Shown here: one piece after another, positions 1-64,000 of the stretch
Position numbering within the stretch: position 1 is the stretch's first letter
Layout: each line of letters opens with the position of its first letter
Source: Saprospiraceae bacterium
GTDB lineage: Bacteria > Bacteroidota > Bacteroidia > Chitinophagales > Saprospiraceae
Assembly (NCBI GenBank): GCA_019187225.1
Contig: JABAQQ010000018.1
Coordinates: 1-64,000, forward strand
Direction: 5' to 3'
Length of the DNA: 64,000 bases
The notes under the pieces: generated by a model
What the model was told of the DNA's origin: nothing
The model's input: the letters and a program-made list of their open reading frames with translations, nothing else
Database searches by the model: none
Position numbers and translations under genes: made by a program

Positions 1-106
1 CGAACGATTTTCGATCGCCTTGAACCTCAACCCAACCGAAATTAAAAACAACCCTAAAATCAAAGAACTCTTATTTTCAACTACTTATGTCCAAATGGCC
101 GCTTGA
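1..106 (+). CDS. C-terminal tail of an unidentified protein (partial, tentative)
   Basis: One plus-strand frame is open from the window edge to a TGA at 104-106 and would encode about 34 C-terminal residues ending in VQMAA. It ends one base before the stop of the minus-strand GHKL gene, a tight convergent arrangement. The stretch is short enough to be open by chance (roughly one in five) and I recognise no family in it. It is reported only because it would explain what lies past the end of the dnd operon. Confidence 0.3.
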   Translation, partial: ERFSIALNLNPTEIKNNPKIKELLFSTTYVQMAA

Positions 107-107
107 T

Positions 108-617
108 TTATTCACGAACCATTGTTACAACAATGACAGTACCATCCTCGTCCTTTCCATTTAGAAATTCCCCTCCACCTCGATAATCAAAATCCCAATT
201 CACTTCATCCGTACTCCACTCGTTGACATCCACTTCCACCGTAAAATGGTCTTTCCCACATTTGGATTCAACCTTAAAGTATTCCCCAATTTTAAACAAA
301 GCCCTTTTCATACCTACCCCGAATCTTCCAACAGAATGGTCAACGTCCTTTCTACCTTTGGGGCGACCAAAGCGAAAAGCATATTCGCAGGCTGTTTCAA
401 GAGAAAACCCTCCGCAATTGTCACTTATCTTGAATTGGTCGGGTGATACTTCTAAACGAATCCATAAATCAGAGAAATCTTCAGTTGGACGTTTGATGAG
501 TGCGCCATCAATGCTATTGTCGGTGAGGTCAATAATTGCATGCTCAAGACGAATATCCCGGGTGAGCATATCAATGAAAAATTCTTTTGTTGGATTAGCG
601 TTGACTTTACCTTCCAT
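108..617 (-). CDS. GHKL (Hsp90-like) ATPase domain protein, probably truncated
   Basis: The 169 residues form little more than one Bergerat-fold ATP-binding domain. The N box reads EHAIIDLTDNSIDGA (residues 25-39), the G1 box ISDNCGGF (about 64-71) and the G2 box HSVGRFGVGMKRALFKIG (94-111). The protein stops just after the last strand of the fold (GTVIVVTMVRE). From memory of the family, relatives that begin with a similar NPTKxFFxxMLTRDI segment are about 450-600 residues long and continue into a transducer region that is missing here. No frame beyond the stop restores it. The gene starts 26 bp after the dndE-ATPase stop on the same strand, so it is probably co-transcribed with the dnd genes. 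It could be a remnant, or a stand-alone ATPase working with the phosphorothioation genes. The fold is certain and the role is not. Confidence 0.7.
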   Translation of the reverse strand: MEGKVNANPTKEFFIDMLTRDIRLEHAIIDLTDNSIDGALIKRPTEDFSDLWIRLEVSPDQFKISDNCGGFSLETACEYAFRFGRPKGRKDVDHSVGRFGVGMKRALFKIGEYFKVESKCGKDHFTVEVDVNEWSTDEVNWDFDYRGGGEFLNGKDEDGTVIVVTMVRE

Positions 618-643
618 AAGAATCTGATTTTAAGTTCATTAAA

Positions 644-2167
644 TTATTTGCACAACTCCCCCAACGCCACCTTTTTCTCCCATAGCAAATATCCCTCCCC
701 CCGATTTAATTTCCCCACTTCCCGTAGCAAGTCTTTCGCTTGAGCAGTACTGAGACTGAATTTTTGCTCCAAAAACCGGTGCGACTGGGGCTTACAACCG
801 AGCACAATGGGAAATTCAAGCAGTTCAAGAAAGTCGAAGTTGGAGGTATTGTAATCGTCGGGCGATTGGGATGCCAGCACCACCGCACCGCCCATAGAGC
901 GAATTTCGCGAATCATGGTTTCCAGTACTTTGGCGCGTTTGGGAACGCCGAGAAAATTGTGCGCTTCGTCAATCACTACAACCGTGCGGATTTTTCTGGC
1001 GCCGTGTTGTTCGTCGTAAGGCGCGTCGCCGAGGCGTTTCAATTCTTCAAATACTTTATCCAAAATCAGAAAACAGACCAAGTCTTTTCGCTCTATTTGA
1101 TGCAAATCTACAATGGTGGTGCGGTTCCACCAAGTCTGCCAGATGGGTTCCTGTGCACTGGCAAAGTAATGTTGCTCTACGAGTGGCCGCAGGATGGAAG
1201 TAAGCGTATCTGGCTTGCGGATGATTTGTTGTACTTCTTCGCGCACAGTAGCGAAGTCTGGGTAAGGGGCGTTATTTTGATATGCGGCTAAAATAGCATT
1301 GTAAAGAGTGTCTTCCTGTACCTTTCCAAAACTGGCTTCAACATTTTTGAAAGTGCCGACGATTTTTTCTGCTTTCGCACGCTGTTCAGCCTCGGAATGT
1401 GCAGCATCGGCGAATATGTTGAGTGGGAGGGGCTGGCGTTTGACATCAATCACAGTTGCACGTGTATCGTTGACGAACTGCCGGTCGCCAGCGATATCTC
1501 CCTTAGCATAATCGAAAATCAAAAAATGGGTTTCATATCGGGTGTTTTGTCGCACTTGTCGGAGCAAGTGCTTCAGGAAATAAGTTTTGCCAGAACCGGA
1601 ACCACCCATGATGCCGAAATGTGGGTTGTTTGCTGTGTTTATTGCATATTCAATTTCCTTTTTGGTATCTTTTTGCAAACCAATACGAACTGAAAGAATT
1701 GGGGAGTCAGATTGAGCAAAAGGCAATGTAAATTCCGCTGAATCGCTGATCATAAGGTGGTTGCGGGCGTTGTTGGCAAGCGCAACGAGATAATCGTATC
1801 CTTTTAGTTTTTCCGTTTCGCGATACATCAGCCAAAGACCATGTTCTACATGTCGGGTGAGCAAATCCACATATTCTTCATCGTTGATAGAGCGTTGGTA
1901 GCGTTGCGCGACAATAGCGCGGAAATACAATCCCTGCTGCTGCTCGAAAATAAACAGGTTGGGTTGTTCGCCACCCTTTTCTGCTTTGGCCTTTTGTAAA
2001 ATCTCAGCATCTTTTTCTTCGAAAACCGGTTCACGGCCAGTTTGAATCGAACGCCCGAAAGCAATACGCATCGGCACATAGTTGGGCTGTGCGAAGAGAT
2101 TGAGACGGCTTTTCACATTTTTTAAATAGTAAGAAGCCAAGTCGGAAAGGCGGATGCGGTCAGTCAT
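644..2167 (-). CDS. dndE: DndE domain fused to HerA/FtsK-like ATPase (DNA phosphorothioation)
   Basis: Residues 1 to about 125 resemble DndE, the small nicked-DNA-binding protein of DNA phosphorothioation: RIRLSDLASYYLKNVKSRL at the N-terminus and a DLLTRHVEHGL helix near 101-111. Stand-alone DndE is about 110-130 residues. Here it continues into a P-loop NTPase of about 380 residues with Walker A GGSGSGKT (188-195), Walker B VVVIDEAHNFLG and a sensor-like VVLASQSPDDY, typical of HerA/VirB4-like DNA translocases. The gene lies 11 bp after dndD on the same strand. The fusion suggests that the DNA-binding step of sulfur incorporation is coupled to ATP-driven movement on DNA; that is inference. 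DndE-ATPase fusions may already be known in other genomes, and I could not check. Confidence 0.8.
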   Translation of the reverse strand: MTDRIRLSDLASYYLKNVKSRLNLFAQPNYVPMRIAFGRSIQTGREPVFEEKDAEILQKAKAEKGGEQPNLFIFEQQQGLYFRAIVAQRYQRSINDEEYVDLLTRHVEHGLWLMYRETEKLKGYDYLVALANNARNHLMISDSAEFTLPFAQSDSPILSVRIGLQKDTKKEIEYAINTANNPHFGIMGGSGSGKTYFLKHLLRQVRQNTRYETHFLIFDYAKGDIAGDRQFVNDTRATVIDVKRQPLPLNIFADAAHSEAEQRAKAEKIVGTFKNVEASFGKVQEDTLYNAILAAYQNNAPYPDFATVREEVQQIIRKPDTLTSILRPLVEQHYFASAQEPIWQTWWNRTTIVDLHQIERKDLVCFLILDKVFEELKRLGDAPYDEQHGARKIRTVVVIDEAHNFLGVPKRAKVLETMIREIRSMGGAVVLASQSPDDYNTSNFDFLELLEFPIVLGCKPQSHRFLEQKFSLSTAQAKDLLREVGKLNRGEGYLLWEKKVALGELCK

Positions 2168-2178
2168 GGCGATTGGGT

Positions 2179-4263
2179 TCAGTTTTGGAGGATTTTACGT
2201 TGTTGCTTACCGTTTGCGAAAGGATAACCATCGCGAAAGACGGTTTCGCCCTCCACATTCTCAACGGCAATTTCACGAGCCACATGCGGCTTCAGCAAAG
2301 TGTAATATTCTTCCACGATTTCTTCATCCTGTGAAAGGATAAGAACCTGATGGCTGGCGGCTGGAAAATATTGAGTCGCCAGATTGCGCCGGTGAATACT
2401 GTCCAAGCGGCCAAAAGGAGTGTCAATAATAATAGGCACATTTTTACCAGACACTGCGACCAAAGCCGAAAGCAGAGAAATGGCGTAGATTTCTTTCTCC
2501 CCAGCCGAGAGTTTAGTTTTGTCTATTTCATTGCCATCTGCACCAAAAAGTTTGACCTCAAAGTTTTTCTCCGGAAGAATTTGCACTCGCTGGATTAACT
2601 CAGGTTTGTGCGTCAACTGAATCCACATCCAAAGGATTTGGCGCTGGAGTTCTTCTGTTTTTGAGGCTTGCAGGCGTTTTTGATAATCTTTGATGGCACT
2701 TTGCAACCGGTCGCAATATTCGATTTGTGCGCGGTACCGATTGTTGGCAGCTGCTTTTTTCTCCCAATTTGTCGCTTCGCGGCGGGCTACCTCGATGGCT
2801 TTTTTATTAACTTCAATGCGGTTCTGATAGTCTTGGACTTGGCCTCTTTGGATGCCAATCTCTTCCGACAGATGTTTAATGCGGTCGAAGAGTTTTAAGG
2901 TCTCTTCACTGTTGCCGCCAGAACGGATGTTTGTTTGCGAAATTCGTTGCAAGTCAACTTCAATTTCTTTCAGGCGGTCAGTGATTGTGTTGAGTTGACT
3001 AACTTCTGTGCTGCTTTGTAAGCCTGTAAAAAATATTCGTACTTTTTCTGCTTGTTCAGGGCGGAGGTTATGAATAACTGGTACCCCCTCTTCAGAATCC
3101 AGTTCTGCACCAAATAGGCCTCGCAGTGCTGCATCAATTTTCATCTCAAAATAACGCCTGATACCGCCATTCATGGAGAAAGACGGCGGCGGATCATTGT
3201 CAAATACCTCATCAATGATGGACTGGATTTTAGGCTCGACTTCGGCTTGGGCTGCGCGAATTTGCTCGGCTTTTCGCTCCGACTCTACTTGTTGCAACAA
3301 GTCATCAAATAATGCACTCGACAAAAGGAAAGGAAGGTTGTCCTTGGTCAGGTCAAAATAAGTTTTTTCAAGCATCTCTTTCTCTTGTTGCAACCTATCT
3401 TTTTCAACCAAAAATGATTCGCGGCTGTCAGCTTTGATACGAGTGATGCGGTGCGTTTCATGTTCAAGACGTTCAACCTCTAATTGTTTTTCTTCTATCT
3501 CGTCGCGGAGATTGCTGATAGCCAGCTGCCAAGATTCTATTTCTTTCTGTAAACGGCGTTCCTCAGCTTGTTTTTCTTCATAACGGTTTTGCGCGTCCTC
3601 GCTTTCCGAAAATTCTTTGAACATCCGCTGTTTTACGGTTTTCAAATCATCTACAAGGGTTCCGTATAGATTGATGCCTAAAACATCCTTTAAAGATTTG
3701 GCAAATTCAGCATCCGAGTCTGATGCAAAATCCTGAATTTTCTCGCCATCAAAAAAGAAAAATTGAGATACCTCGTAAGGAAGCAAGGACCGAATCAGGT
3801 CTCCGTATTCGCTTTCCGATACTTCTTCAATAGGGTTCCCGTTTTCTAAAATTTCCGAAGTTTCTACAAATTCGTTGAAACCTGAACCAGATTTAAAATG
3901 CCAAATGCGGCGAATACTGATGTCCCGGCCTATGTTGCTGAAAATCGGTACTTCTTTAAGCAGGATTTCAACTGACATTTTTGCTGTTGGGTCGTTGACT
4001 GCTTTTACCTTATTATTCAGCAAGGAGGTTATGTAGGCTTGATAATTTTCGCCTTTTGCGCCACGTGTAGGGTATAAATTGCTTGCGCCCTGGCCATAAA
4101 AACAAAGAAAAACGGATTCCAATATAGTAGTTTTACCTGCTCCGTTTACCCCGCCGAACAACACAACATTTTTCTCTCTCGATAGGCCTGTTTCCAAACC
4201 TTCAAGAGAAGTTTTTCCATAAAAACTTTTAAAATTCTCCCATCGTATTGCACTTATAATCAT
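2179..4263 (-). CDS. dndD: DndD, SMC/Rad50-like ATPase of DNA phosphorothioation
   Basis: This 694-residue protein has the split ABC-ATPase layout of SMC proteins. Walker A is GGVNGAGKTT (37-46). A long charged coiled coil fills the middle (rich in E/K/R/Q, roughly 215-520). The signature is LSAGEKEIYAIS and Walker B is VPIIIDTPFGRLD. DndD usually has about 650-700 residues. It is thought to provide ATP-dependent DNA nicking or conformational work during replacement of a non-bridging phosphate oxygen by sulfur. Its start overlaps the dndC stop by 4 bp (ATGA), which points to translational coupling. Identity rests on this architecture and on the dndC/dndE neighbours. Confidence 0.9.
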   Translation of the reverse strand: MIISAIRWENFKSFYGKTSLEGLETGLSREKNVVLFGGVNGAGKTTILESVFLCFYGQGASNLYPTRGAKGENYQAYITSLLNNKVKAVNDPTAKMSVEILLKEVPIFSNIGRDISIRRIWHFKSGSGFNEFVETSEILENGNPIEEVSESEYGDLIRSLLPYEVSQFFFFDGEKIQDFASDSDAEFAKSLKDVLGINLYGTLVDDLKTVKQRMFKEFSESEDAQNRYEEKQAEERRLQKEIESWQLAISNLRDEIEEKQLEVERLEHETHRITRIKADSRESFLVEKDRLQQEKEMLEKTYFDLTKDNLPFLLSSALFDDLLQQVESERKAEQIRAAQAEVEPKIQSIIDEVFDNDPPPSFSMNGGIRRYFEMKIDAALRGLFGAELDSEEGVPVIHNLRPEQAEKVRIFFTGLQSSTEVSQLNTITDRLKEIEVDLQRISQTNIRSGGNSEETLKLFDRIKHLSEEIGIQRGQVQDYQNRIEVNKKAIEVARREATNWEKKAAANNRYRAQIEYCDRLQSAIKDYQKRLQASKTEELQRQILWMWIQLTHKPELIQRVQILPEKNFEVKLFGADGNEIDKTKLSAGEKEIYAISLLSALVAVSGKNVPIIIDTPFGRLDSIHRRNLATQYFPAASHQVLILSQDEEIVEEYYTLLKPHVAREIAVENVEGETVFRDGYPFANGKQQRKILQN

Positions 4264-5624
4264 TTGGGAAGCGAGTTTTCAATAGTAAATTTCTCAATTT
4301 TTTTAAAAATATCATCGAAAATATTGCGTCTTTTCAGAAAGGAGGCGTATTCCTTTTCTGTCAGCATCAATTCCTGAATGTGATTGGGATTGACTTCGTG
4401 TTCGTAAGCAACTTCCCGGAGCAAGGTTTGTTCCTCCTCGTCGCGCTGCAAACGTTTGTCATTTTCCATAATTGCAAGCGGTTTTTGTTTGACGCGTTGG
4501 TAAATATCGGACACACGATGTTTGAAATTGCCGTCGTAATTCCATTGTAATTGAATTGCTGAAAGTTCGGGCCGGCTGATGATTTCCTGTCCCGTTTCTA
4601 CTTCAGCCTGCAACAATCTTTCCAATATTTCAGCCCGGGTATCAAAATTAAAGGGGCCGAGATGTCCAATTCGGTTGAGTCGGTCAATGGGCATCCGGAC
4701 GCTCTCATCGTTCCGCACCTCCTGCAAATAATCTCGAAAATCGAGTAAAGGCTGCATCCATTCCTCTCCGTTTTCGATCAGGTTTTCCATGCTTTTATCG
4801 CGATTGACGACGGTACAAACCCAGCACCCGAAACGCGAATTGCCACAACTCGCCGTGGAAGTATCAATTACTAAGGGACATTCTGCAGCATTATCGGAAG
4901 CGTTGCGATACATTGCTGCTAAATTGCGATTGTTGCCGCCCCAAAAAGATGGAACAGCCATCAAGTATTCCCATACTTCAGCTGTCGTGAGGTCAGTGAT
5001 TGGAGCGTACATCCAAGAATTTGGGAGCGAGTGCTTTCGAACTTTGCTGTTGCCCGAAATCTCTTGTAAATCGTATTTTTCAATTGAACGTGAGCGATTG
5101 GACGATTCCGCTTTGCGAGTCCCTAATACGACTAAGGCTTTTCCTAAACGGCTCACTTGTTGCTTGATATAGTCATTTGTCGGTGTAATTTTCATGCGTT
5201 CTGTACACCAACGGAAGAATCTGTTCGGTGAGGGATAGCCTTTGCCTATCAAATTGATCCAAAAACGATCCTCAATTTTAGGCACTACTTTCGTCACCAC
5301 AAACAATTCTGGTTGGTGTGAGAAAAGAATTACCTTGCCAGCCTTTTCAATTAATGCTAATTGTTTATCAATGTAATTAGCGACCGCCGGGTTTTCCACC
5401 AGCGTGTCGTTGCTCAATACATGGACTTCTTTAACAAGTTTATCTTTAGGTAATTTCGCAAGAGCAAAAAGTGTCATTTGAAGTACGGCGGTTGAGTCTT
5501 TTCCGCCGGAATAACCAACGACCCAAGGCGTGTCGTCAGAGCAATATAAGTCTTGAATTTCCCGCATAATTTGGCGGGTCTTTTCAATAAGTAAGGACGG
5601 TGCAGGTTCTTGTACTTCGAGCAT
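4260..5624 (-). CDS. dndC: DndC, PAPS-reductase-like sulfur-transfer enzyme of DNA phosphorothioation
   Basis: The PP-loop SGGKDS (39-44) is the ATP-pyrophosphatase motif of PAPS-reductase-like enzymes. Cysteines at 249, 260, 267 and 270 (C-x10-C-x6-C-x2-C, within SCGNSRFGCWVC) fit the [4Fe-4S] ligands of DndC. The family activates target DNA by adenylation and passes sulfur to the backbone; sulfur normally comes from the cysteine desulfurase DndA or a host IscS. The protein has 454 residues, somewhat shorter than many DndC proteins. It is first in a four-gene minus-strand operon. No dndA or dndB lies upstream, because the next gene is a plus-strand permease. Base composition is lower in GC than the permease region next door, consistent with an acquired island. 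Confidence 0.92.
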   Translation of the reverse strand: MLEVQEPAPSLLIEKTRQIMREIQDLYCSDDTPWVVGYSGGKDSTAVLQMTLFALAKLPKDKLVKEVHVLSNDTLVENPAVANYIDKQLALIEKAGKVILFSHQPELFVVTKVVPKIEDRFWINLIGKGYPSPNRFFRWCTERMKITPTNDYIKQQVSRLGKALVVLGTRKAESSNRSRSIEKYDLQEISGNSKVRKHSLPNSWMYAPITDLTTAEVWEYLMAVPSFWGGNNRNLAAMYRNASDNAAECPLVIDTSTASCGNSRFGCWVCTVVNRDKSMENLIENGEEWMQPLLDFRDYLQEVRNDESVRMPIDRLNRIGHLGPFNFDTRAEILERLLQAEVETGQEIISRPELSAIQLQWNYDGNFKHRVSDIYQRVKQKPLAIMENDKRLQRDEEEQTLLREVAYEHEVNPNHIQELMLTEKEYASFLKRRNIFDDIFKKIEKFTIENSLPK

Positions 5625-5628
5625 TAGG

Positions 5629-5709
5629 CAAAGGTAAAAATTCTATTTGGTTAAAATCATCGCTTCCCACAACAACGAGTGCGCGAAATTGGACACCGCA
5701 TGCGGTATC
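5629..5709 (-). promoter_or_regulatory. Putative dnd operon promoter and 18-bp dyad
   Basis: Read on the minus strand, TACCTTTG (5629-5636) matches the Bacteroidota -7 element TAnnTTTG. It lies only 4 nt before the dndC ATG, so transcription from it would be leaderless or begin inside the gene. About 60 bp further upstream an 18-bp dyad (5692-5709, core ACCGCATGCGGT) has one mismatched pair. It is a candidate operator. DndB, the usual repressor, is absent from the window. Confidence 0.35.
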
Positions 5710-5744
5710 ATACAGTGTATTCGCCACGCCCAGCAGCCCTCCCC

Positions 5745-5851
5745 CGTCCGCTCCCGCACACCCCTCCGTCCGATACCGAACAACCCTCCGCGTCTTTTCC
5801 TTTTCTAAAAATATGAAAATCAACACATAAGCATTTCGGCACGCGGTATGG
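5745..5851 (+). promoter_or_regulatory. Regulatory module A: paired dyads plus sigma-54-like promoter
   Basis: Two 16-bp dyads, CGTCCGCTCCCGCACA (5745-5760) and CGTCCGATACCGAACA (5767-5782), are 22 bp apart start to start. A sigma-54-like element TTCGGCACGCGGTATGG follows at 5835-5851, its GG falling 56 bp after the second dyad. The first dyad is identical to one in the module at 43.8 kb. An AT-rich block with ATGAAAATCAAC lies just before the promoter, as in the sister modules. I infer enhancer sites for an NtrC-type activator with an RpoN promoter driving the permease at 5990. Confidence 0.65.
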
Positions 5852-5882
5852 GGTTACTTGACTTTGCTCAAGTTTAAAACCC
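5851..5882 (+). repeat. Small leader hairpin
   Basis: ACTTGA (5856-5861) and TCAAGT (5868-5873) pair around a 6-nt loop. GGGTT (5851-5855) and AACCC (5878-5882) can extend the stem across a bulge. It sits just after the putative sigma-54 promoter and before the large inverted repeat, so it would lie at or near the 5' end of the permease mRNA. Confidence 0.4.
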
Positions 5883-5884
5883 AC

Positions 5885-5979
5885 AACCTTCGTTGATACC
5901 CTTTATAAAAATCCCTTTTGCAATCATTCGTAACCACAGCAGTCCAAGGGGATTTTTACAAGGGGTATCAACGAAGGTT
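5885..5979. repeat. 95-bp inverted repeat in the permease leader
   Basis: A left arm at 5885-5920 and a right arm at 5945-5979 are inverted copies of about 35 nt with only a few mismatches, separated by a 24-nt loop. The outer ends are AACCTTCGTTGATACCC and its complement. The element ends 10 bp before the ATG at 5990, and the right arm contains the AAGGGG that could act as ribosome binding site. It could be a leader hairpin controlling translation or a small inserted palindromic element. I saw no second copy in the window. Confidence 0.75.
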
Positions 5980-5989
5980 TACATCACTG

Positions 5990-8392
5990 ATGATCCAAAG
6001 CTACTTCAAACCCGCCCTCCGCCATCTCCTGAAAAACGCCCGCACCACCGCGCTCAATGTCGCCGGCCTGGCGCTGGGTGTGGCCGTTTGCCTGACCGTT
6101 GCCGTGTGGCTGCAACGCGAAACTTCGTTCGACGATTTTCACCCCGACGCAGACCGGATTTTCCGGCTGACCAACACGTTCAAAAGCGAGAGCGAGTCTT
6201 TTTCGCAGGCCGGCTCGCAGTTTGCACACGGGGCATATCTGCCGCGCGAAGTGGCGCAGATCACCAATTCCTGCCGCGTTGTGGACGATCTGTTGCTGAT
6301 GAAAGCCAATGAAAAGCAGTTTTTTGAAGAATACGTGCTGACGGCGGACTCCAATTTCTTTCGCTTTTTCGGGTTCCGGCTTGTAGAAGGAGACCCGCAA
6401 ACGTGTTTGAACAGCGCGGACAAAATCGTTTTAACCGAAAAGACCGCCCGAAAATATTTCGGCTCTGAAAGTCCCATCGGCAAATCCGTGCAGGTGGACG
6501 AATACCAATTCAGTGTGGCGGGGGTGGCCGCCGACCCGCCGGAAAATTCGCACATCCAGTTTTCCGCGGTATGGCCTGTGACGCGCCTCGACCAGATCGC
6601 CCGCGCCGAATGGGGTGTCGCAAACGGGCTGGATGAAATGTGGCTGGGCGGCTGGCCAAATGTGTATCTGCGCCTGCAGGACCCCGCGCAGCGCGAAGCG
6701 GTGGAAGCCGAAGCCAATGCCGTGTGCCGCCGGCACAGCGGGGCGGAGCAGGACAGCAACAAAATGTCCTATACCTACCACCTGCAACCCCTGCGCGACA
6801 TTCACCTGAAATCGAAATTGCGCTACGACGCGCCGAACAACGGCTCGGAGTCGCTCGTGTGGGTATTTGCCGCGGTGGGATTGGCCGTTTTGTTGCTGGC
6901 TTGCATCAATTACATCAACCTCTCGACGGCAGGGGCGATGAGACGCGCCCGCGAAACGGCGGTGAAAAAAGTGGTCGGCGCGAGCCGGGGTTTCTTGACC
7001 GGACAATTTTTCAGCGAGGCGTTGCTGACTTCGGCGGCGGCAGTGGCGCTCGGTTGCGGGCTGTTCCGCCTGTTCATGCCTTCTTTTTCGCTGCTGACGG
7101 AACAGCAATACGACGTTTATCTTTCGCCGGAAAGGCTGGGCTGGCTGGCGGCATTTACGCTCGTCATCGCCGCACTGTCGGGGCTGTACCCCGCCGTTGC
7201 GCTATCGGGGTTTCAACCGGTGAGTGCCATGAAAGGCAATTTTTCCGGCAAAATGAGTGGCAATGTGCTGCGCAAAACACTGGTTGTCTTTCAGTTTTCT
7301 ATTTCCATCGCGCTGATTGCCGGTATTCTGATCATCCAACAACAGATGCATTTTATCGCCGGGAAAAACCTCGGCTACGGCAGCGAAGCAGTGGTCATGG
7401 TGCGGCATTACGGCAACCCGGAGGTGAACAGGCAATTCGGCGCGATGTACAACGAACTCAAAAAATCGCCTTATATCAAAAATGTCAGCCGCCACCAGCA
7501 GGCGCTCACGGGCGGGCTCGGCAACGGCTGGACGACGACGACCAACGGGCGGGGCGAGGAGGTTTCGACAAGCCTTTATCACCTGACGGTAGATCCTGAA
7601 TTTTTGGAAACCTACGGGATGCAGCTCGCCGCCGGGCGTTTTTTCTCCGGGCAGTTCCCGACCGACACAGCCAAAGCCTGCCTCGTGAACGAAGCCGCCG
7701 TACGCACTTTCGGCTGGGGCACACCCGAAAACGCGCTCGGCAAACAATTCGGCAAAGGAAACAACGCCAAAACGGTAGTAGGCGTGGTGCGCGATTTCCA
7801 TTTTGAAAATTTGCACAAACCCATCGAGCCGCTGCAACTTCATTTTGCCCGTTCGGGCGGCAGCATTTCCCTGAAAATGGAAGCGGCGCATTTGCCCGAC
7901 GCGATGGCACATTTGGAAAACACCTGGAAAACGATGTTTCCTGCCGTGCCGCTTAAACATCATTTTGTCAGCGACAACGTAGCCAAACAATACCTGACCG
8001 AAGCGCGGATGCAAAAAGTGCTCGGTGTGTTGTCGGGTATTTCCCTGTTGATCGCCTGCTTAGGGCTGTTCGGCCTGTCGGTTTTTATGGTCGAACGGCG
8101 GGTAAAAGAAGTGGGTGTACGGAAAGTTTTGGGCGCGTCGGTCGCGGGTATCACGGGTTTGCTGGCAAAAGATTTTTTGAAACTCGTTGCGGTGGCAATT
8201 TTGATCGCATCGCCCGTCGCTTATTATTTCATGCAAAAATGGCTCGCTGACTTTTCCTACCGCATTGATATTCAATGGTGGGTGTTCGCAGTAGCAGGAA
8301 CAGGAGCAGTAGCGGTGGCGTTTTTGACGGTGGGGTTTCAGAGTGTGAGAGCGGCGCTGGCAAATCCTGTTCAATCACTCCGAACCGAGTAA
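5990..8392 (+). CDS. MacB-core/FtsX-type ABC permease, copy 1
   Basis: This protein of 800 residues has the layout of the large Bacteroidota permeases: an N-terminal membrane helix (about 18-42), a periplasmic MacB-like core, an FtsX module of three helices around 285-420 (with ARETAVKKVVGASRG), a second core, and a C-terminal FtsX module (RVKEVGVRKVLGASVAGITG). It ends in ANPVQSLRTE, the usual C-terminus. Such proteins act with a separate LolD/MacB-like ATPase, often in lipoprotein, peptide or stress export; none is encoded nearby. The start MIQSYFKPALRHL at 5990 is chosen because it aligns with the N-termini of the sister permeases; an upstream start would begin inside the inverted repeat. 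Copy 2 follows after 42 bp. Confidence 0.88.
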   Translation: MIQSYFKPALRHLLKNARTTALNVAGLALGVAVCLTVAVWLQRETSFDDFHPDADRIFRLTNTFKSESESFSQAGSQFAHGAYLPREVAQITNSCRVVDDLLLMKANEKQFFEEYVLTADSNFFRFFGFRLVEGDPQTCLNSADKIVLTEKTARKYFGSESPIGKSVQVDEYQFSVAGVAADPPENSHIQFSAVWPVTRLDQIARAEWGVANGLDEMWLGGWPNVYLRLQDPAQREAVEAEANAVCRRHSGAEQDSNKMSYTYHLQPLRDIHLKSKLRYDAPNNGSESLVWVFAAVGLAVLLLACINYINLSTAGAMRRARETAVKKVVGASRGFLTGQFFSEALLTSAAAVALGCGLFRLFMPSFSLLTEQQYDVYLSPERLGWLAAFTLVIAALSGLYPAVALSGFQPVSAMKGNFSGKMSGNVLRKTLVVFQFSISIALIAGILIIQQQMHFIAGKNLGYGSEAVVMVRHYGNPEVNRQFGAMYNELKKSPYIKNVSRHQQALTGGLGNGWTTTTNGRGEEVSTSLYHLTVDPEFLETYGMQLAAGRFFSGQFPTDTAKACLVNEAAVRTFGWGTPENALGKQFGKGNNAKTVVGVVRDFHFENLHKPIEPLQLHFARSGGSISLKMEAAHLPDAMAHLENTWKTMFPAVPLKHHFVSDNVAKQYLTEARMQKVLGVLSGISLLIACLGLFGLSVFMVERRVKEVGVRKVLGASVAGITGLLAKDFLKLVAVAILIASPVAYYFMQKWLADFSYRIDIQWWVFAVAGTGAVAVAFLTVGFQSVRAALANPVQSLRTE

Positions 8393-8434
8393 CAATCCAA
8401 CTGAAAACGATATTGTACAGCAAACTAAACGATC

Positions 8435-10822
8435 ATGTTTCAGCACAATCTTTTGGTCATTTACAGAAGTTTCAAACGCTTCAAAAGCGCGTTCTTCATC
8501 AACCTGCTCGGATTGACGGCAGGTTTGGCTTGCGTCTTTTTGATTTACCTGTGGGTCAACGACGAATGGGGATTCGATAAATTTCATGCCCGCGATGCGC
8601 AACTTTTCCAGGTGATGGAGATCAGCAGCGAAGGCGGGAAAAAAGTCGTGCACGACGGGACACAAGGCTTGCTCGGAGAAAGCATGGCGAAAGATTTGCC
8701 CGAAGTCGAATCGGCGGTGTCTATGTTGAATCTGGCAAAAGAGGAGGTTCCGTTGCCCTTCACTTTCAATGGGAGAACGGCGCAGTACAAAGGCATTTTC
8801 GCTACGCGCAATTTCTTCGACGTTTTCAGTTTCAAACTAAAAACCGGCCAGCCTGCGCAACTTTTTTCGGACAGAAACGCCGTCGTCATTTCGGAAGGCA
8901 TGGCGCAAAGTATGTTTGGTTCAGCCGAAGCAGCCGTCGGCAAAACGCTGGAATGCGCCTTTTTTGACAAGAAAAAACAGATGCAGGTATCGGGCGTTTT
9001 CGAAAAATTGCCGCCGGACAATACGCTGGTTTTCGATTTCGTGATGTCGTACGAAATGTGTTTGCAAGACCTGTGGACGAACGGACAAAAATGGTGGAAC
9101 GAAGGCGCGAATACGTACCTGTTGCTAAAAACCGGCACCGATGTCGCTGCTTTCAATGAAAAAATCGCCGGTTTTATAAAAAAGTATCACCCCGAAACCA
9201 TCTTCACTTGTTTCGTGCGGCAGTATTCGAGCGGATATTTGCATGGCACTTACCTGGACGGCGTGCAGGACGGCGGTCGGATCGCATACGTCCACTTATT
9301 TTCGTCCATCGCGCTGTTCATCCTGCTGATCGCCTGCATCAATTTTATGAACCTCTCGACCGCGAAGGCATCCGCGCGGCTCAAAGAAATCGGCATCAAA
9401 AAAGCGGTCGGGTCTTCGCGCCGGAATCTGATTGTGCAGTTTTTGACAGAGGCGGTTCTGCTCGCCACGCTTTCCACTTCACTTGCAGCCGGAGTGGTAT
9501 CGGTCTTGTTGCCGTATTTCAATGAGTTGACGGGCAAGCAGATTGCCGTGTCATTTTCGCCCGATTTGCTCGCTGCTGCCGGCATTTTGACTTTGCTGAC
9601 CGGCTTTTTTGCGGGCAGTTATCCGGCGTTTTATTTGTCGGGCTTTCGGCCTATCGAAGTTTTGAAAGGCAAAGTGCGGCATTCGGTGGGCGAACTTTTT
9701 GCCCGGCGCGGGCTCGTGGTTTTCCAGTTTATGGTGTCGCTGGCGCTGATTTTCGCCGTCGTGGTGATTTATCAGCAAGTTGAATTTGTACAGTCGAAAA
9801 ACCTGGGCTACGATAAGGCGAACGTTCTGTATTTCAACAAGGTAGGCGCGGCTTTTCAAAATTCGGAAGCGTTTTTGGCCGAACTTCGCCAGATCCCCGG
9901 AGTCGAGCGGGCGTCAGCCATGACCAACAGCGTCGTGCAAAAAAACAGTTTGGGCGGTTCGAGCACTTATGGCATCGAGTGGCCGGGGAAGTCGGACAAA
10001 GACCTGATTGATTTCGGCATTCAGGCGGTGGATTTTGATTTGATAGAAACACTGGGGCTCCAAATGGCGGAAGGACGAAGCTTTTCGCGCGAATTTTCCG
10101 ACGAGGGTTCCAGGTTGCTTTTCAACGAAACTGCCATAAAAGTGATGGGGTTGAAAAATCCGGTGGGGCAACAGGTCGTCCTGTGGAACGAACCCAAAAT
10201 CATTGCCGGGGTGGTCAGGGATTTTCACGTCACCTCGCTGCGCGAACCCATCGTCCCGATGGTTTTTCGTTTTGAGCCGAAACACGCCAATACGGTCATG
10301 GTGAAAATCAAGACCGGCGAAGAGCGGGCGACACTCGAACGACTGGGCGATTTTTATAAAAAATTCAACCCGGGCCACGACTTCGATTTCAGGTTTCTGG
10401 ATGAGGCTTATCAGGCACAGTACGTTTCAGAACGGCGTGTGTCGCAACTTTCCAAATATTTCGCCGGGCTGGCGATTTTGATTTCCTGCCTCGGCTTGTT
10501 CGGGCTGGCGACCTTCACCGCGCAGCAACGCACCAAAGAAATCGGCATCAGAAAAGTACTGGGCGCATCGGTGGCGGGCATCACGGGTTTATTGACAAAA
10601 GATTTTTTGAAATTGGTGATCATCGCCATTCTCATCGCCTCTCCGCTGGCTTATTTTTTCATGGATAAATGGCTGACAAATTTCGCCTATCACATTGATA
10701 TTCAGTGGTGGATGTTTGTAGCAGCGGCTTTAATTGCCCTGATAATTGCATTTTTGACGGTCGGTTTCGAGAGTGTGCGGGCGGCTTTGGCGAATCCTGT
10801 TAAAAGCCTGCGCTCAGAATGA
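8435..10822 (+). CDS. MacB-core/FtsX-type ABC permease, copy 2
   Basis: This 795-residue permease is paired with copy 1 and starts 42 bp after it without a visible promoter between, so the two are probably one transcript. An N-terminal helix (about 20-42) is followed by a periplasmic core, a central FtsX module (SARLKEIGIKKAVGSSRRN), a second core and a C-terminal module (RTKEIGIRKVLGASVAGITG). The last 100 residues closely resemble copy 1, ending ANPVKSLRSE, which points to tandem duplication. A heterodimeric permease pair is plausible. The transported substrate cannot be read from the sequence. Confidence 0.88.
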   Translation: MFQHNLLVIYRSFKRFKSAFFINLLGLTAGLACVFLIYLWVNDEWGFDKFHARDAQLFQVMEISSEGGKKVVHDGTQGLLGESMAKDLPEVESAVSMLNLAKEEVPLPFTFNGRTAQYKGIFATRNFFDVFSFKLKTGQPAQLFSDRNAVVISEGMAQSMFGSAEAAVGKTLECAFFDKKKQMQVSGVFEKLPPDNTLVFDFVMSYEMCLQDLWTNGQKWWNEGANTYLLLKTGTDVAAFNEKIAGFIKKYHPETIFTCFVRQYSSGYLHGTYLDGVQDGGRIAYVHLFSSIALFILLIACINFMNLSTAKASARLKEIGIKKAVGSSRRNLIVQFLTEAVLLATLSTSLAAGVVSVLLPYFNELTGKQIAVSFSPDLLAAAGILTLLTGFFAGSYPAFYLSGFRPIEVLKGKVRHSVGELFARRGLVVFQFMVSLALIFAVVVIYQQVEFVQSKNLGYDKANVLYFNKVGAAFQNSEAFLAELRQIPGVERASAMTNSVVQKNSLGGSSTYGIEWPGKSDKDLIDFGIQAVDFDLIETLGLQMAEGRSFSREFSDEGSRLLFNETAIKVMGLKNPVGQQVVLWNEPKIIAGVVRDFHVTSLREPIVPMVFRFEPKHANTVMVKIKTGEERATLERLGDFYKKFNPGHDFDFRFLDEAYQAQYVSERRVSQLSKYFAGLAILISCLGLFGLATFTAQQRTKEIGIRKVLGASVAGITGLLTKDFLKLVIIAILIASPLAYFFMDKWLTNFAYHIDIQWWMFVAAALIALIIAFLTVGFESVRAALANPVKSLRSE

Positions 10823-10831
10823 AGAAGGTTT

Positions 10832-11044
10832 TTAGTCCCGTCTTGAGCGGGATGAAGTCGTTGCGCAGAGAATGACTCGAACACTGCTGACCACTTTCAC
10901 TTTGGGAAACGCGATATTGTTCAGCACGTTGAAATGTCTGTCGTCCGTAACGATAAAGTCGGTCTTGGCCGCAATGGCGCAATCCACAAACTTGTTGTCA
11001 TCCGGATCAACGGTGAGTTCGGTCGTGGCCTTTGCCCCATGTCT
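10832..11044 (-). pseudogene. C-terminal fragment of a PIN-domain toxin-like protein
   Basis: One minus-strand frame, open from a TAG at 11045-11047 to a TAA at 10832-10834, reads DPDDNKFVDCAIAAKTDFIV and then TDDRHFNVLNNIAFPKVKVV. This is the conserved C-terminal half of the PIN-domain putative toxin family (COG1569-like), including the acidic DDNKFVDCA motif. No start codon precedes it in frame, and the N-terminal half with the first catalytic aspartate is missing. It is a relic of a toxin-antitoxin locus between two permease pairs, with no antitoxin visible. The intergenic space 10823-11288 otherwise holds a REP-like palindrome and a decayed copy of the regulatory module. Confidence 0.7.
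10835..10853. repeat. REP-like palindrome, copy 1
   Basis: GTCCCGTCTTGAGCGGGAT forms a short stem 12 bp after the stop of permease copy 2. A near-identical inverted copy lies at 41233-41251, also against the 3' end of a permease gene. It lacks a T-run, so it is more like a small repetitive extragenic palindrome than a terminator. Confidence 0.45.
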
Positions 11045-11085
11045 CTATTTGCTCCTGAGAAGGGTTGAGTTTGTCTATAGCCTGC

Positions 11086-11197
11086 TGCAGACGGCGATAA
11101 CGAAAATCTATCAATACCCGGCGCAAGTCTTGCAATTCCGCCCTCCATTTCCTCTTTTCTAAAAGTCTGACAATCAGCCATCCGGCATTTCGAAGGG
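11086..11197 (+). promoter_or_regulatory. Regulatory module B (degenerate copy)
   Basis: The conserved block before the promoter is well preserved (TTTTCTAAAAGTCTGACAAT, 11155-11174), as is a promoter-like TCCGGCATTTCGAAGGG (11181-11197). Only one weak dyad (around 11093-11107, CGGCGATAACGAAAA) is recognisable at the expected distance. It resembles modules A and C but looks decayed. It may still serve the glycosyltransferase-like gene at 11289, or be a leftover of a lost permease copy. Confidence 0.4.
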
Positions 11198-11288
11198 AAT
11201 TGCGTGGTAACATTTTCCACCACTCACCGCGGAAAAACGAAGTGAAATATTTTGGCAGCACCCCGATTCGAGCGGTTTCTTTGCCTCC

Positions 11289-12800
11289 ATGATGACCTTC
11301 CGTTATACCTGTGGTTATGTGCTGCTGTTCAGCCTGACGGCCTTCATCAACCGGTATGATGTGTGGTTGAGTTTACCTCCGGCTTCGATCCACCAATGGC
11401 GGCAAGCCGACGGTGCCGCTATTGCCTGGCACTATGCCCAACAGCCCTATTTTTGGGAACCGAAGGTCTGCAACCTGTTTGGCGCAGGCGATGCCCATGC
11501 AGCAGGCGAGCTCCCGCTGTTGTATTGGGTGGCAGGGCTTATTTCGCATTACGCAGATTGGCCGGAATATCCTTTGCGATGGATCGGGCTGCTGATGCTG
11601 TTTTTAGGTTGCCGGGCTTTCGGTTGGATCATACTCCAACTGACCCAACGGCCGTTGATGGCCGTTTTGGGGTGCGGTCTGTTGTTGACCTCGCCTGTTC
11701 TCGTTTACTATGGGCCGGGTTTTTTGCCCGATGCCCCGGCTTTTTGTTGTGTTTTGATGATGATGGCCTGTTTGTTTCAGGCTGATCAACGGCAAAGCGC
11801 CCGATGGTTATGCGCGGCGGCATTATGCGCTGCCCTGGCCATTTTGCTCAAAATGAGCATGGCGATCGTCCCGGTGGCGTTGGCGATCACCTGGTTTCAG
11901 GGCAAATGGCGGCGACAATGGCCGTCCGGCTCCTTGTGGAACGGCCGCTGGCCACTGCTGGCCGTGGCCGGAGTGGCAGTCGTCGTGCTGGGTTTTCGCT
12001 GGTGGATTGCCTGGTACAACGAGCTGCATCATGCCACCTATTTCCTCGCTTCGACCCGTCCGGTTTGGCGCTATGACTGGCCTTTTATCCGGGAAACGAT
12101 TATGATGTTCGGACGGATGGGTTTGCCTGCTTACGCCTCGGCAGGGCTGTATCTGGCGTGTTTGGGCGGTCTTTGGCTCGGTATCAAACACTGGAAAACT
12201 GCGCCTTTTGCCGTGCGGAATGTCCTGGTATTCACGGCTTTGGGCAGCATCGCCTATTTCCTGCTGTGGTTCAGGATGTTTCGGGAACACGATTATTACA
12301 CCATCTGCCTGCTGGCAATCCCTGTATTGTTGCTGCTGAACGGTTTTCGGCTGGCGTTGCAGCGATGGGGTGAAAAACGCATCGTTTGGGCGCTGGGGCT
12401 GTGCTGGTTGTTGGGGATTGGACACGCTCAGTATATCATGTCGAAGCGCATGCACCAGGCATTTCACCCCGAAACGAGCCTGAATTTGCCGCCGGGTGCT
12501 TTTCTGTCACCTGAGCGCCTGACCGATGCGGGCATTCCCGCGTCGGCCAAAGTGCTCTGCCCGCAGGATCCCTCCCCCAACATTGCGCTGTTTGCCCTAA
12601 AGCGTCACGGCTGGACGGCCTGTAATTTTGGCGACCGGATCAACGTCGACACTTTGCACAAGTACCGCACAGATTTTGGCCTGACCCACCTGGCTCTTCG
12701 CGACACCGCGCTATACAGTCCCTTATACCGGCGGTTTTTTCCGGCCAGGGTGTTCGGCAGCGAAGGATGGTATCTGTATACATATCCGGTCGTTCGATAG
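11289..12800 (+). CDS. GT-C family (PMT/ArnT-like) membrane glycosyltransferase
   Basis: This protein of 503 residues has about ten hydrophobic helices. After the first helix it carries SIHQWRQADGAAIAWHYAQQ, typical of the luminal loop of GT-C enzymes that use lipid-linked sugars (ArnT/PMT/GT39-83-like). A GPGFLPDAPAF segment follows after the third or fourth helix. Such enzymes transfer sugars from polyprenyl-phosphate donors to lipids or proteins on the outer face of the inner membrane; substrate and acceptor are unknown. It stands alone between two permease pairs, with a decayed copy of the permease regulatory module upstream and an intact one (module C) right after its stop. Starting at 11292 instead of 11289 would make little difference. 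Confidence 0.7.
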   Translation: MMTFRYTCGYVLLFSLTAFINRYDVWLSLPPASIHQWRQADGAAIAWHYAQQPYFWEPKVCNLFGAGDAHAAGELPLLYWVAGLISHYADWPEYPLRWIGLLMLFLGCRAFGWIILQLTQRPLMAVLGCGLLLTSPVLVYYGPGFLPDAPAFCCVLMMMACLFQADQRQSARWLCAAALCAALAILLKMSMAIVPVALAITWFQGKWRRQWPSGSLWNGRWPLLAVAGVAVVVLGFRWWIAWYNELHHATYFLASTRPVWRYDWPFIRETIMMFGRMGLPAYASAGLYLACLGGLWLGIKHWKTAPFAVRNVLVFTALGSIAYFLLWFRMFREHDYYTICLLAIPVLLLLNGFRLALQRWGEKRIVWALGLCWLLGIGHAQYIMSKRMHQAFHPETSLNLPPGAFLSPERLTDAGIPASAKVLCPQDPSPNIALFALKRHGWTACNFGDRINVDTLHKYRTDFGLTHLALRDTALYSPLYRRFFPARVFGSEGWYLYTYPVVR

Positions 12801-12839
12801 GCGAGGAGATGATTGGGGACAGATGAAATGCTTTTCTTT

Positions 12840-12945
12840 CGTCCGCTCCCGCACGAGCGCCGTCCGAAAGCGAACATTTTTTCGCCATTTTATTGCACTT
12901 AAAAGTTTGACAATCAGCAACTAAACAATTCGGCATGGGGTATGG
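12840..12945 (+). promoter_or_regulatory. Regulatory module C: paired dyads plus sigma-54-like promoter
   Basis: The dyads are CGTCCGCTCCCGCACG (12840-12855) and CGTCCGAAAGCGAACA (12861-12876). The promoter-like element TTCGGCATGGGGTATGG lies at 12929-12945, again with its GG 56 bp after the second dyad. The block AAAAGTTTGACAATCAGCAA (12901-12920) is shared with modules A and B. It lies 38 bp before the chosen start of permease copy 3, leaving a short leader. Confidence 0.65.
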
Positions 12946-12982
12946 GGAGTTGAATTGCCGATTGACCATCGGCGATAAGGCT

Positions 12983-15349
12983 ATGATCGCAAACTATATT
13001 CTCCTCGCATACCGCAACCTGTTGTCCAACAAGGTGGCCTCGTTCATCAATATTTTCGGGCTGTCCATTGCGGTGGCCTGCGGCATTACCGTCTTTTTAT
13101 TTCTGAAAAACTACTGGACGCTCGACAATTTCCACGTCAACGGAGACCGTATTTTCATGGTGGAACATGTCGCGGAGGTCGAAGGAGAAACACAAACAGC
13201 GGGAGATGCGCCTGCGCCCATCGCTCCGGCCCTGGCAGCGGATTTTCCCCAGGTGGAACAGACTGTTCGCATCGAAAAAGAGGGCGTTCGGGTGTTCAAC
13301 AAGGAAAATATCTTCAACGAAATACTCACCTATGCGGATACGGGGTTTTTCAGGATGTTCACTTTCCCGCTGAAATACGGAAATCCAGCGGCACTTGCCG
13401 ACCCAAATGCGCTCATTTTGAGCAGTGAAGCGGCGGAAAAGTATTTTCCGGGGCAGGTGCCGGTCGGTCAGCCGTTTTCAGTGGTTACGGACGATCAGCA
13501 GCACAAACAATTCACGGTTCAGGGCGTGGCAAAGCCGTTCCCGAACAACGCTGGTTTCGCATTCGATTTGCTGACCGGATACCACCCGGTGCATGAAGCA
13601 CTCCGAAATCAGGATTGGACGACACATATTTCGGGTGTTTTCGTTTCGGTCCGGAAGGTGGAAGATATCGCTTATCTCTCCGGGCAGATGAGCCGGTACG
13701 TGGCGCTGTACAATTCAAACAACCCGGATCGCCCGGTCAAAAGTTTTGTTTTCGACAATCTCCGGAATCCCGCGCCGGGCGCCTACAACGTGAACCGTCG
13801 GCCTGCAGAGGCTCATCACCCCTTGCTGACGGTGGTTTTTTCCGCCATCGCTCTATTAATGATGGGCTTGTCCTGTTTCAATTACGTCAATATATCGCTG
13901 GGCTCCGTCTCGCGCCGTTTGAAAGAGATCGGCGTCCGGAAAGTAATGGGCGGCAGCCGGACGCAACTCATTGCCCAATTCATGGCCGAAAACCTGCTGC
14001 TTTGTTTCGCGGCTTTGCTGCTGGGCCTGCTGATGACGGCAGCTTTTCTGGCGCCGCATTTCAACGAGATCATGGTCATGGACATATCGCTCTCTTTCGC
14101 TGAAAATACGGCCTTATGGTGGTTCCTGGCGGGTTTACTGGTGTTCACGGGCCTGGCTTCGGGCGCCTATCCTGCGTTGTATATTTCAGCGTTTAAGCCG
14201 ACCGTGATCTTTACCGGAAAACAAAAATTCGGAGATAAGAACACCTTGCGCCGCGGGCTTTTAACGGTGCAGTTCGTCCTGGCATTTATGGCAGTGATGA
14301 TCGGTGTGGTGTTGATGACGGCCGGCAGGCAATGGGAAAAAATTTACTGGGGCTACAACCCCGACCGGACGTTGGTGGTACAGCTCACCGACGGCAAGCA
14401 ATATGAACTGCTGAAAAATGAAATGTTGAAAAACCCGGCCGTTCAAACAATTGCCGGATCGCAACACCACATCGGGCAGTCGCTGGCAAAAGAAACCGTT
14501 TATATCGGTGGTGAGGAACAGGATGTATTCCGCTACGACGTCGGTGCCGGTTACTTCGAATCGTTGGATCTGGGGCTTGCCGAAGGTCGTTTTTTTGATG
14601 GGAGCCGCCGTGCCGAAGATGCGCGCTCGGTGGTGGTCAACGAATCCTTCGCCCGGCAACGTCAGTGGGACGAGGCAGTGGGAAAGACTCTTCGCGTCGG
14701 ACAACAAACTTATGCGATCGCAGGAGTGGTCAAGGACTTTAAACTTTTCGGGTCGGGCGTGGCTCGGCCTGCCGTGTTTTTTTTAGCCGATGATGCGCAA
14801 TACGGCTACCTGGTGGCCAGATTTGAACAGGGCAGCGGGCCCAAAGTGGCCGCTGAAGTGGAACGCATCTGGCCCGGACTTTTTGCGGGTGTGCCGGTCA
14901 ATCACTTTTTTCAGAAAGATATTTTTGAAGGGTTCAACCGGACATTCCGCAACCTGACGACTACTTTCGGCTACATCGCCGGCCTGGCTTTACTGATCGC
15001 CTGTATGGGCTTGTACGGTTTGGCGGCGCAGCATTTTTCAAGACGCCTGAAAGAGGTGAGCATGCGGAAAGTGTTGGGCGCCTCGGTTGCACAGATCATC
15101 CTGCTGGTCAACCGCGAGTTCCTCGTGCTGTTGCTGATCGCCGGATTGGTCGCTACGGGTATCAGTTATCTGGGAGTTCGACTTTTGCTCGACGCCGCGC
15201 AGGAATTCACCGGCACCTACCATCCCGGAATTGCTCCCTTTATCGCCGCCAACCTGATTGTCCTTATTACAGCTGCCGTCGCAGTGGGCAGACAAACCTG
15301 GAAGATCGCGCACGTTCAATTGTCAACGGTGCTGAAAAACAGCGATTGA
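12983..15349 (+). CDS. MacB-core/FtsX-type ABC permease, copy 3
   Basis: The protein (788 residues) starts MIANYILLAYRNLLSNKVAS and has the same layout as the other copies: N-terminal helix, periplasmic core, central FtsX module (SRRLKEIGVRKVMGGSRTQ), second core, C-terminal module (RRLKEVSMRKVLGASVAQII). The start at 12983 is preferred to an in-frame ATG at 12935, because the latter lies inside the promoter element of module C and adds a sequence not shared by the family. The C-terminus (STVLKNSD) differs from the ANPVxSLR ending of copies 1, 2, 6 and 7, so this copy is more diverged. Copy 4 follows after 36 bp. Confidence 0.87.
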   Translation: MIANYILLAYRNLLSNKVASFINIFGLSIAVACGITVFLFLKNYWTLDNFHVNGDRIFMVEHVAEVEGETQTAGDAPAPIAPALAADFPQVEQTVRIEKEGVRVFNKENIFNEILTYADTGFFRMFTFPLKYGNPAALADPNALILSSEAAEKYFPGQVPVGQPFSVVTDDQQHKQFTVQGVAKPFPNNAGFAFDLLTGYHPVHEALRNQDWTTHISGVFVSVRKVEDIAYLSGQMSRYVALYNSNNPDRPVKSFVFDNLRNPAPGAYNVNRRPAEAHHPLLTVVFSAIALLMMGLSCFNYVNISLGSVSRRLKEIGVRKVMGGSRTQLIAQFMAENLLLCFAALLLGLLMTAAFLAPHFNEIMVMDISLSFAENTALWWFLAGLLVFTGLASGAYPALYISAFKPTVIFTGKQKFGDKNTLRRGLLTVQFVLAFMAVMIGVVLMTAGRQWEKIYWGYNPDRTLVVQLTDGKQYELLKNEMLKNPAVQTIAGSQHHIGQSLAKETVYIGGEEQDVFRYDVGAGYFESLDLGLAEGRFFDGSRRAEDARSVVVNESFARQRQWDEAVGKTLRVGQQTYAIAGVVKDFKLFGSGVARPAVFFLADDAQYGYLVARFEQGSGPKVAAEVERIWPGLFAGVPVNHFFQKDIFEGFNRTFRNLTTTFGYIAGLALLIACMGLYGLAAQHFSRRLKEVSMRKVLGASVAQIILLVNREFLVLLLIAGLVATGISYLGVRLLLDAAQEFTGTYHPGIAPFIAANLIVLITAAVAVGRQTWKIAHVQLSTVLKNSD

Positions 15350-15385
15350 TCTTGTCATTCTCTTTCCCAAATTACAACCACAGTT

Positions 15386-17758
15386 ATGTTACAAAATTAT
15401 CTTCGCATCGCATTTCGCAACCTGCGCCGCAACCGCCTCTATGCGCTCATCAACATCGTGGGTATGGGCATCGGTATCGCGGCAGTCGTGTGGGCTTACC
15501 AGACCTACCGATTCAGTTTTTCTTTCGATGATTTCCACCCAGACCGCGCACACATCTTCCGGGCGCTGGTATACCGGGACGGCATGGAGGGAGCAAAAGG
15601 GCTTTGCCCCTCACCGGTGGCAATGGCGGCCAAAGAGGATTTTGCCAGCATTGCTGAAGTGGTGCGCTGGGATAGTCGGGGCGCCGACATCAAAGGCGAC
15701 CAAAGCGAGCCGTTCAGCCAGCAGGTGCATTTTACCGATCCGGCTTTTTTCAGGCTTTTCAATTTCCCGCTCGTGGCGGGCAGCAACGATTTGAGCGACA
15801 AAAGTACCGTGCTGCTGACGGAGGAAATGGCAACCAAATTTTTTGGAAAAGAAAACCCGCTGGGCAAAATCCTGGTATTCTACTCGGGCGAAAAAATCTC
15901 CCTGCCGCTCACGGTGAAAGGCATTTTAAAAGACCCGCCACTCAACTCCTCCATTCGGTTCAATTTTATCACACACTTTGACAATCAGAAAGTTAACGAC
16001 ACATCGTTTGTGCGATCCGATGACTGGAAATGGTTTCTGGACGCGGTGTTTTTCAAAATTCCCAACCCCGCGGACGCTCCGCGTTTGGCCAAAGATTTTG
16101 AAAAATACCTCCCGCTCCAAAACGCCGCGCGGAATGATTGGAAAGTGACCGGTTTTGCTTTGAAATCGCTGCCGGAGACAGCCGCGACAGAAGGCATTGA
16201 ATACAATGCTTTGTATAATCGTCCGGACAACTCGGCAGCATACGGCCCTTTCGTACTGGCGGTGCTCATCCTTTTTTCCGCCTGTCTCAACTTTGCCAAC
16301 ACCACCGTCGCCCGCTCCAACCGACGGCTGCGGGAAATGGGGGTGCGCAAGGTAATGGGCGGCACGCGCGGCCAACTGATGCGGCAAATGCTGCTGGAAT
16401 GTGCCGCCATTGTAGTGGCCGCCATTGGCGTGTCCGTGTTGTTCAACCATTGGTGGTTGCCGGTTTTCAACAGTATGTTCTCCGGGATCACGGTGGGCAC
16501 CGATTATTTCCACGACACGACATTGATTGTTTTTCTGGTCGTCATTTTTATCAGCACCACACTTCTGGCTGGCGCTTACCCGGCTTTTTATGTAAGTCGC
16601 TTCAACCCGTCGCGGATATTCAGCGGCACGGTAAAGTTCGGCGGCACCAACCTGTTTTCGCGTTTATTACTTGGCCTTCAGGTGGTGGTGTCGCTTATCA
16701 CGGTCATATCGGGCGTGGCATTTTCCCGGAATGCAACCTTTCAACAGCATTACGACTATGGCTATGACCGCAAAAACATGATGGGAGTATCGGTCAGCGA
16801 CCGCAACACTTACGAGGCTTACCGAAACGCCGTGCAACATTTACCCGGAATAGAGGAAGTCGCCGGTACCTTGCATCACATCGGGTTTGGCTATCGGGGC
16901 ATGACGGCGGAGGCCGAAGGCGAAAAACGGGAGACCAACTACATGGAAGTGGGCGACAACTACCTGAACACCATGAACTTGCGCATAGCGGCAGGTCGCG
17001 CCTTCGACCCGCGCATGGAATCGGACTACGAGAATGCCCTGCTCGTTTCCCAAAAATTCGCGGGACAATTCGGCTGGAAAGGAGAGGAGGCACTCGGCAA
17101 ACAAGTGCGTATAGACACCATCGCATTCACAGTTGTCGGGCTGCTTCAGGATTTCCATTCCGACAACCTGTTTGAACCGATGGAGCCGGTGGCGATGCGT
17201 CTGGTGCGCCCTGACCAATATGTTCGCCTCATCATCCGGACGAAACCCGGAGCATTGACTTCCATACACGACCAGGCTAAAGCGGAATGGGCCAGGTTGT
17301 TTCCGCTCAAACCTTTCCGTGGTTTTTACCAGGACGAAGTGGCCGCCGAGGCATTTCAGGTGACGAGCAGCATCGCCACCATCTTTTCGTGGTTTGCCAT
17401 TGTCGCTATGTTGCTGACAGCCACAGGATTGTTCGCTTTAGTGTCGCTGACGGTGTTGAAAAAAATGCGAGAAATCGCCGTGCGCAAAGTGATGGGCGCC
17501 CGGCCCCGGCAGATCATGGCTTTGGTGAACAAAGGCTACCTCTGGATTTTCCTCGTCGCCGCCGTTATCGGCTGTTATGCGGGCTGGTTTCTGACCAAAT
17601 TGCTGATGGATTTGATTTTCAAAATCAATGTCGGTGTGGAAGTCAGCACGATGATTTTTGCTGTGGTCGTATTGTTCCTTATTTCCGCACTGACGGTGGG
17701 TTTCAAAGTGTGGCAGGCCGTGCGGACGAATCCGGCGGAGGTGTTGAAGGCGGAATGA
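15386..17758 (+). CDS. MacB-core/FtsX-type ABC permease, copy 4
   Basis: This 790-residue permease starts MLQNYLRIAFRNLRRNRLYA, 36 bp after copy 3, and is probably co-transcribed with it. The central FtsX module carries NRRLREMGVRKVMGGTRGQL and the C-terminal one LKKMREIAVRKVMGARPRQI. It ends in NPAEVLKAE. The pairing of two unlike permeases behind one promoter repeats the arrangement of copies 1/2 and 7/6. The substrate is unknown, and the partner ATPase must be encoded elsewhere. Confidence 0.87.
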   Translation: MLQNYLRIAFRNLRRNRLYALINIVGMGIGIAAVVWAYQTYRFSFSFDDFHPDRAHIFRALVYRDGMEGAKGLCPSPVAMAAKEDFASIAEVVRWDSRGADIKGDQSEPFSQQVHFTDPAFFRLFNFPLVAGSNDLSDKSTVLLTEEMATKFFGKENPLGKILVFYSGEKISLPLTVKGILKDPPLNSSIRFNFITHFDNQKVNDTSFVRSDDWKWFLDAVFFKIPNPADAPRLAKDFEKYLPLQNAARNDWKVTGFALKSLPETAATEGIEYNALYNRPDNSAAYGPFVLAVLILFSACLNFANTTVARSNRRLREMGVRKVMGGTRGQLMRQMLLECAAIVVAAIGVSVLFNHWWLPVFNSMFSGITVGTDYFHDTTLIVFLVVIFISTTLLAGAYPAFYVSRFNPSRIFSGTVKFGGTNLFSRLLLGLQVVVSLITVISGVAFSRNATFQQHYDYGYDRKNMMGVSVSDRNTYEAYRNAVQHLPGIEEVAGTLHHIGFGYRGMTAEAEGEKRETNYMEVGDNYLNTMNLRIAAGRAFDPRMESDYENALLVSQKFAGQFGWKGEEALGKQVRIDTIAFTVVGLLQDFHSDNLFEPMEPVAMRLVRPDQYVRLIIRTKPGALTSIHDQAKAEWARLFPLKPFRGFYQDEVAAEAFQVTSSIATIFSWFAIVAMLLTATGLFALVSLTVLKKMREIAVRKVMGARPRQIMALVNKGYLWIFLVAAVIGCYAGWFLTKLLMDLIFKINVGVEVSTMIFAVVVLFLISALTVGFKVWQAVRTNPAEVLKAE

Positions 17759-17897
17759 AATTCGTCATTAAGGAGGGCTTCCGCCCCGCGCGGTATTGTC
17801 TCGCCACGCGAACCTACGTGGATAGTCAAGCCGAATGCCTGCAAACATCCGCATCAGGATACGAATAGGACATCTCATCCTGATGCACGCGGTGACA

Positions 17898-17935
17898 ACA
17901 CCGCTCCCGTACACCACGCCGTCCGAAACCGGCCG
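17898..17935 (+). promoter_or_regulatory. Regulatory module D: orphan dyad pair
   Basis: ACACCGCTCCCGTACA (17898-17913) and CGTCCGAAACCGGCCG (17920-17935) match the dyads of modules A and C with the same 22-bp spacing. At the expected promoter distance only a weak TCGG..GGG remains (about 17987-18000), overlapping the 3' end of the convergent S41 gene. No plus-strand gene follows, so this appears to be a relic left when the downstream gene was lost or replaced. Nothing else is seen in the 236-bp gap 17759-17994. Confidence 0.5.
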
Positions 17936-17994
17936 ATCCATTCCGCCTTTTCCTTTCCAATATCAATGGCAAGGCAGATGACACAGTCGGAGCA

Positions 17995-20900
17995 TCAGGG
18001 CCGCACCACTTTCAGCAGTTCTTTCACTGCCGCCTCCAATTGCTGGTCGCGCCCTTTGCTCACTTCGCCCGGCTCGTTGGGCGCTTTGATGTCGGGCTCC
18101 AGTTGGTTGTTCTCTAAGTACTTGCCGTCCTTGTCCACCATACCTACCTGCGGGATGCCGAAAACCATGCCGTTTTGCAGGGTTTCCCACCACACGGCGG
18201 TGCCGGTGCCGGGTACGGGCATGCCGACCAATTTGCCGATGCCAAGCGCTTTGTAAGTGTAGGGGAACATGTGGGCGTCGGAGTAGTTGCTTTCGCTCAT
18301 CACCACGACGGAGGGTTTGGTCCATTTGAATTGCGGTTCAGCGCCGATGTCCTGGCCGCGCGGCATGAAGGTGAGGTAGCGTTTGCCGTCGAGGAAGGTA
18401 GCGAGATCGTCGTGCAGCCAGCCACCGCCATTGAAGCGGGTATCCACGACGAGGGCTTCTTTGCCGGCGTTTTTTCCCAGCACTTCTTCGTACACAGTGC
18501 GGTAACTGGGATCATTCATGCCGCGCACATGGACGTAGCCGACCTTGCCGCCGGAAAGGCTGTCTACAAGGACGCGGCAGCGCTCCACCCAGCGGCGGTA
18601 GCGGAGCTCGCCTTCTTCGCCGGAAGTTATGGGTTTCACCGTTTCGTCCCAGCGTTCGTTGGTTCTGGGGTCATAGAGTGAAAGCAGGGTGTTTTTCCCG
18701 TCTTTGCGGTTGAGGAGGCGGCTGTAATCTTCGTTGGGCAGAATGGCTTCGCCGTCAATTTTTTCGATGACGACACCGGCCTTTATTTTCGATCCGCTTT
18801 TTACGACCGGGCTTTTGTCCATCACTTCGGCGATGCGCAGGCCGTTGCCGGTGTAATTATCGTCGTAGAAAAGACCGAGGCAGGCTGTGAGATCAGGATT
18901 TTCCTGTTTGGTCGAGTAGCGCGCGCCCGTGTGCGAAGCGTTGAGTTCGCCCAGCATTTCGCTGAGCATTTCGGCGAAGTCGTGGTTGTTGTTGATATTC
19001 GGCAGGAAGCGGGCGTATTCTTTTTTGTAAAAATTCCAGTCCACATCGTGCAGGTCCGTTTTGTAAAATTTCTTTTCCACCTGCCGCCAGGCGTGCTCGA
19101 AAAGATAAGAGCGTTCGACGGCTTCATTGAGCGCCATTTCGCCTTTGATGCCGATGTTTTGCTTTTTCCCGCCGTCGATCTCAATTTTCGAGAGGGCGCC
19201 GTCGGCGAGCACGAACAGGTTTTTGCCTTCTTTGTCCATGATCAGGCGACCAACTGCTTTGGCTTCCAATTTGGCCAGCACCTTGGATTCTTTGGAGCGC
19301 AGGTCCGTTTGCCAGAGGTCGAAACCTTTTTCATATCTGGCCAGATAGAACAGTTTTTCACCGTCCTTCGAGAGGATAGCGTCGGCTAAGCGGGAGGAGT
19401 GCACACTGAGGCGCACCTTGCGGTCTTCGATGCCGTCGAGTTCAAACTTCAGCGGCTCCACCTTTTTATCTTTTTCTTCTTCCTTTTTCGCTTCTTCCTT
19501 CTTTTCATCCTTTTTATCTCCCTCCTTCTCCTTCTCCTCGTCTTTTGTCAATTCATATTCTTCTTTGCTGAGTTTGTATTTGTCGAATGCTTCCGCGGTG
19601 AAAAACATGCCGTAAACGTCGAGTTCGCCGCCCCAACTGGCGTCGTTTTTCATGCCGTCGCGGTCGGAGAACCACACCATCATGGCCCCGTCCCTGGCCC
19701 AGCGGGGCAAAGCGTTGTTGTAGCCGCTCTGTGTGAGGTTGACGATCTCTTTGCCGCCTTCCGCGCTTACCAGACCCGCCTGTGTGATCCATTGTTTGGG
19801 TTGCAGGAATTCCACGAGGAACCACTTGCTGTCGGGCGACCAGGCATAGTGTTGGTCGCCGTCGGAGTAGGAGTAGTTCTTGTCGCCGGTCATGATCATG
19901 CGCGTTTGTTTGGTTTCGAGGTTCAGCACTTTGAGGGTGGTTCTTTCCTCCAGATAGGCCACTTCCTTACCATCGGGCGACCAGGCCGGTTGAAATTCTT
20001 CCGCGGGAGTTTCCAGCAGGGGCTCTTCCTTCAATACCGTAGCATTGAAAAAATATTTTTCCTCCGCGCGGGTCAGGTTGGTTTTATAGAGGTTCCAGCT
20101 GCCGTTGCGCTCGCTGGCGTAGAGGATGCTGCGTCCGTCGGGGCTGAAGCTGACCGAGCGTTCCTGTTCGGGTGTATTGGTGATGCGGCGGGTAGTCCCT
20201 TCTTTTACCGAAGCGGCAAAAACTTCACCCCGGTGCACGAACGCGATCTCTTTGCCGTTGGGTGACAGCGCCATTTCGGTGACCTCTCCTTTTACGGAGA
20301 TGATCTTTTCGGGATTGTAACGGCTGTCGGCTGCGATCTGCACCGCCACTTTTTTGGGCCGGCTGTCTTCCTGCATGGTGTAGAGTTCACCATTGTAACT
20401 GAAACAAAGCGTGCCGTTCTTGCTGGCGCTGAGATAGCGCACCGGGTGTTTTTCAAACGAAGTGAGTTGTTTGGGTTTAGCAGGCGGGGCCAGGTTCAGC
20501 TTGAACACGTTGAAGGAGCCTTTGGCTTCGCTGAGGTAATAAATGTCCTGTTGGCCGGGTGCGAAAACGGGGTTTCGGTCTTCGCCTTCGAAAGCGCTCA
20601 ACTGGGTATATTTTTGCGTGTTCAGGTCGTATTTCCACACGTCGCGGGTCACGGAAGAAGTGTGGTGTTTGCGGAAGTTGTCTTCATACCCTTTCCTGTC
20701 GTGGAAGATCAGCACTTTGCCGTCGGCGCTGAAACGGGCATTTTCCGCAGGGGTGGTCAGCACCAACTTGGCCATTCCGCCTTTCACCGGCACTTTGTAC
20801 AATTCCGGCAGCACGCCGGAAGGGAATTGTTGGTTGGATGCGGCGTCCATGCGGCTCGAAGTGAACACGATGGACTGGTCGTCGTGTGTAAAATCGCTGG

Positions 20901-21237
20901 GGTAGTCGCCCGCGGAGTGGTTGGTCAGCCGGGTAGCCGTTCCGCCGGCAGCGGGCATGACGAACACGTCGAAATTGCCGTAGCGGTCAGAAGCAAAGGC
21001 AATCCATTCGCCGTCGTGCGACCACACCGGCATGAAATCATAGGCATCGTGCACGGTAAGGCGCATGGCGGGACCGCCGTCGGTACTCACGCGCCAGAGG
21101 TCACCCTGGTAACTGAAGGCGATGGATTTGCCGTCGGGGGAAATGGAGGGGTAGCGCAACCACAGCGGAGCCGTTTGCGCGTATGCTGTGAAGCAGAAAA
21201 GAACAAGGAAGGCAAGGGCGAAGGTTGATTTCGTCAT
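17995..21237 (-). CDS. Tricorn-like S41 peptidase with beta-propeller and PDZ (secreted)
   Basis: A signal peptide (MTKSTFALAFLVLFCFTAYAQ) sets the start at 21237; the frame stays open upstream, but that part is not protein-like. The 1080 residues comprise a WD40/TolB-like propeller (about 25-555, repeats such as SPDGKSIAFSYQGDLW and SPNGKEIAFVHRGEVF), a highly charged K/E linker (about 559-599), a second propeller part, a PDZ-like region (about 790-880) and an S41 core with VVDTRFNGGGWLHDDLA and the nucleophile region SESNYSDAHMFP (about 984). Related proteases degrade peptides in the periplasm or outside the cell. The gene is convergent with permease copy 4 and has no close co-directional partner. 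Confidence 0.88.
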   Translation of the reverse strand: MTKSTFALAFLVLFCFTAYAQTAPLWLRYPSISPDGKSIAFSYQGDLWRVSTDGGPAMRLTVHDAYDFMPVWSHDGEWIAFASDRYGNFDVFVMPAAGGTATRLTNHSAGDYPSDFTHDDQSIVFTSSRMDAASNQQFPSGVLPELYKVPVKGGMAKLVLTTPAENARFSADGKVLIFHDRKGYEDNFRKHHTSSVTRDVWKYDLNTQKYTQLSAFEGEDRNPVFAPGQQDIYYLSEAKGSFNVFKLNLAPPAKPKQLTSFEKHPVRYLSASKNGTLCFSYNGELYTMQEDSRPKKVAVQIAADSRYNPEKIISVKGEVTEMALSPNGKEIAFVHRGEVFAASVKEGTTRRITNTPEQERSVSFSPDGRSILYASERNGSWNLYKTNLTRAEEKYFFNATVLKEEPLLETPAEEFQPAWSPDGKEVAYLEERTTLKVLNLETKQTRMIMTGDKNYSYSDGDQHYAWSPDSKWFLVEFLQPKQWITQAGLVSAEGGKEIVNLTQSGYNNALPRWARDGAMMVWFSDRDGMKNDASWGGELDVYGMFFTAEAFDKYKLSKEEYELTKDEEKEKEGDKKDEKKEEAKKEEEKDKKVEPLKFELDGIEDRKVRLSVHSSRLADAILSKDGEKLFYLARYEKGFDLWQTDLRSKESKVLAKLEAKAVGRLIMDKEGKNLFVLADGALSKIEIDGGKKQNIGIKGEMALNEAVERSYLFEHAWRQVEKKFYKTDLHDVDWNFYKKEYARFLPNINNNHDFAEMLSEMLGELNASHTGARYSTKQENPDLTACLGLFYDDNYTGNGLRIAEVMDKSPVVKSGSKIKAGVVIEKIDGEAILPNEDYSRLLNRKDGKNTLLSLYDPRTNERWDETVKPITSGEEGELRYRRWVERCRVLVDSLSGGKVGYVHVRGMNDPSYRTVYEEVLGKNAGKEALVVDTRFNGGGWLHDDLATFLDGKRYLTFMPRGQDIGAEPQFKWTKPSVVVMSESNYSDAHMFPYTYKALGIGKLVGMPVPGTGTAVWWETLQNGMVFGIPQVGMVDKDGKYLENNQLEPDIKAPNEPGEVSKGRDQQLEAAVKELLKVVRP

Positions 21238-21499
21238 GGCTGTTGATTTTACCGGTTTGGAATAAAAAGACAGGCGGTTTATACTCTTATATTTTCTATC
21301 GGCATTGGCCGGTTCCGGTCGTAAAAAGGCGGGTGAAAATCCAAATAAGAGCCGGTATTTTAGGCAGAAATTAGATAAATGCCGGGAAAACGGGGGTAAA
21401 AGTCGTTCTAACATTTCATTTGGCGAAAAAGGCCGGTGTTCTGAAATATGTTCGTATATTGCCTGTTGTCCACGGGATGTCCGGGGAGTGGGGTAAAAA

Positions 21500-21507
21500 T
21501 ACGTTTG
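21500..21507 (+). promoter_or_regulatory. Candidate -7 promoter element before the subtilase gene
   Basis: TACGTTTG fits TAnnTTTG, but no clear -33 TTTG lies at the right distance, so this is weak. It is the only promoter-like element I see in the 417-bp gap 21238-21654, which holds no other gene-like reading frame. The leader of the subtilase would be about 140 nt. Confidence 0.3.
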
Positions 21508-21654
21508 ACTATTAGAATAGGCATGGGGGGAGCGGCCGGTCAAGTCAGCCTGTGAATCGAAGTTATTGCCCGGCAAAACCTTACGGCATACTAATTTTTA
21601 ACCGCCTGTTTGGCGAAAAAGGTTTTTCAAAACAATCTAAAACCTACCTTTTTT

Positions 21655-22644
21655 ATGGCAACCCAATTTGACTGGTCAAAAACTATTGCAGAATTGCCTG
21701 GCAATCCCGTTCCGAAGGAATGGACAGACTCCAAAGGAAAGGGGGTCAAGACCGCATTCATTGACACTGGCGCTAATCTCGGCCTCAATTCCCTGCGCCA
21801 TCTTAATGTCGGTGGAAGAAAGTTTTTTGTCAGCGCGCCGGGTTTTTCCGTGGACAAACTCACAGGCCAGGACCCTGTAGGCGAAGCCTTCGGCGTGGCG
21901 GGCCACGGTCACGGTACCTTGTACACTTCTCTTCTCGCCGGCAAAATACCCCAACCCTCCCCTGCCGACAAAGACGTGGTGTCGGGTATAGCCCCGGATG
22001 CCGAAGTGTACGTGATCAAAGCGACAGATGCCAGCGGAGAATTGACTACTATACGGCAATTGCTGAATGCTCTTGAATTATGCGCCAATCTCGGTATTGA
22101 GATCGCTATTACCGGCCAGTGTATTGCCCGCGCCGAAATGGAATTTGAGCCCGTCACGGATGCCGACATAGACCGGGTATTTGCCCTGCCCGGAGTGCAG
22201 AAAATGTTCATTTTCGCCCCGCTGAAAAACCGCGAAGCAGCCTCTTTCTGGACAGACATCGTAGCCGCCAATTTTCCCAGTCACCGTCCGGAAGTATTCA
22301 ATGTAGTCTGCATCCCAGGAACATTTGAGCAGGTTTTTGAACTCATTCAACAACAGAATATACCCTTCCTCCTGGCTGGTTTCAACGGAGAAGTATTGAC
22401 CAAAAACGGCAACGCCATTCCACTCACCGAAACGGAAAGTGAAGAAAGCATTCATTTCCGGAATTCGGCTGCAACGGTCATCATGGGAGCGCTTGCCGTC
22501 CTTGCCCTGAGCGTTTTTAAGCAGAACAATGCCGGCGCCCTGCCCTCCCGCGAAGTTTTCGGTCCCCTGCTGGGCAGCGTCTGCCGTCCGCTGGAGGACG
22601 CCTTCGGCGAATTTATCAAACCCGCCCTGTTCAGGAACCTTTAA
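21655..22644 (+). CDS. Subtilase-like (S8) serine peptidase without signal peptide
   Basis: The 329 residues carry a subtilisin-type order of motifs: KGKGVKTAFIDTG (catalytic Asp region), GHGHGTLYTSLLAG (catalytic His region) and HFRNSAATVIMGALAVLAL, where subtilases have GTSMAAPHVAG. The Ser is kept but its surroundings are unusual. The oxyanion Asn position is not obvious, so activity is uncertain. The start at 21655 (MATQFDWSKTI) is an ATG; a TTG 45 bp upstream is open but less likely. No signal peptide is seen, which suggests a cytoplasmic protein. The next gene starts 13 bp after the stop and encodes a secreted protein of unknown function, so the two form an operon. Confidence 0.72.
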   Translation: MATQFDWSKTIAELPGNPVPKEWTDSKGKGVKTAFIDTGANLGLNSLRHLNVGGRKFFVSAPGFSVDKLTGQDPVGEAFGVAGHGHGTLYTSLLAGKIPQPSPADKDVVSGIAPDAEVYVIKATDASGELTTIRQLLNALELCANLGIEIAITGQCIARAEMEFEPVTDADIDRVFALPGVQKMFIFAPLKNREAASFWTDIVAANFPSHRPEVFNVVCIPGTFEQVFELIQQQNIPFLLAGFNGEVLTKNGNAIPLTETESEESIHFRNSAATVIMGALAVLALSVFKQNNAGALPSREVFGPLLGSVCRPLEDAFGEFIKPALFRNL

Positions 22645-22657
22645 ACTCTTCTACAAT

Positions 22658-24652
22658 ATGAAATGCCTTTTATTACCGATCTTCTGTATCCTTTTTCTTC
22701 CGCCTTCGTTTAGCCAAACCCTGCTCGACGACGCAAGGATACTCAAGGATTACATGACGCCCAACGGCACTGCCAACCGGGCCAAATTCAAACGAGGCAT
22801 TGGACTCGATCAGCCGGTAATGACCGCGCTTTCTCACTACCTCCAGAAGGGTGACACGCTGAAAGAATTCGGACAACTGGTTGCTGCATTTTCCGGAAAT
22901 CCCTTCATCCAATTCAGCGACTCCGACCAGGACAAACCCGCCTTTGAAAAATCCTTTAAAATAGCCGCCTCCGACGGAACCCCCTCGGCAGTGCCGGGCG
23001 CTTCCGGATTTTCCGTCGCTGGTTTTGCCGACGGCCTGTCGCGTTTTTTGGTTAAAAGGACCAAACAAGAGTTGTCGCAGGCCTTTTTCAACGATTTTAA
23101 ACAACAAATCAACCGACAGAAGATTTTGCGGCATTTTTGTCCGGCTACCCGTTCTCACCTCAACCTGATTGACCAGGACGTTTACCAGTTCAACCGTTAT
23201 CTGGAAAGTTTACGGCAATCGTTCAACACTGACATGGTTGCCTTGCCCGGACACCTGGAATCGTATATCCGCGAAGACACACTCTGCGAGGGCTGCGCTG
23301 ACAAGATCAAGGGAAAAATTTTGATTGATTTTTTGCACCTGGCCCAACAATTGGTAGACGGCGAATCACCCTCCGATATGATCCACTATCTCGCCAATGG
23401 CGAATCCGCCATACAACAAGCTCCGGTAACCGAACAGGCTCTTTATAACATGGCCGGCGCATTCCGTCTCACTGAACTGGTGTCTGTTTCCTTCCTAAAC
23501 CCAAACGCCAAAGACCACATGTTGCCGTGGTTCAGTGCGCGGGAAATCCGGGATATGTTTGAAGACCCCCTGTTGTTCCGGATTTACATGGGCCTGTTGT
23601 ATGAAAAGTCGGAATCCATAAAATTTGTCGGCGCAGACGGTCAAATGACTGAAATGCAGGCAGTGCTAAAAAAATGCATTACTTCAGGAGACGCTGGCGC
23701 CAATCTGTACAACACCTGGCGGGTATCTGTGCTTCGACTGGGCGAGTTTGTGCACTCAATACAGCTGAACGTTCGGGCGGGCAACCGTTCTCCGGTTAAT
23801 GCTTCCGATGGTTTTTTTCGCTATTCCGAATCGCTGCACGCCTTGTTCATGGCGGTCAATCAAACCTGCAAGGCGGTTATGGAACAAAAGGACGAAATGA
23901 TCCCTCAGCAGTACCTGTTTTTTATGGGTCAATGCAATTCTCTGTATTTCAACGTTCGGGAACGCAACTTTACGGGTGCTGTCAGCAATATTATTTACTG
24001 CCTCAGTGAGTTGCAAACCGACAATAAAGAGGTGCAGAAGATGTTGAAATACGCCAATTTCGTCGCTTCTGTCGCAGAAGCCAATTCACCGGAAGAGGTG
24101 GAGCGCGCCATCGAGCTCTTTGCCCTGCCTCCGGGTAGCAGCCGGATTAAAAAACAGCCAGGCCGTTTTGCCTTTGCTCTCAATGCCTATACCGGTCTGG
24201 CCGGGGGGGTGGAGTATCTGGATGAAAGCAGCAATGGGAAATGGGTAGGCGCCGTTTCGGCGCCGGTAGGACTGAGCCTGTCGTGGGGCATGGGCATCCA
24301 AAGCAAGGACAAAAAGACAGGCGAAATGCGCTGGCATAACTGGGGCAGTCTCGGCTTTTTCGTGCCCGTCATTGACGTTGGCGCCGTTACTGCATACCGT
24401 TTCAAAGATACCTCCGCGCAAGACCTGCCGGAAATGACCTGGGGCAATATTCTTTGCCCCGGAATATACCTGGTCTATGATTTTCCTGACAAAATCCCAA
24501 TCGCTCTGGGCTATGGAGGCCAACTTGGTCCGGGAATACGAAAAGTCACGGAAAGTGGAATTGAGATAAATAAAAGCGGCTGGCGGCAGGGCTTTTTCGT
24601 CTCGGTGGACATACCCATTTCTTACCTGATATTGGGTAAGGGAAGAAATTAG
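22658..24652 (+). CDS. Secreted/outer-membrane protein of unknown function, subtilase partner
   Basis: I do not recognise the family. The 664 residues begin with a signal peptide (MKCLLLPIFCILFLPPSFSQ). A long, largely helical middle follows (about 60-510). The last 150 residues are rich in alternating Gly/aromatic stretches (YTGLAGGVEYL, GSLGFFVPVIDVGAVTAYRF, IALGYGGQLGPGIRKV) and look like beta-strands of a small barrel or outer-membrane-associated domain. The start at 22658 follows the subtilase stop by 13 bp, so co-expression is very likely. A role as substrate, partner or exported arm of the subtilase is inference only. Confidence 0.6.
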   Translation: MKCLLLPIFCILFLPPSFSQTLLDDARILKDYMTPNGTANRAKFKRGIGLDQPVMTALSHYLQKGDTLKEFGQLVAAFSGNPFIQFSDSDQDKPAFEKSFKIAASDGTPSAVPGASGFSVAGFADGLSRFLVKRTKQELSQAFFNDFKQQINRQKILRHFCPATRSHLNLIDQDVYQFNRYLESLRQSFNTDMVALPGHLESYIREDTLCEGCADKIKGKILIDFLHLAQQLVDGESPSDMIHYLANGESAIQQAPVTEQALYNMAGAFRLTELVSVSFLNPNAKDHMLPWFSAREIRDMFEDPLLFRIYMGLLYEKSESIKFVGADGQMTEMQAVLKKCITSGDAGANLYNTWRVSVLRLGEFVHSIQLNVRAGNRSPVNASDGFFRYSESLHALFMAVNQTCKAVMEQKDEMIPQQYLFFMGQCNSLYFNVRERNFTGAVSNIIYCLSELQTDNKEVQKMLKYANFVASVAEANSPEEVERAIELFALPPGSSRIKKQPGRFAFALNAYTGLAGGVEYLDESSNGKWVGAVSAPVGLSLSWGMGIQSKDKKTGEMRWHNWGSLGFFVPVIDVGAVTAYRFKDTSAQDLPEMTWGNILCPGIYLVYDFPDKIPIALGYGGQLGPGIRKVTESGIEINKSGWRQGFFVSVDIPISYLILGKGRN

Positions 24653-24689
24653 GAAGAATAAACCCAAGACCGGGAACAACTACCTGCCG

Positions 24690-26339
24690 TCACTTCCCCC
24701 CTTCAATCTCTTTCAACATCTGCCGCGCATTCTCCCCCACATTGCCGTTGGGGTCGAGGGCAATCGCTTTGTTGTAGTATTCGACGGCTTTGTCCTTTTG
24801 TTTGGCACGCCAGCAGGCTTCAGCGAGGCTATCCCAGGCGTTGGCGGATCGGGGAAACAGTTGGGTGTTGAGTTGGAAGACGAAGAGGGCCGATTCCGTT
24901 TTGCCGCCGCGCAGCAGGTCGTAGCCGGCCTGATTGAATTTGCTCTCGAAATTGACGTAGCGGTATTGCGGGTTTTTGACCATTTGTTCGGCTTCGGCGC
25001 GCACCTGGTCCAATTTGCCGGCCACGAAGAGTTCCCGCAGGTAAGCCATGGGGTCGAGTATCGGGCTTTTGTCAGAAAACGCAAGCGCGGCTTCCAGCAC
25101 CGGGTCGCGGTTGGAGCGGTAGTCGTCGAAAGCCATGTCCACTGCGAGGTGGGGCGCCAGCCAGTCGTCGTTTTCCCATTGGGGTTTATCCTGCCACCAC
25201 GCAAAGGAGAGGTACACGGGGAGTTTGCTGTTGGGCAACACCACCTGGCGGTTGTCGCCGTAGAAGTTGATGTTTTCGGCAGTGGGTTCACCCACGAAGA
25301 TGGCGTTGGTATAGTTGCTCAGTTCGTTCACGAGGTTCTGGCAGGCGGAAAAAGTGCGCCGCCCGATGAGGACGAACAGTTTGCCTGGCTGATTGATCTT
25401 CTCCGTCCGGATAATGCCGGTCACGATGGGTTTGTTTTTGTAGTTGTTGCCGCCGCCGTTGAGGCGCACATCCAATACGAGGCGTTCCACGTCGTTTTTT
25501 TCAATAAAATCGAACACGCGCTGGTAAAAAGCAGGGATGTGCTCGGAAGGGTCGTCCTGTATCTGGCTGTGGCGGACATAGACGGTTTTGTGTTCCGGCA
25601 GATACTCGAAATAGTAAATTTTGTCTAAGTTTTTCAGGTAAAGCGGTGTCGCGTTTTGGTCGCGCACGCTCACCCAGTCGTCTTTGAGGCTGACAAAACC
25701 GTATTGCCGGGGAAAACGGTAGGCGTCTGCGGCGGCAAAGGTTTGCTCGAAGGATTTGCCGTTTTGTTCCAGCGTCAATGTGATGGAATTTTTCAAAATT
25801 TTGGTGACCCTTTGGGCGTGCAATGCTTCGGGGACGCAGAGAAAATCAAGTCCATGCGCCTTGAAATACTGCTCGTTTTCGGCAGGTATCAAAGGGCGGA
25901 TGGCTTCGATCGCGTCTTCCACCCGCATTCCTTCCACTTTGAGCACTTTGGCGCCCAATATTTGAGCATATTCTTTGTGCGCGCCTTCGATGTAAATGCC
26001 GTCGCTGAACCAGTACAGATTAAGCGGAACGACGTGGTATTTTACCGGGCTTTGCCGCCATCCGACGTCGGTGTGGCCGTATTGGAACGAGGCGACGATG
26101 CGTCCGAAACCGGCGAGGATTTCGTGGGGCTGCAAAGCAGGGATCGCCGCATACAGTTCTTCCACATTGGCATCCCAGGCCGGCGCCCCGATTTTTTTGA
26201 ACAGGAAGGAATAATCCTCGTGAACGGTGTGTTGCAGGAAACGCAGGTCGGCCTGCCAGTCGGCAGGGGATAGGGTGGTTTGTGCGCTGAGGTGCGCCAG
26301 TAAAAAGCCGGAGATCAGGAAGGAGAAGATGTTTTTCAT
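24690..26339 (-). CDS. S41-family peptidase with C-terminal TPR repeats (secreted)
   Basis: The start at 26339 gives a signal peptide (MKNIFSFLISGFLLAHLSAQ) and 549 residues. A central tail-specific protease fold shows LVLDVRLNGGGNNYKNKPIV, and the probable nucleophile lies in GRRTFSACQNLVNEL (about residue 326). The C-terminal 90 residues are TPR-like (SANAWDSLAEACWRAKQKDK). It resembles the protein at 26729 in its S41 + TPR plan but not closely in sequence. It is convergent with the subtilase operon. A truncated regulatory module and a repeat lie upstream (26373-26515). Confidence 0.8.
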   Translation of the reverse strand: MKNIFSFLISGFLLAHLSAQTTLSPADWQADLRFLQHTVHEDYSFLFKKIGAPAWDANVEELYAAIPALQPHEILAGFGRIVASFQYGHTDVGWRQSPVKYHVVPLNLYWFSDGIYIEGAHKEYAQILGAKVLKVEGMRVEDAIEAIRPLIPAENEQYFKAHGLDFLCVPEALHAQRVTKILKNSITLTLEQNGKSFEQTFAAADAYRFPRQYGFVSLKDDWVSVRDQNATPLYLKNLDKIYYFEYLPEHKTVYVRHSQIQDDPSEHIPAFYQRVFDFIEKNDVERLVLDVRLNGGGNNYKNKPIVTGIIRTEKINQPGKLFVLIGRRTFSACQNLVNELSNYTNAIFVGEPTAENINFYGDNRQVVLPNSKLPVYLSFAWWQDKPQWENDDWLAPHLAVDMAFDDYRSNRDPVLEAALAFSDKSPILDPMAYLRELFVAGKLDQVRAEAEQMVKNPQYRYVNFESKFNQAGYDLLRGGKTESALFVFQLNTQLFPRSANAWDSLAEACWRAKQKDKAVEYYNKAIALDPNGNVGENARQMLKEIEGGK

Positions 26340-26372
26340 AGCGGTATATGTTGTAAACGTGATGGAGGGATA

Positions 26373-26443
26373 CACCGCAGAGACGCGGAGGCGCAGCGTT
26401 TATTTGTCATCCTGTAAGGAACTGCTCTGCGTCTCTGCGGTGA
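26373..26443. repeat. Inverted repeat (CACCGCAGAGACGC family)
   Basis: The left arm begins CACCGCAGAGACGC (26373-) and the right arm ends with its complement GCGTCTCTGCGGTG (26430-26443), enclosing about 25 nt. It lies 34 bp upstream of the S41/TPR gene, exactly where the promoter of module E would be expected, as if it had been inserted there. I have the impression that similar sequences recur in many environmental genomes, but I cannot check this. Confidence 0.6.
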
Positions 26444-26479
26444 AGCCACACGAACAATGCCGGAAAAAATCGCCCAAGT

Positions 26480-26515
26480 TGTCCATTTATGAACACCGGC
26501 GTCCAGAAGCGAACA
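26480..26515 (-). promoter_or_regulatory. Regulatory module E: dyad pair without promoter
   Basis: Read on the minus strand, TGTTCGCTTCTGGACG (26500-26515) and TGTTCATAAATGGACA (26480-26495) are 20 bp apart and fit the dyad family. At the expected 55-56 bp downstream there is no CGGCAY..TATGG element but the arm of the inverted repeat at 26373-26443. The remainder of the gap to 26728 contains no gene that I can support. Confidence 0.45.
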
Positions 26516-26728
26516 GGGTGAGATGTCCGTTTTCTTCACTTCCATAAAGTTGCCGGCATTTTTCATCTGCTCATTTGGCGGAAAAAGAATGTTCGCTTAT
26601 TTTTGAACTGCGATTACGGACAGCTGTACAATTGGGGTCGTTGGCTGCCAGAATTGTGTAATATGTGCAATTTGCCCAAATGTTAAAAATTACTACGAAT
26701 GCCGCACGCCGGGGGCAACCGTTCCCCT

Positions 26729-28135
26729 CTACGGTCCCTTCTTCCCCTTCCCTTCCATCTTTTTCAGGCTCTCCTCGAACAGACTCAGGTTCGGATCCTT
26801 GGTCGCCTTGCCCGTTTCCACCGCCTTGCGGTAGGCTTTTATGGCTTCGGCCGTTTTGCCGTTGACGGCGAGGGCTTCGCCGTAACTGTCGTACACATTG
26901 GCAGAATTGGGGAACAGTTGGGTATTGCACCAGAAAATATGCTCGGCGGTTTTGGGTTTGTTGTGCCGCATCAGGTATTCGTAGCCCATGATGTTGATCT
27001 GCTGCTCGTCCATCAGGCCGGCTTCGCAGTTTTGTTTCAAATTGGTCAAAACGGCTTCTTCATTGCCATCGGAGTATTTTTCCAATGCCCCGAGCAATTG
27101 GAGCAGCATGACCGAGTGGCGTTCTTTGGTTTTCCGGCGAAAATCGGCGGCAGCGTCTTTGGCGAGTTCCAAAGCCTTGTCCAACGCCTCCGCTTCCGGC
27201 ACTTTTACCTCCGGCACCACGCCCACGCCTTCCCAGTTCGTTTTCGTGATGGGGTTGATGGCGCGGCCTGTCGGCACGAACATCATCAGTTGGTCGTTCA
27301 CGGGCATTCCGCCGCCGGGGTTGGCGCCGCCGCCGGTGGTTTCGCCCACGAGCGTGGCGCGTTTTTGCGTTTGCATGTTGTAGGAAAATTCTTCCGCACC
27401 GGAGAAGGTATACTTGCTGGTCAGAACAAACAAGGGCACATCGGGCATCTTTTTGCCACCCACCTCATCGAGCGTCCAGAATTCCTCCGTGCGGTCGCCT
27501 TCGCGCCAGTAGAGGCTGTTGAGGTGCAGGCGTTTGTCGAAGAAATAACTGCACAGGTATTGCACCATGGCCGGGCTGCCGCCGCCGTTTTTCCGCAAAT
27601 CAATGATGACGGCATCCGAAGTGGCCAGCAGTCCCATGTACAGGTCTGCAACGGGTTTGCCCATTTGCGGCGGCGCAAAACCACGCAGGTCGAGGTAGCC
27701 GACGTTGCCTTCGAGTTTTTCCACGGCGGCAAAGCCCGCCATGTTTTCTCGCTGGCGGGCTTTGTCTCTCAAAAGCCCTTCTACCTGACGCTCCGGCGTA
27801 TCATCGGGGCGCGGCTGGTTTGGCGACTCGGGGCGGATGCGCAGGTGTCTGTCATTGGCAACGGATTGCGCTTCTTTGGTGAGCGCCTCGGCGAAGGCCG
27901 GGATGTCATCGCATTTATCGAAAGCGCCCGCTGCAAGTTGTTTTTTCAAGTGTTCGCCGGTCGCTTTGGCCACATCGGGGAAGACATAGCGCTCGTCGAG
28001 CAAGGCGCCTATTTGTTCGATGCTCGATTTTTTAAAATCTGCTGTCAGGTTGGTCGCCTCCTGCGCGTGGAGGGTGACGTCCAGGAAAAACGAAACGAGA
28101 CATAGAATTGTCAGGCGAAAAACGGATATTTTCAT
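26729..28135 (-). CDS. S41 (IRBP-like) peptidase with TPR repeats (secreted)
   Basis: The start at 28135 gives a signal peptide (MKISVFRLTILCLVSFFLDV, cleaved near LHAQ) and 468 residues. An IRBP-type N-terminal helical domain is followed by the S41 core: YLDLRGFAPPQM, VIIDLRKNGGGSPAMVQYL, the nucleophile in SKYTFSGAEEFSYN (about 243) and GETTGGGANPGG. The C-terminal 120 residues are TPR-like (SANVYDSYGEALAVNGKTAE). These proteins are usually periplasmic or surface-exposed. The next co-directional gene upstream (SUMF1-like) ends 159 bp before it, so it may or may not share its transcript. Confidence 0.85.
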   Translation of the reverse strand: MKISVFRLTILCLVSFFLDVTLHAQEATNLTADFKKSSIEQIGALLDERYVFPDVAKATGEHLKKQLAAGAFDKCDDIPAFAEALTKEAQSVANDRHLRIRPESPNQPRPDDTPERQVEGLLRDKARQRENMAGFAAVEKLEGNVGYLDLRGFAPPQMGKPVADLYMGLLATSDAVIIDLRKNGGGSPAMVQYLCSYFFDKRLHLNSLYWREGDRTEEFWTLDEVGGKKMPDVPLFVLTSKYTFSGAEEFSYNMQTQKRATLVGETTGGGANPGGGMPVNDQLMMFVPTGRAINPITKTNWEGVGVVPEVKVPEAEALDKALELAKDAAADFRRKTKERHSVMLLQLLGALEKYSDGNEEAVLTNLKQNCEAGLMDEQQINIMGYEYLMRHNKPKTAEHIFWCNTQLFPNSANVYDSYGEALAVNGKTAEAIKAYRKAVETGKATKDPNLSLFEESLKKMEGKGKKGP

Positions 28136-28294
28136 AGCAAAAAATTGAAGGTGAAACAAACGGGGTATTTGAGATTGGGCTTATGTAACACTAGGTAGGC
28201 GGACAAAATCAATGACACCAATTTCCTTCTTAACATTCTGAAAGTGAATCATCTGTACGGAATGGATTTACATCCTACTGTCGAACCTGTCCTG

Positions 28295-29719
28295 TCATTG
28301 CGTTCGCACCAGGCGGCTGCCATAAGCCTCCGTCCGGTTGCCGCCCGACCAGCCGCCGTAGGGCCGGTAGGAAACGGGACTGAACGGATTGAACTCATGA
28401 TAGCCCCGGTCGGGGTGATAAAAACCGCCGCCCCGAAAGCCGAAGCCGCCTTTTTCGCTGACGCCTGAAGGCCAGTCGTCGTTGGTGGCGAAGCCGTAGT
28501 ATGACAAATTACCGTCTCCATGCGTACCCCGAAATGCCCGGCCTGTGCTGTCGCCCACGGTGATGCAGCGTTCCCATAGGCTGCCTGCCAGGTCCATGAC
28601 CCAGTGTTGCGACGCGCCGAACTCGGCCATCGTTTGGGTGGAAAGTTCCGATTCGGACTTGCCGGCCAGGTGCACCAGGTCGCCGTCGGCGTTCACCCGG
28701 CGATCCACCCGGAGCCTGTCGGCATTGCCCCAGGGGAATTCGTTGGCGAGCGGTTTGCGGTTGCCGCGGCAGGCTTTTTCAAATTCGAGTTCCGTCATGG
28801 GCCGCAGGCCGCACCAGTCGGCGAAGGCCATCGCGTCGTCCCAACTGAGAAAATTGCAGGGGCGGTCGGGGTTGGCGGCGGTGTATTTTTCACCATCAAA
28901 GGCTATTGTGCCACGCATGGCGTAGTAATCTCTGCCGCCAAAATTGCTCCGCAGTTGGCTTTGCCCGTTGGAGAGGGTATTCAAAAAAGCGGCATACTCG
29001 CCCTGTTTGATTTCGTATTTCATCACGTAAAAGCCCCCGTAGCCTTTGGGGAATTCTTTCGGAACAATGCCCTTGCCGTCGCCCTGATAGACCACCTCCT
29101 TCGGTTGGTAGGCGATGTCTTTCCCGACCACCAGCTCATTTTCCGAGTTGATGAAAACCGTTCCCCGGTACCGTCCATTTTCATCCGGCTGGTAAAATGC
29201 CTGGTACTGCTGCGCTTTCGTGCTGTCGGCTTCTCCGGTATAAAACATCCCGGTGGGAACTTGGCACAATTCGATACCGAACACCCGAAATGATGCTCTT
29301 TCGGTGTTCATGCGGGCAAATGGAGCGGGGTCAATGGATAATTTTATTTTCAATGAAACGTCGCCCCGGTAGTTTTTGGCAGGCGCAATGAAAAGCCCCG
29401 TGCCATCCTCCGCCACGTCTATTCTGATTTCCAGGGCGGGCGAATGGTCATTGCGAATGATCTCATGTCCTGTCATCCTGAGCGGGATATGCCGGTAGCC
29501 GTCGTTGCCGAAAACGAATTTGCAAAAGAGCCAGACGGCATCGTGGTTCGTCTCGTTTTTCCAGGCGTTTTTCCACTCCACATTCAGGATCGCGTACATT
29601 CGGCGGTCGTCGCGCGGGCCTTCCACGAAGAGCATTTCGTTGGAAACTTTTACGTCGGATGCCTGTGCTGTTTGCAAGCATCCTAATAGAAAAAATGCAA
29701 GATGTAATAGTGGTTTCAT
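28295..29719 (-). CDS. Formylglycine-generating-enzyme-like (SUMF1/EgtB fold) secreted protein
   Basis: The protein has 474 residues and a signal peptide (MKPLLHLAFFLLGCLQTAQA). The N-terminal half is a beta-rich domain of unknown role. From about residue 240 an FGE-sulfatase fold is recognisable: GGFYVMKYEIKQGEYAAFLN, NFLSWDDAMAFADWCGLRPM, TELEFEKACRG, and a C-terminal GFGFRGGGFYHP. Many such domains in Bacteroidota are not true sulfatase activators but structural or gliding-related proteins, so enzyme activity should not be assumed. It starts 14 bp after the aspartyl-protease gene and is probably last in the operon that begins at 33833. Confidence 0.82.
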   Translation of the reverse strand: MKPLLHLAFFLLGCLQTAQASDVKVSNEMLFVEGPRDDRRMYAILNVEWKNAWKNETNHDAVWLFCKFVFGNDGYRHIPLRMTGHEIIRNDHSPALEIRIDVAEDGTGLFIAPAKNYRGDVSLKIKLSIDPAPFARMNTERASFRVFGIELCQVPTGMFYTGEADSTKAQQYQAFYQPDENGRYRGTVFINSENELVVGKDIAYQPKEVVYQGDGKGIVPKEFPKGYGGFYVMKYEIKQGEYAAFLNTLSNGQSQLRSNFGGRDYYAMRGTIAFDGEKYTAANPDRPCNFLSWDDAMAFADWCGLRPMTELEFEKACRGNRKPLANEFPWGNADRLRVDRRVNADGDLVHLAGKSESELSTQTMAEFGASQHWVMDLAGSLWERCITVGDSTGRAFRGTHGDGNLSYYGFATNDDWPSGVSEKGGFGFRGGGFYHPDRGYHEFNPFSPVSYRPYGGWSGGNRTEAYGSRLVRTQ

Positions 29720-29733
29720 AGCAGGATTCGGTA

Positions 29734-30948
29734 TTACAGTGTTTCTGTTCTTTGAAGCGAGGTCTTCTTTTCTTCGCCGTCTCTGATATAGATCAATTCG
29801 AGGGGGTTGCCGGGTTGGCGCAACAGGGCGTCCATTTGTTTTTCATCCAATGTCGTCACTTTCTTCCCATCAACAGAGACAATGCGGTCGCCAACTTGCA
29901 ACCCGGCCTTTTCGGCATTGCCACCTGCGTAAAGCCCTGTGACGAGCACTGCTTTGATTGTACTGCTTTTATTGACGACGCTCATGCCCGAGATGTTGCT
30001 GATAAAAGGTTCGGACAAATTTGTCCCCGGTTTGAGGTATAAAATGCCTTTTCCAAAATCAATCATTACCCTGAATCGCTCCAGAATGACATTGCCCAGC
30101 AACCCATCGAACTGTGTGCTTGCCAAAGCGCCACCTGCATCGGTGGACCAGTCAATGTGCGGCATGGCCAATATCGTATTGCCCAGGGTCAGGGATTTAG
30201 CCCGGAACTGATAACCCTCTACGCGTCCTCCTGCACCTCCGCTGACGTTGAAATATTTCATTTTCTTTTGAATTTTCAAATCCAAATCATATTTCTGCGC
30301 AATTGGGGAGTTCAAAACAAGAGTACCTCCATTACCCAGATCCAACTGAAATTTCCCCTGAATGACCAGGCCGTCGGCAGCTTCGATGGCGACCGGGAGA
30401 TAATAGCGATTGTTGCGCACTTCGAGCCGTATGCTGTCGAAACCCGCCAAAACTGAATTGTCCGGATGCAGCGTCATCTCTTCCCTTTCAAAATCTATTT
30501 CTGTTAGATAAGGTCGCGTAAACTCTATGCCGATGACACCGTCGGCCTTTTCTCCCACGATCGAACGTAAATCCATCAGCGGCACATAACGCGGCAGGAA
30601 AGTGATGGTGTCGAGGCGCACACTTATCCGGTCCAGCACAACGGTGATGATTTGCGGTTCCGCTCCCGCTCCGGGTAGTTGCGCCTGCTGGCTTCTTTCA
30701 ATTACGATGCCTGTGCTGTTGAAATATTGTTCGTCGAGCAAAAGTCCGTCCGCTCCGGAGTCCAACAACAAATTGGCGGTATGTTTCCCGTTGATATTCG
30801 CTTTCAGCAGGATATGGCCGCGATATTGAAAGGGGATTGTGAGGGGCTTCGCGGTATCGGGTTCTACCTCGAAAGCCGTGAGCAGCAAAAATGCTGCGGA
30901 GCAAAAAACAGCAGTTGTAAGTAATATAGCAAAGAGATGTTTTTTCAT
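29734..30948 (-). CDS. Retropepsin-like aspartyl protease with C-terminal PDZ
   Basis: The start at 30948 gives an N-terminal signal or anchor (MKKHLFAILLTTAVFCSAAF) and 404 residues. The first aspartyl-protease half has LLLDSGADGLLLDEQYF. The second, around FQLDLGNGGTLVLNSPIAQKY, is less canonical (DLG instead of DTG). Residues from about 320 form a PDZ domain (GLYAGGNAEKAGLQVGDRIV). This aspartyl protease + PDZ plan is common in Bacteroidota, and the proteins probably act in the periplasm. The gene starts 25 bp after permease copy 5 and ends 14 bp before the SUMF1-like gene, which argues for one transcript. Confidence 0.83.
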   Translation of the reverse strand: MKKHLFAILLTTAVFCSAAFLLLTAFEVEPDTAKPLTIPFQYRGHILLKANINGKHTANLLLDSGADGLLLDEQYFNSTGIVIERSQQAQLPGAGAEPQIITVVLDRISVRLDTITFLPRYVPLMDLRSIVGEKADGVIGIEFTRPYLTEIDFEREEMTLHPDNSVLAGFDSIRLEVRNNRYYLPVAIEAADGLVIQGKFQLDLGNGGTLVLNSPIAQKYDLDLKIQKKMKYFNVSGGAGGRVEGYQFRAKSLTLGNTILAMPHIDWSTDAGGALASTQFDGLLGNVILERFRVMIDFGKGILYLKPGTNLSEPFISNISGMSVVNKSSTIKAVLVTGLYAGGNAEKAGLQVGDRIVSVDGKKVTTLDEKQMDALLRQPGNPLELIYIRDGEEKKTSLQRTETL

Positions 30949-30973
30949 AGAAATTGTAAAGTTTTGATAATCC

Positions 30974-33382
30974 TTATTCACTCTTCAAGTGCGCCACCGG
31001 ATTGGAACGCAAGGCCCGCAGCGTCTGTGAGCCCACTGCCAGGCCCGCTGCCAGCAACAGCAGCAAAATACCCGGCAAAAACAACACTGGTGAGAGCGAA
31101 ATACGGCTGGCAAAAGTTTGGAGCATTTGTGTGCTCAGGAACCACGCGATGGGAACAGAAATCAAGATAGCGATACCGAGCAAGGTCAGGTAGCCTTTCG
31201 ACAGCAGGAGCGTCAAATCGCGACCATTGGCGCCCACCACTTTGCGGATGCTGACTTCCTTCGCTTTCGTCTCGACGGTGTAAATAGCCATACCGAGCAG
31301 GCCCATGCAGGCTATGACCATACCCATGAAACCGAAAAAGCCGACTACACGCACCAGATCGAGGGCTTCGGAAAAAGTGGCGCGGGCCGTTTCGTCAAAA
31401 AATTCTGCCTGAAAAGGGGTGTTCGGTGCGAGCCGGCCCCATTCCGCTTCCAATTTTTGGAACGTCGCCGGAATGTTCCCGCCGGCGAGGCTCAAATTGA
31501 GCACGCCGAGTTGTGCCGGGTCATAGCGCAGCAACAGGGGCTCCATTTTATAGACGGCGGGTTTAAAAGGGAAATCCCTGACCACGCCGCGCACGATCAG
31601 GTTCAGGCTGTCGCCGACGAGCAGGTTTTTGCCCACCGCTTCGTGCAGGTTGCCGAGCTTGAATTTTTGCACAAACGTTTCATTGACAATGGCAAACACC
31701 TCGCGTTGCTGGGCTGGATTGTCCGGGAAATTTTCACCTGCCACCAACGATAAATTGAATTGCGGCAAATAATTGTGGTCAATGAAGTAGTCGCGCACGC
31801 CTGTTTTTCCCGGCACCGAATCGCTGCGCACATCGTCGAGGCCGTCGCGCCAGGTACCCATCGGCATCGAAATACCGGAAAGCGATTCCACGCCGCTTAC
31901 CTGACCCAACACAGCTGACACGCGGTCGAAAGGCTGGCCCTGCAATTCCACCAAGAGCGTCTGCGGGTGGTCGAAGCCGAAATTGACCGAAATGGCGTGT
32001 TCGCCCTGCCGCCAGGCAATGGTCATGGTGATTAGGAAAATCAACGTGAGCGTAAATTGGACGGTCAGCAATACCTTGCGCAGTCCGACCCGCTGCATGA
32101 ACCGCAGGTTTTGAAGCCGTTGCAGCACAACGATGGGCTTCGTTTTCGATAAAGTGAACGCGGGCAACAAACCAGCCACTACCCCCACCAACACCGCGAA
32201 AGCGAAAAACAACGCGAACAATTGCCAGTCTTCCCGGATGCCCATATCGAGTGATTCGGTGATGCTCAACTGGTCGAACTGCGGCTTCAATATCTTCATC
32301 ATCAGGTAGGCTGCCACCAGGGCAAGGCAGGAAGTGACGACAGCTTCGCTGATGATCTGCCCGAAGACTTGCATCCGGCTCGCACCCATCACCTTGCGTA
32401 CGCCCACTTCGCGTGCGCGGGTGAGCGCCCGGGCAATGGTCAGATTGGTATAATTAAAACAAGAGGAGAGCATGATGACCGCTCCGAGAACGCCCAGAAA
32501 CCAGATAAGGGGGGCCGGCATCCCTTCGCCCATGGTGTTGGAAAGGTTGCCGCCCGGTGTGATATCAGAAAGCGGCTGAAGGGAGAAACGGTAGACTGCA
32601 TCGCGGCTTTCGAGTTCCAACCCTGCATATTGTTCACGGGCGATATCGGCGAGCGCTTGTTCGGCTGCCGAATTATCTGCACCGGGTGCCAGCCGGACGA
32701 AGTTGTAGGTTCGGTAATAATTGAGCCAGTTCCCCGTAACCTGGCTGCGTTCGGGTCGTTTTTCTTCGGCCAGTTGTGTCGCGAGCGAGGCGAGTACCGT
32801 AAACTCGAAGTGGGTTTTTCCGGGAAATTCTTTCAAAACGCCTGTCACGCGAAACGGCTCCGCAAATCCCGGGACTTCGAGAGTTTTGCCCACCGGGTTT
32901 TCATTTGGGAATATACGCATCGCCAGTTCGTGCGTGAGTACAATGGCGTAGGGCGATTCAAGGGCTTGCATGGCGACACCGTTTTCCAACTGAAAACCAA
33001 ACATTTGGAAGAAGGTCGCGTCGGAGTACAGGCCGGCGAAATTGAAAGTTTTTTCACCTGATTTCAACTCGCCGGAGCCCATGCGCACCACTGGCGTCCA
33101 GAGTTCGGATTGGGCGTAGTTTTCGCTCAAAGTTTTGCCGACGGGAAATGGCGAACTGGCGTAAGACTCTGAGCGGCCTTCCTTGCGCTGGGCTTCGGTG
33201 AGGATACGGTACACCCGCTCGCTGTCGGGGTGGAAGCGGTCGAAATTGTATGCATCCTTGATGAGCATGATGAGCAACAGGCACACGCTCATGCTGATGG
33301 CCAAACCGAAAATATTGAGGAATGAAAAGGTGCGGTACTTGCGCAGGTTGCGCAGGGCGACCTTAAGGTAGTTTTGTATCAT
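30974..33382 (-). CDS. MacB-core/FtsX-type ABC permease, copy 5
   Basis: This 802-residue permease (MIQNYLKVALRNLRKYRTFS) has the family layout: N-terminal helix, core, central FtsX module (LTRAREVGVRKVMGASRMQVFG), second core, C-terminal module (ETKAKEVSIRKVVGANGRDL), and an end in NPVAHLKSE. Unlike the other copies it is not paired with a second permease. It lies in an operon between a small NTF2/lumazine-binding-like secreted protein (10 bp upstream) and the aspartyl protease (25 bp downstream). The operon is preceded by module G, so it should share regulation with the permease pairs. Confidence 0.87.
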   Translation of the reverse strand: MIQNYLKVALRNLRKYRTFSFLNIFGLAISMSVCLLLIMLIKDAYNFDRFHPDSERVYRILTEAQRKEGRSESYASSPFPVGKTLSENYAQSELWTPVVRMGSGELKSGEKTFNFAGLYSDATFFQMFGFQLENGVAMQALESPYAIVLTHELAMRIFPNENPVGKTLEVPGFAEPFRVTGVLKEFPGKTHFEFTVLASLATQLAEEKRPERSQVTGNWLNYYRTYNFVRLAPGADNSAAEQALADIAREQYAGLELESRDAVYRFSLQPLSDITPGGNLSNTMGEGMPAPLIWFLGVLGAVIMLSSCFNYTNLTIARALTRAREVGVRKVMGASRMQVFGQIISEAVVTSCLALVAAYLMMKILKPQFDQLSITESLDMGIREDWQLFALFFAFAVLVGVVAGLLPAFTLSKTKPIVVLQRLQNLRFMQRVGLRKVLLTVQFTLTLIFLITMTIAWRQGEHAISVNFGFDHPQTLLVELQGQPFDRVSAVLGQVSGVESLSGISMPMGTWRDGLDDVRSDSVPGKTGVRDYFIDHNYLPQFNLSLVAGENFPDNPAQQREVFAIVNETFVQKFKLGNLHEAVGKNLLVGDSLNLIVRGVVRDFPFKPAVYKMEPLLLRYDPAQLGVLNLSLAGGNIPATFQKLEAEWGRLAPNTPFQAEFFDETARATFSEALDLVRVVGFFGFMGMVIACMGLLGMAIYTVETKAKEVSIRKVVGANGRDLTLLLSKGYLTLLGIAILISVPIAWFLSTQMLQTFASRISLSPVLFLPGILLLLLAAGLAVGSQTLRALRSNPVAHLKSE

Positions 33383-33392
33383 AGCGAACTTT

Positions 33393-33833
33393 TTAGCGGT
33401 TTATACTATGGAGCGGCCCTTGCCACAACACTTGCTCTATCATCCACTGGCCGTCTTTTTTCGCAAGTAATATATAATCCAATCCCCACCAGGCGACGAC
33501 TTTTGCACAGGCCACCTGCTCCTGCACGTCGAGCACTTCCACTGTTTTGGGGTCATCCGGCTTGGCGAACCTCTTTTTAACAAGTACTTTTTTCGCGTAA
33601 TCGAGCGCTTGCCCGTAGCTCATCGCGTCGCCCGCATACCGTCCGGTTTTGTCTTTGTAATAGCCGTACTTGTGCAGCGCGGGGCTGAGGCACCTGATGA
33701 GTTTGACCGTGTCGCCTTCGTAAAAACCTTCGATATAGTTCAGACAAGATTGTTCGATGGCAGCCTGCTCCGGCGATTGGGCATTTGTTCCGAATGCCAG
33801 GGTGGATAAAAGGAAGAACAAGAGTGTTTTCAT
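33393..33833 (-). CDS. Secreted NTF2-like / putative lumazine-binding family protein
   Basis: A signal peptide (MKTLLFFLLSTLAFGTNAQ) precedes about 127 residues. AIEQSCLNYIEGFYEGDTVK, the central LIRCLSPALHKYGYY and the C-terminal QWMIEQVLWQ fit the small SnoaL/NTF2-like fold annotated in Bacteroidota as 'putative lumazine-binding' (PF12893-like). Most members have no proven function. It is first in the operon (permease 5 starts 10 bp after its stop) and lies about 80 nt downstream of the putative start site of module G. Confidence 0.72.
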   Translation of the reverse strand: MKTLLFFLLSTLAFGTNAQSPEQAAIEQSCLNYIEGFYEGDTVKLIRCLSPALHKYGYYKDKTGRYAGDAMSYGQALDYAKKVLVKKRFAKPDDPKTVEVLDVQEQVACAKVVAWWGLDYILLAKKDGQWMIEQVLWQGPLHSINR

Positions 33834-33925
33834 AACTTATTCATGTTGTGTGATTCATGAATGCATGTTTTGAAAAGTGTTTTTATGGTCTTCGTATATT
33901 TGTCCATCGAGACGCTACAAGGCTT

Positions 33926-34031
33926 GCCCAAACCACGAGCCACATTTGCAACATCTTGTTTGTCAATTTTTTAGAATATTATTTTTGCGAAATAATGTCC
34001 GAACCTGAACAAGGGTGTTCGCATTCGGACA
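33926..34031 (-). promoter_or_regulatory. Regulatory module G: paired dyads plus sigma-54-like promoter
   Basis: Read on the minus strand, the dyads are TGTCCGAATGCGAACA (34016-34031) and TGTTCAGGTTCGGACA (33996-34011), 20 bp apart. A promoter-like TGTGGCTCGTGGTTTGGGC follows at 33926-33944, its GG 55 bp from the nearer dyad. TGGCTCG-N4-TTGG is close to the sigma-54 consensus TGGCACG-N4-TTGC. It would drive the operon starting at 33833. Confidence 0.65.
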
Positions 34032-34048
34032 TTCACATTCGCACGGGC

Positions 34049-35245
34049 TCAGGGCTGTTGCCAAACCAATTTTCTCGCCACAGCCCCGCCGTCCACAGTA
34101 CAACGGACGAAATAGGTCCCCGGCTTCGCTTTCAAGCCGTTCGCTATGAACCCATCCCATGAAATTTGATGTTTGCCTGCGATTTGTTTTCCCGAAAAAA
34201 GCATTGCCACATTTTGGCCGGACAAATTCAAAATGTCCACTTGCACGGTCGCCGTTTTTTCCAAAAAATAACTGACTTGCAAGAAAGAATCTGCCGGATT
34301 GGGCGATACCGACAGTCGCAAGAGGCCGACTGCGATTCCTTTTGTCGGAGAAGACGCAGGCTCCCGGATCAGGATGCTGTTGGGCGCTATTAAACCGCCG
34401 GATTGGATGAAAGGCTCGAGCGAATCCGTCTCAAAACGGTAGCGAAAAATCTTGTTGGTCGCCCAGTCGCAGAGATACAGATTGCCCTGGTTATCAAAAT
34501 CATAGCCTTCCACATTGGCAAGTCCCGTCACCAATTTGGATTGAAATTCTCCCGTCGCTCCGTCGAATTGCATCACCTCGCCGAGCGTCCAATCGGCCAC
34601 GAACAAATGGTTTTCGGCATCGAACCACACATTGACCGGGCCCTGCAGCAAGGTGGAAGGGATGAAATCGCCGACAAAGGCGCCGATGGAGTTGAATTTC
34701 CAGACTTTGCCGTTCGTACCGTTGCCGAATTGGGCAACGAGCAAATAACCCGCAGTATCCCAAGCGTGGCCGCAGCCATTAGGGATTCCTGCGCTTGTGA
34801 ATTCGTCCACAAAAGCGCCTGTTTTCAAGTCGAAACGCGCCACTTTGTTCTTGGTCGCGCCCCATTGGCTGACGTAGAGCAGGCTGTCGTTCCAAATGGT
34901 GGTTTTTGTGGGATTGTCGAGCGCATATCCGCTTGTAAAATCGCCGAGGTATGCGCCGGTGTTGCTGTCGTATTTTTTCACGGCAGTGTTACCTCTTCCT
35001 GTTACAAGCAGGAAACCATCGGGATGCCAAACGACTTCTTGCGGAAAAGACAGGCCGCCACTGCCCGCGGTGATAAAGTCGCCGAGAAAATTGCCGGTGG
35101 CGAGGTCGTAATGTTTCACCGAGTTGGTGTTGCGGCTGCTGACGAAGACTTGCTGGGCATCTGCATATCCTACCCAAAAAACAATTGTAAAAATCGTTGC
35201 AAGAACGCGAAGCCCAATCTTTTGAAGTGCCTGAAACCGTGTCAT
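34049..35245 (-). CDS. NHL-type beta-propeller protein with T9SS sorting domain
   Basis: The start at 35245 gives a signal peptide (MTRFQALQKIGLRVLATIFT, cleaved near ADAQ) and 398 residues. Repeats such as KKYDSNTGAYLGDFTSGYAL and KFNSIGAFVGDFIPSTLLQG fit a six-bladed NHL propeller. The last 80 residues (LSVSPNPADSFLQVSYFLEK to KLVWQQP) are a type A T9SS C-terminal sorting domain. The ATG overlaps the stop of the upstream gene by one base (TAATG), so translation is probably coupled. The protein is likely exported through T9SS and attached to the cell surface or released. Confidence 0.82.
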   Translation of the reverse strand: MTRFQALQKIGLRVLATIFTIVFWVGYADAQQVFVSSRNTNSVKHYDLATGNFLGDFITAGSGGLSFPQEVVWHPDGFLLVTGRGNTAVKKYDSNTGAYLGDFTSGYALDNPTKTTIWNDSLLYVSQWGATKNKVARFDLKTGAFVDEFTSAGIPNGCGHAWDTAGYLLVAQFGNGTNGKVWKFNSIGAFVGDFIPSTLLQGPVNVWFDAENHLFVADWTLGEVMQFDGATGEFQSKLVTGLANVEGYDFDNQGNLYLCDWATNKIFRYRFETDSLEPFIQSGGLIAPNSILIREPASSPTKGIAVGLLRLSVSPNPADSFLQVSYFLEKTATVQVDILNLSGQNVAMLFSGKQIAGKHQISWDGFIANGLKAKPGTYFVRCTVDGGAVARKLVWQQP

Positions 35246-37911
35246 TATTGCCAGATCAATTTTTTTGTTAAAGATTTTCGGTCTGCTGAAAGTCGCACAA
35301 AATATGCCCCGGTCTGTGCCCGTAAACCGTTCTCCATCAAACCGTTCCACGAAATTTGATGTTCGCCTGCCGTTTGTTTTCCAGAAAAAAGCGTCGCCAC
35401 TTTTTGTCCCAGCATATTCAGCATTTCCACCCGCACGCCGGCGTTTTTTTCCAAAAAATAGTCAATTCGCACGTGGTCCCCTGCGGGGTTGGGCGAGAGA
35501 TTGCGGATGCCAAAGGCGGCTTCCCGGGTCAGTTCATTTGATGCGGAAGATTCATCCGGCATCCATGCTTTTGTGCGCCAGGCGCCGCGGCCGAGCGTAC
35601 CGACAAGCACGGAGGTATCAGCGGGGTTGAACTGGATGTCCATGGCGAAAGTGACGGGCAGATTGTCGTTGTACTCCGTCCAGTGCTGGCCATCGTCGGT
35701 GGTGATAAAAACGCCGAGGTCGGTAGCAGCAAAGACAACGCCCGGCACAAAATGATGCACGGCAATGGCGTTCACCGGCAGGTCGGGCAGGTCGCCCTGC
35801 GCGGAAGTCCACGTATCGCCAAAATCGGTGGATTTGTAAATATGGGCAACGTTGGGCAGGCTGCTGTTGCGGCTGACATAGATCAACCCTGCTTGCAAAG
35901 GGCTGGATTTGATATCGGTGACCCGCCAGCCGGGGTAAGTGTTCGTTTGCGCCCAGCTGTTGCCGCCATTTTCACTGCGCCAAAACGACCAGGAGCCATT
36001 GGAACTCCATGCTGCGGCATAGGCATAATTCGGGTCGTTTTGATCAAATTCAAAAACACGGGGCCCCGTCATCACCGCTACCGGCATCCATAGTGAGCCG
36101 CCATTGGTGGTTTTATAGAGCCGTTGCGCAGTAGCGCCGAGTAGTGTGAAATGATTGACCGGGTGTTTTCGCAGGGTAGCGAAGTAAAAACCGGGATTCT
36201 CGCTGAGGTTGATGCCATTGGTAATTTGTGAGGCCAGCGTATGCACTCCGCCGTCGCTGCGCCAATAGGTGCCATTCACCCAACCACCGTAAAGAATATT
36301 GGCATTCAAGCCATGCACTTCTGCATCGGAGCCATCGAAATAGCCCCACCTGTCCCATGCGAGATTGGTGTTTTCAGACAGTTTGATGCCTTGTAAACCA
36401 TGGTCTTGCGTACCGGCGACGATAGTGCCCGGGTCGCTGCGCCCGGCGGCGACAGCAAAAAACTGCGCTGTCACCAATCCTTCATTTTTGGGCTCCCAGC
36501 AGGCGCCGCCGTCGGCGCTTTTGGACACACCGCCGTCATTGAATGCATATACGGTCTGCGGGTTTTGAGGGTCGAAAGCGAAATCGTGCTGATCCACGTA
36601 AGTACGGCAATTTTGCGGGAGAGGGCAATTGGAACAGGCGTAGTAATCGTGCTGTGTCCAGTTTCCGCCTCCGTTGATGCTGCGCCAAAGGGAAGCTCCG
36701 CCGAGCCAAACCACATCGGGGTCGGCAGGCGATACCGCCACTACATTATCGTACCAGCCTTGGCAAAATGTGACGCCATTGGGACAAAAGGCCTCCGGGG
36801 CGCTTTCAATTTTTTCCCAGGAATCCCCACCGTTGTCGCTGCGATACAACCCCCTCAGATTAAAATTGCTTGCCTGGCTGCTCGCAATCGAAGTGTAAAG
36901 CACCTCCGGTTGGTCGCGACAGAGATCGAGGCTGATGAAATCCATATTGGAGTTGGGCAGGCCGTTGCTCTTTTTCACCCATGTGTCGCCGTCGTCGGTA
37001 CTTTTCCAAATGCCGTCCGCTTCTATAGCTGCATACAATACATCGGGATTGACGGGGTGCTGCACGAGGTCGTCGCAAATGGAGGTCTGCTGATTAGAGC
37101 CGTCGCCCTTTTTCAGAACCCAACTCCATCCCGCGTCCGTGCTTTTCCAAATGCCATTGGTGGCGGCAAGCCAGACGACATTGGTGTCGGCGTAATTCCA
37201 CACCAATTTAAAAGCCGAGACACCGGCTGATTGCTGGTAATCAAAATCTGTGGGAGTCCAACCCAATCCACGGTCGGTTGATTTGAACACCCCCAAACCG
37301 GGGCGAATGGCGTTGGAGCCTAAGGTATAACCCTCACCCGTGCCAATGAGAATAGAGTTGGAATTCAGAGGGTTGACCGCAATGGCGCCAATACCGGTGG
37401 AAGGAATTTGGTCGGTCATAGGCTGCCAGTTGTCTCCGCCGTTTTCAGTCAGCCACAGCCCACCGCTGGCCGAGCCCGCCCAAATGATTTGCGGGTCGTT
37501 GGGGTCGAAAGCGTGAGAGATCATACGACCTCCCATGTTCTCCATTTTGTTGGGGCCGACGCTTTGCCAATCGGCGGCAGGGTCGGGGCCGTTGCGGGAG
37601 AGGGTGCGGTTGCGGATCGCCCGAAAGGTTTCCCAGCGGCGCAAGCCCCCTGCTTCGCCGCGGTAGTCTTTGCGCAAGTCGTAGAGGCGCTTTTCGCGCA
37701 GGTAGGGCAAGTAGCCGGTTCCTTCACCCAGCGAATCGGGCGGGATGCCCCTGGAAAAAAAGCGTTCCTGAAAGTAAGCTTCCCATTTTTCCAATGCTGG
37801 ATGTGTCGTGGAGAAATACTCGGACGGAGTGTTGTTCTCCACCGTCTGTGCGGTGAGGGTAGACAATGACAAAACCGACAACAGTGCCGGCAGCAGGTTT
37901 GTGCTTTTCAT
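35245..37911 (-). CDS. BNR/sortilin-type beta-propeller protein with T9SS sorting domain
   Basis: The 888 residues begin with a signal peptide (MKSTNLLPALLSVLSLSTLTAQ). Many Asp-box/BNR-like repeats follow (GIWKSTDAGWSWVLKKGD, GIWKSTDDGDTWVKKSNGL, GGNSWAQTNTYPGWRVTDIK) forming one or two VPS10/sialidase-type propellers. Residues from about 805 are a T9SS sorting domain (LSPNPAGDHVRIDYFLEKN to KLIWQ) that strongly resembles that of the downstream protein, suggesting domain exchange or duplication. No sialidase catalytic residues are evident, so a binding or structural role is more likely. First gene of a two-gene operon. Confidence 0.83.
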   Translation of the reverse strand: MKSTNLLPALLSVLSLSTLTAQTVENNTPSEYFSTTHPALEKWEAYFQERFFSRGIPPDSLGEGTGYLPYLREKRLYDLRKDYRGEAGGLRRWETFRAIRNRTLSRNGPDPAADWQSVGPNKMENMGGRMISHAFDPNDPQIIWAGSASGGLWLTENGGDNWQPMTDQIPSTGIGAIAVNPLNSNSILIGTGEGYTLGSNAIRPGLGVFKSTDRGLGWTPTDFDYQQSAGVSAFKLVWNYADTNVVWLAATNGIWKSTDAGWSWVLKKGDGSNQQTSICDDLVQHPVNPDVLYAAIEADGIWKSTDDGDTWVKKSNGLPNSNMDFISLDLCRDQPEVLYTSIASSQASNFNLRGLYRSDNGGDSWEKIESAPEAFCPNGVTFCQGWYDNVVAVSPADPDVVWLGGASLWRSINGGGNWTQHDYYACSNCPLPQNCRTYVDQHDFAFDPQNPQTVYAFNDGGVSKSADGGACWEPKNEGLVTAQFFAVAAGRSDPGTIVAGTQDHGLQGIKLSENTNLAWDRWGYFDGSDAEVHGLNANILYGGWVNGTYWRSDGGVHTLASQITNGINLSENPGFYFATLRKHPVNHFTLLGATAQRLYKTTNGGSLWMPVAVMTGPRVFEFDQNDPNYAYAAAWSSNGSWSFWRSENGGNSWAQTNTYPGWRVTDIKSSPLQAGLIYVSRNSSLPNVAHIYKSTDFGDTWTSAQGDLPDLPVNAIAVHHFVPGVVFAATDLGVFITTDDGQHWTEYNDNLPVTFAMDIQFNPADTSVLVGTLGRGAWRTKAWMPDESSASNELTREAAFGIRNLSPNPAGDHVRIDYFLEKNAGVRVEMLNMLGQKVATLFSGKQTAGEHQISWNGLMENGLRAQTGAYFVRLSADRKSLTKKLIWQ

Positions 37912-38105
37912 AGCGGTCGGTTTTTATTTCCGTATCCGCCGTGAAGATGGGGAGAATGAGAGAAAACAAATTTGTCCGTTCTTGCTAAAATATCGGAGCA
38001 ACGACCCGAGCCGGCGCGTTATTTTATTTTTTGTTTTATGTACAATACAAAATGTTTTTATATTTTTGACCTCATTATTCATCAATAAAAACGAAAATCT
38101 TAGTC

Positions 38106-38654
38106 ATGAAAAAACAACTCATTGCAACGCTTGTAGGGGGTGCAATCCTCTTTTTCTGGCAGTTCCTTTCCTGGACAGCGTTAAATGTCCACGGCGCCGA
38201 GCATCAATACACGGCCAATCAGGACACCATTATGGCAACGTTGGTGAAAAACCTCGACGATGGCAGCTACATGCTTCCTCAATTGCCCGCAGGAAGTTCG
38301 AAGGAAGAGCAGCAAAAGTTTATGGAAGAAAGCGCCGGCAAACCCTGGGCGACCATCAGTTATCACAAATCTTTTAACGGGAGCATGGGGATGAATATGC
38401 TCCGGGCTATTCTGGTTGATTGGGTGGCTGTGTTTTTATTGGTTTGGCTGTTGATGAAAAACACAAACCTTGATTTTAAAACTTCCCTGCTCTCGTCCCT
38501 TGCAGTTGGCGCTATAGCTTACCTGACCATTCCCTACCTGAACAGCATTTGGTTTGAAAGCAATACCATCGGATATCTCGTTGATCTGGTGATGCAATGG
38601 GGATTGGTAGGCGCCTGGTTGGGTTGGTGGCTGACGCGAAGAGCAGGCGTCTGA
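38106..38654 (+). CDS. Small membrane protein of unknown function
   Basis: The 182 residues show an N-terminal helix (IATLVGGAILFFWQFLSWTAL), a soluble loop of about 70 residues (QYTANQDTIMATLVKNLDDG and on), and three further helices from about 98 (LRAILVDWVAVFLLVWLLM, LLSSLAVGAIAYLTI, LVMQWGLVGAWLGWWL). It starts right after an AT-rich intergenic region and is divergent from the propeller operon. I know no function, though similar short proteins occur in other Bacteroidota. Confidence 0.6.
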   Translation: MKKQLIATLVGGAILFFWQFLSWTALNVHGAEHQYTANQDTIMATLVKNLDDGSYMLPQLPAGSSKEEQQKFMEESAGKPWATISYHKSFNGSMGMNMLRAILVDWVAVFLLVWLLMKNTNLDFKTSLLSSLAVGAIAYLTIPYLNSIWFESNTIGYLVDLVMQWGLVGAWLGWWLTRRAGV

Positions 38655-38756
38655 AACCATTTTTCCAATTCCCGCCATCGCCTGTGCTATGTGAGTAATG
38701 GGGGGCTGCCCCATATGCCTGCAAGGGGCCTGAACCACACAGAAAGTGCGGCCAAG

Positions 38757-41126
38757 TCATTCGTTGCGCAATGACTTGACGGGATTCGCCACCGCCGCTT
38801 TGATCGCCTGCGAACTGACCGTCAGAAACGCCACGACCACGGCGATTATCCCGGCGAGCGCAAATACCTGCCAGCCGATAGCAATGCGGTAGGCAAAATC
38901 GGAAAGCCAGCGGTTCATTGCCCACCAGGCGACAGGAGCGGCAAGCAGCAGTGCGAGCGACACCAGTTTCAGGAAGTCGCGCGTCAGCATCCCGGCAATG
39001 CTGCCGACCGATGCGCCGAGCACCTTGCGTATACCGATCTCTTTGGTGCGCCGTTCGGCGGTAAATGCCGCCAGTCCGAGCAACCCGAGCACACAAAGCA
39101 ACACCGCCACCAATGCGAACGCATCGAGCAGGTTGCCGAGACGCGCTTCTTCCCGGTGGAGTTTGTCGAAAGTCTCATCAAGGAATTGGTATTCGAAAGG
39201 GAAACGGGGATTGAATTTTTTCCATTGTGATTCCACAGCGGCCACGCAGGCTTGCGCATCACGGGCAGTGGTTTTTACAAACAGCGTATAAGGCACCATG
39301 CCATTCTGCGGTGGGCTGATCACCACCGGCGGAATTTTTTCCCGTACTGATCCGACGTGAAAATCGCGCACTACTCCGATGATGGTGCCTTCTCTTTGCC
39401 ACAATTTGAACCGCTTGCCGATGGGATCGGTCAGGCCAGTGGTTTTGACCGCCGTTTCGTTCAGCATAAAATGTACCGAATCCGCCGGCGTGCCGCTGAA
39501 CCATTCACCCTGAGCCATTTCGAGGTGCATCATTTCCCGGAAACCGGGGCTCACCATCAGCACCTCTGTGACGAACTGCTTGTCCGGCGCCTTTCCCTCC
39601 CAGTCCGTATCGCCGGTGGAAGACAAACCCTGCAGCAGACTTCCCGTTGCCGCCTCCACACTCCGGACTCCGGGCTGGCCGAGCAATTCGGCTCTTACGG
39701 CGTCATAGTGTTTTTCCATTTCACCCATGTTGCAAACGAGCACATTTTCCTTATCGTAGCCCAGCCGCATTTCGCTGATGTACCGAAGTTGTTGCCGAAC
39801 CACCAGGGCGCTGGCAATCAATCCTATGGAGATAACGAACTGAAATACGACCAGGGCCCGCCGCAAACCCGGCAAGCCTCCTCCTGTGGAAGTGTGCGTC
39901 CGGGCGACCTGCATCACAGGCATTGCCGATAAAGAAAGCGCTGGATACAACCCTGCAACTGCCCACATGAGGCCCGCCGCACCCAGCAATACACCGGCAT
40001 GATCCCAGCCAGGTTCGATGGATTTGCCCGTCAGTTGGTTGTACAAAGGCAACAGGAACCACAGCAAAGGCAATGTGAGCAGCAGTGCCGCGCCAACTGT
40101 CAGGGCTGATTCTGCAAAAAACTGCCGGAACAAGTGCAGCCGCCCTGCTCCGAGCACTTTGCGCAAACCCACTTCCGGGGCTTTTTGCGCCGCCCGGGCA
40201 GTGCTCCAGTTCACATAGTTGATGGCGGCTACAATAATGATGGTCATGGCTATCCAGAATAACATATTCACGGTGCGGCTCCGGGTATCTTTGCCGTCGG
40301 CTCCGGTGAAATGGAGCGTGGGCAATGGCTGGAGGGAATAGGTCATTTTGCCGCCGCTCGCCTGTAAAAAGCTGTTGTTGCGGTAATGCAGATCGGTGAG
40401 TTGACGGGCGATGGCACTCCGGTCGGCATCGGGGTGCAGGCGCAAAAAAGTCTGGCAGTTGTGATCGCCCCAGTTGGTCTCCAGCGATTTCCAGTAGTCG
40501 TTCGGCCTGAAATTCGCCGACATGCGTTTGGTCGGCAACAAGAGGTCGGCCCGGAGCGTGGAGTTTTCGGGAAAATTGCGCACCACGCCTGTTACCGTAC
40601 GCTGAACGTCACCGATCTTAAGGGTTTTGCCAACTGGGTTGGCAGTACTGAAATATTTTTGGGCCAGCCGCTCCGTCAGCACCACACTTTGGGCATCGGG
40701 AAAGGGATTGGAGGCATCGCCCTGCGTGAGCGGGAAATTGAAAAAAGTGAAAAATTCCGGATCGGTAAAGGCGAGGCTCTTTTCAACGAATACCTGTCCA
40801 TCCGTTTCGACGAGAAAATTGCTGTTCCTCGGGCTGAATCGAAGCGACTGCTCGACGCCGGGCGCAGTTTCCTGAGCATAGATTGCCAGCGGGAAAGGTG
40901 TCGTGGACCAGTTCATCGTGGCGCCTTCCTGGTCGAAGTGGCAATTGACCCGCGCAATGCGTTCTGCATCGGTATGAAAGCGATCGAAACTGCGTTCGTC
41001 CTGTACCCACAGCAAAATGAACACACCGGTACACAGTCCCGCAACAAGTCCGGTAACATTGAGCACAGTATAAAACTTGTTGCGTATCAGGGCGCGCAGC
41101 GCCAGCAGGAAATTGGATTTCAGCAT
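38757..41126 (-). CDS. MacB-core/FtsX-type ABC permease, copy 6
   Basis: The start at 41126 (MLKSNFLLALRALIRNKFYT) aligns with the family; an upstream in-frame ATG at 41234 would add a sequence without family resemblance that covers a good -33/-7 promoter. The 789-residue protein has the N-terminal helix, the central module with AQKAPEVGLRKVLGAGRLHL, the C-terminal module with RTKEIGIRKVLGASVGSIAG, and ends ANPVKSLRNE, close to copy 7. It is second after copy 7, but the 129-bp gap contains its own promoter-like element and a REP-like palindrome, so it may be expressed independently. Confidence 0.86.
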   Translation of the reverse strand: MLKSNFLLALRALIRNKFYTVLNVTGLVAGLCTGVFILLWVQDERSFDRFHTDAERIARVNCHFDQEGATMNWSTTPFPLAIYAQETAPGVEQSLRFSPRNSNFLVETDGQVFVEKSLAFTDPEFFTFFNFPLTQGDASNPFPDAQSVVLTERLAQKYFSTANPVGKTLKIGDVQRTVTGVVRNFPENSTLRADLLLPTKRMSANFRPNDYWKSLETNWGDHNCQTFLRLHPDADRSAIARQLTDLHYRNNSFLQASGGKMTYSLQPLPTLHFTGADGKDTRSRTVNMLFWIAMTIIIVAAINYVNWSTARAAQKAPEVGLRKVLGAGRLHLFRQFFAESALTVGAALLLTLPLLWFLLPLYNQLTGKSIEPGWDHAGVLLGAAGLMWAVAGLYPALSLSAMPVMQVARTHTSTGGGLPGLRRALVVFQFVISIGLIASALVVRQQLRYISEMRLGYDKENVLVCNMGEMEKHYDAVRAELLGQPGVRSVEAATGSLLQGLSSTGDTDWEGKAPDKQFVTEVLMVSPGFREMMHLEMAQGEWFSGTPADSVHFMLNETAVKTTGLTDPIGKRFKLWQREGTIIGVVRDFHVGSVREKIPPVVISPPQNGMVPYTLFVKTTARDAQACVAAVESQWKKFNPRFPFEYQFLDETFDKLHREEARLGNLLDAFALVAVLLCVLGLLGLAAFTAERRTKEIGIRKVLGASVGSIAGMLTRDFLKLVSLALLLAAPVAWWAMNRWLSDFAYRIAIGWQVFALAGIIAVVVAFLTVSSQAIKAAVANPVKSLRNE

Positions 41127-41136
41127 ATTTATTGTG

Positions 41137-41166
41137 CAAATATATTGTTGAAAGCAATCGGACAAA
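41137..41166 (-). promoter_or_regulatory. TTTG/TATATTTG promoter before permease copy 6
   Basis: On the minus strand, TTTG (41163-41166) and TATATTTG (41137-41144) are separated by 18 nt, matching the Bacteroidota primary sigma consensus. The start codon at 41126 follows 10 nt after the -7 box, so the leader would be very short. Confidence 0.5.
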
Positions 41167-41194
41167 GGATGTTGGATATTGGACACTGGACATT
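41167..41194. repeat. Tandem repeat, period 7, four units
   Basis: GGATGTT, GGATATT, GGACACT, GGACATT follow each other without gap. The array lies just upstream of the promoter-like element of permease copy 6. It resembles the other short-period intergenic arrays of this window (43667, 54489, 60260) in style but not in sequence. Confidence 0.5.
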
Positions 41195-41232
41195 TGACTA
41201 AATGATGGATTGGCAGAGTCCGATAGCCCCAC

Positions 41233-41251
41233 ATCCCGCTAAAGACGGGAT
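41233..41251. repeat. REP-like palindrome, copy 2
   Basis: ATCCCGCTAAAGACGGGAT is the inverted counterpart of the palindrome at 10835-10853, with two base differences. It abuts the 3' end of permease copy 7 (stop at 41256). Confidence 0.45.
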
Positions 41252-41255
41252 TTCG

Positions 41256-43658
41256 TCACTCCGAACGGAGCGACTTAACAGGATTTGCCAATGCCGCTTT
41301 CACACTTTGAAAACCCACCGTCAGGAACGCCAGCGCCATTGCCACCGCCCCGGCAGCCGCGAACACCCACCATTCGATCTCGATGCGATAGGCGAAGTCT
41401 TGCAGCCATTTGTTCATAGCCCAGAATACGACAGGCGATGCGATGACAATTGCGAGGACAATGAGTTTTAAAAAATCTTTGGCCAAAAGACCGGTGATGC
41501 TCCCTACCGATGCGCCGAGCACCTTCCGGATACCAATTTCTTTCGCACGGTGTTGCGCTGCAAACGTCGCCAGGCCGAGCAATCCGAGACAGGAAATCAG
41601 TACCGCTAATCCGGCAAACAGATTAAAAAGCAATCCGGTCCGGGTTTCCGCTTTGTATTGCTGGTCGTATTGTTCATCCAGAAACTTGTATTTGAACACT
41701 TTTCCGGGGTTGAATTTTTCAAAAACCGCTTGCGCGGACGCGATCGCTTCCTGCGTTTGGCCTGCAGCGGTTTTAATGTAAAAAGCGTCCATCCATTCGG
41801 GATTTTGGTACAGGATGAGCGGTTCGATGGCGTCGTGCAGCGAACGGAAATTGAAATCCCTGACCACACCGGCAATCGTTCCTTTTGTCCCGTTGAAGTC
41901 CACCCATTTGCCGGTGGCGCCATTCTGAAAACCCATTTCGCGGACGGCGGCTTCGTTGAGGATAAAGGATGTGGTATCCCAGCCGTTGAGTTCAGGTCTG
42001 AACCAGCGCCCTTCGGCCAACTGCAACCCGAAAAAAACCTGAAAATCTCCGTCCACACCGAGTTGCCAGATCGGCATTTCTTTCCCGGGTGGCTTGCCTT
42101 CCCAATCCATGCCGCCATTTTGAGAGCCGATGCCGACAATGTTGTTGTCGCTCATGGATACGGAGGCGATACCGGGTTTGCCTTGCAGTTCATCTTTTAC
42201 GACTGCGGCAGGCGCTTTTTTGCCATACATGCTCATAAAAATCACATTCTCGCGCTCGAATCCCAGCTTCGCTTCGCGCACGTAAGCCATTTGCCGGGAA
42301 ATGATGAATGCGCTGGTGATCAGGATCAAAGAAAATACAAATTGACCGGTCACTAAGGTTTTGCGCAGCGCTGCTCCGGTACTGCCGCTTGATTTTCCAA
42401 ACGAAAAAAATTGCCCTTTTAAAACGGCAACCGGGTTGAAGCGCGTCAGTAAAAGTGCCGGATAGATACCAGCCAGCAATAAAGCGAGTACGGCGGTGCC
42501 GGCTACCACGCGCAGCACAACCGGCTGCAGGAATTGCGCACTGCTGAAATGCTTCCCCGACAATTCGTTGAACGTCGGCAGCAAAGCCGCCGCGAGCAAC
42601 ATCGCCATGCCGGTCGCTACGAGAATGAGCAACGCGGATTCTGCCATAAACTGCACGAACAATTCGCCTCGCCCGGCGCCGATGGCCTTGCGCACGCCGA
42701 CCTCTTTGGCGCGGGTAGTAGCCCGGGCGGTGGCGAGGTTGACGTAGTTGATACAAGCGATGGCCAGCACCAGCAATCCTATCAGCCCAAACACCGCGAT
42801 CGTCCTGCGATCGCCCGTTTGGTCGGCCGAAGCCCACGAAAGCATTCCGGAGTCGAGGTATACCTGGTGCAGCGGTTGCAGAGCGTACCAGAATTCCCCG
42901 TCGTCGGGTTGATTGCGATGGCGGGCGACGAGCGCGGCGAGTTTGTGGGCCAGGGCCTCGCGGTCGGCTTCGGGTCGCAACAGGAACCAGGTGGTATAAC
43001 TCATCATGCCCCAGTGAAATGCCTGTTTCGGGTCGCGCACGAGCTGATTGGCAACGGGTTCCCAAGGCATCAGACAAGAGAATTGAATGCTCGAATTGGA
43101 AGGTGGGTCTTTGAGTATGCCCGTCACAACGAGATCAATTTTGTTGTCGAAACGCAGGGTTTTACCCAGTGGGTCGGCATCGGCAAAAAATTTGCGGGCC
43201 AGCGTTTCGGTGAGTAAAATCCCGTTGGGTGTGCTGAGCGGCGCGCTCCCGTCGCTGCGCAGGAGGGGAAAGTCGAACAAATCGAAAAAACCTTTGTCCA
43301 CGATCAATACCTTTTCCGCTTCCACCAAAGCGGCGCCTATCTGAAATGTGCGCACATGGAAATTCCACTCCCGCACCGCTTCTTGTATTTCGGGCAATTC
43401 GGCTTTGGCGGCTGGCGCCAGGTTGGCCGGGGTGGTTTCGGTCCATTCGCGTTTGCCGCCGAAGTCCCAGTTGGTCAAAACGCGCACAATATTCTTGCCT
43501 TGCCGGTGAGAGCGGTCGAAGGTCAGTTCGTCCTGCACCCAAAGCAGCACGAGCAGCGCCGCTGCCAACCCGGTAGCCAGTCCGGCGAGATTGAGGAGGG
43601 CATAAATGCGGTCGCGGCGCAGGGCGCGGAAAGCGAAGGAAAGTTGACGGCGCAGCAT
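41256..43658 (-). CDS. MacB-core/FtsX-type ABC permease, copy 7
   Basis: The 800 residues start MLRRQLSFAFRALRRDRIYA. Helix at about 18-40, central FtsX module (TTRAKEVGVRKAIGAGRGEL), C-terminal module (RAKEIGIRKVLGASVGSITG), end ANPVKSLRSE. Its 3' part closely resembles copies 1, 2 and 6 (for example AYRIEIEWWVFAAAG here and SYRIDIQWWVFAVAG in copy 1). It is the first gene after module J, whose promoter lies about 75 bp upstream of the start, and copy 6 follows on the same strand. Confidence 0.88.
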   Translation of the reverse strand: MLRRQLSFAFRALRRDRIYALLNLAGLATGLAAALLVLLWVQDELTFDRSHRQGKNIVRVLTNWDFGGKREWTETTPANLAPAAKAELPEIQEAVREWNFHVRTFQIGAALVEAEKVLIVDKGFFDLFDFPLLRSDGSAPLSTPNGILLTETLARKFFADADPLGKTLRFDNKIDLVVTGILKDPPSNSSIQFSCLMPWEPVANQLVRDPKQAFHWGMMSYTTWFLLRPEADREALAHKLAALVARHRNQPDDGEFWYALQPLHQVYLDSGMLSWASADQTGDRRTIAVFGLIGLLVLAIACINYVNLATARATTRAKEVGVRKAIGAGRGELFVQFMAESALLILVATGMAMLLAAALLPTFNELSGKHFSSAQFLQPVVLRVVAGTAVLALLLAGIYPALLLTRFNPVAVLKGQFFSFGKSSGSTGAALRKTLVTGQFVFSLILITSAFIISRQMAYVREAKLGFERENVIFMSMYGKKAPAAVVKDELQGKPGIASVSMSDNNIVGIGSQNGGMDWEGKPPGKEMPIWQLGVDGDFQVFFGLQLAEGRWFRPELNGWDTTSFILNEAAVREMGFQNGATGKWVDFNGTKGTIAGVVRDFNFRSLHDAIEPLILYQNPEWMDAFYIKTAAGQTQEAIASAQAVFEKFNPGKVFKYKFLDEQYDQQYKAETRTGLLFNLFAGLAVLISCLGLLGLATFAAQHRAKEIGIRKVLGASVGSITGLLAKDFLKLIVLAIVIASPVVFWAMNKWLQDFAYRIEIEWWVFAAAGAVAMALAFLTVGFQSVKAALANPVKSLRSE

Positions 43659-43666
43659 GGGAAAGA

Positions 43667-43706
43667 GGTTTGACGTTGTTTGATGTGGTTTGAAATAGTC
43701 TGAGAG
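43667..43706. repeat. Imperfect tandem repeat, period 10
   Basis: GGTTTGACGT, TGTTTGATGT, GGTTTGAAAT and AGTCTGAGAG form four degenerate 10-bp units just upstream of the permease copy 7 start. They lie in the leader between module J and the ATG. Confidence 0.4.
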
Positions 43707-43733
43707 ATTAAATATTGTTACCGGCTTTTTATC

Positions 43734-43838
43734 GCCATACCTGTGCCGAATTTCCTATCTTTTGATAATCAATCTTTTATAATCAGAAAAACAGAATACG
43801 GTGTTCGTTTTCGGACAGGGGTTGTGCGGGAGCGGACG
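43734..43838 (-). promoter_or_regulatory. Regulatory module J: paired dyads plus sigma-54 promoter (best copy)
   Basis: On the minus strand the dyads are CGTCCGCTCCCGCACA (43823-43838, identical to the first dyad of module A) and TGTCCGAAAACGAACA (43802-43817). The promoter TTCGGCACAGGTATGGC (43734-43750) has GG-N10-GC spacing and matches the sigma-54 consensus better than any other copy. The distance from dyad to GG is 55 bp. It serves permease copy 7. The 319-bp gap 43659-43977 also holds a period-10 repeat and a hairpin near kdsD. Confidence 0.7.
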
Positions 43839-43938
43839 AAGAAAAGGATTGGGCGCCGCCATTTTTTAACAAATAACGATTTTAGAAGAAAACCCTTGCG
43901 ATGACTGACGCCACACCTAAACCGAGTAGTTTTGCCCC

Positions 43939-43969
43939 GCGATCTTTGAATCAAAAAGCAAAGATCGCG
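43939..43969. repeat. Perfect 11-bp inverted repeat before kdsD
   Basis: CGCGATCTTTG (43939-43949) and CAAAGATCGCG (43959-43969) are exact complements around a 9-nt loop, ending 8 bp before the kdsD ATG. In RNA this would form a stable hairpin close to the start codon; in DNA it could be an operator. Confidence 0.6.
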
Positions 43970-43977
43970 TCGCTGCC

Positions 43978-44958
43978 ATGCTCACCGAGCGTACACAAAA
44001 GATCCTCGATATTGCCCGTCAGACCATCCGCATCGAGGCCGAAACATTGCTTGCCCTGGCCGAAAGCCTCGACGACACCACTGATTTTCAGGCTTGTGTG
44101 GAAGCCATCGCCGCATCGCCGGGCCGGCTCGTGATCACCGGTATCGGCAAAAGCGCCATCGTCGGACAAAAAATCACGGCTACGCTCAACTCGACAGGCA
44201 CACCTGCCCTATATCTCCATGCTGCCGACGCTATCCACGGCGACCTGGGCATGATCCGGCCTTACGACCTCGTTTTGTGTATTTCCAAAAGCGGCGAAAC
44301 TTCGGAGATCAAAGTACTCGTACCGCTGGTTAAAAATTTCGGCAATCCTATTATTGCCATGACCGCCAACCGCCAAAGCACACTGGCCCGCCAGGCCGAT
44401 TTTGTACTTTGGACGCCGGTGGAACAGGAAGCAGATCCCAACAACCTTGCTCCCACGGCCAGTACTACCGCGCAAATGGCACTCGGCGACGCATTGGCAG
44501 TAGCTTTACTCGCGTATAAAGGTTTTTCGCCCGGCGACTTTGCCAAATTCCACCCCGGCGGCGCGTTGGGCAAACAACTTTACCTCCGCGTACGCGACCT
44601 CTATGCGTTGCACGAACGCCCGGCAGTGGGCCCTGATGCAACCCTGCACGAAGTCATCCTCGAAATTTCGTCCAAACGCCTCGGAGCGACTGCTGTGCTG
44701 GACGATAACGGCCACGTGCTCGGTATCATCACCGACGGCGATTTGCGGCGGATGCTCCAACGCAGCAACGACTTCTATCATCTTCATGCCCGCGATATCC
44801 TTTCGCCTGCTCCGAAATTTATTGCACCGGAAGCGTTGGCGGTGGATGCCCTGGCGCTGCTGCGCCAACATTCCATCACACAGCTCCTTGTGCTGGAAGA
44901 CGGGCGATACCTGGGGATGGTGCATTTACACGATTTGGTGCGGGAGGGGTTGGTGTAG
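43978..44958 (+). CDS. kdsD: Arabinose-5-phosphate isomerase (KdsD/KpsF)
   Basis: This 326-residue enzyme interconverts ribulose-5-phosphate and arabinose-5-phosphate, the first step towards KDO for lipopolysaccharide. The SIS domain (about 35-175) has VITGIGKSAIVGQKITATLN, LHAADAIHGDLGMI and the CISKSGETSEI sugar-phosphate loop. Two CBS domains follow (about 205-326; LGIITDGDLRRML, LGMVHLHDLVREG). This is the usual full-length family plan. The ATG at 43978 follows a perfect hairpin, and a strong terminator lies about 100 bp after the stop. No other KDO gene is adjacent. Confidence 0.93.
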   Translation: MLTERTQKILDIARQTIRIEAETLLALAESLDDTTDFQACVEAIAASPGRLVITGIGKSAIVGQKITATLNSTGTPALYLHAADAIHGDLGMIRPYDLVLCISKSGETSEIKVLVPLVKNFGNPIIAMTANRQSTLARQADFVLWTPVEQEADPNNLAPTASTTAQMALGDALAVALLAYKGFSPGDFAKFHPGGALGKQLYLRVRDLYALHERPAVGPDATLHEVILEISSKRLGATAVLDDNGHVLGIITDGDLRRMLQRSNDFYHLHARDILSPAPKFIAPEALAVDALALLRQHSITQLLVLEDGRYLGMVHLHDLVREGLV

Positions 44959-45060
44959 CAAGCGTTGCAGGGCTAACGCAGCGTCTGGATAAACTCAATT
45001 TCCCGTCGGGTATTGCGGTGAATTCATTCCCAAATAACCTCAAAGACAGCCCGCCAAATG

Positions 45061-45093
45061 TCCGCAGGCGGAAAACCGCTTGCGGATTTTTTT
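45061..45093 (+). terminator. Intrinsic terminator after kdsD
   Basis: TCCGCAGGCGG (45061-45071) pairs with CCGCTTGCGGA (45076-45086) around AAAA, with one G-T pair, and is followed by seven T. It ends about 75 bp before the YitT-like start. Confidence 0.8.
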
Positions 45094-45169
45094 CTTTTGT
45101 CGTTTGCCTCCATTTCTACAGCGGACTCACAGCATTTGGCCCACCCATATTTGCCATCAAGTTTTTTTA

Positions 45170-46177
45170 ATGTTCTCAATGGCTCACGCGAAATATCTTC
45201 GCCCGATGCACAGATTTTTGTATAAACTTCTCGTTCGCTCTGTCACCCGCCGCCTGGGCGATGCTTCTGCCATTATTGTTACACCTTACCGGGTGGCCAA
45301 AGAGTTTGTGGTGCTCAAAGTTACCGCGGGGTACTGGATGCGAAGTGCTTTTTTTGTCACGGCGGGAATTCTGTCGGCAGGTTTGGGATTAAAAGGATTT
45401 TTACTGCCCAATCACTTTATTGACGGAGGCGTTACGGGTATCTCGCTGATCGTCAATGCTACTACGAAAATTCCTTTGTCACTTCTGCTGGTGGTTATCA
45501 ATCTGCCTTTTATCCTGCTGGGCTTTTCACAAATCGGGCGTTCGTTTGCACTCAAGAGTATCCTCGCTATTTCGGGGCTGGCGCTGGCGGTCGCCATGAT
45601 CGAGTATCCGGTTGTGACTTTCGATAAATTATTGGTAGCGGCTTTCGGCGGATTTTTTCTCGGCGCCGGTATCGGACTGGCGGTTCGGGGCGGCGCCGTG
45701 ATTGACGGCACAGAGGTGCTCGCGATCTATGTCGGTAAAAAAACCGGCCTGACCATCGGCGATGTCATCCTGATCTTCAATGTAATGATCTTCTCCACGG
45801 CGGCTTATGTGCTTTCGATCGAAGCGGCTCTCTATTCCATGCTTACCTATATTTCAGCATCCAAAACGGTGGATTTTATAGTGGAAGGCATAGAGGAATA
45901 CGTGGGCGTTACTATTATTTCCTCCCACCATGAGGAAATACGACGAATGATCATTGGAAAAATACGGCGCGGCGTGACGGTGTATAGCGGAAAGCGCGGC
46001 TATGGAAAAAGCGGCGAAAAGCCGAACCAGAGTGACATCATTTTTACCGTCGTCACGCGGCTGGAAATCGCCAAACTCAAATCGGAAGTGGAAAAAATTG
46101 ACCCCAACGCTTTCGTGGTGATGACCAATGTATTGGACGCCAAAGGCGGGATGATCAAGCGAAGGCCGTTGAAGTGA
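45170..46177 (+). CDS. YitT family membrane protein (DUF161 + DUF2179)
   Basis: Five or six hydrophobic helices fill the first 230 residues, with the family signatures GLKGFLLPNHFIDGGVTGIS and GAGIGLAVRGGAVIDGTEVL. A soluble DUF2179 domain follows (VTIISSHHEEIRRMIIGKIR to NVLDAKGGMIKRR). The function is not established; some relatives affect envelope or metal traits. The start is uncertain. I chose 45170 (MFSMAHAKYLR) because a near-consensus -7 box (CATATTTG, 45144-45151) lies just upstream and earlier starts would lie in the kdsD terminator. 45206 is also possible. Confidence 0.83.
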   Translation: MFSMAHAKYLRPMHRFLYKLLVRSVTRRLGDASAIIVTPYRVAKEFVVLKVTAGYWMRSAFFVTAGILSAGLGLKGFLLPNHFIDGGVTGISLIVNATTKIPLSLLLVVINLPFILLGFSQIGRSFALKSILAISGLALAVAMIEYPVVTFDKLLVAAFGGFFLGAGIGLAVRGGAVIDGTEVLAIYVGKKTGLTIGDVILIFNVMIFSTAAYVLSIEAALYSMLTYISASKTVDFIVEGIEEYVGVTIISSHHEEIRRMIIGKIRRGVTVYSGKRGYGKSGEKPNQSDIIFTVVTRLEIAKLKSEVEKIDPNAFVVMTNVLDAKGGMIKRRPLK

Positions 46178-46190
46178 AGTCAATGTCCAT

Positions 46191-48527
46191 TTATCGCATC
46201 ACCGTCACGTTGCCTGAGTAGACACGCGTCACCCCATCCACGAACTCCACTTCCGCTACCCAGGCAAACACACCCGGCGACACATAACTTCCCCGAAAGG
46301 TCCCGTCCCATCCGTTCTGTTCGTCGTTGGCGGCCAGGCCATCGCGTTGAAATACCAGTTCGCCCCAGCGCGAATACACGCGTAAAATTCTGACTGTCAA
46401 TACTTCCGGTCCACCGTACACGGTGAATGTTTCGTTGGCGTCATCCTCGTTGGGGCTGAAGATGTTTGGCACATACACGTCGCGTTTGTCGAGCACGATC
46501 ACGGTCACGGTGTCAGTATCCGTGCAACCGCCGGGCGCCTCCACAGTCAGGGTATAGGTAGTGGTACGATAAGGCGAGGCGTCGGGTTGGGGACAATCGT
46601 AACAGGAAAGCCCCGGTAAAGGAGACCAGATGAACGTATCGAGCGGCACATTGAAATACAACTTGAACCGGACGCTTTCACCCAAATCCACCGTCAGGTC
46701 GGGCCCCAATTCAATTTCCGGGATCAGAGGAGTGAGAAATGTTGCGCTTTCAGCATACGTGCAGCCGTTGGCATCCCGGACGGTCAGCGTATATTGCCCC
46801 GGCGGCAGATCCGGGAATTCGGCATTGCTGCTGAAGCCATGTCCGGACAGGTTGAAGGCGAAGGGTGCGACTCCTCCTTCCGTCGTCATGACCCTGATGG
46901 AACCGGAATTCAAACCGTCGCAGCCGGGCTTGTCAAATTGGATATCGGCAGCCAGTTGTCCGGGCGCCTCCAGGTCTGCCTGTACCATCAACGTACAACC
47001 GCCGGCATCGGTTACGGTACACAAATAAGTGCCTGCATCGAGATGTTGCAGTTGTGCCGATGAACTGCCGTTGTTCCACAAAAACGAATATGGCGGGATG
47101 CCGCCTGAAGGAGTCAATACAAGTGCGCCGTCGGAGTTGCCAAAACAGGAAACCTGAAACCCGTTGTAATCTTTCAGTTGTACCTCACTTGTAAGAGCCG
47201 GCGGCTCGGTCACTTCGCCAAATAGCATCACGTCGTTGCCAAAGTTGTCTGAAATCGTAACAAAATAGATACCGGCAGGCAAATGGCCGACCGTTTCCAA
47301 ATGGCTCAGGCTCGTCAGTATTCCCGTCCCGGCAGGGTCGCCCGCACCCACACGCTCCCACGCATACTGGAACGGCGGTGTGCCATCGGCGATCGCAAAT
47401 TGTATCGATCCGCTGTTCTCTCCATAACAATTTGCAGGGTCGGCAACCAGATTGCCTTGAATTTCACAAATAACAACCTGCAAATCAAGATTTATCGTGC
47501 TGTCGCAGCCATTCGCGGCCGTCAGTATTTTTTGAAACTGCCCACTCTGGAAATATGCCTGCCCGCCGATGAACAGGCTGTCGCCGTCGCAAATGAACAG
47601 ATCGAGATCGGTAGTGGCAACAGGGCGTACTTCGAGGGTCACCCGCACAAGACTGTCGCAGCCTTCCGAACCCGTGTAGTGAAATTCATACACGCCTGCA
47701 TCGCACAGCAGGGTATCGGCAGTATCGAAACAATCGCCTTCGCATATCGCAGCTTCAATAAGGGTCGGTGAAATGCCCGTGACGACGACGGTTTGGCAGG
47801 CAGGTGCGGCGGTGTCGCAGGTGTTGGAGGCCGTGGCGCAGAGGTTGTATGTGCCGGGGGTGGCCCAGTTGACGACGACGCTTGTGTCCGGCCCGGCAGC
47901 GAAGGGAATACCATCGAGCGTCCATTCGAAGCGGGTAGCGCCCACCGGCGGATGAATTGTGTACAGGGAAGGCGTTTCAAGGCAGGCTTTCAGGTCGCCG
48001 GCAAGTGTGCCGGAAGTTGTCAGCGCCGTTACTTTGGTGGTGCCGTTCAATACATGGATGGTGTAATTGCACACATCGCCCATGCTGCCGTCCATCACAA
48101 AATAGTAGTATTGTCCCACCACAAGCGGGATCGTATTGGTAAAAATGCCCGTACCGTTATTCGGAATATCCGTGTCGCAATTGGACACCAGCTGAAATGA
48201 GTTGCAATCGAGGCTTCGGTAAATGCCGACTTCGAGTCCTTCATTCATTTGGCAATTGAACACCTTGACTTCGAGGGTCAGATCCGTACTGCCCGCAACG
48301 AACCCGATCCATTGCATGTGGTGAACGAAATTGGTGCAAAAACCAGGGGGGGCTTGTCCCTGCACCAGATCGTCGTTGATACCAGTGAAGCCATTGATAT
48401 CGCAGATGATGCACGCCTCATCGCAAAAGGAGGTCATTTCAGGAGCAGGTCCGCACGGTATGGGTTGGGAAAAAAGGACAGAGGCGGCGCAGAGGAGCAG
48501 GAAAGTCGTTAGTATGTTTTTCGTCAT
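46191..48527 (-). CDS. Gliding-type secreted protein with SprB-like repeats and type B T9SS domain
   Basis: The start at 48527 gives a signal peptide (MTKNILTTFLLLCAASVLFS) and 778 residues. An N-terminal domain rich in paired cysteines is followed by a PKD-like segment (VNWATPGTYNLCATASN), CxG-D-type repeats (CEGDCFDTADTLL, CDGDSLFIGGQAYF), and three SprB-like repeats (NCYGENSGSIQFAIADGTPP, SCFGNSDGALVLTPSGGIPP, GCDGLNSGSIRVMTTEGGVA). The C-terminus (DVYVPNIFSPNEDDANETFT to SGNVTVMR) is the gliding-associated type B sorting domain. It is probably exported by T9SS to the surface as an adhesin-like protein. It converges on the YitT-like gene with a 13-bp gap. Confidence 0.88.
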   Translation of the reverse strand: MTKNILTTFLLLCAASVLFSQPIPCGPAPEMTSFCDEACIICDINGFTGINDDLVQGQAPPGFCTNFVHHMQWIGFVAGSTDLTLEVKVFNCQMNEGLEVGIYRSLDCNSFQLVSNCDTDIPNNGTGIFTNTIPLVVGQYYYFVMDGSMGDVCNYTIHVLNGTTKVTALTTSGTLAGDLKACLETPSLYTIHPPVGATRFEWTLDGIPFAAGPDTSVVVNWATPGTYNLCATASNTCDTAAPACQTVVVTGISPTLIEAAICEGDCFDTADTLLCDAGVYEFHYTGSEGCDSLVRVTLEVRPVATTDLDLFICDGDSLFIGGQAYFQSGQFQKILTAANGCDSTINLDLQVVICEIQGNLVADPANCYGENSGSIQFAIADGTPPFQYAWERVGAGDPAGTGILTSLSHLETVGHLPAGIYFVTISDNFGNDVMLFGEVTEPPALTSEVQLKDYNGFQVSCFGNSDGALVLTPSGGIPPYSFLWNNGSSSAQLQHLDAGTYLCTVTDAGGCTLMVQADLEAPGQLAADIQFDKPGCDGLNSGSIRVMTTEGGVAPFAFNLSGHGFSSNAEFPDLPPGQYTLTVRDANGCTYAESATFLTPLIPEIELGPDLTVDLGESVRFKLYFNVPLDTFIWSPLPGLSCYDCPQPDASPYRTTTYTLTVEAPGGCTDTDTVTVIVLDKRDVYVPNIFSPNEDDANETFTVYGGPEVLTVRILRVYSRWGELVFQRDGLAANDEQNGWDGTFRGSYVSPGVFAWVAEVEFVDGVTRVYSGNVTVMR

Positions 48528-48664
48528 TGGTTGGATCAAAAAAGCTGCCGCATCCCTTCAAAACACAGACAGCCCGTACACAAGGGTTTGTTCATCAAAC
48601 TTTAACTCCCCTTTATACGTCGGTATTGACTCCCGCGTTGCGTCTCCAACCGGGATTTTATGTC

Positions 48665-49867
48665 TTATAGTTTTACTGCCCGGACCGCCGCCAGCGTTGC
48701 CAGCGAGAGACCCGCTACCATCGCAAACCCGACGTGCAGCCCGAATTTTTCCCCGATAAAACCGATCACCGGCGGCCCGGCAAGAAAACCGATAAAACTG
48801 AATGTGGCATACGTCGCCAGCCCCGCGCCCGGCGCCAGGCCCGGCACCCGTGCAGCGGCGTTGAATAAAATAGGGGCGCCCAATGCCACGCCTGCGCCCA
48901 AGATCAGAAAACCCAGTATCCCCATCAGCGGCGTCGGCGCTACAATAGTGATGAACAATGCAAATGCCGAACACAAGGCTGTGAACAACAACAGGTTGCG
49001 CTCGCCGAAGCGCGGTATCAGCACGTCGCCGGTAAAACGCATGGCCATCATCGTCAGGGAAAAACACGTGAAACCCAGCGCCGCGATTTGTTCCGGCGCC
49101 CCCAGCACATCGCGCAGATAAACGGCGCTCCAGTCGAAGGCCACCCCCTCGCTGAGGCTCACCGCCAGTCCGATAAAGATCATCATCAATAAGTCGCGGT
49201 TGGGCAGGATGAATTTCGAACCTTTGCTTTGTTCTTCCTGCTTTTCTTCCGGCACCTCGGCCAATGCCGGTCGCAGCCAGGCCAGCGTCGCTGCAATGAC
49301 CAATGCTGCCAATATACTCAGGTGTATCTGGGGCGCCACGCCCGTAGCGATCAACGCCGCCGCAGTACCGGAACCGACCATGCCGCCGAGGCTCCACATC
49401 CCGTGACAGGTGGACATGATGTAAATGCCGTCGGCGCGTTCGATGTTGGTGGCGCAAGTGTTCATCGCTACATTGACCAGGGCGACCGCGGCGCCCACGA
49501 GCACCAGGGCCGCCATCAAAGCCCAGCGCTCGGGCATCCATACGGGCAGCGCAAATGCTGCGGCCATTGCCAGCGTACCGCCCACCGTCGTGCGCGCCAG
49601 CCCGAAACGGGCGATGATGCCGGGTGAAAACGGGTTCATGGCCAGCAAGCCGATCGGCATGCCGAACAAGGCCAGGCCGAGTTGGGCGTCGTTGAGGCCG
49701 AGTGCCGTTTTGACGTGCGGGATATGCGCTACCCAGGAACCGAACATCAGGCTGTCGGCGGCAAAGGTGAGGCCGGTGGCGAGTGCCAGGCGGTGGTGGA
49801 AGAAGTGGCGGAGGTTGGTAATTACTTTGGTGAGGGAACGGGCGAGGAAGGAGGCGGAAGCGTTCAT
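48665..49867 (-). CDS. MFS transporter
   Basis: The 400 residues carry twelve predicted helices in two halves with the MFS loop motif (LGLALFGMPIGLLAMNPFSPGIIARFGLART, abbreviated here by its ends). A soluble loop of about 30 residues between helices 6 and 7 contains EVPEEKQEEQSKGSKF. It resembles the small-molecule/drug-proton antiporter branch that includes fucose-permease-like exporters. The substrate is unknown. It is divergent from the DUF3667 gene, whose start lies 63 bp away, and shows no operon partner. Confidence 0.85.
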   Translation of the reverse strand: MNASASFLARSLTKVITNLRHFFHHRLALATGLTFAADSLMFGSWVAHIPHVKTALGLNDAQLGLALFGMPIGLLAMNPFSPGIIARFGLARTTVGGTLAMAAAFALPVWMPERWALMAALVLVGAAVALVNVAMNTCATNIERADGIYIMSTCHGMWSLGGMVGSGTAAALIATGVAPQIHLSILAALVIAATLAWLRPALAEVPEEKQEEQSKGSKFILPNRDLLMMIFIGLAVSLSEGVAFDWSAVYLRDVLGAPEQIAALGFTCFSLTMMAMRFTGDVLIPRFGERNLLLFTALCSAFALFITIVAPTPLMGILGFLILGAGVALGAPILFNAAARVPGLAPGAGLATYATFSFIGFLAGPPVIGFIGEKFGLHVGFAMVAGLSLATLAAVRAVKL

Positions 49868-49930
49868 TTTGGCGCGAAATAACGGCTGAAAAACAATTTT
49901 CCAGGATTATTTTTCCGGCAAATTTCGGTT

Positions 49931-50779
49931 ATGGAAAAAGAAAAGGCGAAGAAGACCTGCGCCAATTGCGGTACCGAACTCGTCGGCAAATTCTGCCACA
50001 ATTGCGGCGAGAAGAAGGTGAGCCGCAAGGATTTTGCCGCCTCGAATTTCATTCAGGAGGTTTTTGAAAAATTCACTCATTTCGATTCCAAGTTTCTGCG
50101 CTCGTTTTGGTTGCTCGTTTCGCGCCCCGGTTTTCTGACGGCAGAATTTCTAAGTGGACGGCGAAAACCTTACTTGAAACCGCTCTCTTTGTTTTTCATT
50201 ATCAACCTGTTGTATTTTCTCAGCATCGGCGTCAACCGCGCCCGCACCTACGAAACGCCCCTGCGCGTTCAGTTGCTAAATCCTTACAGCCCTGTCGTGC
50301 AACAAATGCTGGACGAGCGTTTCGCAACCGCTACGGAGGAAGAAAGAAAGGATTTTGAAACAAGATTTGACCGGCAAAACCACACGCTTGCCAAGTCCAT
50401 GCTCATTCTAATGGTGCCGATTTTCGCAACGGTTTTGTGGCTTTTTTACTGGCGGCAGGGTTTTTACTTTGGCGAACATTTGGTGACGGCGCTACATTTT
50501 CAGGCTTTGTTGCTGGTGCAAAACATGGTGCTCGGTATTTTCCTGAAAAGCAGCCTGTTCTATGTGATTTTCGGCCATTTCTCGCATTCGAGCCTCGTGC
50601 ATGAAATTGTAGAGCCACTGTTTTGGGTCTGGCTCATCGCGTTTTTCACCTTGAAAACTGTCTATCGGGAAGGCTGGGTTAGTACAGTTTTGAAATCTTT
50701 TACCGCCACTTTGCTTTGGCTGCCGGTGCTGTTTTTGTACCGCTTTGTGGTATTTTTGGCGACGTTTTATACGGCTTGA
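49931..50779 (+). CDS. DUF3667 membrane protein with N-terminal zinc ribbon
   Basis: The 282 residues begin with CANCGTELVGKFCHNCGEKK, a C-x2-C..C-x2-C zinc ribbon. The DUF3667 signature (SRKDFAASNFIQEVFEKFTH to RPGFLTAEFLSGRRKPYLKP) follows, then four or five helices (LFFIINLLYFLSIGV, MLILMVPIFATVLWLFY, and others). The family is widespread in Bacteroidota and uncharacterised. It probably sits in the inner membrane with the ribbon in the cytoplasm. Confidence 0.85.
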   Translation: MEKEKAKKTCANCGTELVGKFCHNCGEKKVSRKDFAASNFIQEVFEKFTHFDSKFLRSFWLLVSRPGFLTAEFLSGRRKPYLKPLSLFFIINLLYFLSIGVNRARTYETPLRVQLLNPYSPVVQQMLDERFATATEEERKDFETRFDRQNHTLAKSMLILMVPIFATVLWLFYWRQGFYFGEHLVTALHFQALLLVQNMVLGIFLKSSLFYVIFGHFSHSSLVHEIVEPLFWVWLIAFFTLKTVYREGWVSTVLKSFTATLLWLPVLFLYRFVVFLATFYTA

Positions 50780-50833
50780 CATCGCTTTAAAAACGCGAGA
50801 GACTCGTTCCGCCGAGATGATATTGCACAAGAA

Positions 50834-51208
50834 CTATTCGAAGTCGTCATCGTCGAAAGAAAAAACACCATCGCCGTCACTCTTTTTCCCTTCAAACTGC
50901 CAGTTTTTTCCATCGTTCCAATCTTTTTTGCACAAAACGGTGTCCTTCGTGATTGAAATAATAGATTCGCCAATAATAGAAGTGTCGCTGGCAAACCGGT
51001 CTGTTGCGTATCCTAAACCGCCATCAGACCACAATATCAAAGATTCACCCGCATCAAGGATGTCTGTCTTTTGCCCGGAAGGGTAAACTTTAGTCGTTAC
51101 GACAGCTTTGCTTTGAGAAGCATTGCGCACGACCCAATCAATAGTATGCCCGGGGTCACAAGCACTAATGAATAAGGACAGGAAAGAGAACAAGAAGGCT
51201 TTTTTCAT
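50834..51208 (-). CDS. Small lipoprotein of unknown function
   Basis: The start at 51208 gives MKKAFLFSFLSLFISAC, a lipoprotein signal with the lipobox cysteine at 17, and 124 residues. The mature part has alternating beta-like segments and a very acidic C-terminus (SFDDDDFE). I do not recognise the family. It lies 56 bp after the thrA stop on the same strand and may be read through from it, without an evident functional link. Confidence 0.6.
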   Translation of the reverse strand: MKKAFLFSFLSLFISACDPGHTIDWVVRNASQSKAVVTTKVYPSGQKTDILDAGESLILWSDGGLGYATDRFASDTSIIGESIISITKDTVLCKKDWNDGKNWQFEGKKSDGDGVFSFDDDDFE

Positions 51209-51264
51209 AATGAAGCAGTTTTTAAGATTAGGTTGAATAACGCTAGAAACGGAAATTTCGCTGT

Positions 51265-53772
51265 TCACGCCATACCGATCACCTCGGCAAAAACGCCAGC
51301 CGCCGTCACCTCGGCCCCTGCGCCCGGCCCGCGCACCACGAGCGGGCGTTCGCGGTAGCGTTCGGTAGTGAACACCACCATGTTGTCGCTGCCCGACAGG
51401 AAATAGAAAGGATGGTTTTGGTCGTAGGGCAGAAGCGAAATGGAAGCGTGCGTTTCTTCTAATTTTGCTACAAAACGCAACACTTTGCCTTCTTTTTCGG
51501 CATTTTGCCGCAATTGTTCGAAATCAGCGTCATGTTTTTCGAGGGTCTCCATGAATTCTTCCACCGTGCGTACGGAAAGGCAGGCATGGGGCAGGATGTT
51601 CTCCACGCGAATATCGTTTGCCTCTAATGGCAGGCCGGTCTCGCGGGCGAGAATGAGCAGTTTGCGGCGCATATCTGCTCCGCTGAGGTCTTCGCGCGGA
51701 TCTGGTTCGGTGAGGCCGAGGCGCCTGGCTTCCTTCACGATCTCCGAAAACCGCGCCCCCGCCTGGAAGTTGTTGAAAATGAACGACAATGTGCCGGACA
51801 GGATTCCTTCTATTTTCAGGATACGGTCGCCCGAATGGATCAGGTCATTCAGGGTGGTAATGATGGGCAGCCCTGCGCCGACGTTGGTTTCATAGCGCCA
51901 CAGGGCGCCGCGTTTGGCGGCGATTTGTTTCAGCCGGCTGTATTGCAGATAAGACGAGGACGCCGCCACCTTGTTCGGGGTCGAGATGGAGATGCTGGCG
52001 TCGAGAATTTGCTCGTAAAAACCCGCCACTTCTTCGGAGGCGGTATTGTCGATAAAAATGGCATTGGGTAGGTTCAAGGTCTTCATTTTTTCCAGGAACC
52101 GCGGCATCGTGAATGGCTCGCCCGTGTCGAGCGCATTTTTCCATTCGTTCAACGACACACCTTCTTCTGAAAAAATCATCTTCCGGCTGTTTGCCAAACC
52201 CGCAATTTTGATTTCTAAATCCCTTTTTTCTTTCAAAAAGGCTGCTTGTGCGTGAATTTGCCGGAGCAGGGTGCCGCCAATCAAGCCGGTACCGACCATA
52301 AACAAGTGAAGCGTTTTGGTATCCGAAAGAAAAAATGCTTCGTGGATGGCGTTCAATGCCTTCGTTTCGTCCGCCGCGCTGATCACGACCGATACGTTCA
52401 ATTCGCTCGATCCCTGGGCGATGACCACCACATTGATGCCGTTTTTGCCCAATGCCTGGAACAAGCGGCCCGCCACTCCCGGCTGGTACCGCATGTTTTC
52501 GCCCACAATGGCCACCACGGCGAGGTCGTCCTCGATCTTCAGTGGCTCTACCAGATGTTCCCTGATTTCGTAAGCAAATTCTTTTTCGGCAGCATGTTGC
52601 GCCGGTTTCGCTTGTGCCGGCGACACCGCAAATGTAATGCTCGATTCGCTCGACCCCTGGGTGATGATAACGACATTGACTCCCGCCCGCGCCATCGCTC
52701 CGAACAACCGCGCCGCGATACCGGGCACGCCGAACAAGCCGGAACCCTGCAGGGTAAGCAAACAGATCTGGTTGATGGAGGAAATACCCGTAACTACGCT
52801 TCCTTGCACCTCCGGGGAGGAAAGGCTCGACCCCCCTCCGATTTGATTAGAGCTGCTTGTCTTCGTTCGGGCAGGAAGAGGAGCGTTTCCGATATATGTC
52901 CCTGTAAATGAAGGATTAAACGTGTTTTTTATGACCAGCGGGATGCCTTTTTCAAGTGCGGGGAGAATAGTGGGCGGGTAAATGACCTTGGCGCCGAAAT
53001 GGCTCATTTCCATCGCTTCGTGGTAGGTGATGGAAGGAAGGGTGAAGGCTTTTTTTACCCGGCGCGGGTCGGCGGTGAATACGCCGTCTACGTCGGTCCA
53101 TATCTCGATGGCTTCGGCGTCGAGGGCAGCGCCGAGGATGGCAGCGGTGTAGTCGGAGCCACCGCGGCCCAATGTGGTAGTGAGGCCATCCGACGTACTG
53201 CCGATGAAACCGGTGGCAGCCTGCACCTTTGGGTGTGCTGCGAAGTGTTCGCGTATGCGGAGGTTGGTTTCTGCAAAATCTACGCGGGCACTGCCGAAAT
53301 GCGCGTCGGTGCGCACCACTTCGCGGGTGTCGAGAAACTCGGTCGGGATGCCTGCTTGATTCATGACATGGGCGATGATAAAAGCCGAGTTGCGTTCACC
53401 GAAACTCACCACAAAATCCAAAGAGCGCGGCGAAACTTCGTGCAGGAGAAAAATGCCCTGCAACACGTTGCCCAACGCATCGAAGTTGGCGGCGAGGTGA
53501 TTTTCCACAGGTGGCCGATGAGCGGTTTCTATCAAATGTTCGATGGCTTCGAAATGCCGGTCTCGTACTTTTTCAAATACTTCGCGGTAGTGCTCGTCGC
53601 CTTTACCCGCTTTGGTCGCCATTTCGATGAGCGTGTCCGTCACTTTCGAAAATGCCGAAAAAACGACGGCGAAGTGTTCGCCGCGTTGATAATATTCTTT
53701 TAATATGTGAAGCAACCCTCGGATGGTTTCAGGCGTTCCAACGGATGTGCCGCCAAATTTTAAAACCTTCAT
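51265..53772 (-). CDS. thrA: Bifunctional aspartokinase / homoserine dehydrogenase
   Basis: The 835 residues match ThrA/MetL. An aspartokinase domain (about 1-290) has KFGGTSVGTPETIRGLLH, VVSFGERNSAFIIA and LGRGGSDYTAAILGAALDAE. Two ACT domains (about 320-465) follow (VVIITQGSSESSITFAVS, VVVIAQGSSELNVSVVIS), then a homoserine dehydrogenase with the NAD(P)-binding start HLFMVGTGLIGGTLLRQIH and EGILSGTLSFIFN. It catalyses the first and third steps from aspartate to homoserine. The start at 53772 (MKVLKFGG) is chosen because the kinase motif begins there; an ATG 18 bp upstream is also in frame. Unlike many thr operons, thrB and thrC are not adjacent. Confidence 0.95.
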   Translation of the reverse strand: MKVLKFGGTSVGTPETIRGLLHILKEYYQRGEHFAVVFSAFSKVTDTLIEMATKAGKGDEHYREVFEKVRDRHFEAIEHLIETAHRPPVENHLAANFDALGNVLQGIFLLHEVSPRSLDFVVSFGERNSAFIIAHVMNQAGIPTEFLDTREVVRTDAHFGSARVDFAETNLRIREHFAAHPKVQAATGFIGSTSDGLTTTLGRGGSDYTAAILGAALDAEAIEIWTDVDGVFTADPRRVKKAFTLPSITYHEAMEMSHFGAKVIYPPTILPALEKGIPLVIKNTFNPSFTGTYIGNAPLPARTKTSSSNQIGGGSSLSSPEVQGSVVTGISSINQICLLTLQGSGLFGVPGIAARLFGAMARAGVNVVIITQGSSESSITFAVSPAQAKPAQHAAEKEFAYEIREHLVEPLKIEDDLAVVAIVGENMRYQPGVAGRLFQALGKNGINVVVIAQGSSELNVSVVISAADETKALNAIHEAFFLSDTKTLHLFMVGTGLIGGTLLRQIHAQAAFLKEKRDLEIKIAGLANSRKMIFSEEGVSLNEWKNALDTGEPFTMPRFLEKMKTLNLPNAIFIDNTASEEVAGFYEQILDASISISTPNKVAASSSYLQYSRLKQIAAKRGALWRYETNVGAGLPIITTLNDLIHSGDRILKIEGILSGTLSFIFNNFQAGARFSEIVKEARRLGLTEPDPREDLSGADMRRKLLILARETGLPLEANDIRVENILPHACLSVRTVEEFMETLEKHDADFEQLRQNAEKEGKVLRFVAKLEETHASISLLPYDQNHPFYFLSGSDNMVVFTTERYRERPLVVRGPGAGAEVTAAGVFAEVIGMA

Positions 53773-53799
53773 GTGTTTTGATATTTTCAAATATTGTCA

Positions 53800-53807
53800 C
53801 AAAAGTA
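53800..53807 (-). promoter_or_regulatory. -7 promoter element before thrA
   Basis: On the minus strand TACTTTTG fits TAnnTTTG, 27 bp before the thrA ATG. No perfect -33 TTTG is found at the usual distance, so confidence is moderate. Confidence 0.45.
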
Positions 53808-53866
53808 GGGTCTTTAAAAACTGGCTCAGAGCCCATCTTCAAATCCGTTTCATAAGATCCAACGCT

Positions 53867-54223
53867 ATGAAATATTCTGGTTTTCAAACAACATTATGTC
53901 ACCTTTGCTTCCTGTCGCTCGTGTTTGCCGCATGTAAAAAACCCGTGAATCCCTGCATCCCGTTATTGCAACAACGCGACAGCGCCCTCATACAACGTGC
54001 TGACAGCCTGATGCTTCGCCGCAATGAAATGACGCTTGTCCCCTACCGCACCGCATTGGAACAACTGCGTGCCGAAGAAAAACAACTGTTCGCTGAAGTG
54101 GATAACTGCGACTTTGGAAAGGACTTGCAGGCCTGGAACTACTGGTATCGCGGGCGGCTGAAATTTCCAAGTAAAATTGAGCAGGAATTGCAGCGTCTCG
54201 AACGGGATTCGGCGGGAAAATGA
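53867..54223 (+). CDS. Small lipoprotein of unknown function
   Basis: The start at 53867 gives MKYSGFQTTLCHLCFLSLVFAAC, a lipoprotein signal with its cysteine at 23, and 118 residues. The mature part is mostly helical and charged (LIQRADSLMLRRNEMTLVPY, ALEQLRAEEKQLFAEVDNC). Upstream in-frame codons overlap the thrA promoter region and are unlikely. The gene is divergent from thrA. The family is unknown to me. Confidence 0.6.
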   Translation: MKYSGFQTTLCHLCFLSLVFAACKKPVNPCIPLLQQRDSALIQRADSLMLRRNEMTLVPYRTALEQLRAEEKQLFAEVDNCDFGKDLQAWNYWYRGRLKFPSKIEQELQRLERDSAGK

Positions 54224-54300
54224 ATGGACGAGCGTCTTCGGTGGAGCTACGACAGATATAATGCCGGGCTATACCCGCCTTCGCAAAGGCTACGGCGGGT

Positions 54301-54338
54301 AAAAAAGGGGCTGCAAGACAGAAAGCGCTTGCAGCCCC
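54301..54338 (-). terminator. Intrinsic terminator after the tRNA-like gene
   Basis: Read on the minus strand, GGGGCTGCAAG and CTTGCAGCCCC form a perfect 11-bp stem around a 10-nt loop, followed by a run of six T. It lies 25 bp after the 3' end of the tRNA-like gene. Confidence 0.85.
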
Positions 54339-54363
54339 GGCAATGGCTTGTTGTTTAAGCGGC

Positions 54364-54480
54364 TGTGAAGGGAGGATTCGAACCTCCACGGGGCGATTGG
54401 ATCCCGTTTTACCGGAACTTTGTTTCGTGCTCCCCACCCCCGGGACAGGAGGGCATGGCTGCCAATTTCAACACCTCACA
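54364..54480 (-). tRNA. Class-II tRNA-like gene with unusual variable region (anticodon apparently GUC)
   Basis: Read on the minus strand, TGTGAGG at the 5' end pairs with CTTCACA at the 3' end (7 bp). GGAGG-TTCGAAT-CCTCC is a perfect T arm, and the D loop has the AATTGG of leucine-type tRNAs. CCCTC-CTGTCCC-GGGGG forms a 5-bp anticodon arm whose triplet would be GTC. Between it and the T stem lie about 49 nt that fold as a GGGG/CCCC stem with an inner TTCCG/CGGGA hairpin; normal class-II variable arms are up to about 24 nt. The base after the acceptor is G and no CCA is encoded. A promoter upstream and a terminator 25 bp downstream suggest that it is transcribed. It could be a diverged Leu/Ser tRNA, a pseudogene or a new tRNA-like RNA. 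Confidence 0.6.
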
Positions 54481-54488
54481 GTAATCAG

Positions 54489-54625
54489 GATATCGGGATA
54501 TTGAGATATTTGGATATTATTTCCGACGATCGGGAAACTATGGAATAATATCCCAATATCCCAATATCTCAATATCTCAATATCTCAATATCTCAATATC
54601 TCAATATCCCAATATCTCAATATCA
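54489..54625. repeat. Inverted array of 8-bp tandem repeats (AATATCYC)
   Basis: About ten units of AATATCYC run from 54544 to 54625. About four degenerate units of the inverted sequence lie at 54489-54520, separated by a centre of about 23 bp with a small dyad (TTCCGACGATCGGGAA). The whole can fold into a long AT-rich hairpin. It lies between the tRNA-like gene and its putative promoter, in the 653-bp space 54224-54876 that has no protein gene. Confidence 0.8.
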
Positions 54626-54698
54626 ATCAACTTCATACGTGTACTTCGTTTGCTTTTTGTTCTTCGTTTTCCTTATCGCTTTCGCGCCTTGGATGTTA

Positions 54699-54731
54699 CA
54701 AAGGTAGATGAATTGGATTTTTTCTTGCAAA
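54699..54731 (-). promoter_or_regulatory. TTTG/TACCTTTG promoter upstream of the tRNA-like gene
   Basis: On the minus strand, TTTG (54728-54731) and TACCTTTG (54699-54706) are 21 nt apart, a near-ideal Bacteroidota primary promoter. Transcription would start near 54690 and run through the octamer array and tRNA-like gene to the terminator at 54301, giving a transcript of roughly 385 nt. Confidence 0.6.
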
Positions 54732-54876
54732 TTTTGCAACGATTATTTTTAAAATTTACATATTTAACAATAATAGCGCAATTTATATTTTGAATCGAAA
54801 AAATAAGCTCGTTTTTGCCTGCGATTTTTTTCAAGTTGACAACAATGCTTTCGCTCTGCCGTTGAAGCGGTTGAAT

Positions 54877-55524
54877 ATGATGATCTCGACTGACACTTTT
54901 ATTGAGGAACTTCGCGAACGCCTCGCCCGCCCGCTGCCGGGTATGGAGGCGCAATATAAAATGGCCTTTGCCCGCCGCGCCGAAGAACTGCGCCGCAACC
55001 CCGTTCCTCCTCCTGACGCGCGGGTGGCCTGCGTGCTCAACCTGCTGCACCGGCACGAAGGCCACTGGCGCACGGTATTGATCCAGCGCACGGAAAATCC
55101 CCGCGACCGCCACAGCGGTCAGGTGAGTTTTCCCGGAGGCCGGTATGAGGAAAGGGATGGCGATCTGGTGAATGTGGCGCTGCGCGAAACGCACGAAGAG
55201 GTAGGGGTCTCTCCTTTGGAAGTAGAAGTGCTGGGGCGCCTGACGGAGTTGTACATCCCCGTGAGCAATTTTGTGGTGTATCCTTTTGTGGGTGTATTGC
55301 ACGGTCCGCCGGATTTCAGTCCGCAGGCCGGCGAAGTGGAGAGCGTTCTCACGCCGCCCCTGACACTTTTTGTGCAGCCGGAGAATCGCAAAATGACCGA
55401 TCTGATGTTGGCGCAGGGCATTACCTTAAAAGGCGTGCCGTATTTCGACGTAGAAGGCCGCACGGTGTGGGGCGCCACTGCCATGATCCTGAGCGAATTT
55501 CTGGAAGTGATGGCGGGGCAGTAA
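54877..55524 (+). CDS. Nudix hydrolase, CoA pyrophosphatase-like
   Basis: The 215 residues contain a full Nudix box (GGRYEERDGDLVNVALRETH, then EEVGV), preceded by RHSGQVSFPGG, the extension typical of the CoA/acyl-CoA diphosphatases (NudL/NUDT7-8 type). These enzymes cleave CoA to 4'-phosphopantetheine and 3',5'-ADP. The start at 54877 (MMISTDTFIEELRE) is chosen over an upstream TTG at 54790 because the extra residues lack family resemblance; the ATG at 54880 is equally possible. It converges on the thioredoxin-like T9SS gene. Confidence 0.86.
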   Translation: MMISTDTFIEELRERLARPLPGMEAQYKMAFARRAEELRRNPVPPPDARVACVLNLLHRHEGHWRTVLIQRTENPRDRHSGQVSFPGGRYEERDGDLVNVALRETHEEVGVSPLEVEVLGRLTELYIPVSNFVVYPFVGVLHGPPDFSPQAGEVESVLTPPLTLFVQPENRKMTDLMLAQGITLKGVPYFDVEGRTVWGATAMILSEFLEVMAGQ

Positions 55525-55555
55525 TGCACACTCACCGTTTCAGGCATCTTGCGGG

Positions 55556-57085
55556 TTATTTTACCCAGAACCACTTCACCACGATCTCTTCTCCCACCTG
55601 AAAACGCAAAAAATAGGCGCCCGAAGGGCAGTTGTCGAGGGGTACTTTCCAGGTGTGTTCGCCACTTTCAAGTTGTCGGGCGGGATATTGCCGGGCGGTT
55701 TGGCCGAGTGCATTGAAAACGGAAGCCGAAATGAAGGATGGTTCCGCAAGGGTAAAACCGAGATTCAGGAAACCGGAGGCGGGAACAGGCGAAAGCAGGA
55801 GGTTCAACGCGGTATGCTGATCCGGGTCAAAAATCCCTGTTGTGCTTTTTATACGGAAACCCCGGTGTTCCAGGGCGCCGAATTCGCCGCCGTTGAGCAC
55901 CGGCACCACCGGGTTGCTGCTGTTGAAAAGTTTGTAATATCCGTTGCCGTAGTCGCAGCACATGCCGTCGCCATAGGCATCCACCAGCAAAAGGGAATAA
56001 CAGCCATCGCCGGGCAAAGCCAGCGTTTTATTGATCAATACATTGTTGGCATAAGCACCCGGGCCGGGCAGGATATTGCCGAAAACGCCGCCTCCATCGG
56101 GCCCCACGTTGGAATTACCACCGTGATACAACACATTGTCCTGCCCGTCGCGCAGTTCCCAGTAAGTTTCTGCGCCATAATCGTCCGTTTTGATTTTCAG
56201 CAGGATTTGTGTGGTACTGAACTCAGCTGCGGCCGTGAAATGATCGTTGTGTACGTTGTCGGAAAAATCTTCATCGCCGGGGTTATTGTTGACCGAAGTG
56301 AGTGTTGTCTTCAGCGTACCGGGACTATCGAGGATCAAGGAGTCAAATGTGATCGGAACCTCGCCGTAAAGGGGAAGGTTGCCGTACCATTCCTTCGTTT
56401 GTTGCAATTCACTGTTCCATTGCAGGGTAAAGGTGGCTGAAGTGAGCGGGTTGGAGCCGAGGTTGACCAACGAAAACGAAGGCTTCACATTCAATCCGTC
56501 GCAAATTTCGCGCTGTTCCGTGCCTGCGCTGAAATCAAAAATACCCGCGTTGTTAACGCCGGAAGCGACCGGACAGGCGGAGGCCTTTTCCCAAAGTCCG
56601 GCGGCGTTCAATTGTCCTATCTGGTAAGTTTTTTTATTGGGACATACGACATACAGGGTGGGAAAATAGCTCACCTGAAAACTGTCGGCGATAGCGGCAT
56701 TGTCGAAGTAGGGGTAGGTGGTTCCGTTCAACCAGTTGCCAGGGGTAAAATTATTGCAGCCGGGAGGTCCGCTCAGGCAATCGGTGTTGGTCGCCGGGTC
56801 TCCTTCCACAAACAGTACCTGTAATGTATTATCCCCTTCGGGCCCGTGCGCTTCATAGAGTTCCTGCATGGCGTGGCTGTTGTGGTAGGCCCAACAGGGC
56901 GGGCACCAGGTGGCGCTGATTTCGAGCACGACGATTTTGCCCTGATCGAGCAGGTCGTACAGATGCCAGGTCTGGCCGCTGATGTCCTGGGCAATAAAGT
57001 CCGGCGCAACGGCGCCTGCCGGCAATTGAGCCGGGATCCGAACCGCCAGGGCAAGGAAAAGCAAAAGCGCCGAATATTTTTTCAT
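55556..57085 (-). CDS. Thioredoxin-like secreted protein with T9SS sorting domain
   Basis: The 509 residues begin with a signal peptide (MKKYSALLLFLALAVRIPAQ). A TlpA/AhpC-like thioredoxin domain (about 25-180) carries the redox motif WCPPCW in VVLEISATWCPPCWAYHN. A beta-sandwich region of unknown role follows (about 190-420; DDYGAETYWELRDGQDNVLY), then a type A T9SS sorting domain (LNLLLSPVPASGFLNLGFTL to VVKWFWVK). This combination is recurrent in Saprospiria-like genomes. The protein is expected on the surface or outside the cell, where a reductive role is unproven. Confidence 0.86.
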   Translation of the reverse strand: MKKYSALLLFLALAVRIPAQLPAGAVAPDFIAQDISGQTWHLYDLLDQGKIVVLEISATWCPPCWAYHNSHAMQELYEAHGPEGDNTLQVLFVEGDPATNTDCLSGPPGCNNFTPGNWLNGTTYPYFDNAAIADSFQVSYFPTLYVVCPNKKTYQIGQLNAAGLWEKASACPVASGVNNAGIFDFSAGTEQREICDGLNVKPSFSLVNLGSNPLTSATFTLQWNSELQQTKEWYGNLPLYGEVPITFDSLILDSPGTLKTTLTSVNNNPGDEDFSDNVHNDHFTAAAEFSTTQILLKIKTDDYGAETYWELRDGQDNVLYHGGNSNVGPDGGGVFGNILPGPGAYANNVLINKTLALPGDGCYSLLLVDAYGDGMCCDYGNGYYKLFNSSNPVVPVLNGGEFGALEHRGFRIKSTTGIFDPDQHTALNLLLSPVPASGFLNLGFTLAEPSFISASVFNALGQTARQYPARQLESGEHTWKVPLDNCPSGAYFLRFQVGEEIVVKWFWVK

Positions 57086-57169
57086 GGTTATTTTGCTATA
57101 ATTGTCCGTTTCCTGATAAAATCAGGCATTAGCAGAACAAAAATAGGCAAGGGTTCGGGCGTTGCGACG

Positions 57170-57177
57170 TACCTTTG
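57170..57177 (+). promoter_or_regulatory. -7 promoter element before the T9SS gene at 57219
   Basis: TACCTTTG matches TAnnTTTG and lies 41 bp before the ATG. A -33 TTTG is not obvious. Confidence 0.4.
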
Positions 57178-57218
57178 CCAAAATTTTGTCAAACCTGCCA
57201 ACCAACGACAATTTGCTT

Positions 57219-57896
57219 ATGAAGAACTTGCTTTTACTCGCCTTTGCCTTTTTTGCCGCTTCGGCCTCCGCCCAGGCAACTTTCAACCTCTACCCGGATA
57301 CCGTCTCGGTCACCGTTGACCTGGGAGCAGAAGAAATAGGCGCTTACAACAACATCACCAACCTTACGGGCAGCGATATTGTTATCAGATGGGAAAGAAC
57401 GATCAATATAATTGACCCGGATACCCTGTTTACGCGTGTCTGCGACCCCATCCAGTGCTATGCAGAATTCGTTGATACCAAAACATTTACGCTGCCAGCT
57501 AACTCAACGGCGCCAATGAGCGTTCACCTGTACAAGGCCCAGGGCCAGAACGCAAGCGCTTTTGTACAATTGAAATACACGGACCTGGCACAACCCGATG
57601 CCCACCAATATTCGTATTACATTTTCAATTCCGCGCCTTCCGGCACCAATGATGTTTTACCCGCTGCCAATGTAAAACTCTACCCGAACCCGGTGGTGGA
57701 ATCGTTCTCGCTCGACAATGCCGGCGAAGTGAGCCGCATCCGTGTGTTTTCGACCGATGGTCGGCAGGTAGCTGTTTTCAACGCCTCTGCAGGCCAGACT
57801 TACTCCCTTGCCAGCCAAGCCGCCGGGACGTATGTTGTGGCATTGGAAAGCAAATCCGGAAAAATATTCCAAGCCATTGGGATCAGAAAGAATTGA
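57219..57896 (+). CDS. Small secreted protein with T9SS sorting domain
   Basis: The start at 57219 gives a signal peptide (MKNLLLLAFAFFAASASAQ) and 225 residues. The N-terminal 120 residues form an unassigned beta-domain (NLYPDTVSVTVDLGAEEIGA), possibly Ig-like. From about 145 (VKLYPNPVVESFSLDNAGEV to FQAIGIRKN) there is a compact type A sorting domain. It is divergent from the thioredoxin-like gene. Its function is unknown beyond export by T9SS. Confidence 0.8.
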   Translation: MKNLLLLAFAFFAASASAQATFNLYPDTVSVTVDLGAEEIGAYNNITNLTGSDIVIRWERTINIIDPDTLFTRVCDPIQCYAEFVDTKTFTLPANSTAPMSVHLYKAQGQNASAFVQLKYTDLAQPDAHQYSYYIFNSAPSGTNDVLPAANVKLYPNPVVESFSLDNAGEVSRIRVFSTDGRQVAVFNASAGQTYSLASQAAGTYVVALESKSGKIFQAIGIRKN

Positions 57897-58086
57897 TTTT
57901 CAGATATTACGCAATTGAATCGAGCCCCTTGCATTGATTTGCAGGAGGCTCGTTTTGTTCTTTCAACTGATTTCAACCTGCTTGCTTTGTAAAGGCGGTT
58001 TCCAGATCCGGCGCATTTCCTTTGGCACCTGTTCAGCCGTGTTCAAATAAATCCTGAAGTTTAGCGCTGCTAAAATTCATTGCATC

Positions 58087-58842
58087 ATGACATTTCTGAC
58101 CTGGCTTTTTCCCTTCCGGCGAGAGGCGCCTGCCGAAGAGAAATTCACCCAACTCAAATCGGAGTTGATCTTAAAGACCATCGAACGGCTGGAACAACGC
58201 ATCAGCGAGCGTTTCCCCGATTCTGGTTTGTCGAGGGTGTGCGCCGAATTCCGGGTGTTGGCGTATGAATCGGAGGCGCTTGCACGCAAATTGGGGCCGC
58301 CCATCTGGCCCGTGCGCATCGCGGCCTTTGCATCGGCTTTGATGCTGATAGGTCTGGTGATGTGGGCGCTCGCACAGTTGGTCAGTCATTTTTCGTTCGA
58401 TGCAGAAGGGATACACGAGCTCCTCCAATCCACCGAATCAGCCATCAACGAACTGATATTTCTCGGCCTCGCACTTTTTTTCCTCATCGGGTTCGAAACA
58501 CGCATCAAACGCAGGGCTGCATTGGAAGCCTTGCACCGGTTGCGCAGCATCGCCCACGTGGTGGATATGCACCAGCTGACCAAAGATCCGGCTTACCTGT
58601 TGGGAGCATTTACGGAGACCCAGGCATCGCCGGAGCGCACCCTCACCCGCCATCAGCTCACCCGTTACCTGGATTATTGCTCGGAAATGCTGGCCCTCGA
58701 CAGCAAGGTCGCTGCCCTGTTCGCTCAAAACATGGATGACCCCGTCGTACTGGAAAGCGTCAACGACCTTGAAACACTCACGCAAGGCATGGCCGCCAAG
58801 ATCTGGCAGAAGATCATGATCCTCGATTTGTCGGATGAATAG
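58087..58842 (+). CDS. Two-helix membrane protein of unknown function
   Basis: The 251 residues have a basic, helical N-terminus (LKSELILKTIERLEQRISER), two hydrophobic helices (IAAFASALMLIGLVMWALAQ; LIFLGLALFFLIGFE) separated by about 25 residues, and a helical cytoplasmic C-terminus (EALHRLRSIAHVVDMHQLTK, LTRYLDYCSEMLALDSKVAA). The family is not known to me. It stands alone; the 190 bp before it hold nothing I recognise. Confidence 0.65.
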   Translation: MTFLTWLFPFRREAPAEEKFTQLKSELILKTIERLEQRISERFPDSGLSRVCAEFRVLAYESEALARKLGPPIWPVRIAAFASALMLIGLVMWALAQLVSHFSFDAEGIHELLQSTESAINELIFLGLALFFLIGFETRIKRRAALEALHRLRSIAHVVDMHQLTKDPAYLLGAFTETQASPERTLTRHQLTRYLDYCSEMLALDSKVAALFAQNMDDPVVLESVNDLETLTQGMAAKIWQKIMILDLSDE

Positions 58843-59051
58843 CCATTAAATGTTAAATCCTGCCGTTGGCTCAATAAATACCGACAGATTCTCTTTTTTT
58901 GCATTTCCATTTTTGAAATACCTCCCAATTCAACCAACAATTAAAAGTCAATTTTAATACGGTTCTGGCGGGCATCTGACAGAAAAATTTGTATCAAATG
59001 GCTTGTTATTTGCCCTATTAACCGCAAAAAGTTGATTTTTCGAAAAAAAAC

Positions 59052-59081
59052 TTGACAGATTCCGACACTTCGCTACATTTG
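59052..59081 (+). promoter_or_regulatory. TTGACA/TACATTTG promoter of the M23 peptidase gene
   Basis: TTGACA (59052-59057) and TACATTTG (59074-59081) are 16 nt apart and fit the -33/-7 pattern. The leader to the ATG at 59275 would be about 185 nt and contains the near-repeat AACCAGGAGC twice (about 59099 and 59130). Nothing else is seen in the 432-bp gap 58843-59274. Confidence 0.6.
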
Positions 59082-59274
59082 TGCGCCTCTCCCACTGTAA
59101 CCAGGAGCCGAATTACCCGACTCTAACAACCAGGAGCATCACCGGCGCACGACGTTTTTCCTCCCCTTTTGAAAACTGAATGTTTTAATCTGTCACCCCT
59201 CAACGTCCGCCGAACTGATTTGCAAAACACCGAGGCAATGCAATCGCTTGATACGCCTGGTAAACTCTAAATGT

Positions 59275-60258
59275 ATGGGCAGGAAAGAAAAGTTTGTTTA
59301 CAACATCCACACTTTAACCTACGAGAAAGTTGTAATCCCTATTAAAACCCGCATCTGGCAAGCCTTCGGATTCTTTTCCGTCGTACTCGTTACCTCCTTT
59401 GCCTTACTTGCCGTGCTCTACACCCTCTTCCCTTCTCCGCGTGAAAAAGAGCTCATGCGGGAAATAGAGCAGATGGAATACAAATACAGCCAGTTAGACG
59501 GTCAGTTGGACATCATGTCCAAAGTATTGGGCAACATCCAGCAGCGCGACGCCAACGTACACCGCGCCGTGTTCGGCATGGATCCGATTGACCACGATGT
59601 ATGGGAAGCCGGTACCGGTGGCCACGAAGCCCACCCGGAACTCACCGCCTTCAAGTACGGCGGCAAAACTGTCGCTAAAACGCTGGAGAAAGTGGACATG
59701 CTCAGCCGCCAACTGGCACTCCAGAGCAAATCGCTCGATACCATCCAGGACCTGGCCAATAACCAGCAGCAAATGCTGGCCTCCCTTCCCAGCGTCAAAC
59801 CCGTGCGCGAAGACAAACTGCAAAAGAGCATCGGTACGCTTTCCGGCTTCGGATACCGGGTACACCCGGTGTATAAGATCAGGAAATTCCACGCTGGTCT
59901 CGACTTCCCCGCGCGCGTCGGCACGGCCATCCAGGCTTCCGGCGACGGAACGGTGGTGGAAGCAGGCTGGCACTCCGGCTACGGCAACTGCGTCAAGATC
60001 CGCCACGGTTACGGCTACGAAACCCTCTACGGCCACATGAACAAACTCGTGGTACGCACAGGAGAACGCGTAAAAAAAGGCCAAAAGATCGGGGAGGTGG
60101 GCGATACGGGCCTTTCCACGGCACCGCACCTGCACTACGAAGTGCATTACAAAGGCAACCCGATCAACCCGATCAACTTTTGCATGGACAACCTGACGCC
60201 GAAAGAATACCAGCAAATGGTGAATCAGGCGAACAGCGCCAACCAGTCGCTGGATTGA
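59275..60258 (+). CDS. M23 family metallopeptidase, membrane-anchored
   Basis: The 327 residues have one N-terminal membrane helix (IWQAFGFFSVVLVTSFALLA, about 27-46), a coiled-coil-like stalk (REKELMREIEQMEYKYSQLD) and a C-terminal LytM/M23 domain with FHAGLDFPA (H-x3-D) and the APHLHYEVHYKGNPINP motif (HLH). All zinc ligands appear intact, so it may be an active cell-wall endopeptidase, or an envelope regulator. The start at 59275 is an ATG; an earlier TTG is less likely. A terminator follows at 60384. Confidence 0.9.
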   Translation: MGRKEKFVYNIHTLTYEKVVIPIKTRIWQAFGFFSVVLVTSFALLAVLYTLFPSPREKELMREIEQMEYKYSQLDGQLDIMSKVLGNIQQRDANVHRAVFGMDPIDHDVWEAGTGGHEAHPELTAFKYGGKTVAKTLEKVDMLSRQLALQSKSLDTIQDLANNQQQMLASLPSVKPVREDKLQKSIGTLSGFGYRVHPVYKIRKFHAGLDFPARVGTAIQASGDGTVVEAGWHSGYGNCVKIRHGYGYETLYGHMNKLVVRTGERVKKGQKIGEVGDTGLSTAPHLHYEVHYKGNPINPINFCMDNLTPKEYQQMVNQANSANQSLD

Positions 60259-60259
60259 G

Positions 60260-60319
60260 TGATGGTTTGATGGTTTGAATAAGACTCTACAGACAAACCA
60301 TCAAACTATCAAACCATCA
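60260..60319. repeat. Inverted array of 8-bp repeats (TGATGGTT / CAAACCAT)
   Basis: TGATGGTT-TGATGGTT-TGA (60260-60278) and CAAACCAT-CAAACTAT-CAAACCAT-CA (60294-60319) are inverted 8-bp repeats around a 15-nt centre. The left arm starts right at the stop of the M23 gene. The architecture copies that of 54489-54625 with an unrelated octamer. Confidence 0.75.
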
Positions 60320-60383
60320 TTATGGAAAACACTATGAACGATAGCTGCTGTCGTTTCAGGCAGGAGCAATAAACAGCAGGAAG

Positions 60384-60406
60384 GGGCGCCCGCAAAGCGC
60401 CCTTTT
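60384..60406 (+). terminator. Terminator-like hairpin after the M23 gene
   Basis: GGGCGC (60384-60389) and GCGCCC (60397-60402) pair around a 7-nt loop and are followed by TTTTCTTATTT. The convergent gene on the minus strand stops at 60408. Confidence 0.6.
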
Positions 60407-60407
60407 C

Positions 60408-60914
60408 TTATTTCAGCACTTTCGTCCAAACCAAAACACTGACCGCCAGCATATACAGCGCCGAACCCGCGAAAATGGGCTGTTTGGCCGTTTCCAGAAA
60501 TAAAAACCAGGATTTCAGGGTATCATTTCCCCGGCCGAGGGCGAATTGCCACATACAGTAATTCTCCGACATGTCCAGCGCCAGTTGCACCAAAGACAAC
60601 CACGCCAGCACAATGCCCAAGCTGTACCAAAGCGACCCTGTTTTAAATCGCCCTGCCGCCCAGACGCAACAAACGGTAAAAAAGAGGGTGTAAGCCGCCA
60701 TGAACAGGTAGTCGAAGCCTGCCCAAAAACCCAAGGCGCCTTCCTGGCCGGGCAGCATGGCGAGAATGACATCGGGGGATAGGTTCCTGCGGGGCATGGA
60801 AAGGAATCGCACAGCACTGAACAATGCCAGTACAACCCAGAAGAATACTCTCGACCAGCGGAGGAGGAGGAGGAAGGTTTCCGGCTGCAACTTTTGAAAG
60901 GGGTGGTGGAGCAT
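60408..60914 (-). CDS. Four-helix membrane protein of unknown function
   Basis: The 168 residues carry about four hydrophobic segments (WSRVFFWVVLALFSAVRFL, YLFMAAYTLFFTVCCVWAA, LWYSLGIVLAWLSLVQLALD, FAGSALYMLAVSVLVWTKVL). A polar loop ENYCMWQFALGRGND lies after the third. Nothing links it to a known family. It is convergent with the M23 gene. The 348-bp region upstream (60915-61262) contains a 32-bp palindrome but no gene. Confidence 0.6.
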   Translation of the reverse strand: MLHHPFQKLQPETFLLLLRWSRVFFWVVLALFSAVRFLSMPRRNLSPDVILAMLPGQEGALGFWAGFDYLFMAAYTLFFTVCCVWAAGRFKTGSLWYSLGIVLAWLSLVQLALDMSENYCMWQFALGRGNDTLKSWFLFLETAKQPIFAGSALYMLAVSVLVWTKVLK

Positions 60915-61152
60915 GATTTACGGCTGCAATAAATTAGGAAACACTTTAAATTTCATGAGCAATATCCATATTTTTGAGCCGCTGCCAAAAAATATCCGTG
61001 TTCCGCCCGCGGAATTTTGCGCAAACTTGCTGAATTTTTTGGAAAAGTTGACCTCATCAGTGGTTGTCTCTTCTGACAAAACAGAAAGGTTGAATGCCGG
61101 TACCCAGCGGTAAACTGGTGGAAAGTTTGCTCATTCATTAATGAAATATATA

Positions 61153-61184
61153 CAATTTTGATTACAAATTTGTAGTCAAAATTG
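61153..61184. promoter_or_regulatory. 32-bp near-perfect palindrome upstream of the restriction-modification genes
   Basis: CAATTTTGATTACAAA (61153-61168) and TTTGTAGTCAAAATTG (61169-61184) are complementary except for one pair. The axis lies about 95 bp before the endonuclease ATG. It could be an operator for a controller protein or for autoregulation by the methyltransferase. No separate controller gene is visible. Confidence 0.6.
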
Positions 61185-61262
61185 CAGTAAATATAGCTGG
61201 GCGTCATATAAAGGAAAAAAATTGAGAAGCCTCAACACTTTTTAATATTACTTAACAGAAAA

Positions 61263-61748
61263 ATGGATGATTATAGAGCAATAGAAGTTGAAATAGCAAA
61301 AAGGCACGGAGCCAGCGCCAAGGGGTCTAGAAAATCAATTGGTGATTTTTTGCTGAATGGCAATATTCATCAACCAGTGAACGTAAAAAGTAACAACTTA
61401 GCTAAGACTAATTATTCGCCAAATATTATTTCAGCAAAAAGGCTCATCAAGTGGCTGCAAAAAGATGGCAATGAGCTATATTTTATTTTTGTAGATTACA
61501 AAAAGACAGAAAAAGGCATTGAAATTGTCAAGGATTCTGGCTTAGTGCCCGTTCACAACTTAAGTTGGAATTGCCTCACTATAGAAGCTCAAGGTTGGGG
61601 TGTAATACAAATGTACAAGCCTTTTGAAATAGATAAAGATCAAGACTTAAAAGGATTTTTTCGAGGAATGAAGAATGCTTACGATATTTATATGGATAAG
61701 GAAACCAAAAAAATGGCCAAAATCAGAGAAATGATAAAAGACTTTTAA
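61263..61748 (+). CDS. Putative type II restriction endonuclease
   Basis: The 161 residues form a small protein whose order fits PD-(D/E)XK endonucleases: an N-terminal helix with Glu (AIEVEIAKRHGASAKGS), a possible catalytic stretch GDFLLNGNIHQPVNVKSNN (Asp, then N-V-K in place of E-x-K), and a core strand LYFIFVDYKK. The assignment rests mainly on context: an adenine methyltransferase begins 4 bp after its stop, and both genes are far more AT-rich than their surroundings. The catalytic centre is my reading and not certain. The pair looks horizontally acquired between a membrane-protein gene and lepA. Confidence 0.62.
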   Translation: MDDYRAIEVEIAKRHGASAKGSRKSIGDFLLNGNIHQPVNVKSNNLAKTNYSPNIISAKRLIKWLQKDGNELYFIFVDYKKTEKGIEIVKDSGLVPVHNLSWNCLTIEAQGWGVIQMYKPFEIDKDQDLKGFFRGMKNAYDIYMDKETKKMAKIREMIKDF

Positions 61749-61752
61749 AATT

Positions 61753-63492
61753 ATGACCTACTATGAAAAATACATAGCCGACTCAACTTTGAAGTTCTTT
61801 CTAAAGAACTTCCGTGCCCTTATGAATTTTGGTGAAATTAATAACCTAATAAAAAAAACTAGTGGGATTAATAACTTTTTCTCTTCTCAACAAGAAGCTA
61901 CAGAGTTATCGAAGAAAATAAGAGAACATCTGTCTATTGTTTCAGAGCCTGATAGAAGAGAATACGGAGATTTTCAGACCAATAAAGACTTAGCTCTTCA
62001 AGTTACCGAATATGCTTTATTAAAGCGAAATGACATTGAATTTATATTAGAACCAACATGCGGGAAAGGAAACTTCATTCTCGCAGCTATTAATCAATCA
62101 AAATCACTTAAGAAAATCGTGGGCGTCGAAATATATCTGCCATATGTTTGGGAAACAAAATTTAAATTACTCGCCTATTATTTAACCAACGATGATATTC
62201 CAAAACCCGAAATTGATATAATTCATGGCAACGCTTTTGAATTTTCTTATCAAGAACTAGCCAAATCAACAAAGCATCTTAAAACTTTGGTTATAGGTAA
62301 TCCACCTTGGGTTACTAATTCAGAACTTGGTTCAATAGATTCTAACAATTTACCTGAAAAATCAAATTTCAAAAAACATAGTGGACTAGAGGCTATTACT
62401 GGGAAAGGAAACTTTGATATTGGAGAAAGCATTTCTCTTAAAATGCTTAAATGTTTTGAGAACCATGACGGAATATTCGCCTTTTTGATCAAAAATTCAG
62501 TGGTTAAGAACCTCATTCATGATCAAAAACGCAATGGTTTCAGAATAAGCGAATCTGAAAAACTGAATATTGACTCTAAAAAGGAGTTTAATGTATCGGT
62601 TAATGCTTGCTTGTTTTTAACGTATTTAAACAAAAAACCTGATTTTACTTGCAAAGAATTTGACTTTTACAATCGAAAATATATAACAACTTTCGGTTGG
62701 TTTAAGGACAAATTTGTTTATTCCGTTAAAGACTATGACCAAGGTAGTACTATTGAAGGTAAATCAATATTCACTTGGCGCTCAGGAGTAAAACACGATT
62801 GCTCAAAAGTCATGGAATTAGAACGAATTAATGGTCATTTTAGAAATGATTTCGGACAAGAAATCAACCTTGAAAAAAATCTTGTTTATGGCCTGCTTAA
62901 AAGTTCCGACCTGAAAGGAGACCAAATGAATACATATAGAAAATCAATTATTATAACACAAAAAAGGATAGGTCAGGATACAAAATATATCCAAGACAAG
63001 CTTCCTCTTACCTACCAATATTTGAAATCAAACAAAAAGTGTTTTGATATGCGTAAATCGTCTATTTATAAAGATAAGCCAGATTTTTCAATTTTTGGAA
63101 TAGGAGATTATTCATTTGCAAAATATAAAGTAGCTATTTCAGGGCTTTATAAATCAACTCATTTCACGTTAGTATGCCCCGAAGATTGTAAGCCGATAAT
63201 GCTTGATGACACTTGCTACTTTATTGGATTTGATCAATTAAAAATAGCACAGATTGCGCATTATTTAGTGAACTCAGAATTAGTTCAAAAATTCCTTAAA
63301 TCAATCATTTTTTTAGATTCAAAAAGGCCAATAAACAAAGATATTTTAATGCGTATTGACTTTGAAAAGGCATTTGAAAGTTCTGATTTTGAAAATGCAA
63401 AGACAAAAATTGACGACTTAAAAATAGAAGATTGGGAAAAATTTGGTCAAATGGTTAGACATAGCGTAAGTGAACAAATGACACTATTCTGA
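61753..63492 (+). CDS. N6-adenine DNA methyltransferase (type II, Eco57I/TaqI-like)
   Basis: The 579 residues include the SAM-binding motif ILEPTCGKGNFILAAIN (about 97-113) with VGVEIY as the next strand, and the catalytic NPPW motif (LVIGNPPWVTNSELGS), which marks N6-adenine methylation. An AFLIKNSVVKNLI segment and a long C-terminal region (from about 320) probably form the target-recognition domain. It belongs to the large single-chain methyltransferases with motifs in the order I-IV. It starts 4 bp after the putative endonuclease and protects the host site that the latter would cut. Base composition is strongly AT-rich. Confidence 0.86.
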   Translation: MTYYEKYIADSTLKFFLKNFRALMNFGEINNLIKKTSGINNFFSSQQEATELSKKIREHLSIVSEPDRREYGDFQTNKDLALQVTEYALLKRNDIEFILEPTCGKGNFILAAINQSKSLKKIVGVEIYLPYVWETKFKLLAYYLTNDDIPKPEIDIIHGNAFEFSYQELAKSTKHLKTLVIGNPPWVTNSELGSIDSNNLPEKSNFKKHSGLEAITGKGNFDIGESISLKMLKCFENHDGIFAFLIKNSVVKNLIHDQKRNGFRISESEKLNIDSKKEFNVSVNACLFLTYLNKKPDFTCKEFDFYNRKYITTFGWFKDKFVYSVKDYDQGSTIEGKSIFTWRSGVKHDCSKVMELERINGHFRNDFGQEINLEKNLVYGLLKSSDLKGDQMNTYRKSIIITQKRIGQDTKYIQDKLPLTYQYLKSNKKCFDMRKSSIYKDKPDFSIFGIGDYSFAKYKVAISGLYKSTHFTLVCPEDCKPIMLDDTCYFIGFDQLKIAQIAHYLVNSELVQKFLKSIIFLDSKRPINKDILMRIDFEKAFESSDFENAKTKIDDLKIEDWEKFGQMVRHSVSEQMTLF

Positions 63493-63526
63493 AAAGAAGT
63501 ACGAACCCACTACCGCATATATACCC

Positions 63527-64000
63527 TTAATCATTCAACTTCAACACCTTCAAAAACGCCTCCTGCGGCACCTCCACATTGCCGAACTGTTTCATCCGCT
63601 TTTTCCCTTCTTTTTGTTTTTCGAGCAATTTGCGCTTGCGGCTGATATCGCCGCCGTAGCACTTGGCCGTCACGTCTTTGCGCAGGGCGGAGATCGTTTC
63701 GCGGGCGATGACTTTCTGACCGATGGCGGCCTGGATGGCGATCTGGAACTGCTGCCGGGGCAGGAGTTCCTTGAGTTTTTCGCACATCCGGCGGCCCATC
63801 TGTTCCGCCTTGGAGCGGTGCACGAGCGCAGAAAGGGCGTCTACCTGTTCGCCGTTGAGTTTGATGTCGAGTTTTACCAGGTCGGTTTCGCGGTAGTCGA
63901 GCAGGTGGTAGTCGAAAGAAGCATAACCGCGGGTCATGGATTTCAATTTATCATAAAAATCGAACACGATCTCGGCCAGCGGCAGGTGGAAGATCATCTC
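63527..64000 (-). CDS. lepA: Elongation factor 4 (LepA), C-terminal part
   Basis: The C-terminal 158 residues of LepA are present and the gene runs out of the window. [20 protein letters not shown] is the LepA-specific elongation-factor G-like segment. [20 protein letters not shown] and [20 protein letters not shown] belong to the unique C-terminal domain that contacts the ribosome, and [19 protein letters not shown] is the typical tail. The 5' end and the GTPase domain lie beyond 64000. LepA back-translocates or remodels stalled ribosomes. Confidence 0.96.

Follow-up and report, generated by a model that had tools for sequence, protein, structure and literature searches.

We describe a switch of about 110 letters that, as read from the sequence, precedes the majority of the large export permease units of the FtsX type in a Saprospiraceae bacterium, along with a set of adaptor and ATPase genes lying beside its likely activator. 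The parts, their spacing, their genome-wide confinement, the activator linkage and the conservation are apparent at the sequence level, and each module very probably operates as an enhancer-dependent promoter served by the activator, an IHF-like bender and sigma-54 polymerase. We infer activator binding, bending, RpoN dependence, a signal and the sharing of subunits in the following scheme: The phosphorylated NtrC-type C23 activator would bind a pair of neighbouring operators, TGTYCG-N4-CGRACA, set 20-22 bp from each other; the 53-55-bp spacer would be bent by an IHF-like protein of the HU family at a symmetric element, YAAnnnnTTGATnATCAAnnnnTTR, whose core begins about 17-19 bp ahead of the -24 box; and bending would let the activator reach the -24/-12 box, where it would contact the sigma-54 RNA polymerase and bring about opening. 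The predicted regulon comprises the divergent hlyD-ATPase operon and about 20 dispersed permeases.

In the window, the stretch of 64,000 nucleotides analysed here, the four copies named A, C, G and J in the initial annotation were all recovered at the positions it gave, with the dyads located by a dyad search and a composite score, the bend sites by an alignment of 14 modules and a consensus test, the promoter boxes by the composite score and a box tally, and the permease genes as open reading frames. Module A, on the forward strand, combines a first dyad, a candidate activator site (5745..5760), a second dyad (5767..5782), an IHF-type bend site with an A-tract and a WATCAANNNNTTR-like core (5802..5830), and a -24/-12 sigma-54-like box, CGGCACGCGGTATGGGG (5837..5853). 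On the same strand follow a leader hairpin of more than 30 base pairs (5881..5982) and two genes for ADOP-like FtsX permeases, the first of which (5990..8392, ATG inferred at 5990) displays MacB_PCD and FtsX domains and a TIGR03434 match below the cut-off, while the second spans 8435..10822. Module C, likewise on the forward strand, has its dyads at 12840..12855 and 12861..12876, its IHF-type site at 12897..12924 and its box, CGGCATGGGGTATGGGG, at 12931..12947, and heads two ADOP-like FtsX permease genes (12983..15349, ATG inferred, and 15386..17758). On the reverse strand, module G (dyads 34016..34031 and 33996..34011, IHF-type site 33948..33975, box TGGCTCGTGGTTTGGGC at 33926..33942) precedes a unit whose first gene, for a small Lumazine_bd_2 protein (33393..33833), is followed by one for an ADOP-like FtsX permease (30974..33382). 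Module J, also on the reverse strand (dyads 43823..43838 and 43802..43817, IHF-type site 43754..43781, box CGGCACAGGTATGGCGA at 43732..43748), precedes two ADOP-like FtsX permease genes (41256..43658 and 38757..41234).

The geometry first proposed for these copies stands: the start-to-start offsets from dyad 1 to dyad 2 are 22 in A, 21 in C, 20 in G and 21 in J, the first G of the promoter GG is base 55 or 56 past dyad 2, and A and J share the same first dyad over 16 bp, as do the copies at C15:89 kb and C13:10.9 kb. C dyad 1 and G dyad 2 each depart from the proposed dyad consensus by one letter. Three further copies described as decayed are indeed weak or decayed: a forward one retains dyads without a promoter box (17901..17962; 20.5 bits, model positions 6-66), another is a forward dyad pair with no box at the correct distance (26480..26525; 17.5 bits), and a very weak module-like stretch lies on the reverse strand by the J permease junction (41111..41186; 13.4 bits). 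To these we add a forward half module without dyads, which preserves the IHF-type site and the start of the -24 box (11145..11192; 20.7 bits, model positions 48-95).

The sequence between the parts had been said to differ while the spacing is kept; the spacing is kept, but "differs" proved too simple, as the module alignment revealed a third conserved element there, the IHF-type site preceding the -24 box, which the first reading had missed. The binding consensus of IHF is WATCAANNNNTTR, and it is matched at eight or more of nine positions in 12 of 14 spacers of this genome (shuffle mean 2.0) and in 42 of 52 from relatives (shuffle mean 9.2), in both cases above all 200 letter shuffles. Alternatively, the symmetric element may be the site of a second specific regulator, as TTGATnATCAA is by itself a good palindrome, and the sole PF00216 (HU/IHF-family) gene found in the genome could encode HU rather than IHF. 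However, the element sits between the enhancer and the -24 box, its consensus match and A-tract suit bending, and it is kept in relatives; hence, we regard a second regulator as a real but less likely possibility, and favor an IHF/HU-type bender.

Taken singly, the dyads are only modestly in excess, with 61 in the window at up to two mismatches versus 35.4 (sd 6.8) in 100 shuffles, so significance rests on the composite module. Trained on the four copies of the window, a composite score recovered ten correctly oriented copies outside it, scoring 31.5-53.4, against a maximum of 22.8 in 12 Markov simulations (304 kb); the stretches with these ten were picked because they contain genes for FtsX proteins, activators or RpoN. 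When the entire 7.18-Mb genome was searched with a model, a check that the initial annotation had called for, 15 full-length modules emerged at 52-83 bits, with the next match at 22 bits, and every one of the 15 precedes an FtsX or exporter unit: 14 are in front of units of ADOP-like FtsX permeases, one of them interrupted, and one is ahead of the hlyD-ATPase operon. The two dyads keep a fixed offset in the 14 aligned copies, which were themselves selected by their dyads. From the side of the genes, 13 of the 23 intact ADOP-like genes in the genome lie directly after a module and seven more follow such a gene further along its strand, their operon membership being inferred from strand and gaps. 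The remaining three have no module, which counts against the regulon reading. None of the five MacB-type permeases of 410-448 aa in this genome is preceded by a module.

The likely controller of the modules is a response-regulator-type sigma-54 activator encoded at G000:C23:28441-29817, which unites, in this order, a PF00072 receiver, a PF00158 sigma-54 AAA+ and a PF02954 Fis HTH domain. Its gene is divergent from the hlyD-ATPase operon with a module between them, and the genome has one close match to the cognate kinase. The initial annotation proposed a search for rpoN and sigma-54 activators: the genome encodes rpoN in one copy and has five strong activator domains, among which the C23 protein has the dyads in its divergent promoter region. 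As controls, the other four activator loci of this genome showed no module, a single score of 19.9 near C1 falling within the null range. With a later, broader model, a single partial match lacking dyads (15.3 bits) appeared near the C7 activator. Thus, rpoN, the linkage to the C23 activator and the confinement to exporter units support the earlier reading of an NtrC-type activator acting with RpoN.

With respect to the promoter box, a G at -13 (GG at -25/-24, then 10 nt) is present in 14 of 15 copies of this genome and 77 of 100 from relatives, the GG itself being no independent evidence because the pattern that places the box requires it. In the TTG core, whose letters are free of that selection, the T is found in 12 of 15 and the G in 14 of 15 own copies (70 and 77 of 100 in relatives). 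At the -12 GC, the canonical C is seen in 3 of 15 own copies and 26 of 100 from relatives, with the register ambiguous to within 1 bp for certain copies, J among them; the box of the relatives, TTGGCAYR-N4-TTG, is nearer the sigma-54 consensus. The C23 activator has GAFTDA in place of the GAFTGA loop, a variant shared by 63 of 69 orthologues (GSFTDA in one; five unmatched by the search pattern). In the accessible text of the respective studies, GAFTDA is active in NorR (PMC2941729) and is among the variants listed as ones that should retain activity (PMC4641369), but RpoN was not pulled down with the Dickeya VfmH, which likewise has GAFTDA (PMC10714721). One could argue from this loop, from the mostly missing -12 C and from the dyads lying no more than about 80-120 bp ahead of the presumed start that an ordinary dimeric regulator uses the dyads as its operators at a housekeeping-type Bacteroidota promoter, to which the GGCA..TG box would belong. 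We consider this quite unlikely, given the GG-N10-G geometry in own copies and relatives, the full sigma-54 activator that is linked to and co-occurs with the module, and the IHF-type site between operators and promoter. Moreover, five Runella loci (L231, L234, L240, L242 and L249) have, on the dyads that separate activator and hlyD, a nearly full second module facing the activator.

We also surveyed relatives. Of 80 named hlyD loci from Bacteroidota, 70 have the activator in divergent orientation to hlyD, a module lies ahead of hlyD in 66 (64 across most of the model, two with dyads only), and both are found together in 58; a forward module match is absent at 14 of the 80, mostly in Chitinophaga. 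Among 198 genomes of the order, the activator is present in 27 of 30 with a module versus 17 of 168 without (p 1.4e-18, shared ancestry ignored), and the remaining three of the 30 encode a 40% relative inside the operon of the module. Full-length ADOP-like genes occur in 36 genomes of the order and a close activator in 33, with 31 having both (again ignoring shared ancestry); we used the presence of a strong match here, since only about four candidates were scored per genome and copy numbers were accordingly unusable. At the class level, 23 of 25 module loci, one per genome, have an exporter gene downstream, and in two deeply sampled relatives 7 of 20 modules have no exporter gene inside 700 bp.

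The modules could in principle be unselected leftovers of recent duplications of permeases along with their upstream regions, as hinted by the near-identity of modules A and C13:10.9 kb, the leader sequence also common to A and C13b, and the decayed copies. We deem this extremely improbable: module similarity is uncorrelated with permease protein similarity (rho 0.09, p 0.44, 78 pairs), A and C13:10.9 kb have identical dyads while their flanks are close to chance identity, and the architecture is constant in other orders despite different spacer letters. A tentative, and on balance doubtful, proposal treats the module as a discrete regulatory cassette, about 110 bp long, that passes from one permease locus to another by copying or gene conversion, uncoupled from the coding genes, and so recruits diverged paralogues to the activator that also drives the adaptor-ATPase operon. 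The same proposal would include a lineage-specific leader hairpin with a covarying stem just before the start codon, as a post-transcriptional layer on nine permease genes. A long hairpin is present in nine permease leaders of this genome, and a search of the family at E values of up to 1e-4 detected no such hairpin in 297 further genomes, including five of the same genus. An inverted repeat by the second C13 permease was rejected as a further instance, being a different, GC-rich repeat, and Rfam offered only microRNA models far under their gathering scores, that is, generic hairpins. In the permease leaders of relatives, hairpin arms of at least 16 occur in 15 of 210 as opposed to 0 of 210 in-gene windows; these are unlike in sequence and are perhaps ordinary intergenic repeats.

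Paired enhancers with an IHF site are typical of NtrC/NifA-type sigma-54 promoters, and the paired upstream dyads, the intervening bend site, the -24/-12 box, the AAA+ response regulator and rpoN parallel that architecture. Unlike those systems, the modules feature another operator, close fixed spacing, a degenerate -12 and the GAFTDA loop, and their target is a dispersed ADOP-like permease family in Bacteroidota. The C23 permease aligns with the ADOP model (TIGR03434) over its full length at 359 bits, the best score in this genome and below the cut-off of 622.3; hence, we term these permeases ADOP-like only. No match above that cut-off was found in the 198 genomes of the order, with about four candidates scored per genome. 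Among NCBIfam models, those of the darobactin exporter DarBCD (NF038007, NF038008 and NF038010) rank first for the ATPases (273 bits in the case of the first ATPase) and for the adaptor (219 bits), and second for the C23 permease (135.5 bits), all under the curated cut-offs of 375, 450 and 700. The link between sigma-54 and FtsX has already been predicted: a 2025 in silico survey of sigma-54 regulons reports, in its accessible text, that COG0577 FtsX-like permeases are enriched among the targets in Bacteroidia, which it presents as the first evidence (PMC12316311). As far as that text goes, it mentions neither an activator nor an operator pair, and neither a bend site nor a linked adaptor-ATPase operon, and 'ihf' has no occurrence in the main text. 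Beyond that prediction, we did not find the module described in the published literature, nor the activator, operator pair or bend site in print.

As the predicted regulon spans both the hlyD-ATPase operon and the dispersed permeases, one kinase-activator pathway would co-induce many alternative permeases together with an adaptor and ATPase common to them. Thus, the entire dispersed set of exporters is probably switched on by a single signalling pathway, probably in a response to envelope stress or antimicrobials. These observations provide concrete candidates for the activator, the operator and the targets in a large, poorly understood export permease family of Bacteroidota, and make two questions testable: what cargo the permeases handle, and whether many of them share one adaptor and ATPase. 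Further, the conserved combination of enhancer, bend site and promoter offers a model of sigma-54 activation in Bacteroidota, one that takes in naturally occurring GAFTDA activators as well as degenerate -12 boxes.

The four modules of the window (A, 5745-5851; C, 12840-12945; G, 33926-34031; J, 43734-43838), each preceding an ADOP-like FtsX permease unit, were recovered on re-inspection of the sequence where the initial annotation had placed them. Single dyads with up to two mismatches are modestly over-represented in the window (61 seen versus 35.4 expected). The composite, defined as two dyads 19-23 bp apart with a -24/-12 box 52-58 bp beyond and scored from the four window copies alone, recurs at ten more correctly oriented sites (31.5-53.4) in 240 kb outside the window, the best score in twelve 304-kb Markov sequences being 22.8; it is no chance pattern. 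Because those 240 kb had been picked for FtsX, activator or rpoN genes, confinement was tested genome-wide with a sequence-only model from 14 modules over 7,183,558 bases. The 150 scored of 2923 first-look candidates included 15 full-length matches of 52-83 bits, and the next-best (22.4 bits) is the reverse side of a module; 14 of the 15 are the model's training members, and the fifteenth (contig C4:103263-103370) is newly found. The genome-wide enrichment before permease genes on which the initial annotation had made its regulon idea depend was found: 14 modules precede ADOP-like units, one of them reaching its permease through a small Lumazine_bd_2 gene and two lying ~0.6 kb ahead of the permease frame, and one precedes hlyD, which encodes an adaptor. 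The genome has 23 ADOP-like genes that are intact, with frames of 789-934 aa, and one that is interrupted. Of the 23, 13 have a module directly ahead, 7 sit behind a module-led ADOP-like gene on the same strand and three (C15:84154, C21:114578, C12:181163) have none; nor was one found at the genome's five MacB_PCD frames of 410-448 aa.

The initial annotation had described the sequence between the module's parts as differing with its spacing kept; the spacing stands, but the sequence is not free, as the 14 aligned modules share the element TAAAA-nn-TTGAnAATCA ahead of the -24 box. The IHF consensus is WATCAANNNNTTR. Taking the best match on either strand over its 9 positions, at least 8 agree in 12 of the 14 spacers of this genome (against a mean of 2.0 and a maximum of 6 in 200 letter shuffles) and in 42 of 52 relatives (against a shuffle mean of 9.2 and a maximum of 17), a further 6 of the 58 relatives having been dropped for lack of a clear box. 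Forward matches start mostly 18-19 bp ahead of the -24 box; matches on the two strands mostly coincide on one symmetric site. We hypothesize that this symmetry would fit a homodimer of an HU-family protein; the genome yielded one PF00216 gene. The box, placed by pattern in 100 of 103 relatives' loci, has the consensus T-GG-C-A-Y-R-N4-T-T-G in those 100, while the boxes of this genome are CGGCAYR-rich and end in TRTGGG-like letters. It keeps the -13 G but mostly not the -12 C, and we therefore judge it sigma-54-like in function and very probably a genuine sigma-54 promoter.

The genome indeed carries one rpoN, as well as five strong sigma-54 activation domains, both of which the initial annotation had proposed to look for. 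The activator on contig C23 (G000:C23:28441-29817), the predicted controller of the module, combines receiver, AAA+ and Fis domains. Divergent from it are hlyD, two ATPase genes, an OmpA-like gene and an ADOP-like permease gene, with one module before hlyD and one before the permease; a search of the other four activator loci found no module. The loop of this activator reads GAFTDA, the same change as NorR G266D, which in NorR is active and signal-independent according to excerpts of PMC2941729. A kinase adjoins the activator in the examined Chitinophaga, Runella, Emticicia and Ferruginibacter loci and in genome G182 (HATPase); its single strong match in the window's genome, C19:71415-72740 (50% identical; 428 bits versus 72 for the runner-up), lies ~2 kb from a module.

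Conservation of this arrangement was assessed at 80 named loci kept after scanning with an alignment of HlyD. In 70 of them an activator 51-88% identical lies divergently upstream of hlyD, and two of the other ten have little DNA upstream; a forward match to the window-genome model (E up to 0.01) stands just before hlyD in 66, two of these being dyads only, and both features occur together in 58. The 14 loci lacking a forward match at that threshold are mostly from Chitinophaga. In five Runella loci (L231, L234, L240, L242 and L249, at about 5663-5877) the dyads are flanked by a promoter half on each side, and Emticicia L222 also has an activator-directed half, less complete than in those five. 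Because one half is aimed at the activator gene, the shared dyads suggest that the activator may regulate itself, as by a bidirectional enhancer.

Across 198 genomes of the order, the module is found in 30 (E up to 1e-5) and the activator in 44 (E up to 1e-100), with 27 having both: the activator is present in 27/30 module-positive versus 17/168 module-negative genomes (Fisher p 1.4e-18, uncorrected for ancestry). In the three module genomes without a close activator, a 40% identical one closes the module's own operon; two activator-positive, module-negative genomes yielded modules under a broader model. Full-length ADOP-like genes occur in 36 genomes and the close activator in 33, with 31 sharing both (p 1.2e-28, likewise uncorrected). 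The number of matches in any one genome is a minimum: 19 candidates were scored in the order search and 13 in the class search. Of 65 order-level matches outside the window's genome, 58 were examined: an ADOP-like gene lies within 700 bp of 32 and an HlyD gene within 700 bp of nine; farther off are an ATPase gene for ten and an ADOP gene for one; none of these was found for six. At the class level, 33/295 genomes have matches, and in 23 of 25 examined (of 28 match-bearing genomes outside the order) an exporter gene lies downstream at the best locus. Separately, activators of a second group, with identities of about 40-47%, end HlyD/ATPase/MacB-type operons that begin with the same module (G079, G057, G101, G068, G179, G170, G173, G147, G016 and other genomes); an outer-membrane efflux gene was seen in the one such operon checked.

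Module and permease similarity are unrelated (rho 0.09, p 0.44; 78 pairs from 13 permease-module units). Between A and the module at C13:10.9 kb the dyads are identical, the spacer 77% and the box 89% identical, with the permeases 36% identical and the 100 bp on either side 33% and 27% (all-pair means 25% and 27%). Such similar modules amid unlike flanks could have arisen by selection, by short gene conversion or by copying. Some other pairs, e.g., A and C13b, do share leader sequence.

The leader of permease A (window 5881-5982) is predicted to form a near-perfect hairpin (-50 kcal/mol, z -8.6) ending ~8 nt ahead of the ATG. A model built from eight such leaders, one of which (C21b) folds weakly (z -2.1), has double-sided changes preserving pairing in 18 of 30 pairs. 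It matches ten places in the genome, once three matches that hit these places again on the reverse strand are set aside; nine stand directly before ADOP-like genes, among them second and third cluster genes, the interrupted gene and one module-less gene. Besides that of permease A, these are C13:19202-19303, C32:2677-2774, C19:77569-77668, C19:84785-84882, C19:87379-87476, C4:103127-103231 (before the interrupted gene), C21:71070-71173 and C21:115310-115410; the single exception, C14:109349-109449, lies between convergent genes. The model matched nothing in the 297 further family genomes searched; the hairpin is lineage-specific. As arm-to-arm copying could also keep the arms matched, we treat an RNA function as a candidate. 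The stop-interrupted permease gene (G000:C4:102385-103370; L015, L298) retains both a full module, directly ahead of it, and this hairpin. The C13 unit has, close to its second permease, a very strong inverted repeat rich in GC (L047:8150-8290, -86 kcal/mol), which is unrelated to the hairpin family and was set aside.

Excerpts of PMC12316311 report that, in Bacteroidia, FtsX-like permeases (COG0577) are enriched among predicted sigma-54 targets. A general connection between sigma-54 and the cell exterior is drawn in PMC3162934, whose text contains none of 'bacteroid', 'ftsx' and 'macb'. No description of the activator, operator, bend site or regulon was found in the literature searched, which covers few subscription papers. 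In two deeply sampled distant relatives (10/10 and 10/11 matches examined), an exporter gene lies downstream of only 13 of 20 modules. Two of the remaining seven precede TonB-type outer-membrane proteins; the rest lie ahead of genes for an ECF sigma factor, for a DUF4097 protein and for small unassigned proteins, one of these last being followed by a GDSL lipase (ECF sigma factor, DUF4097 and TonB-type targets: L345:627-1205, L330:711-1763, L335:3169-5610 and L347:3545-5974); in other relatives, BlaI-BlaR1-like and CotH-like genes lie at modules. From these targets, we infer that the module's regulon points to envelope stress.
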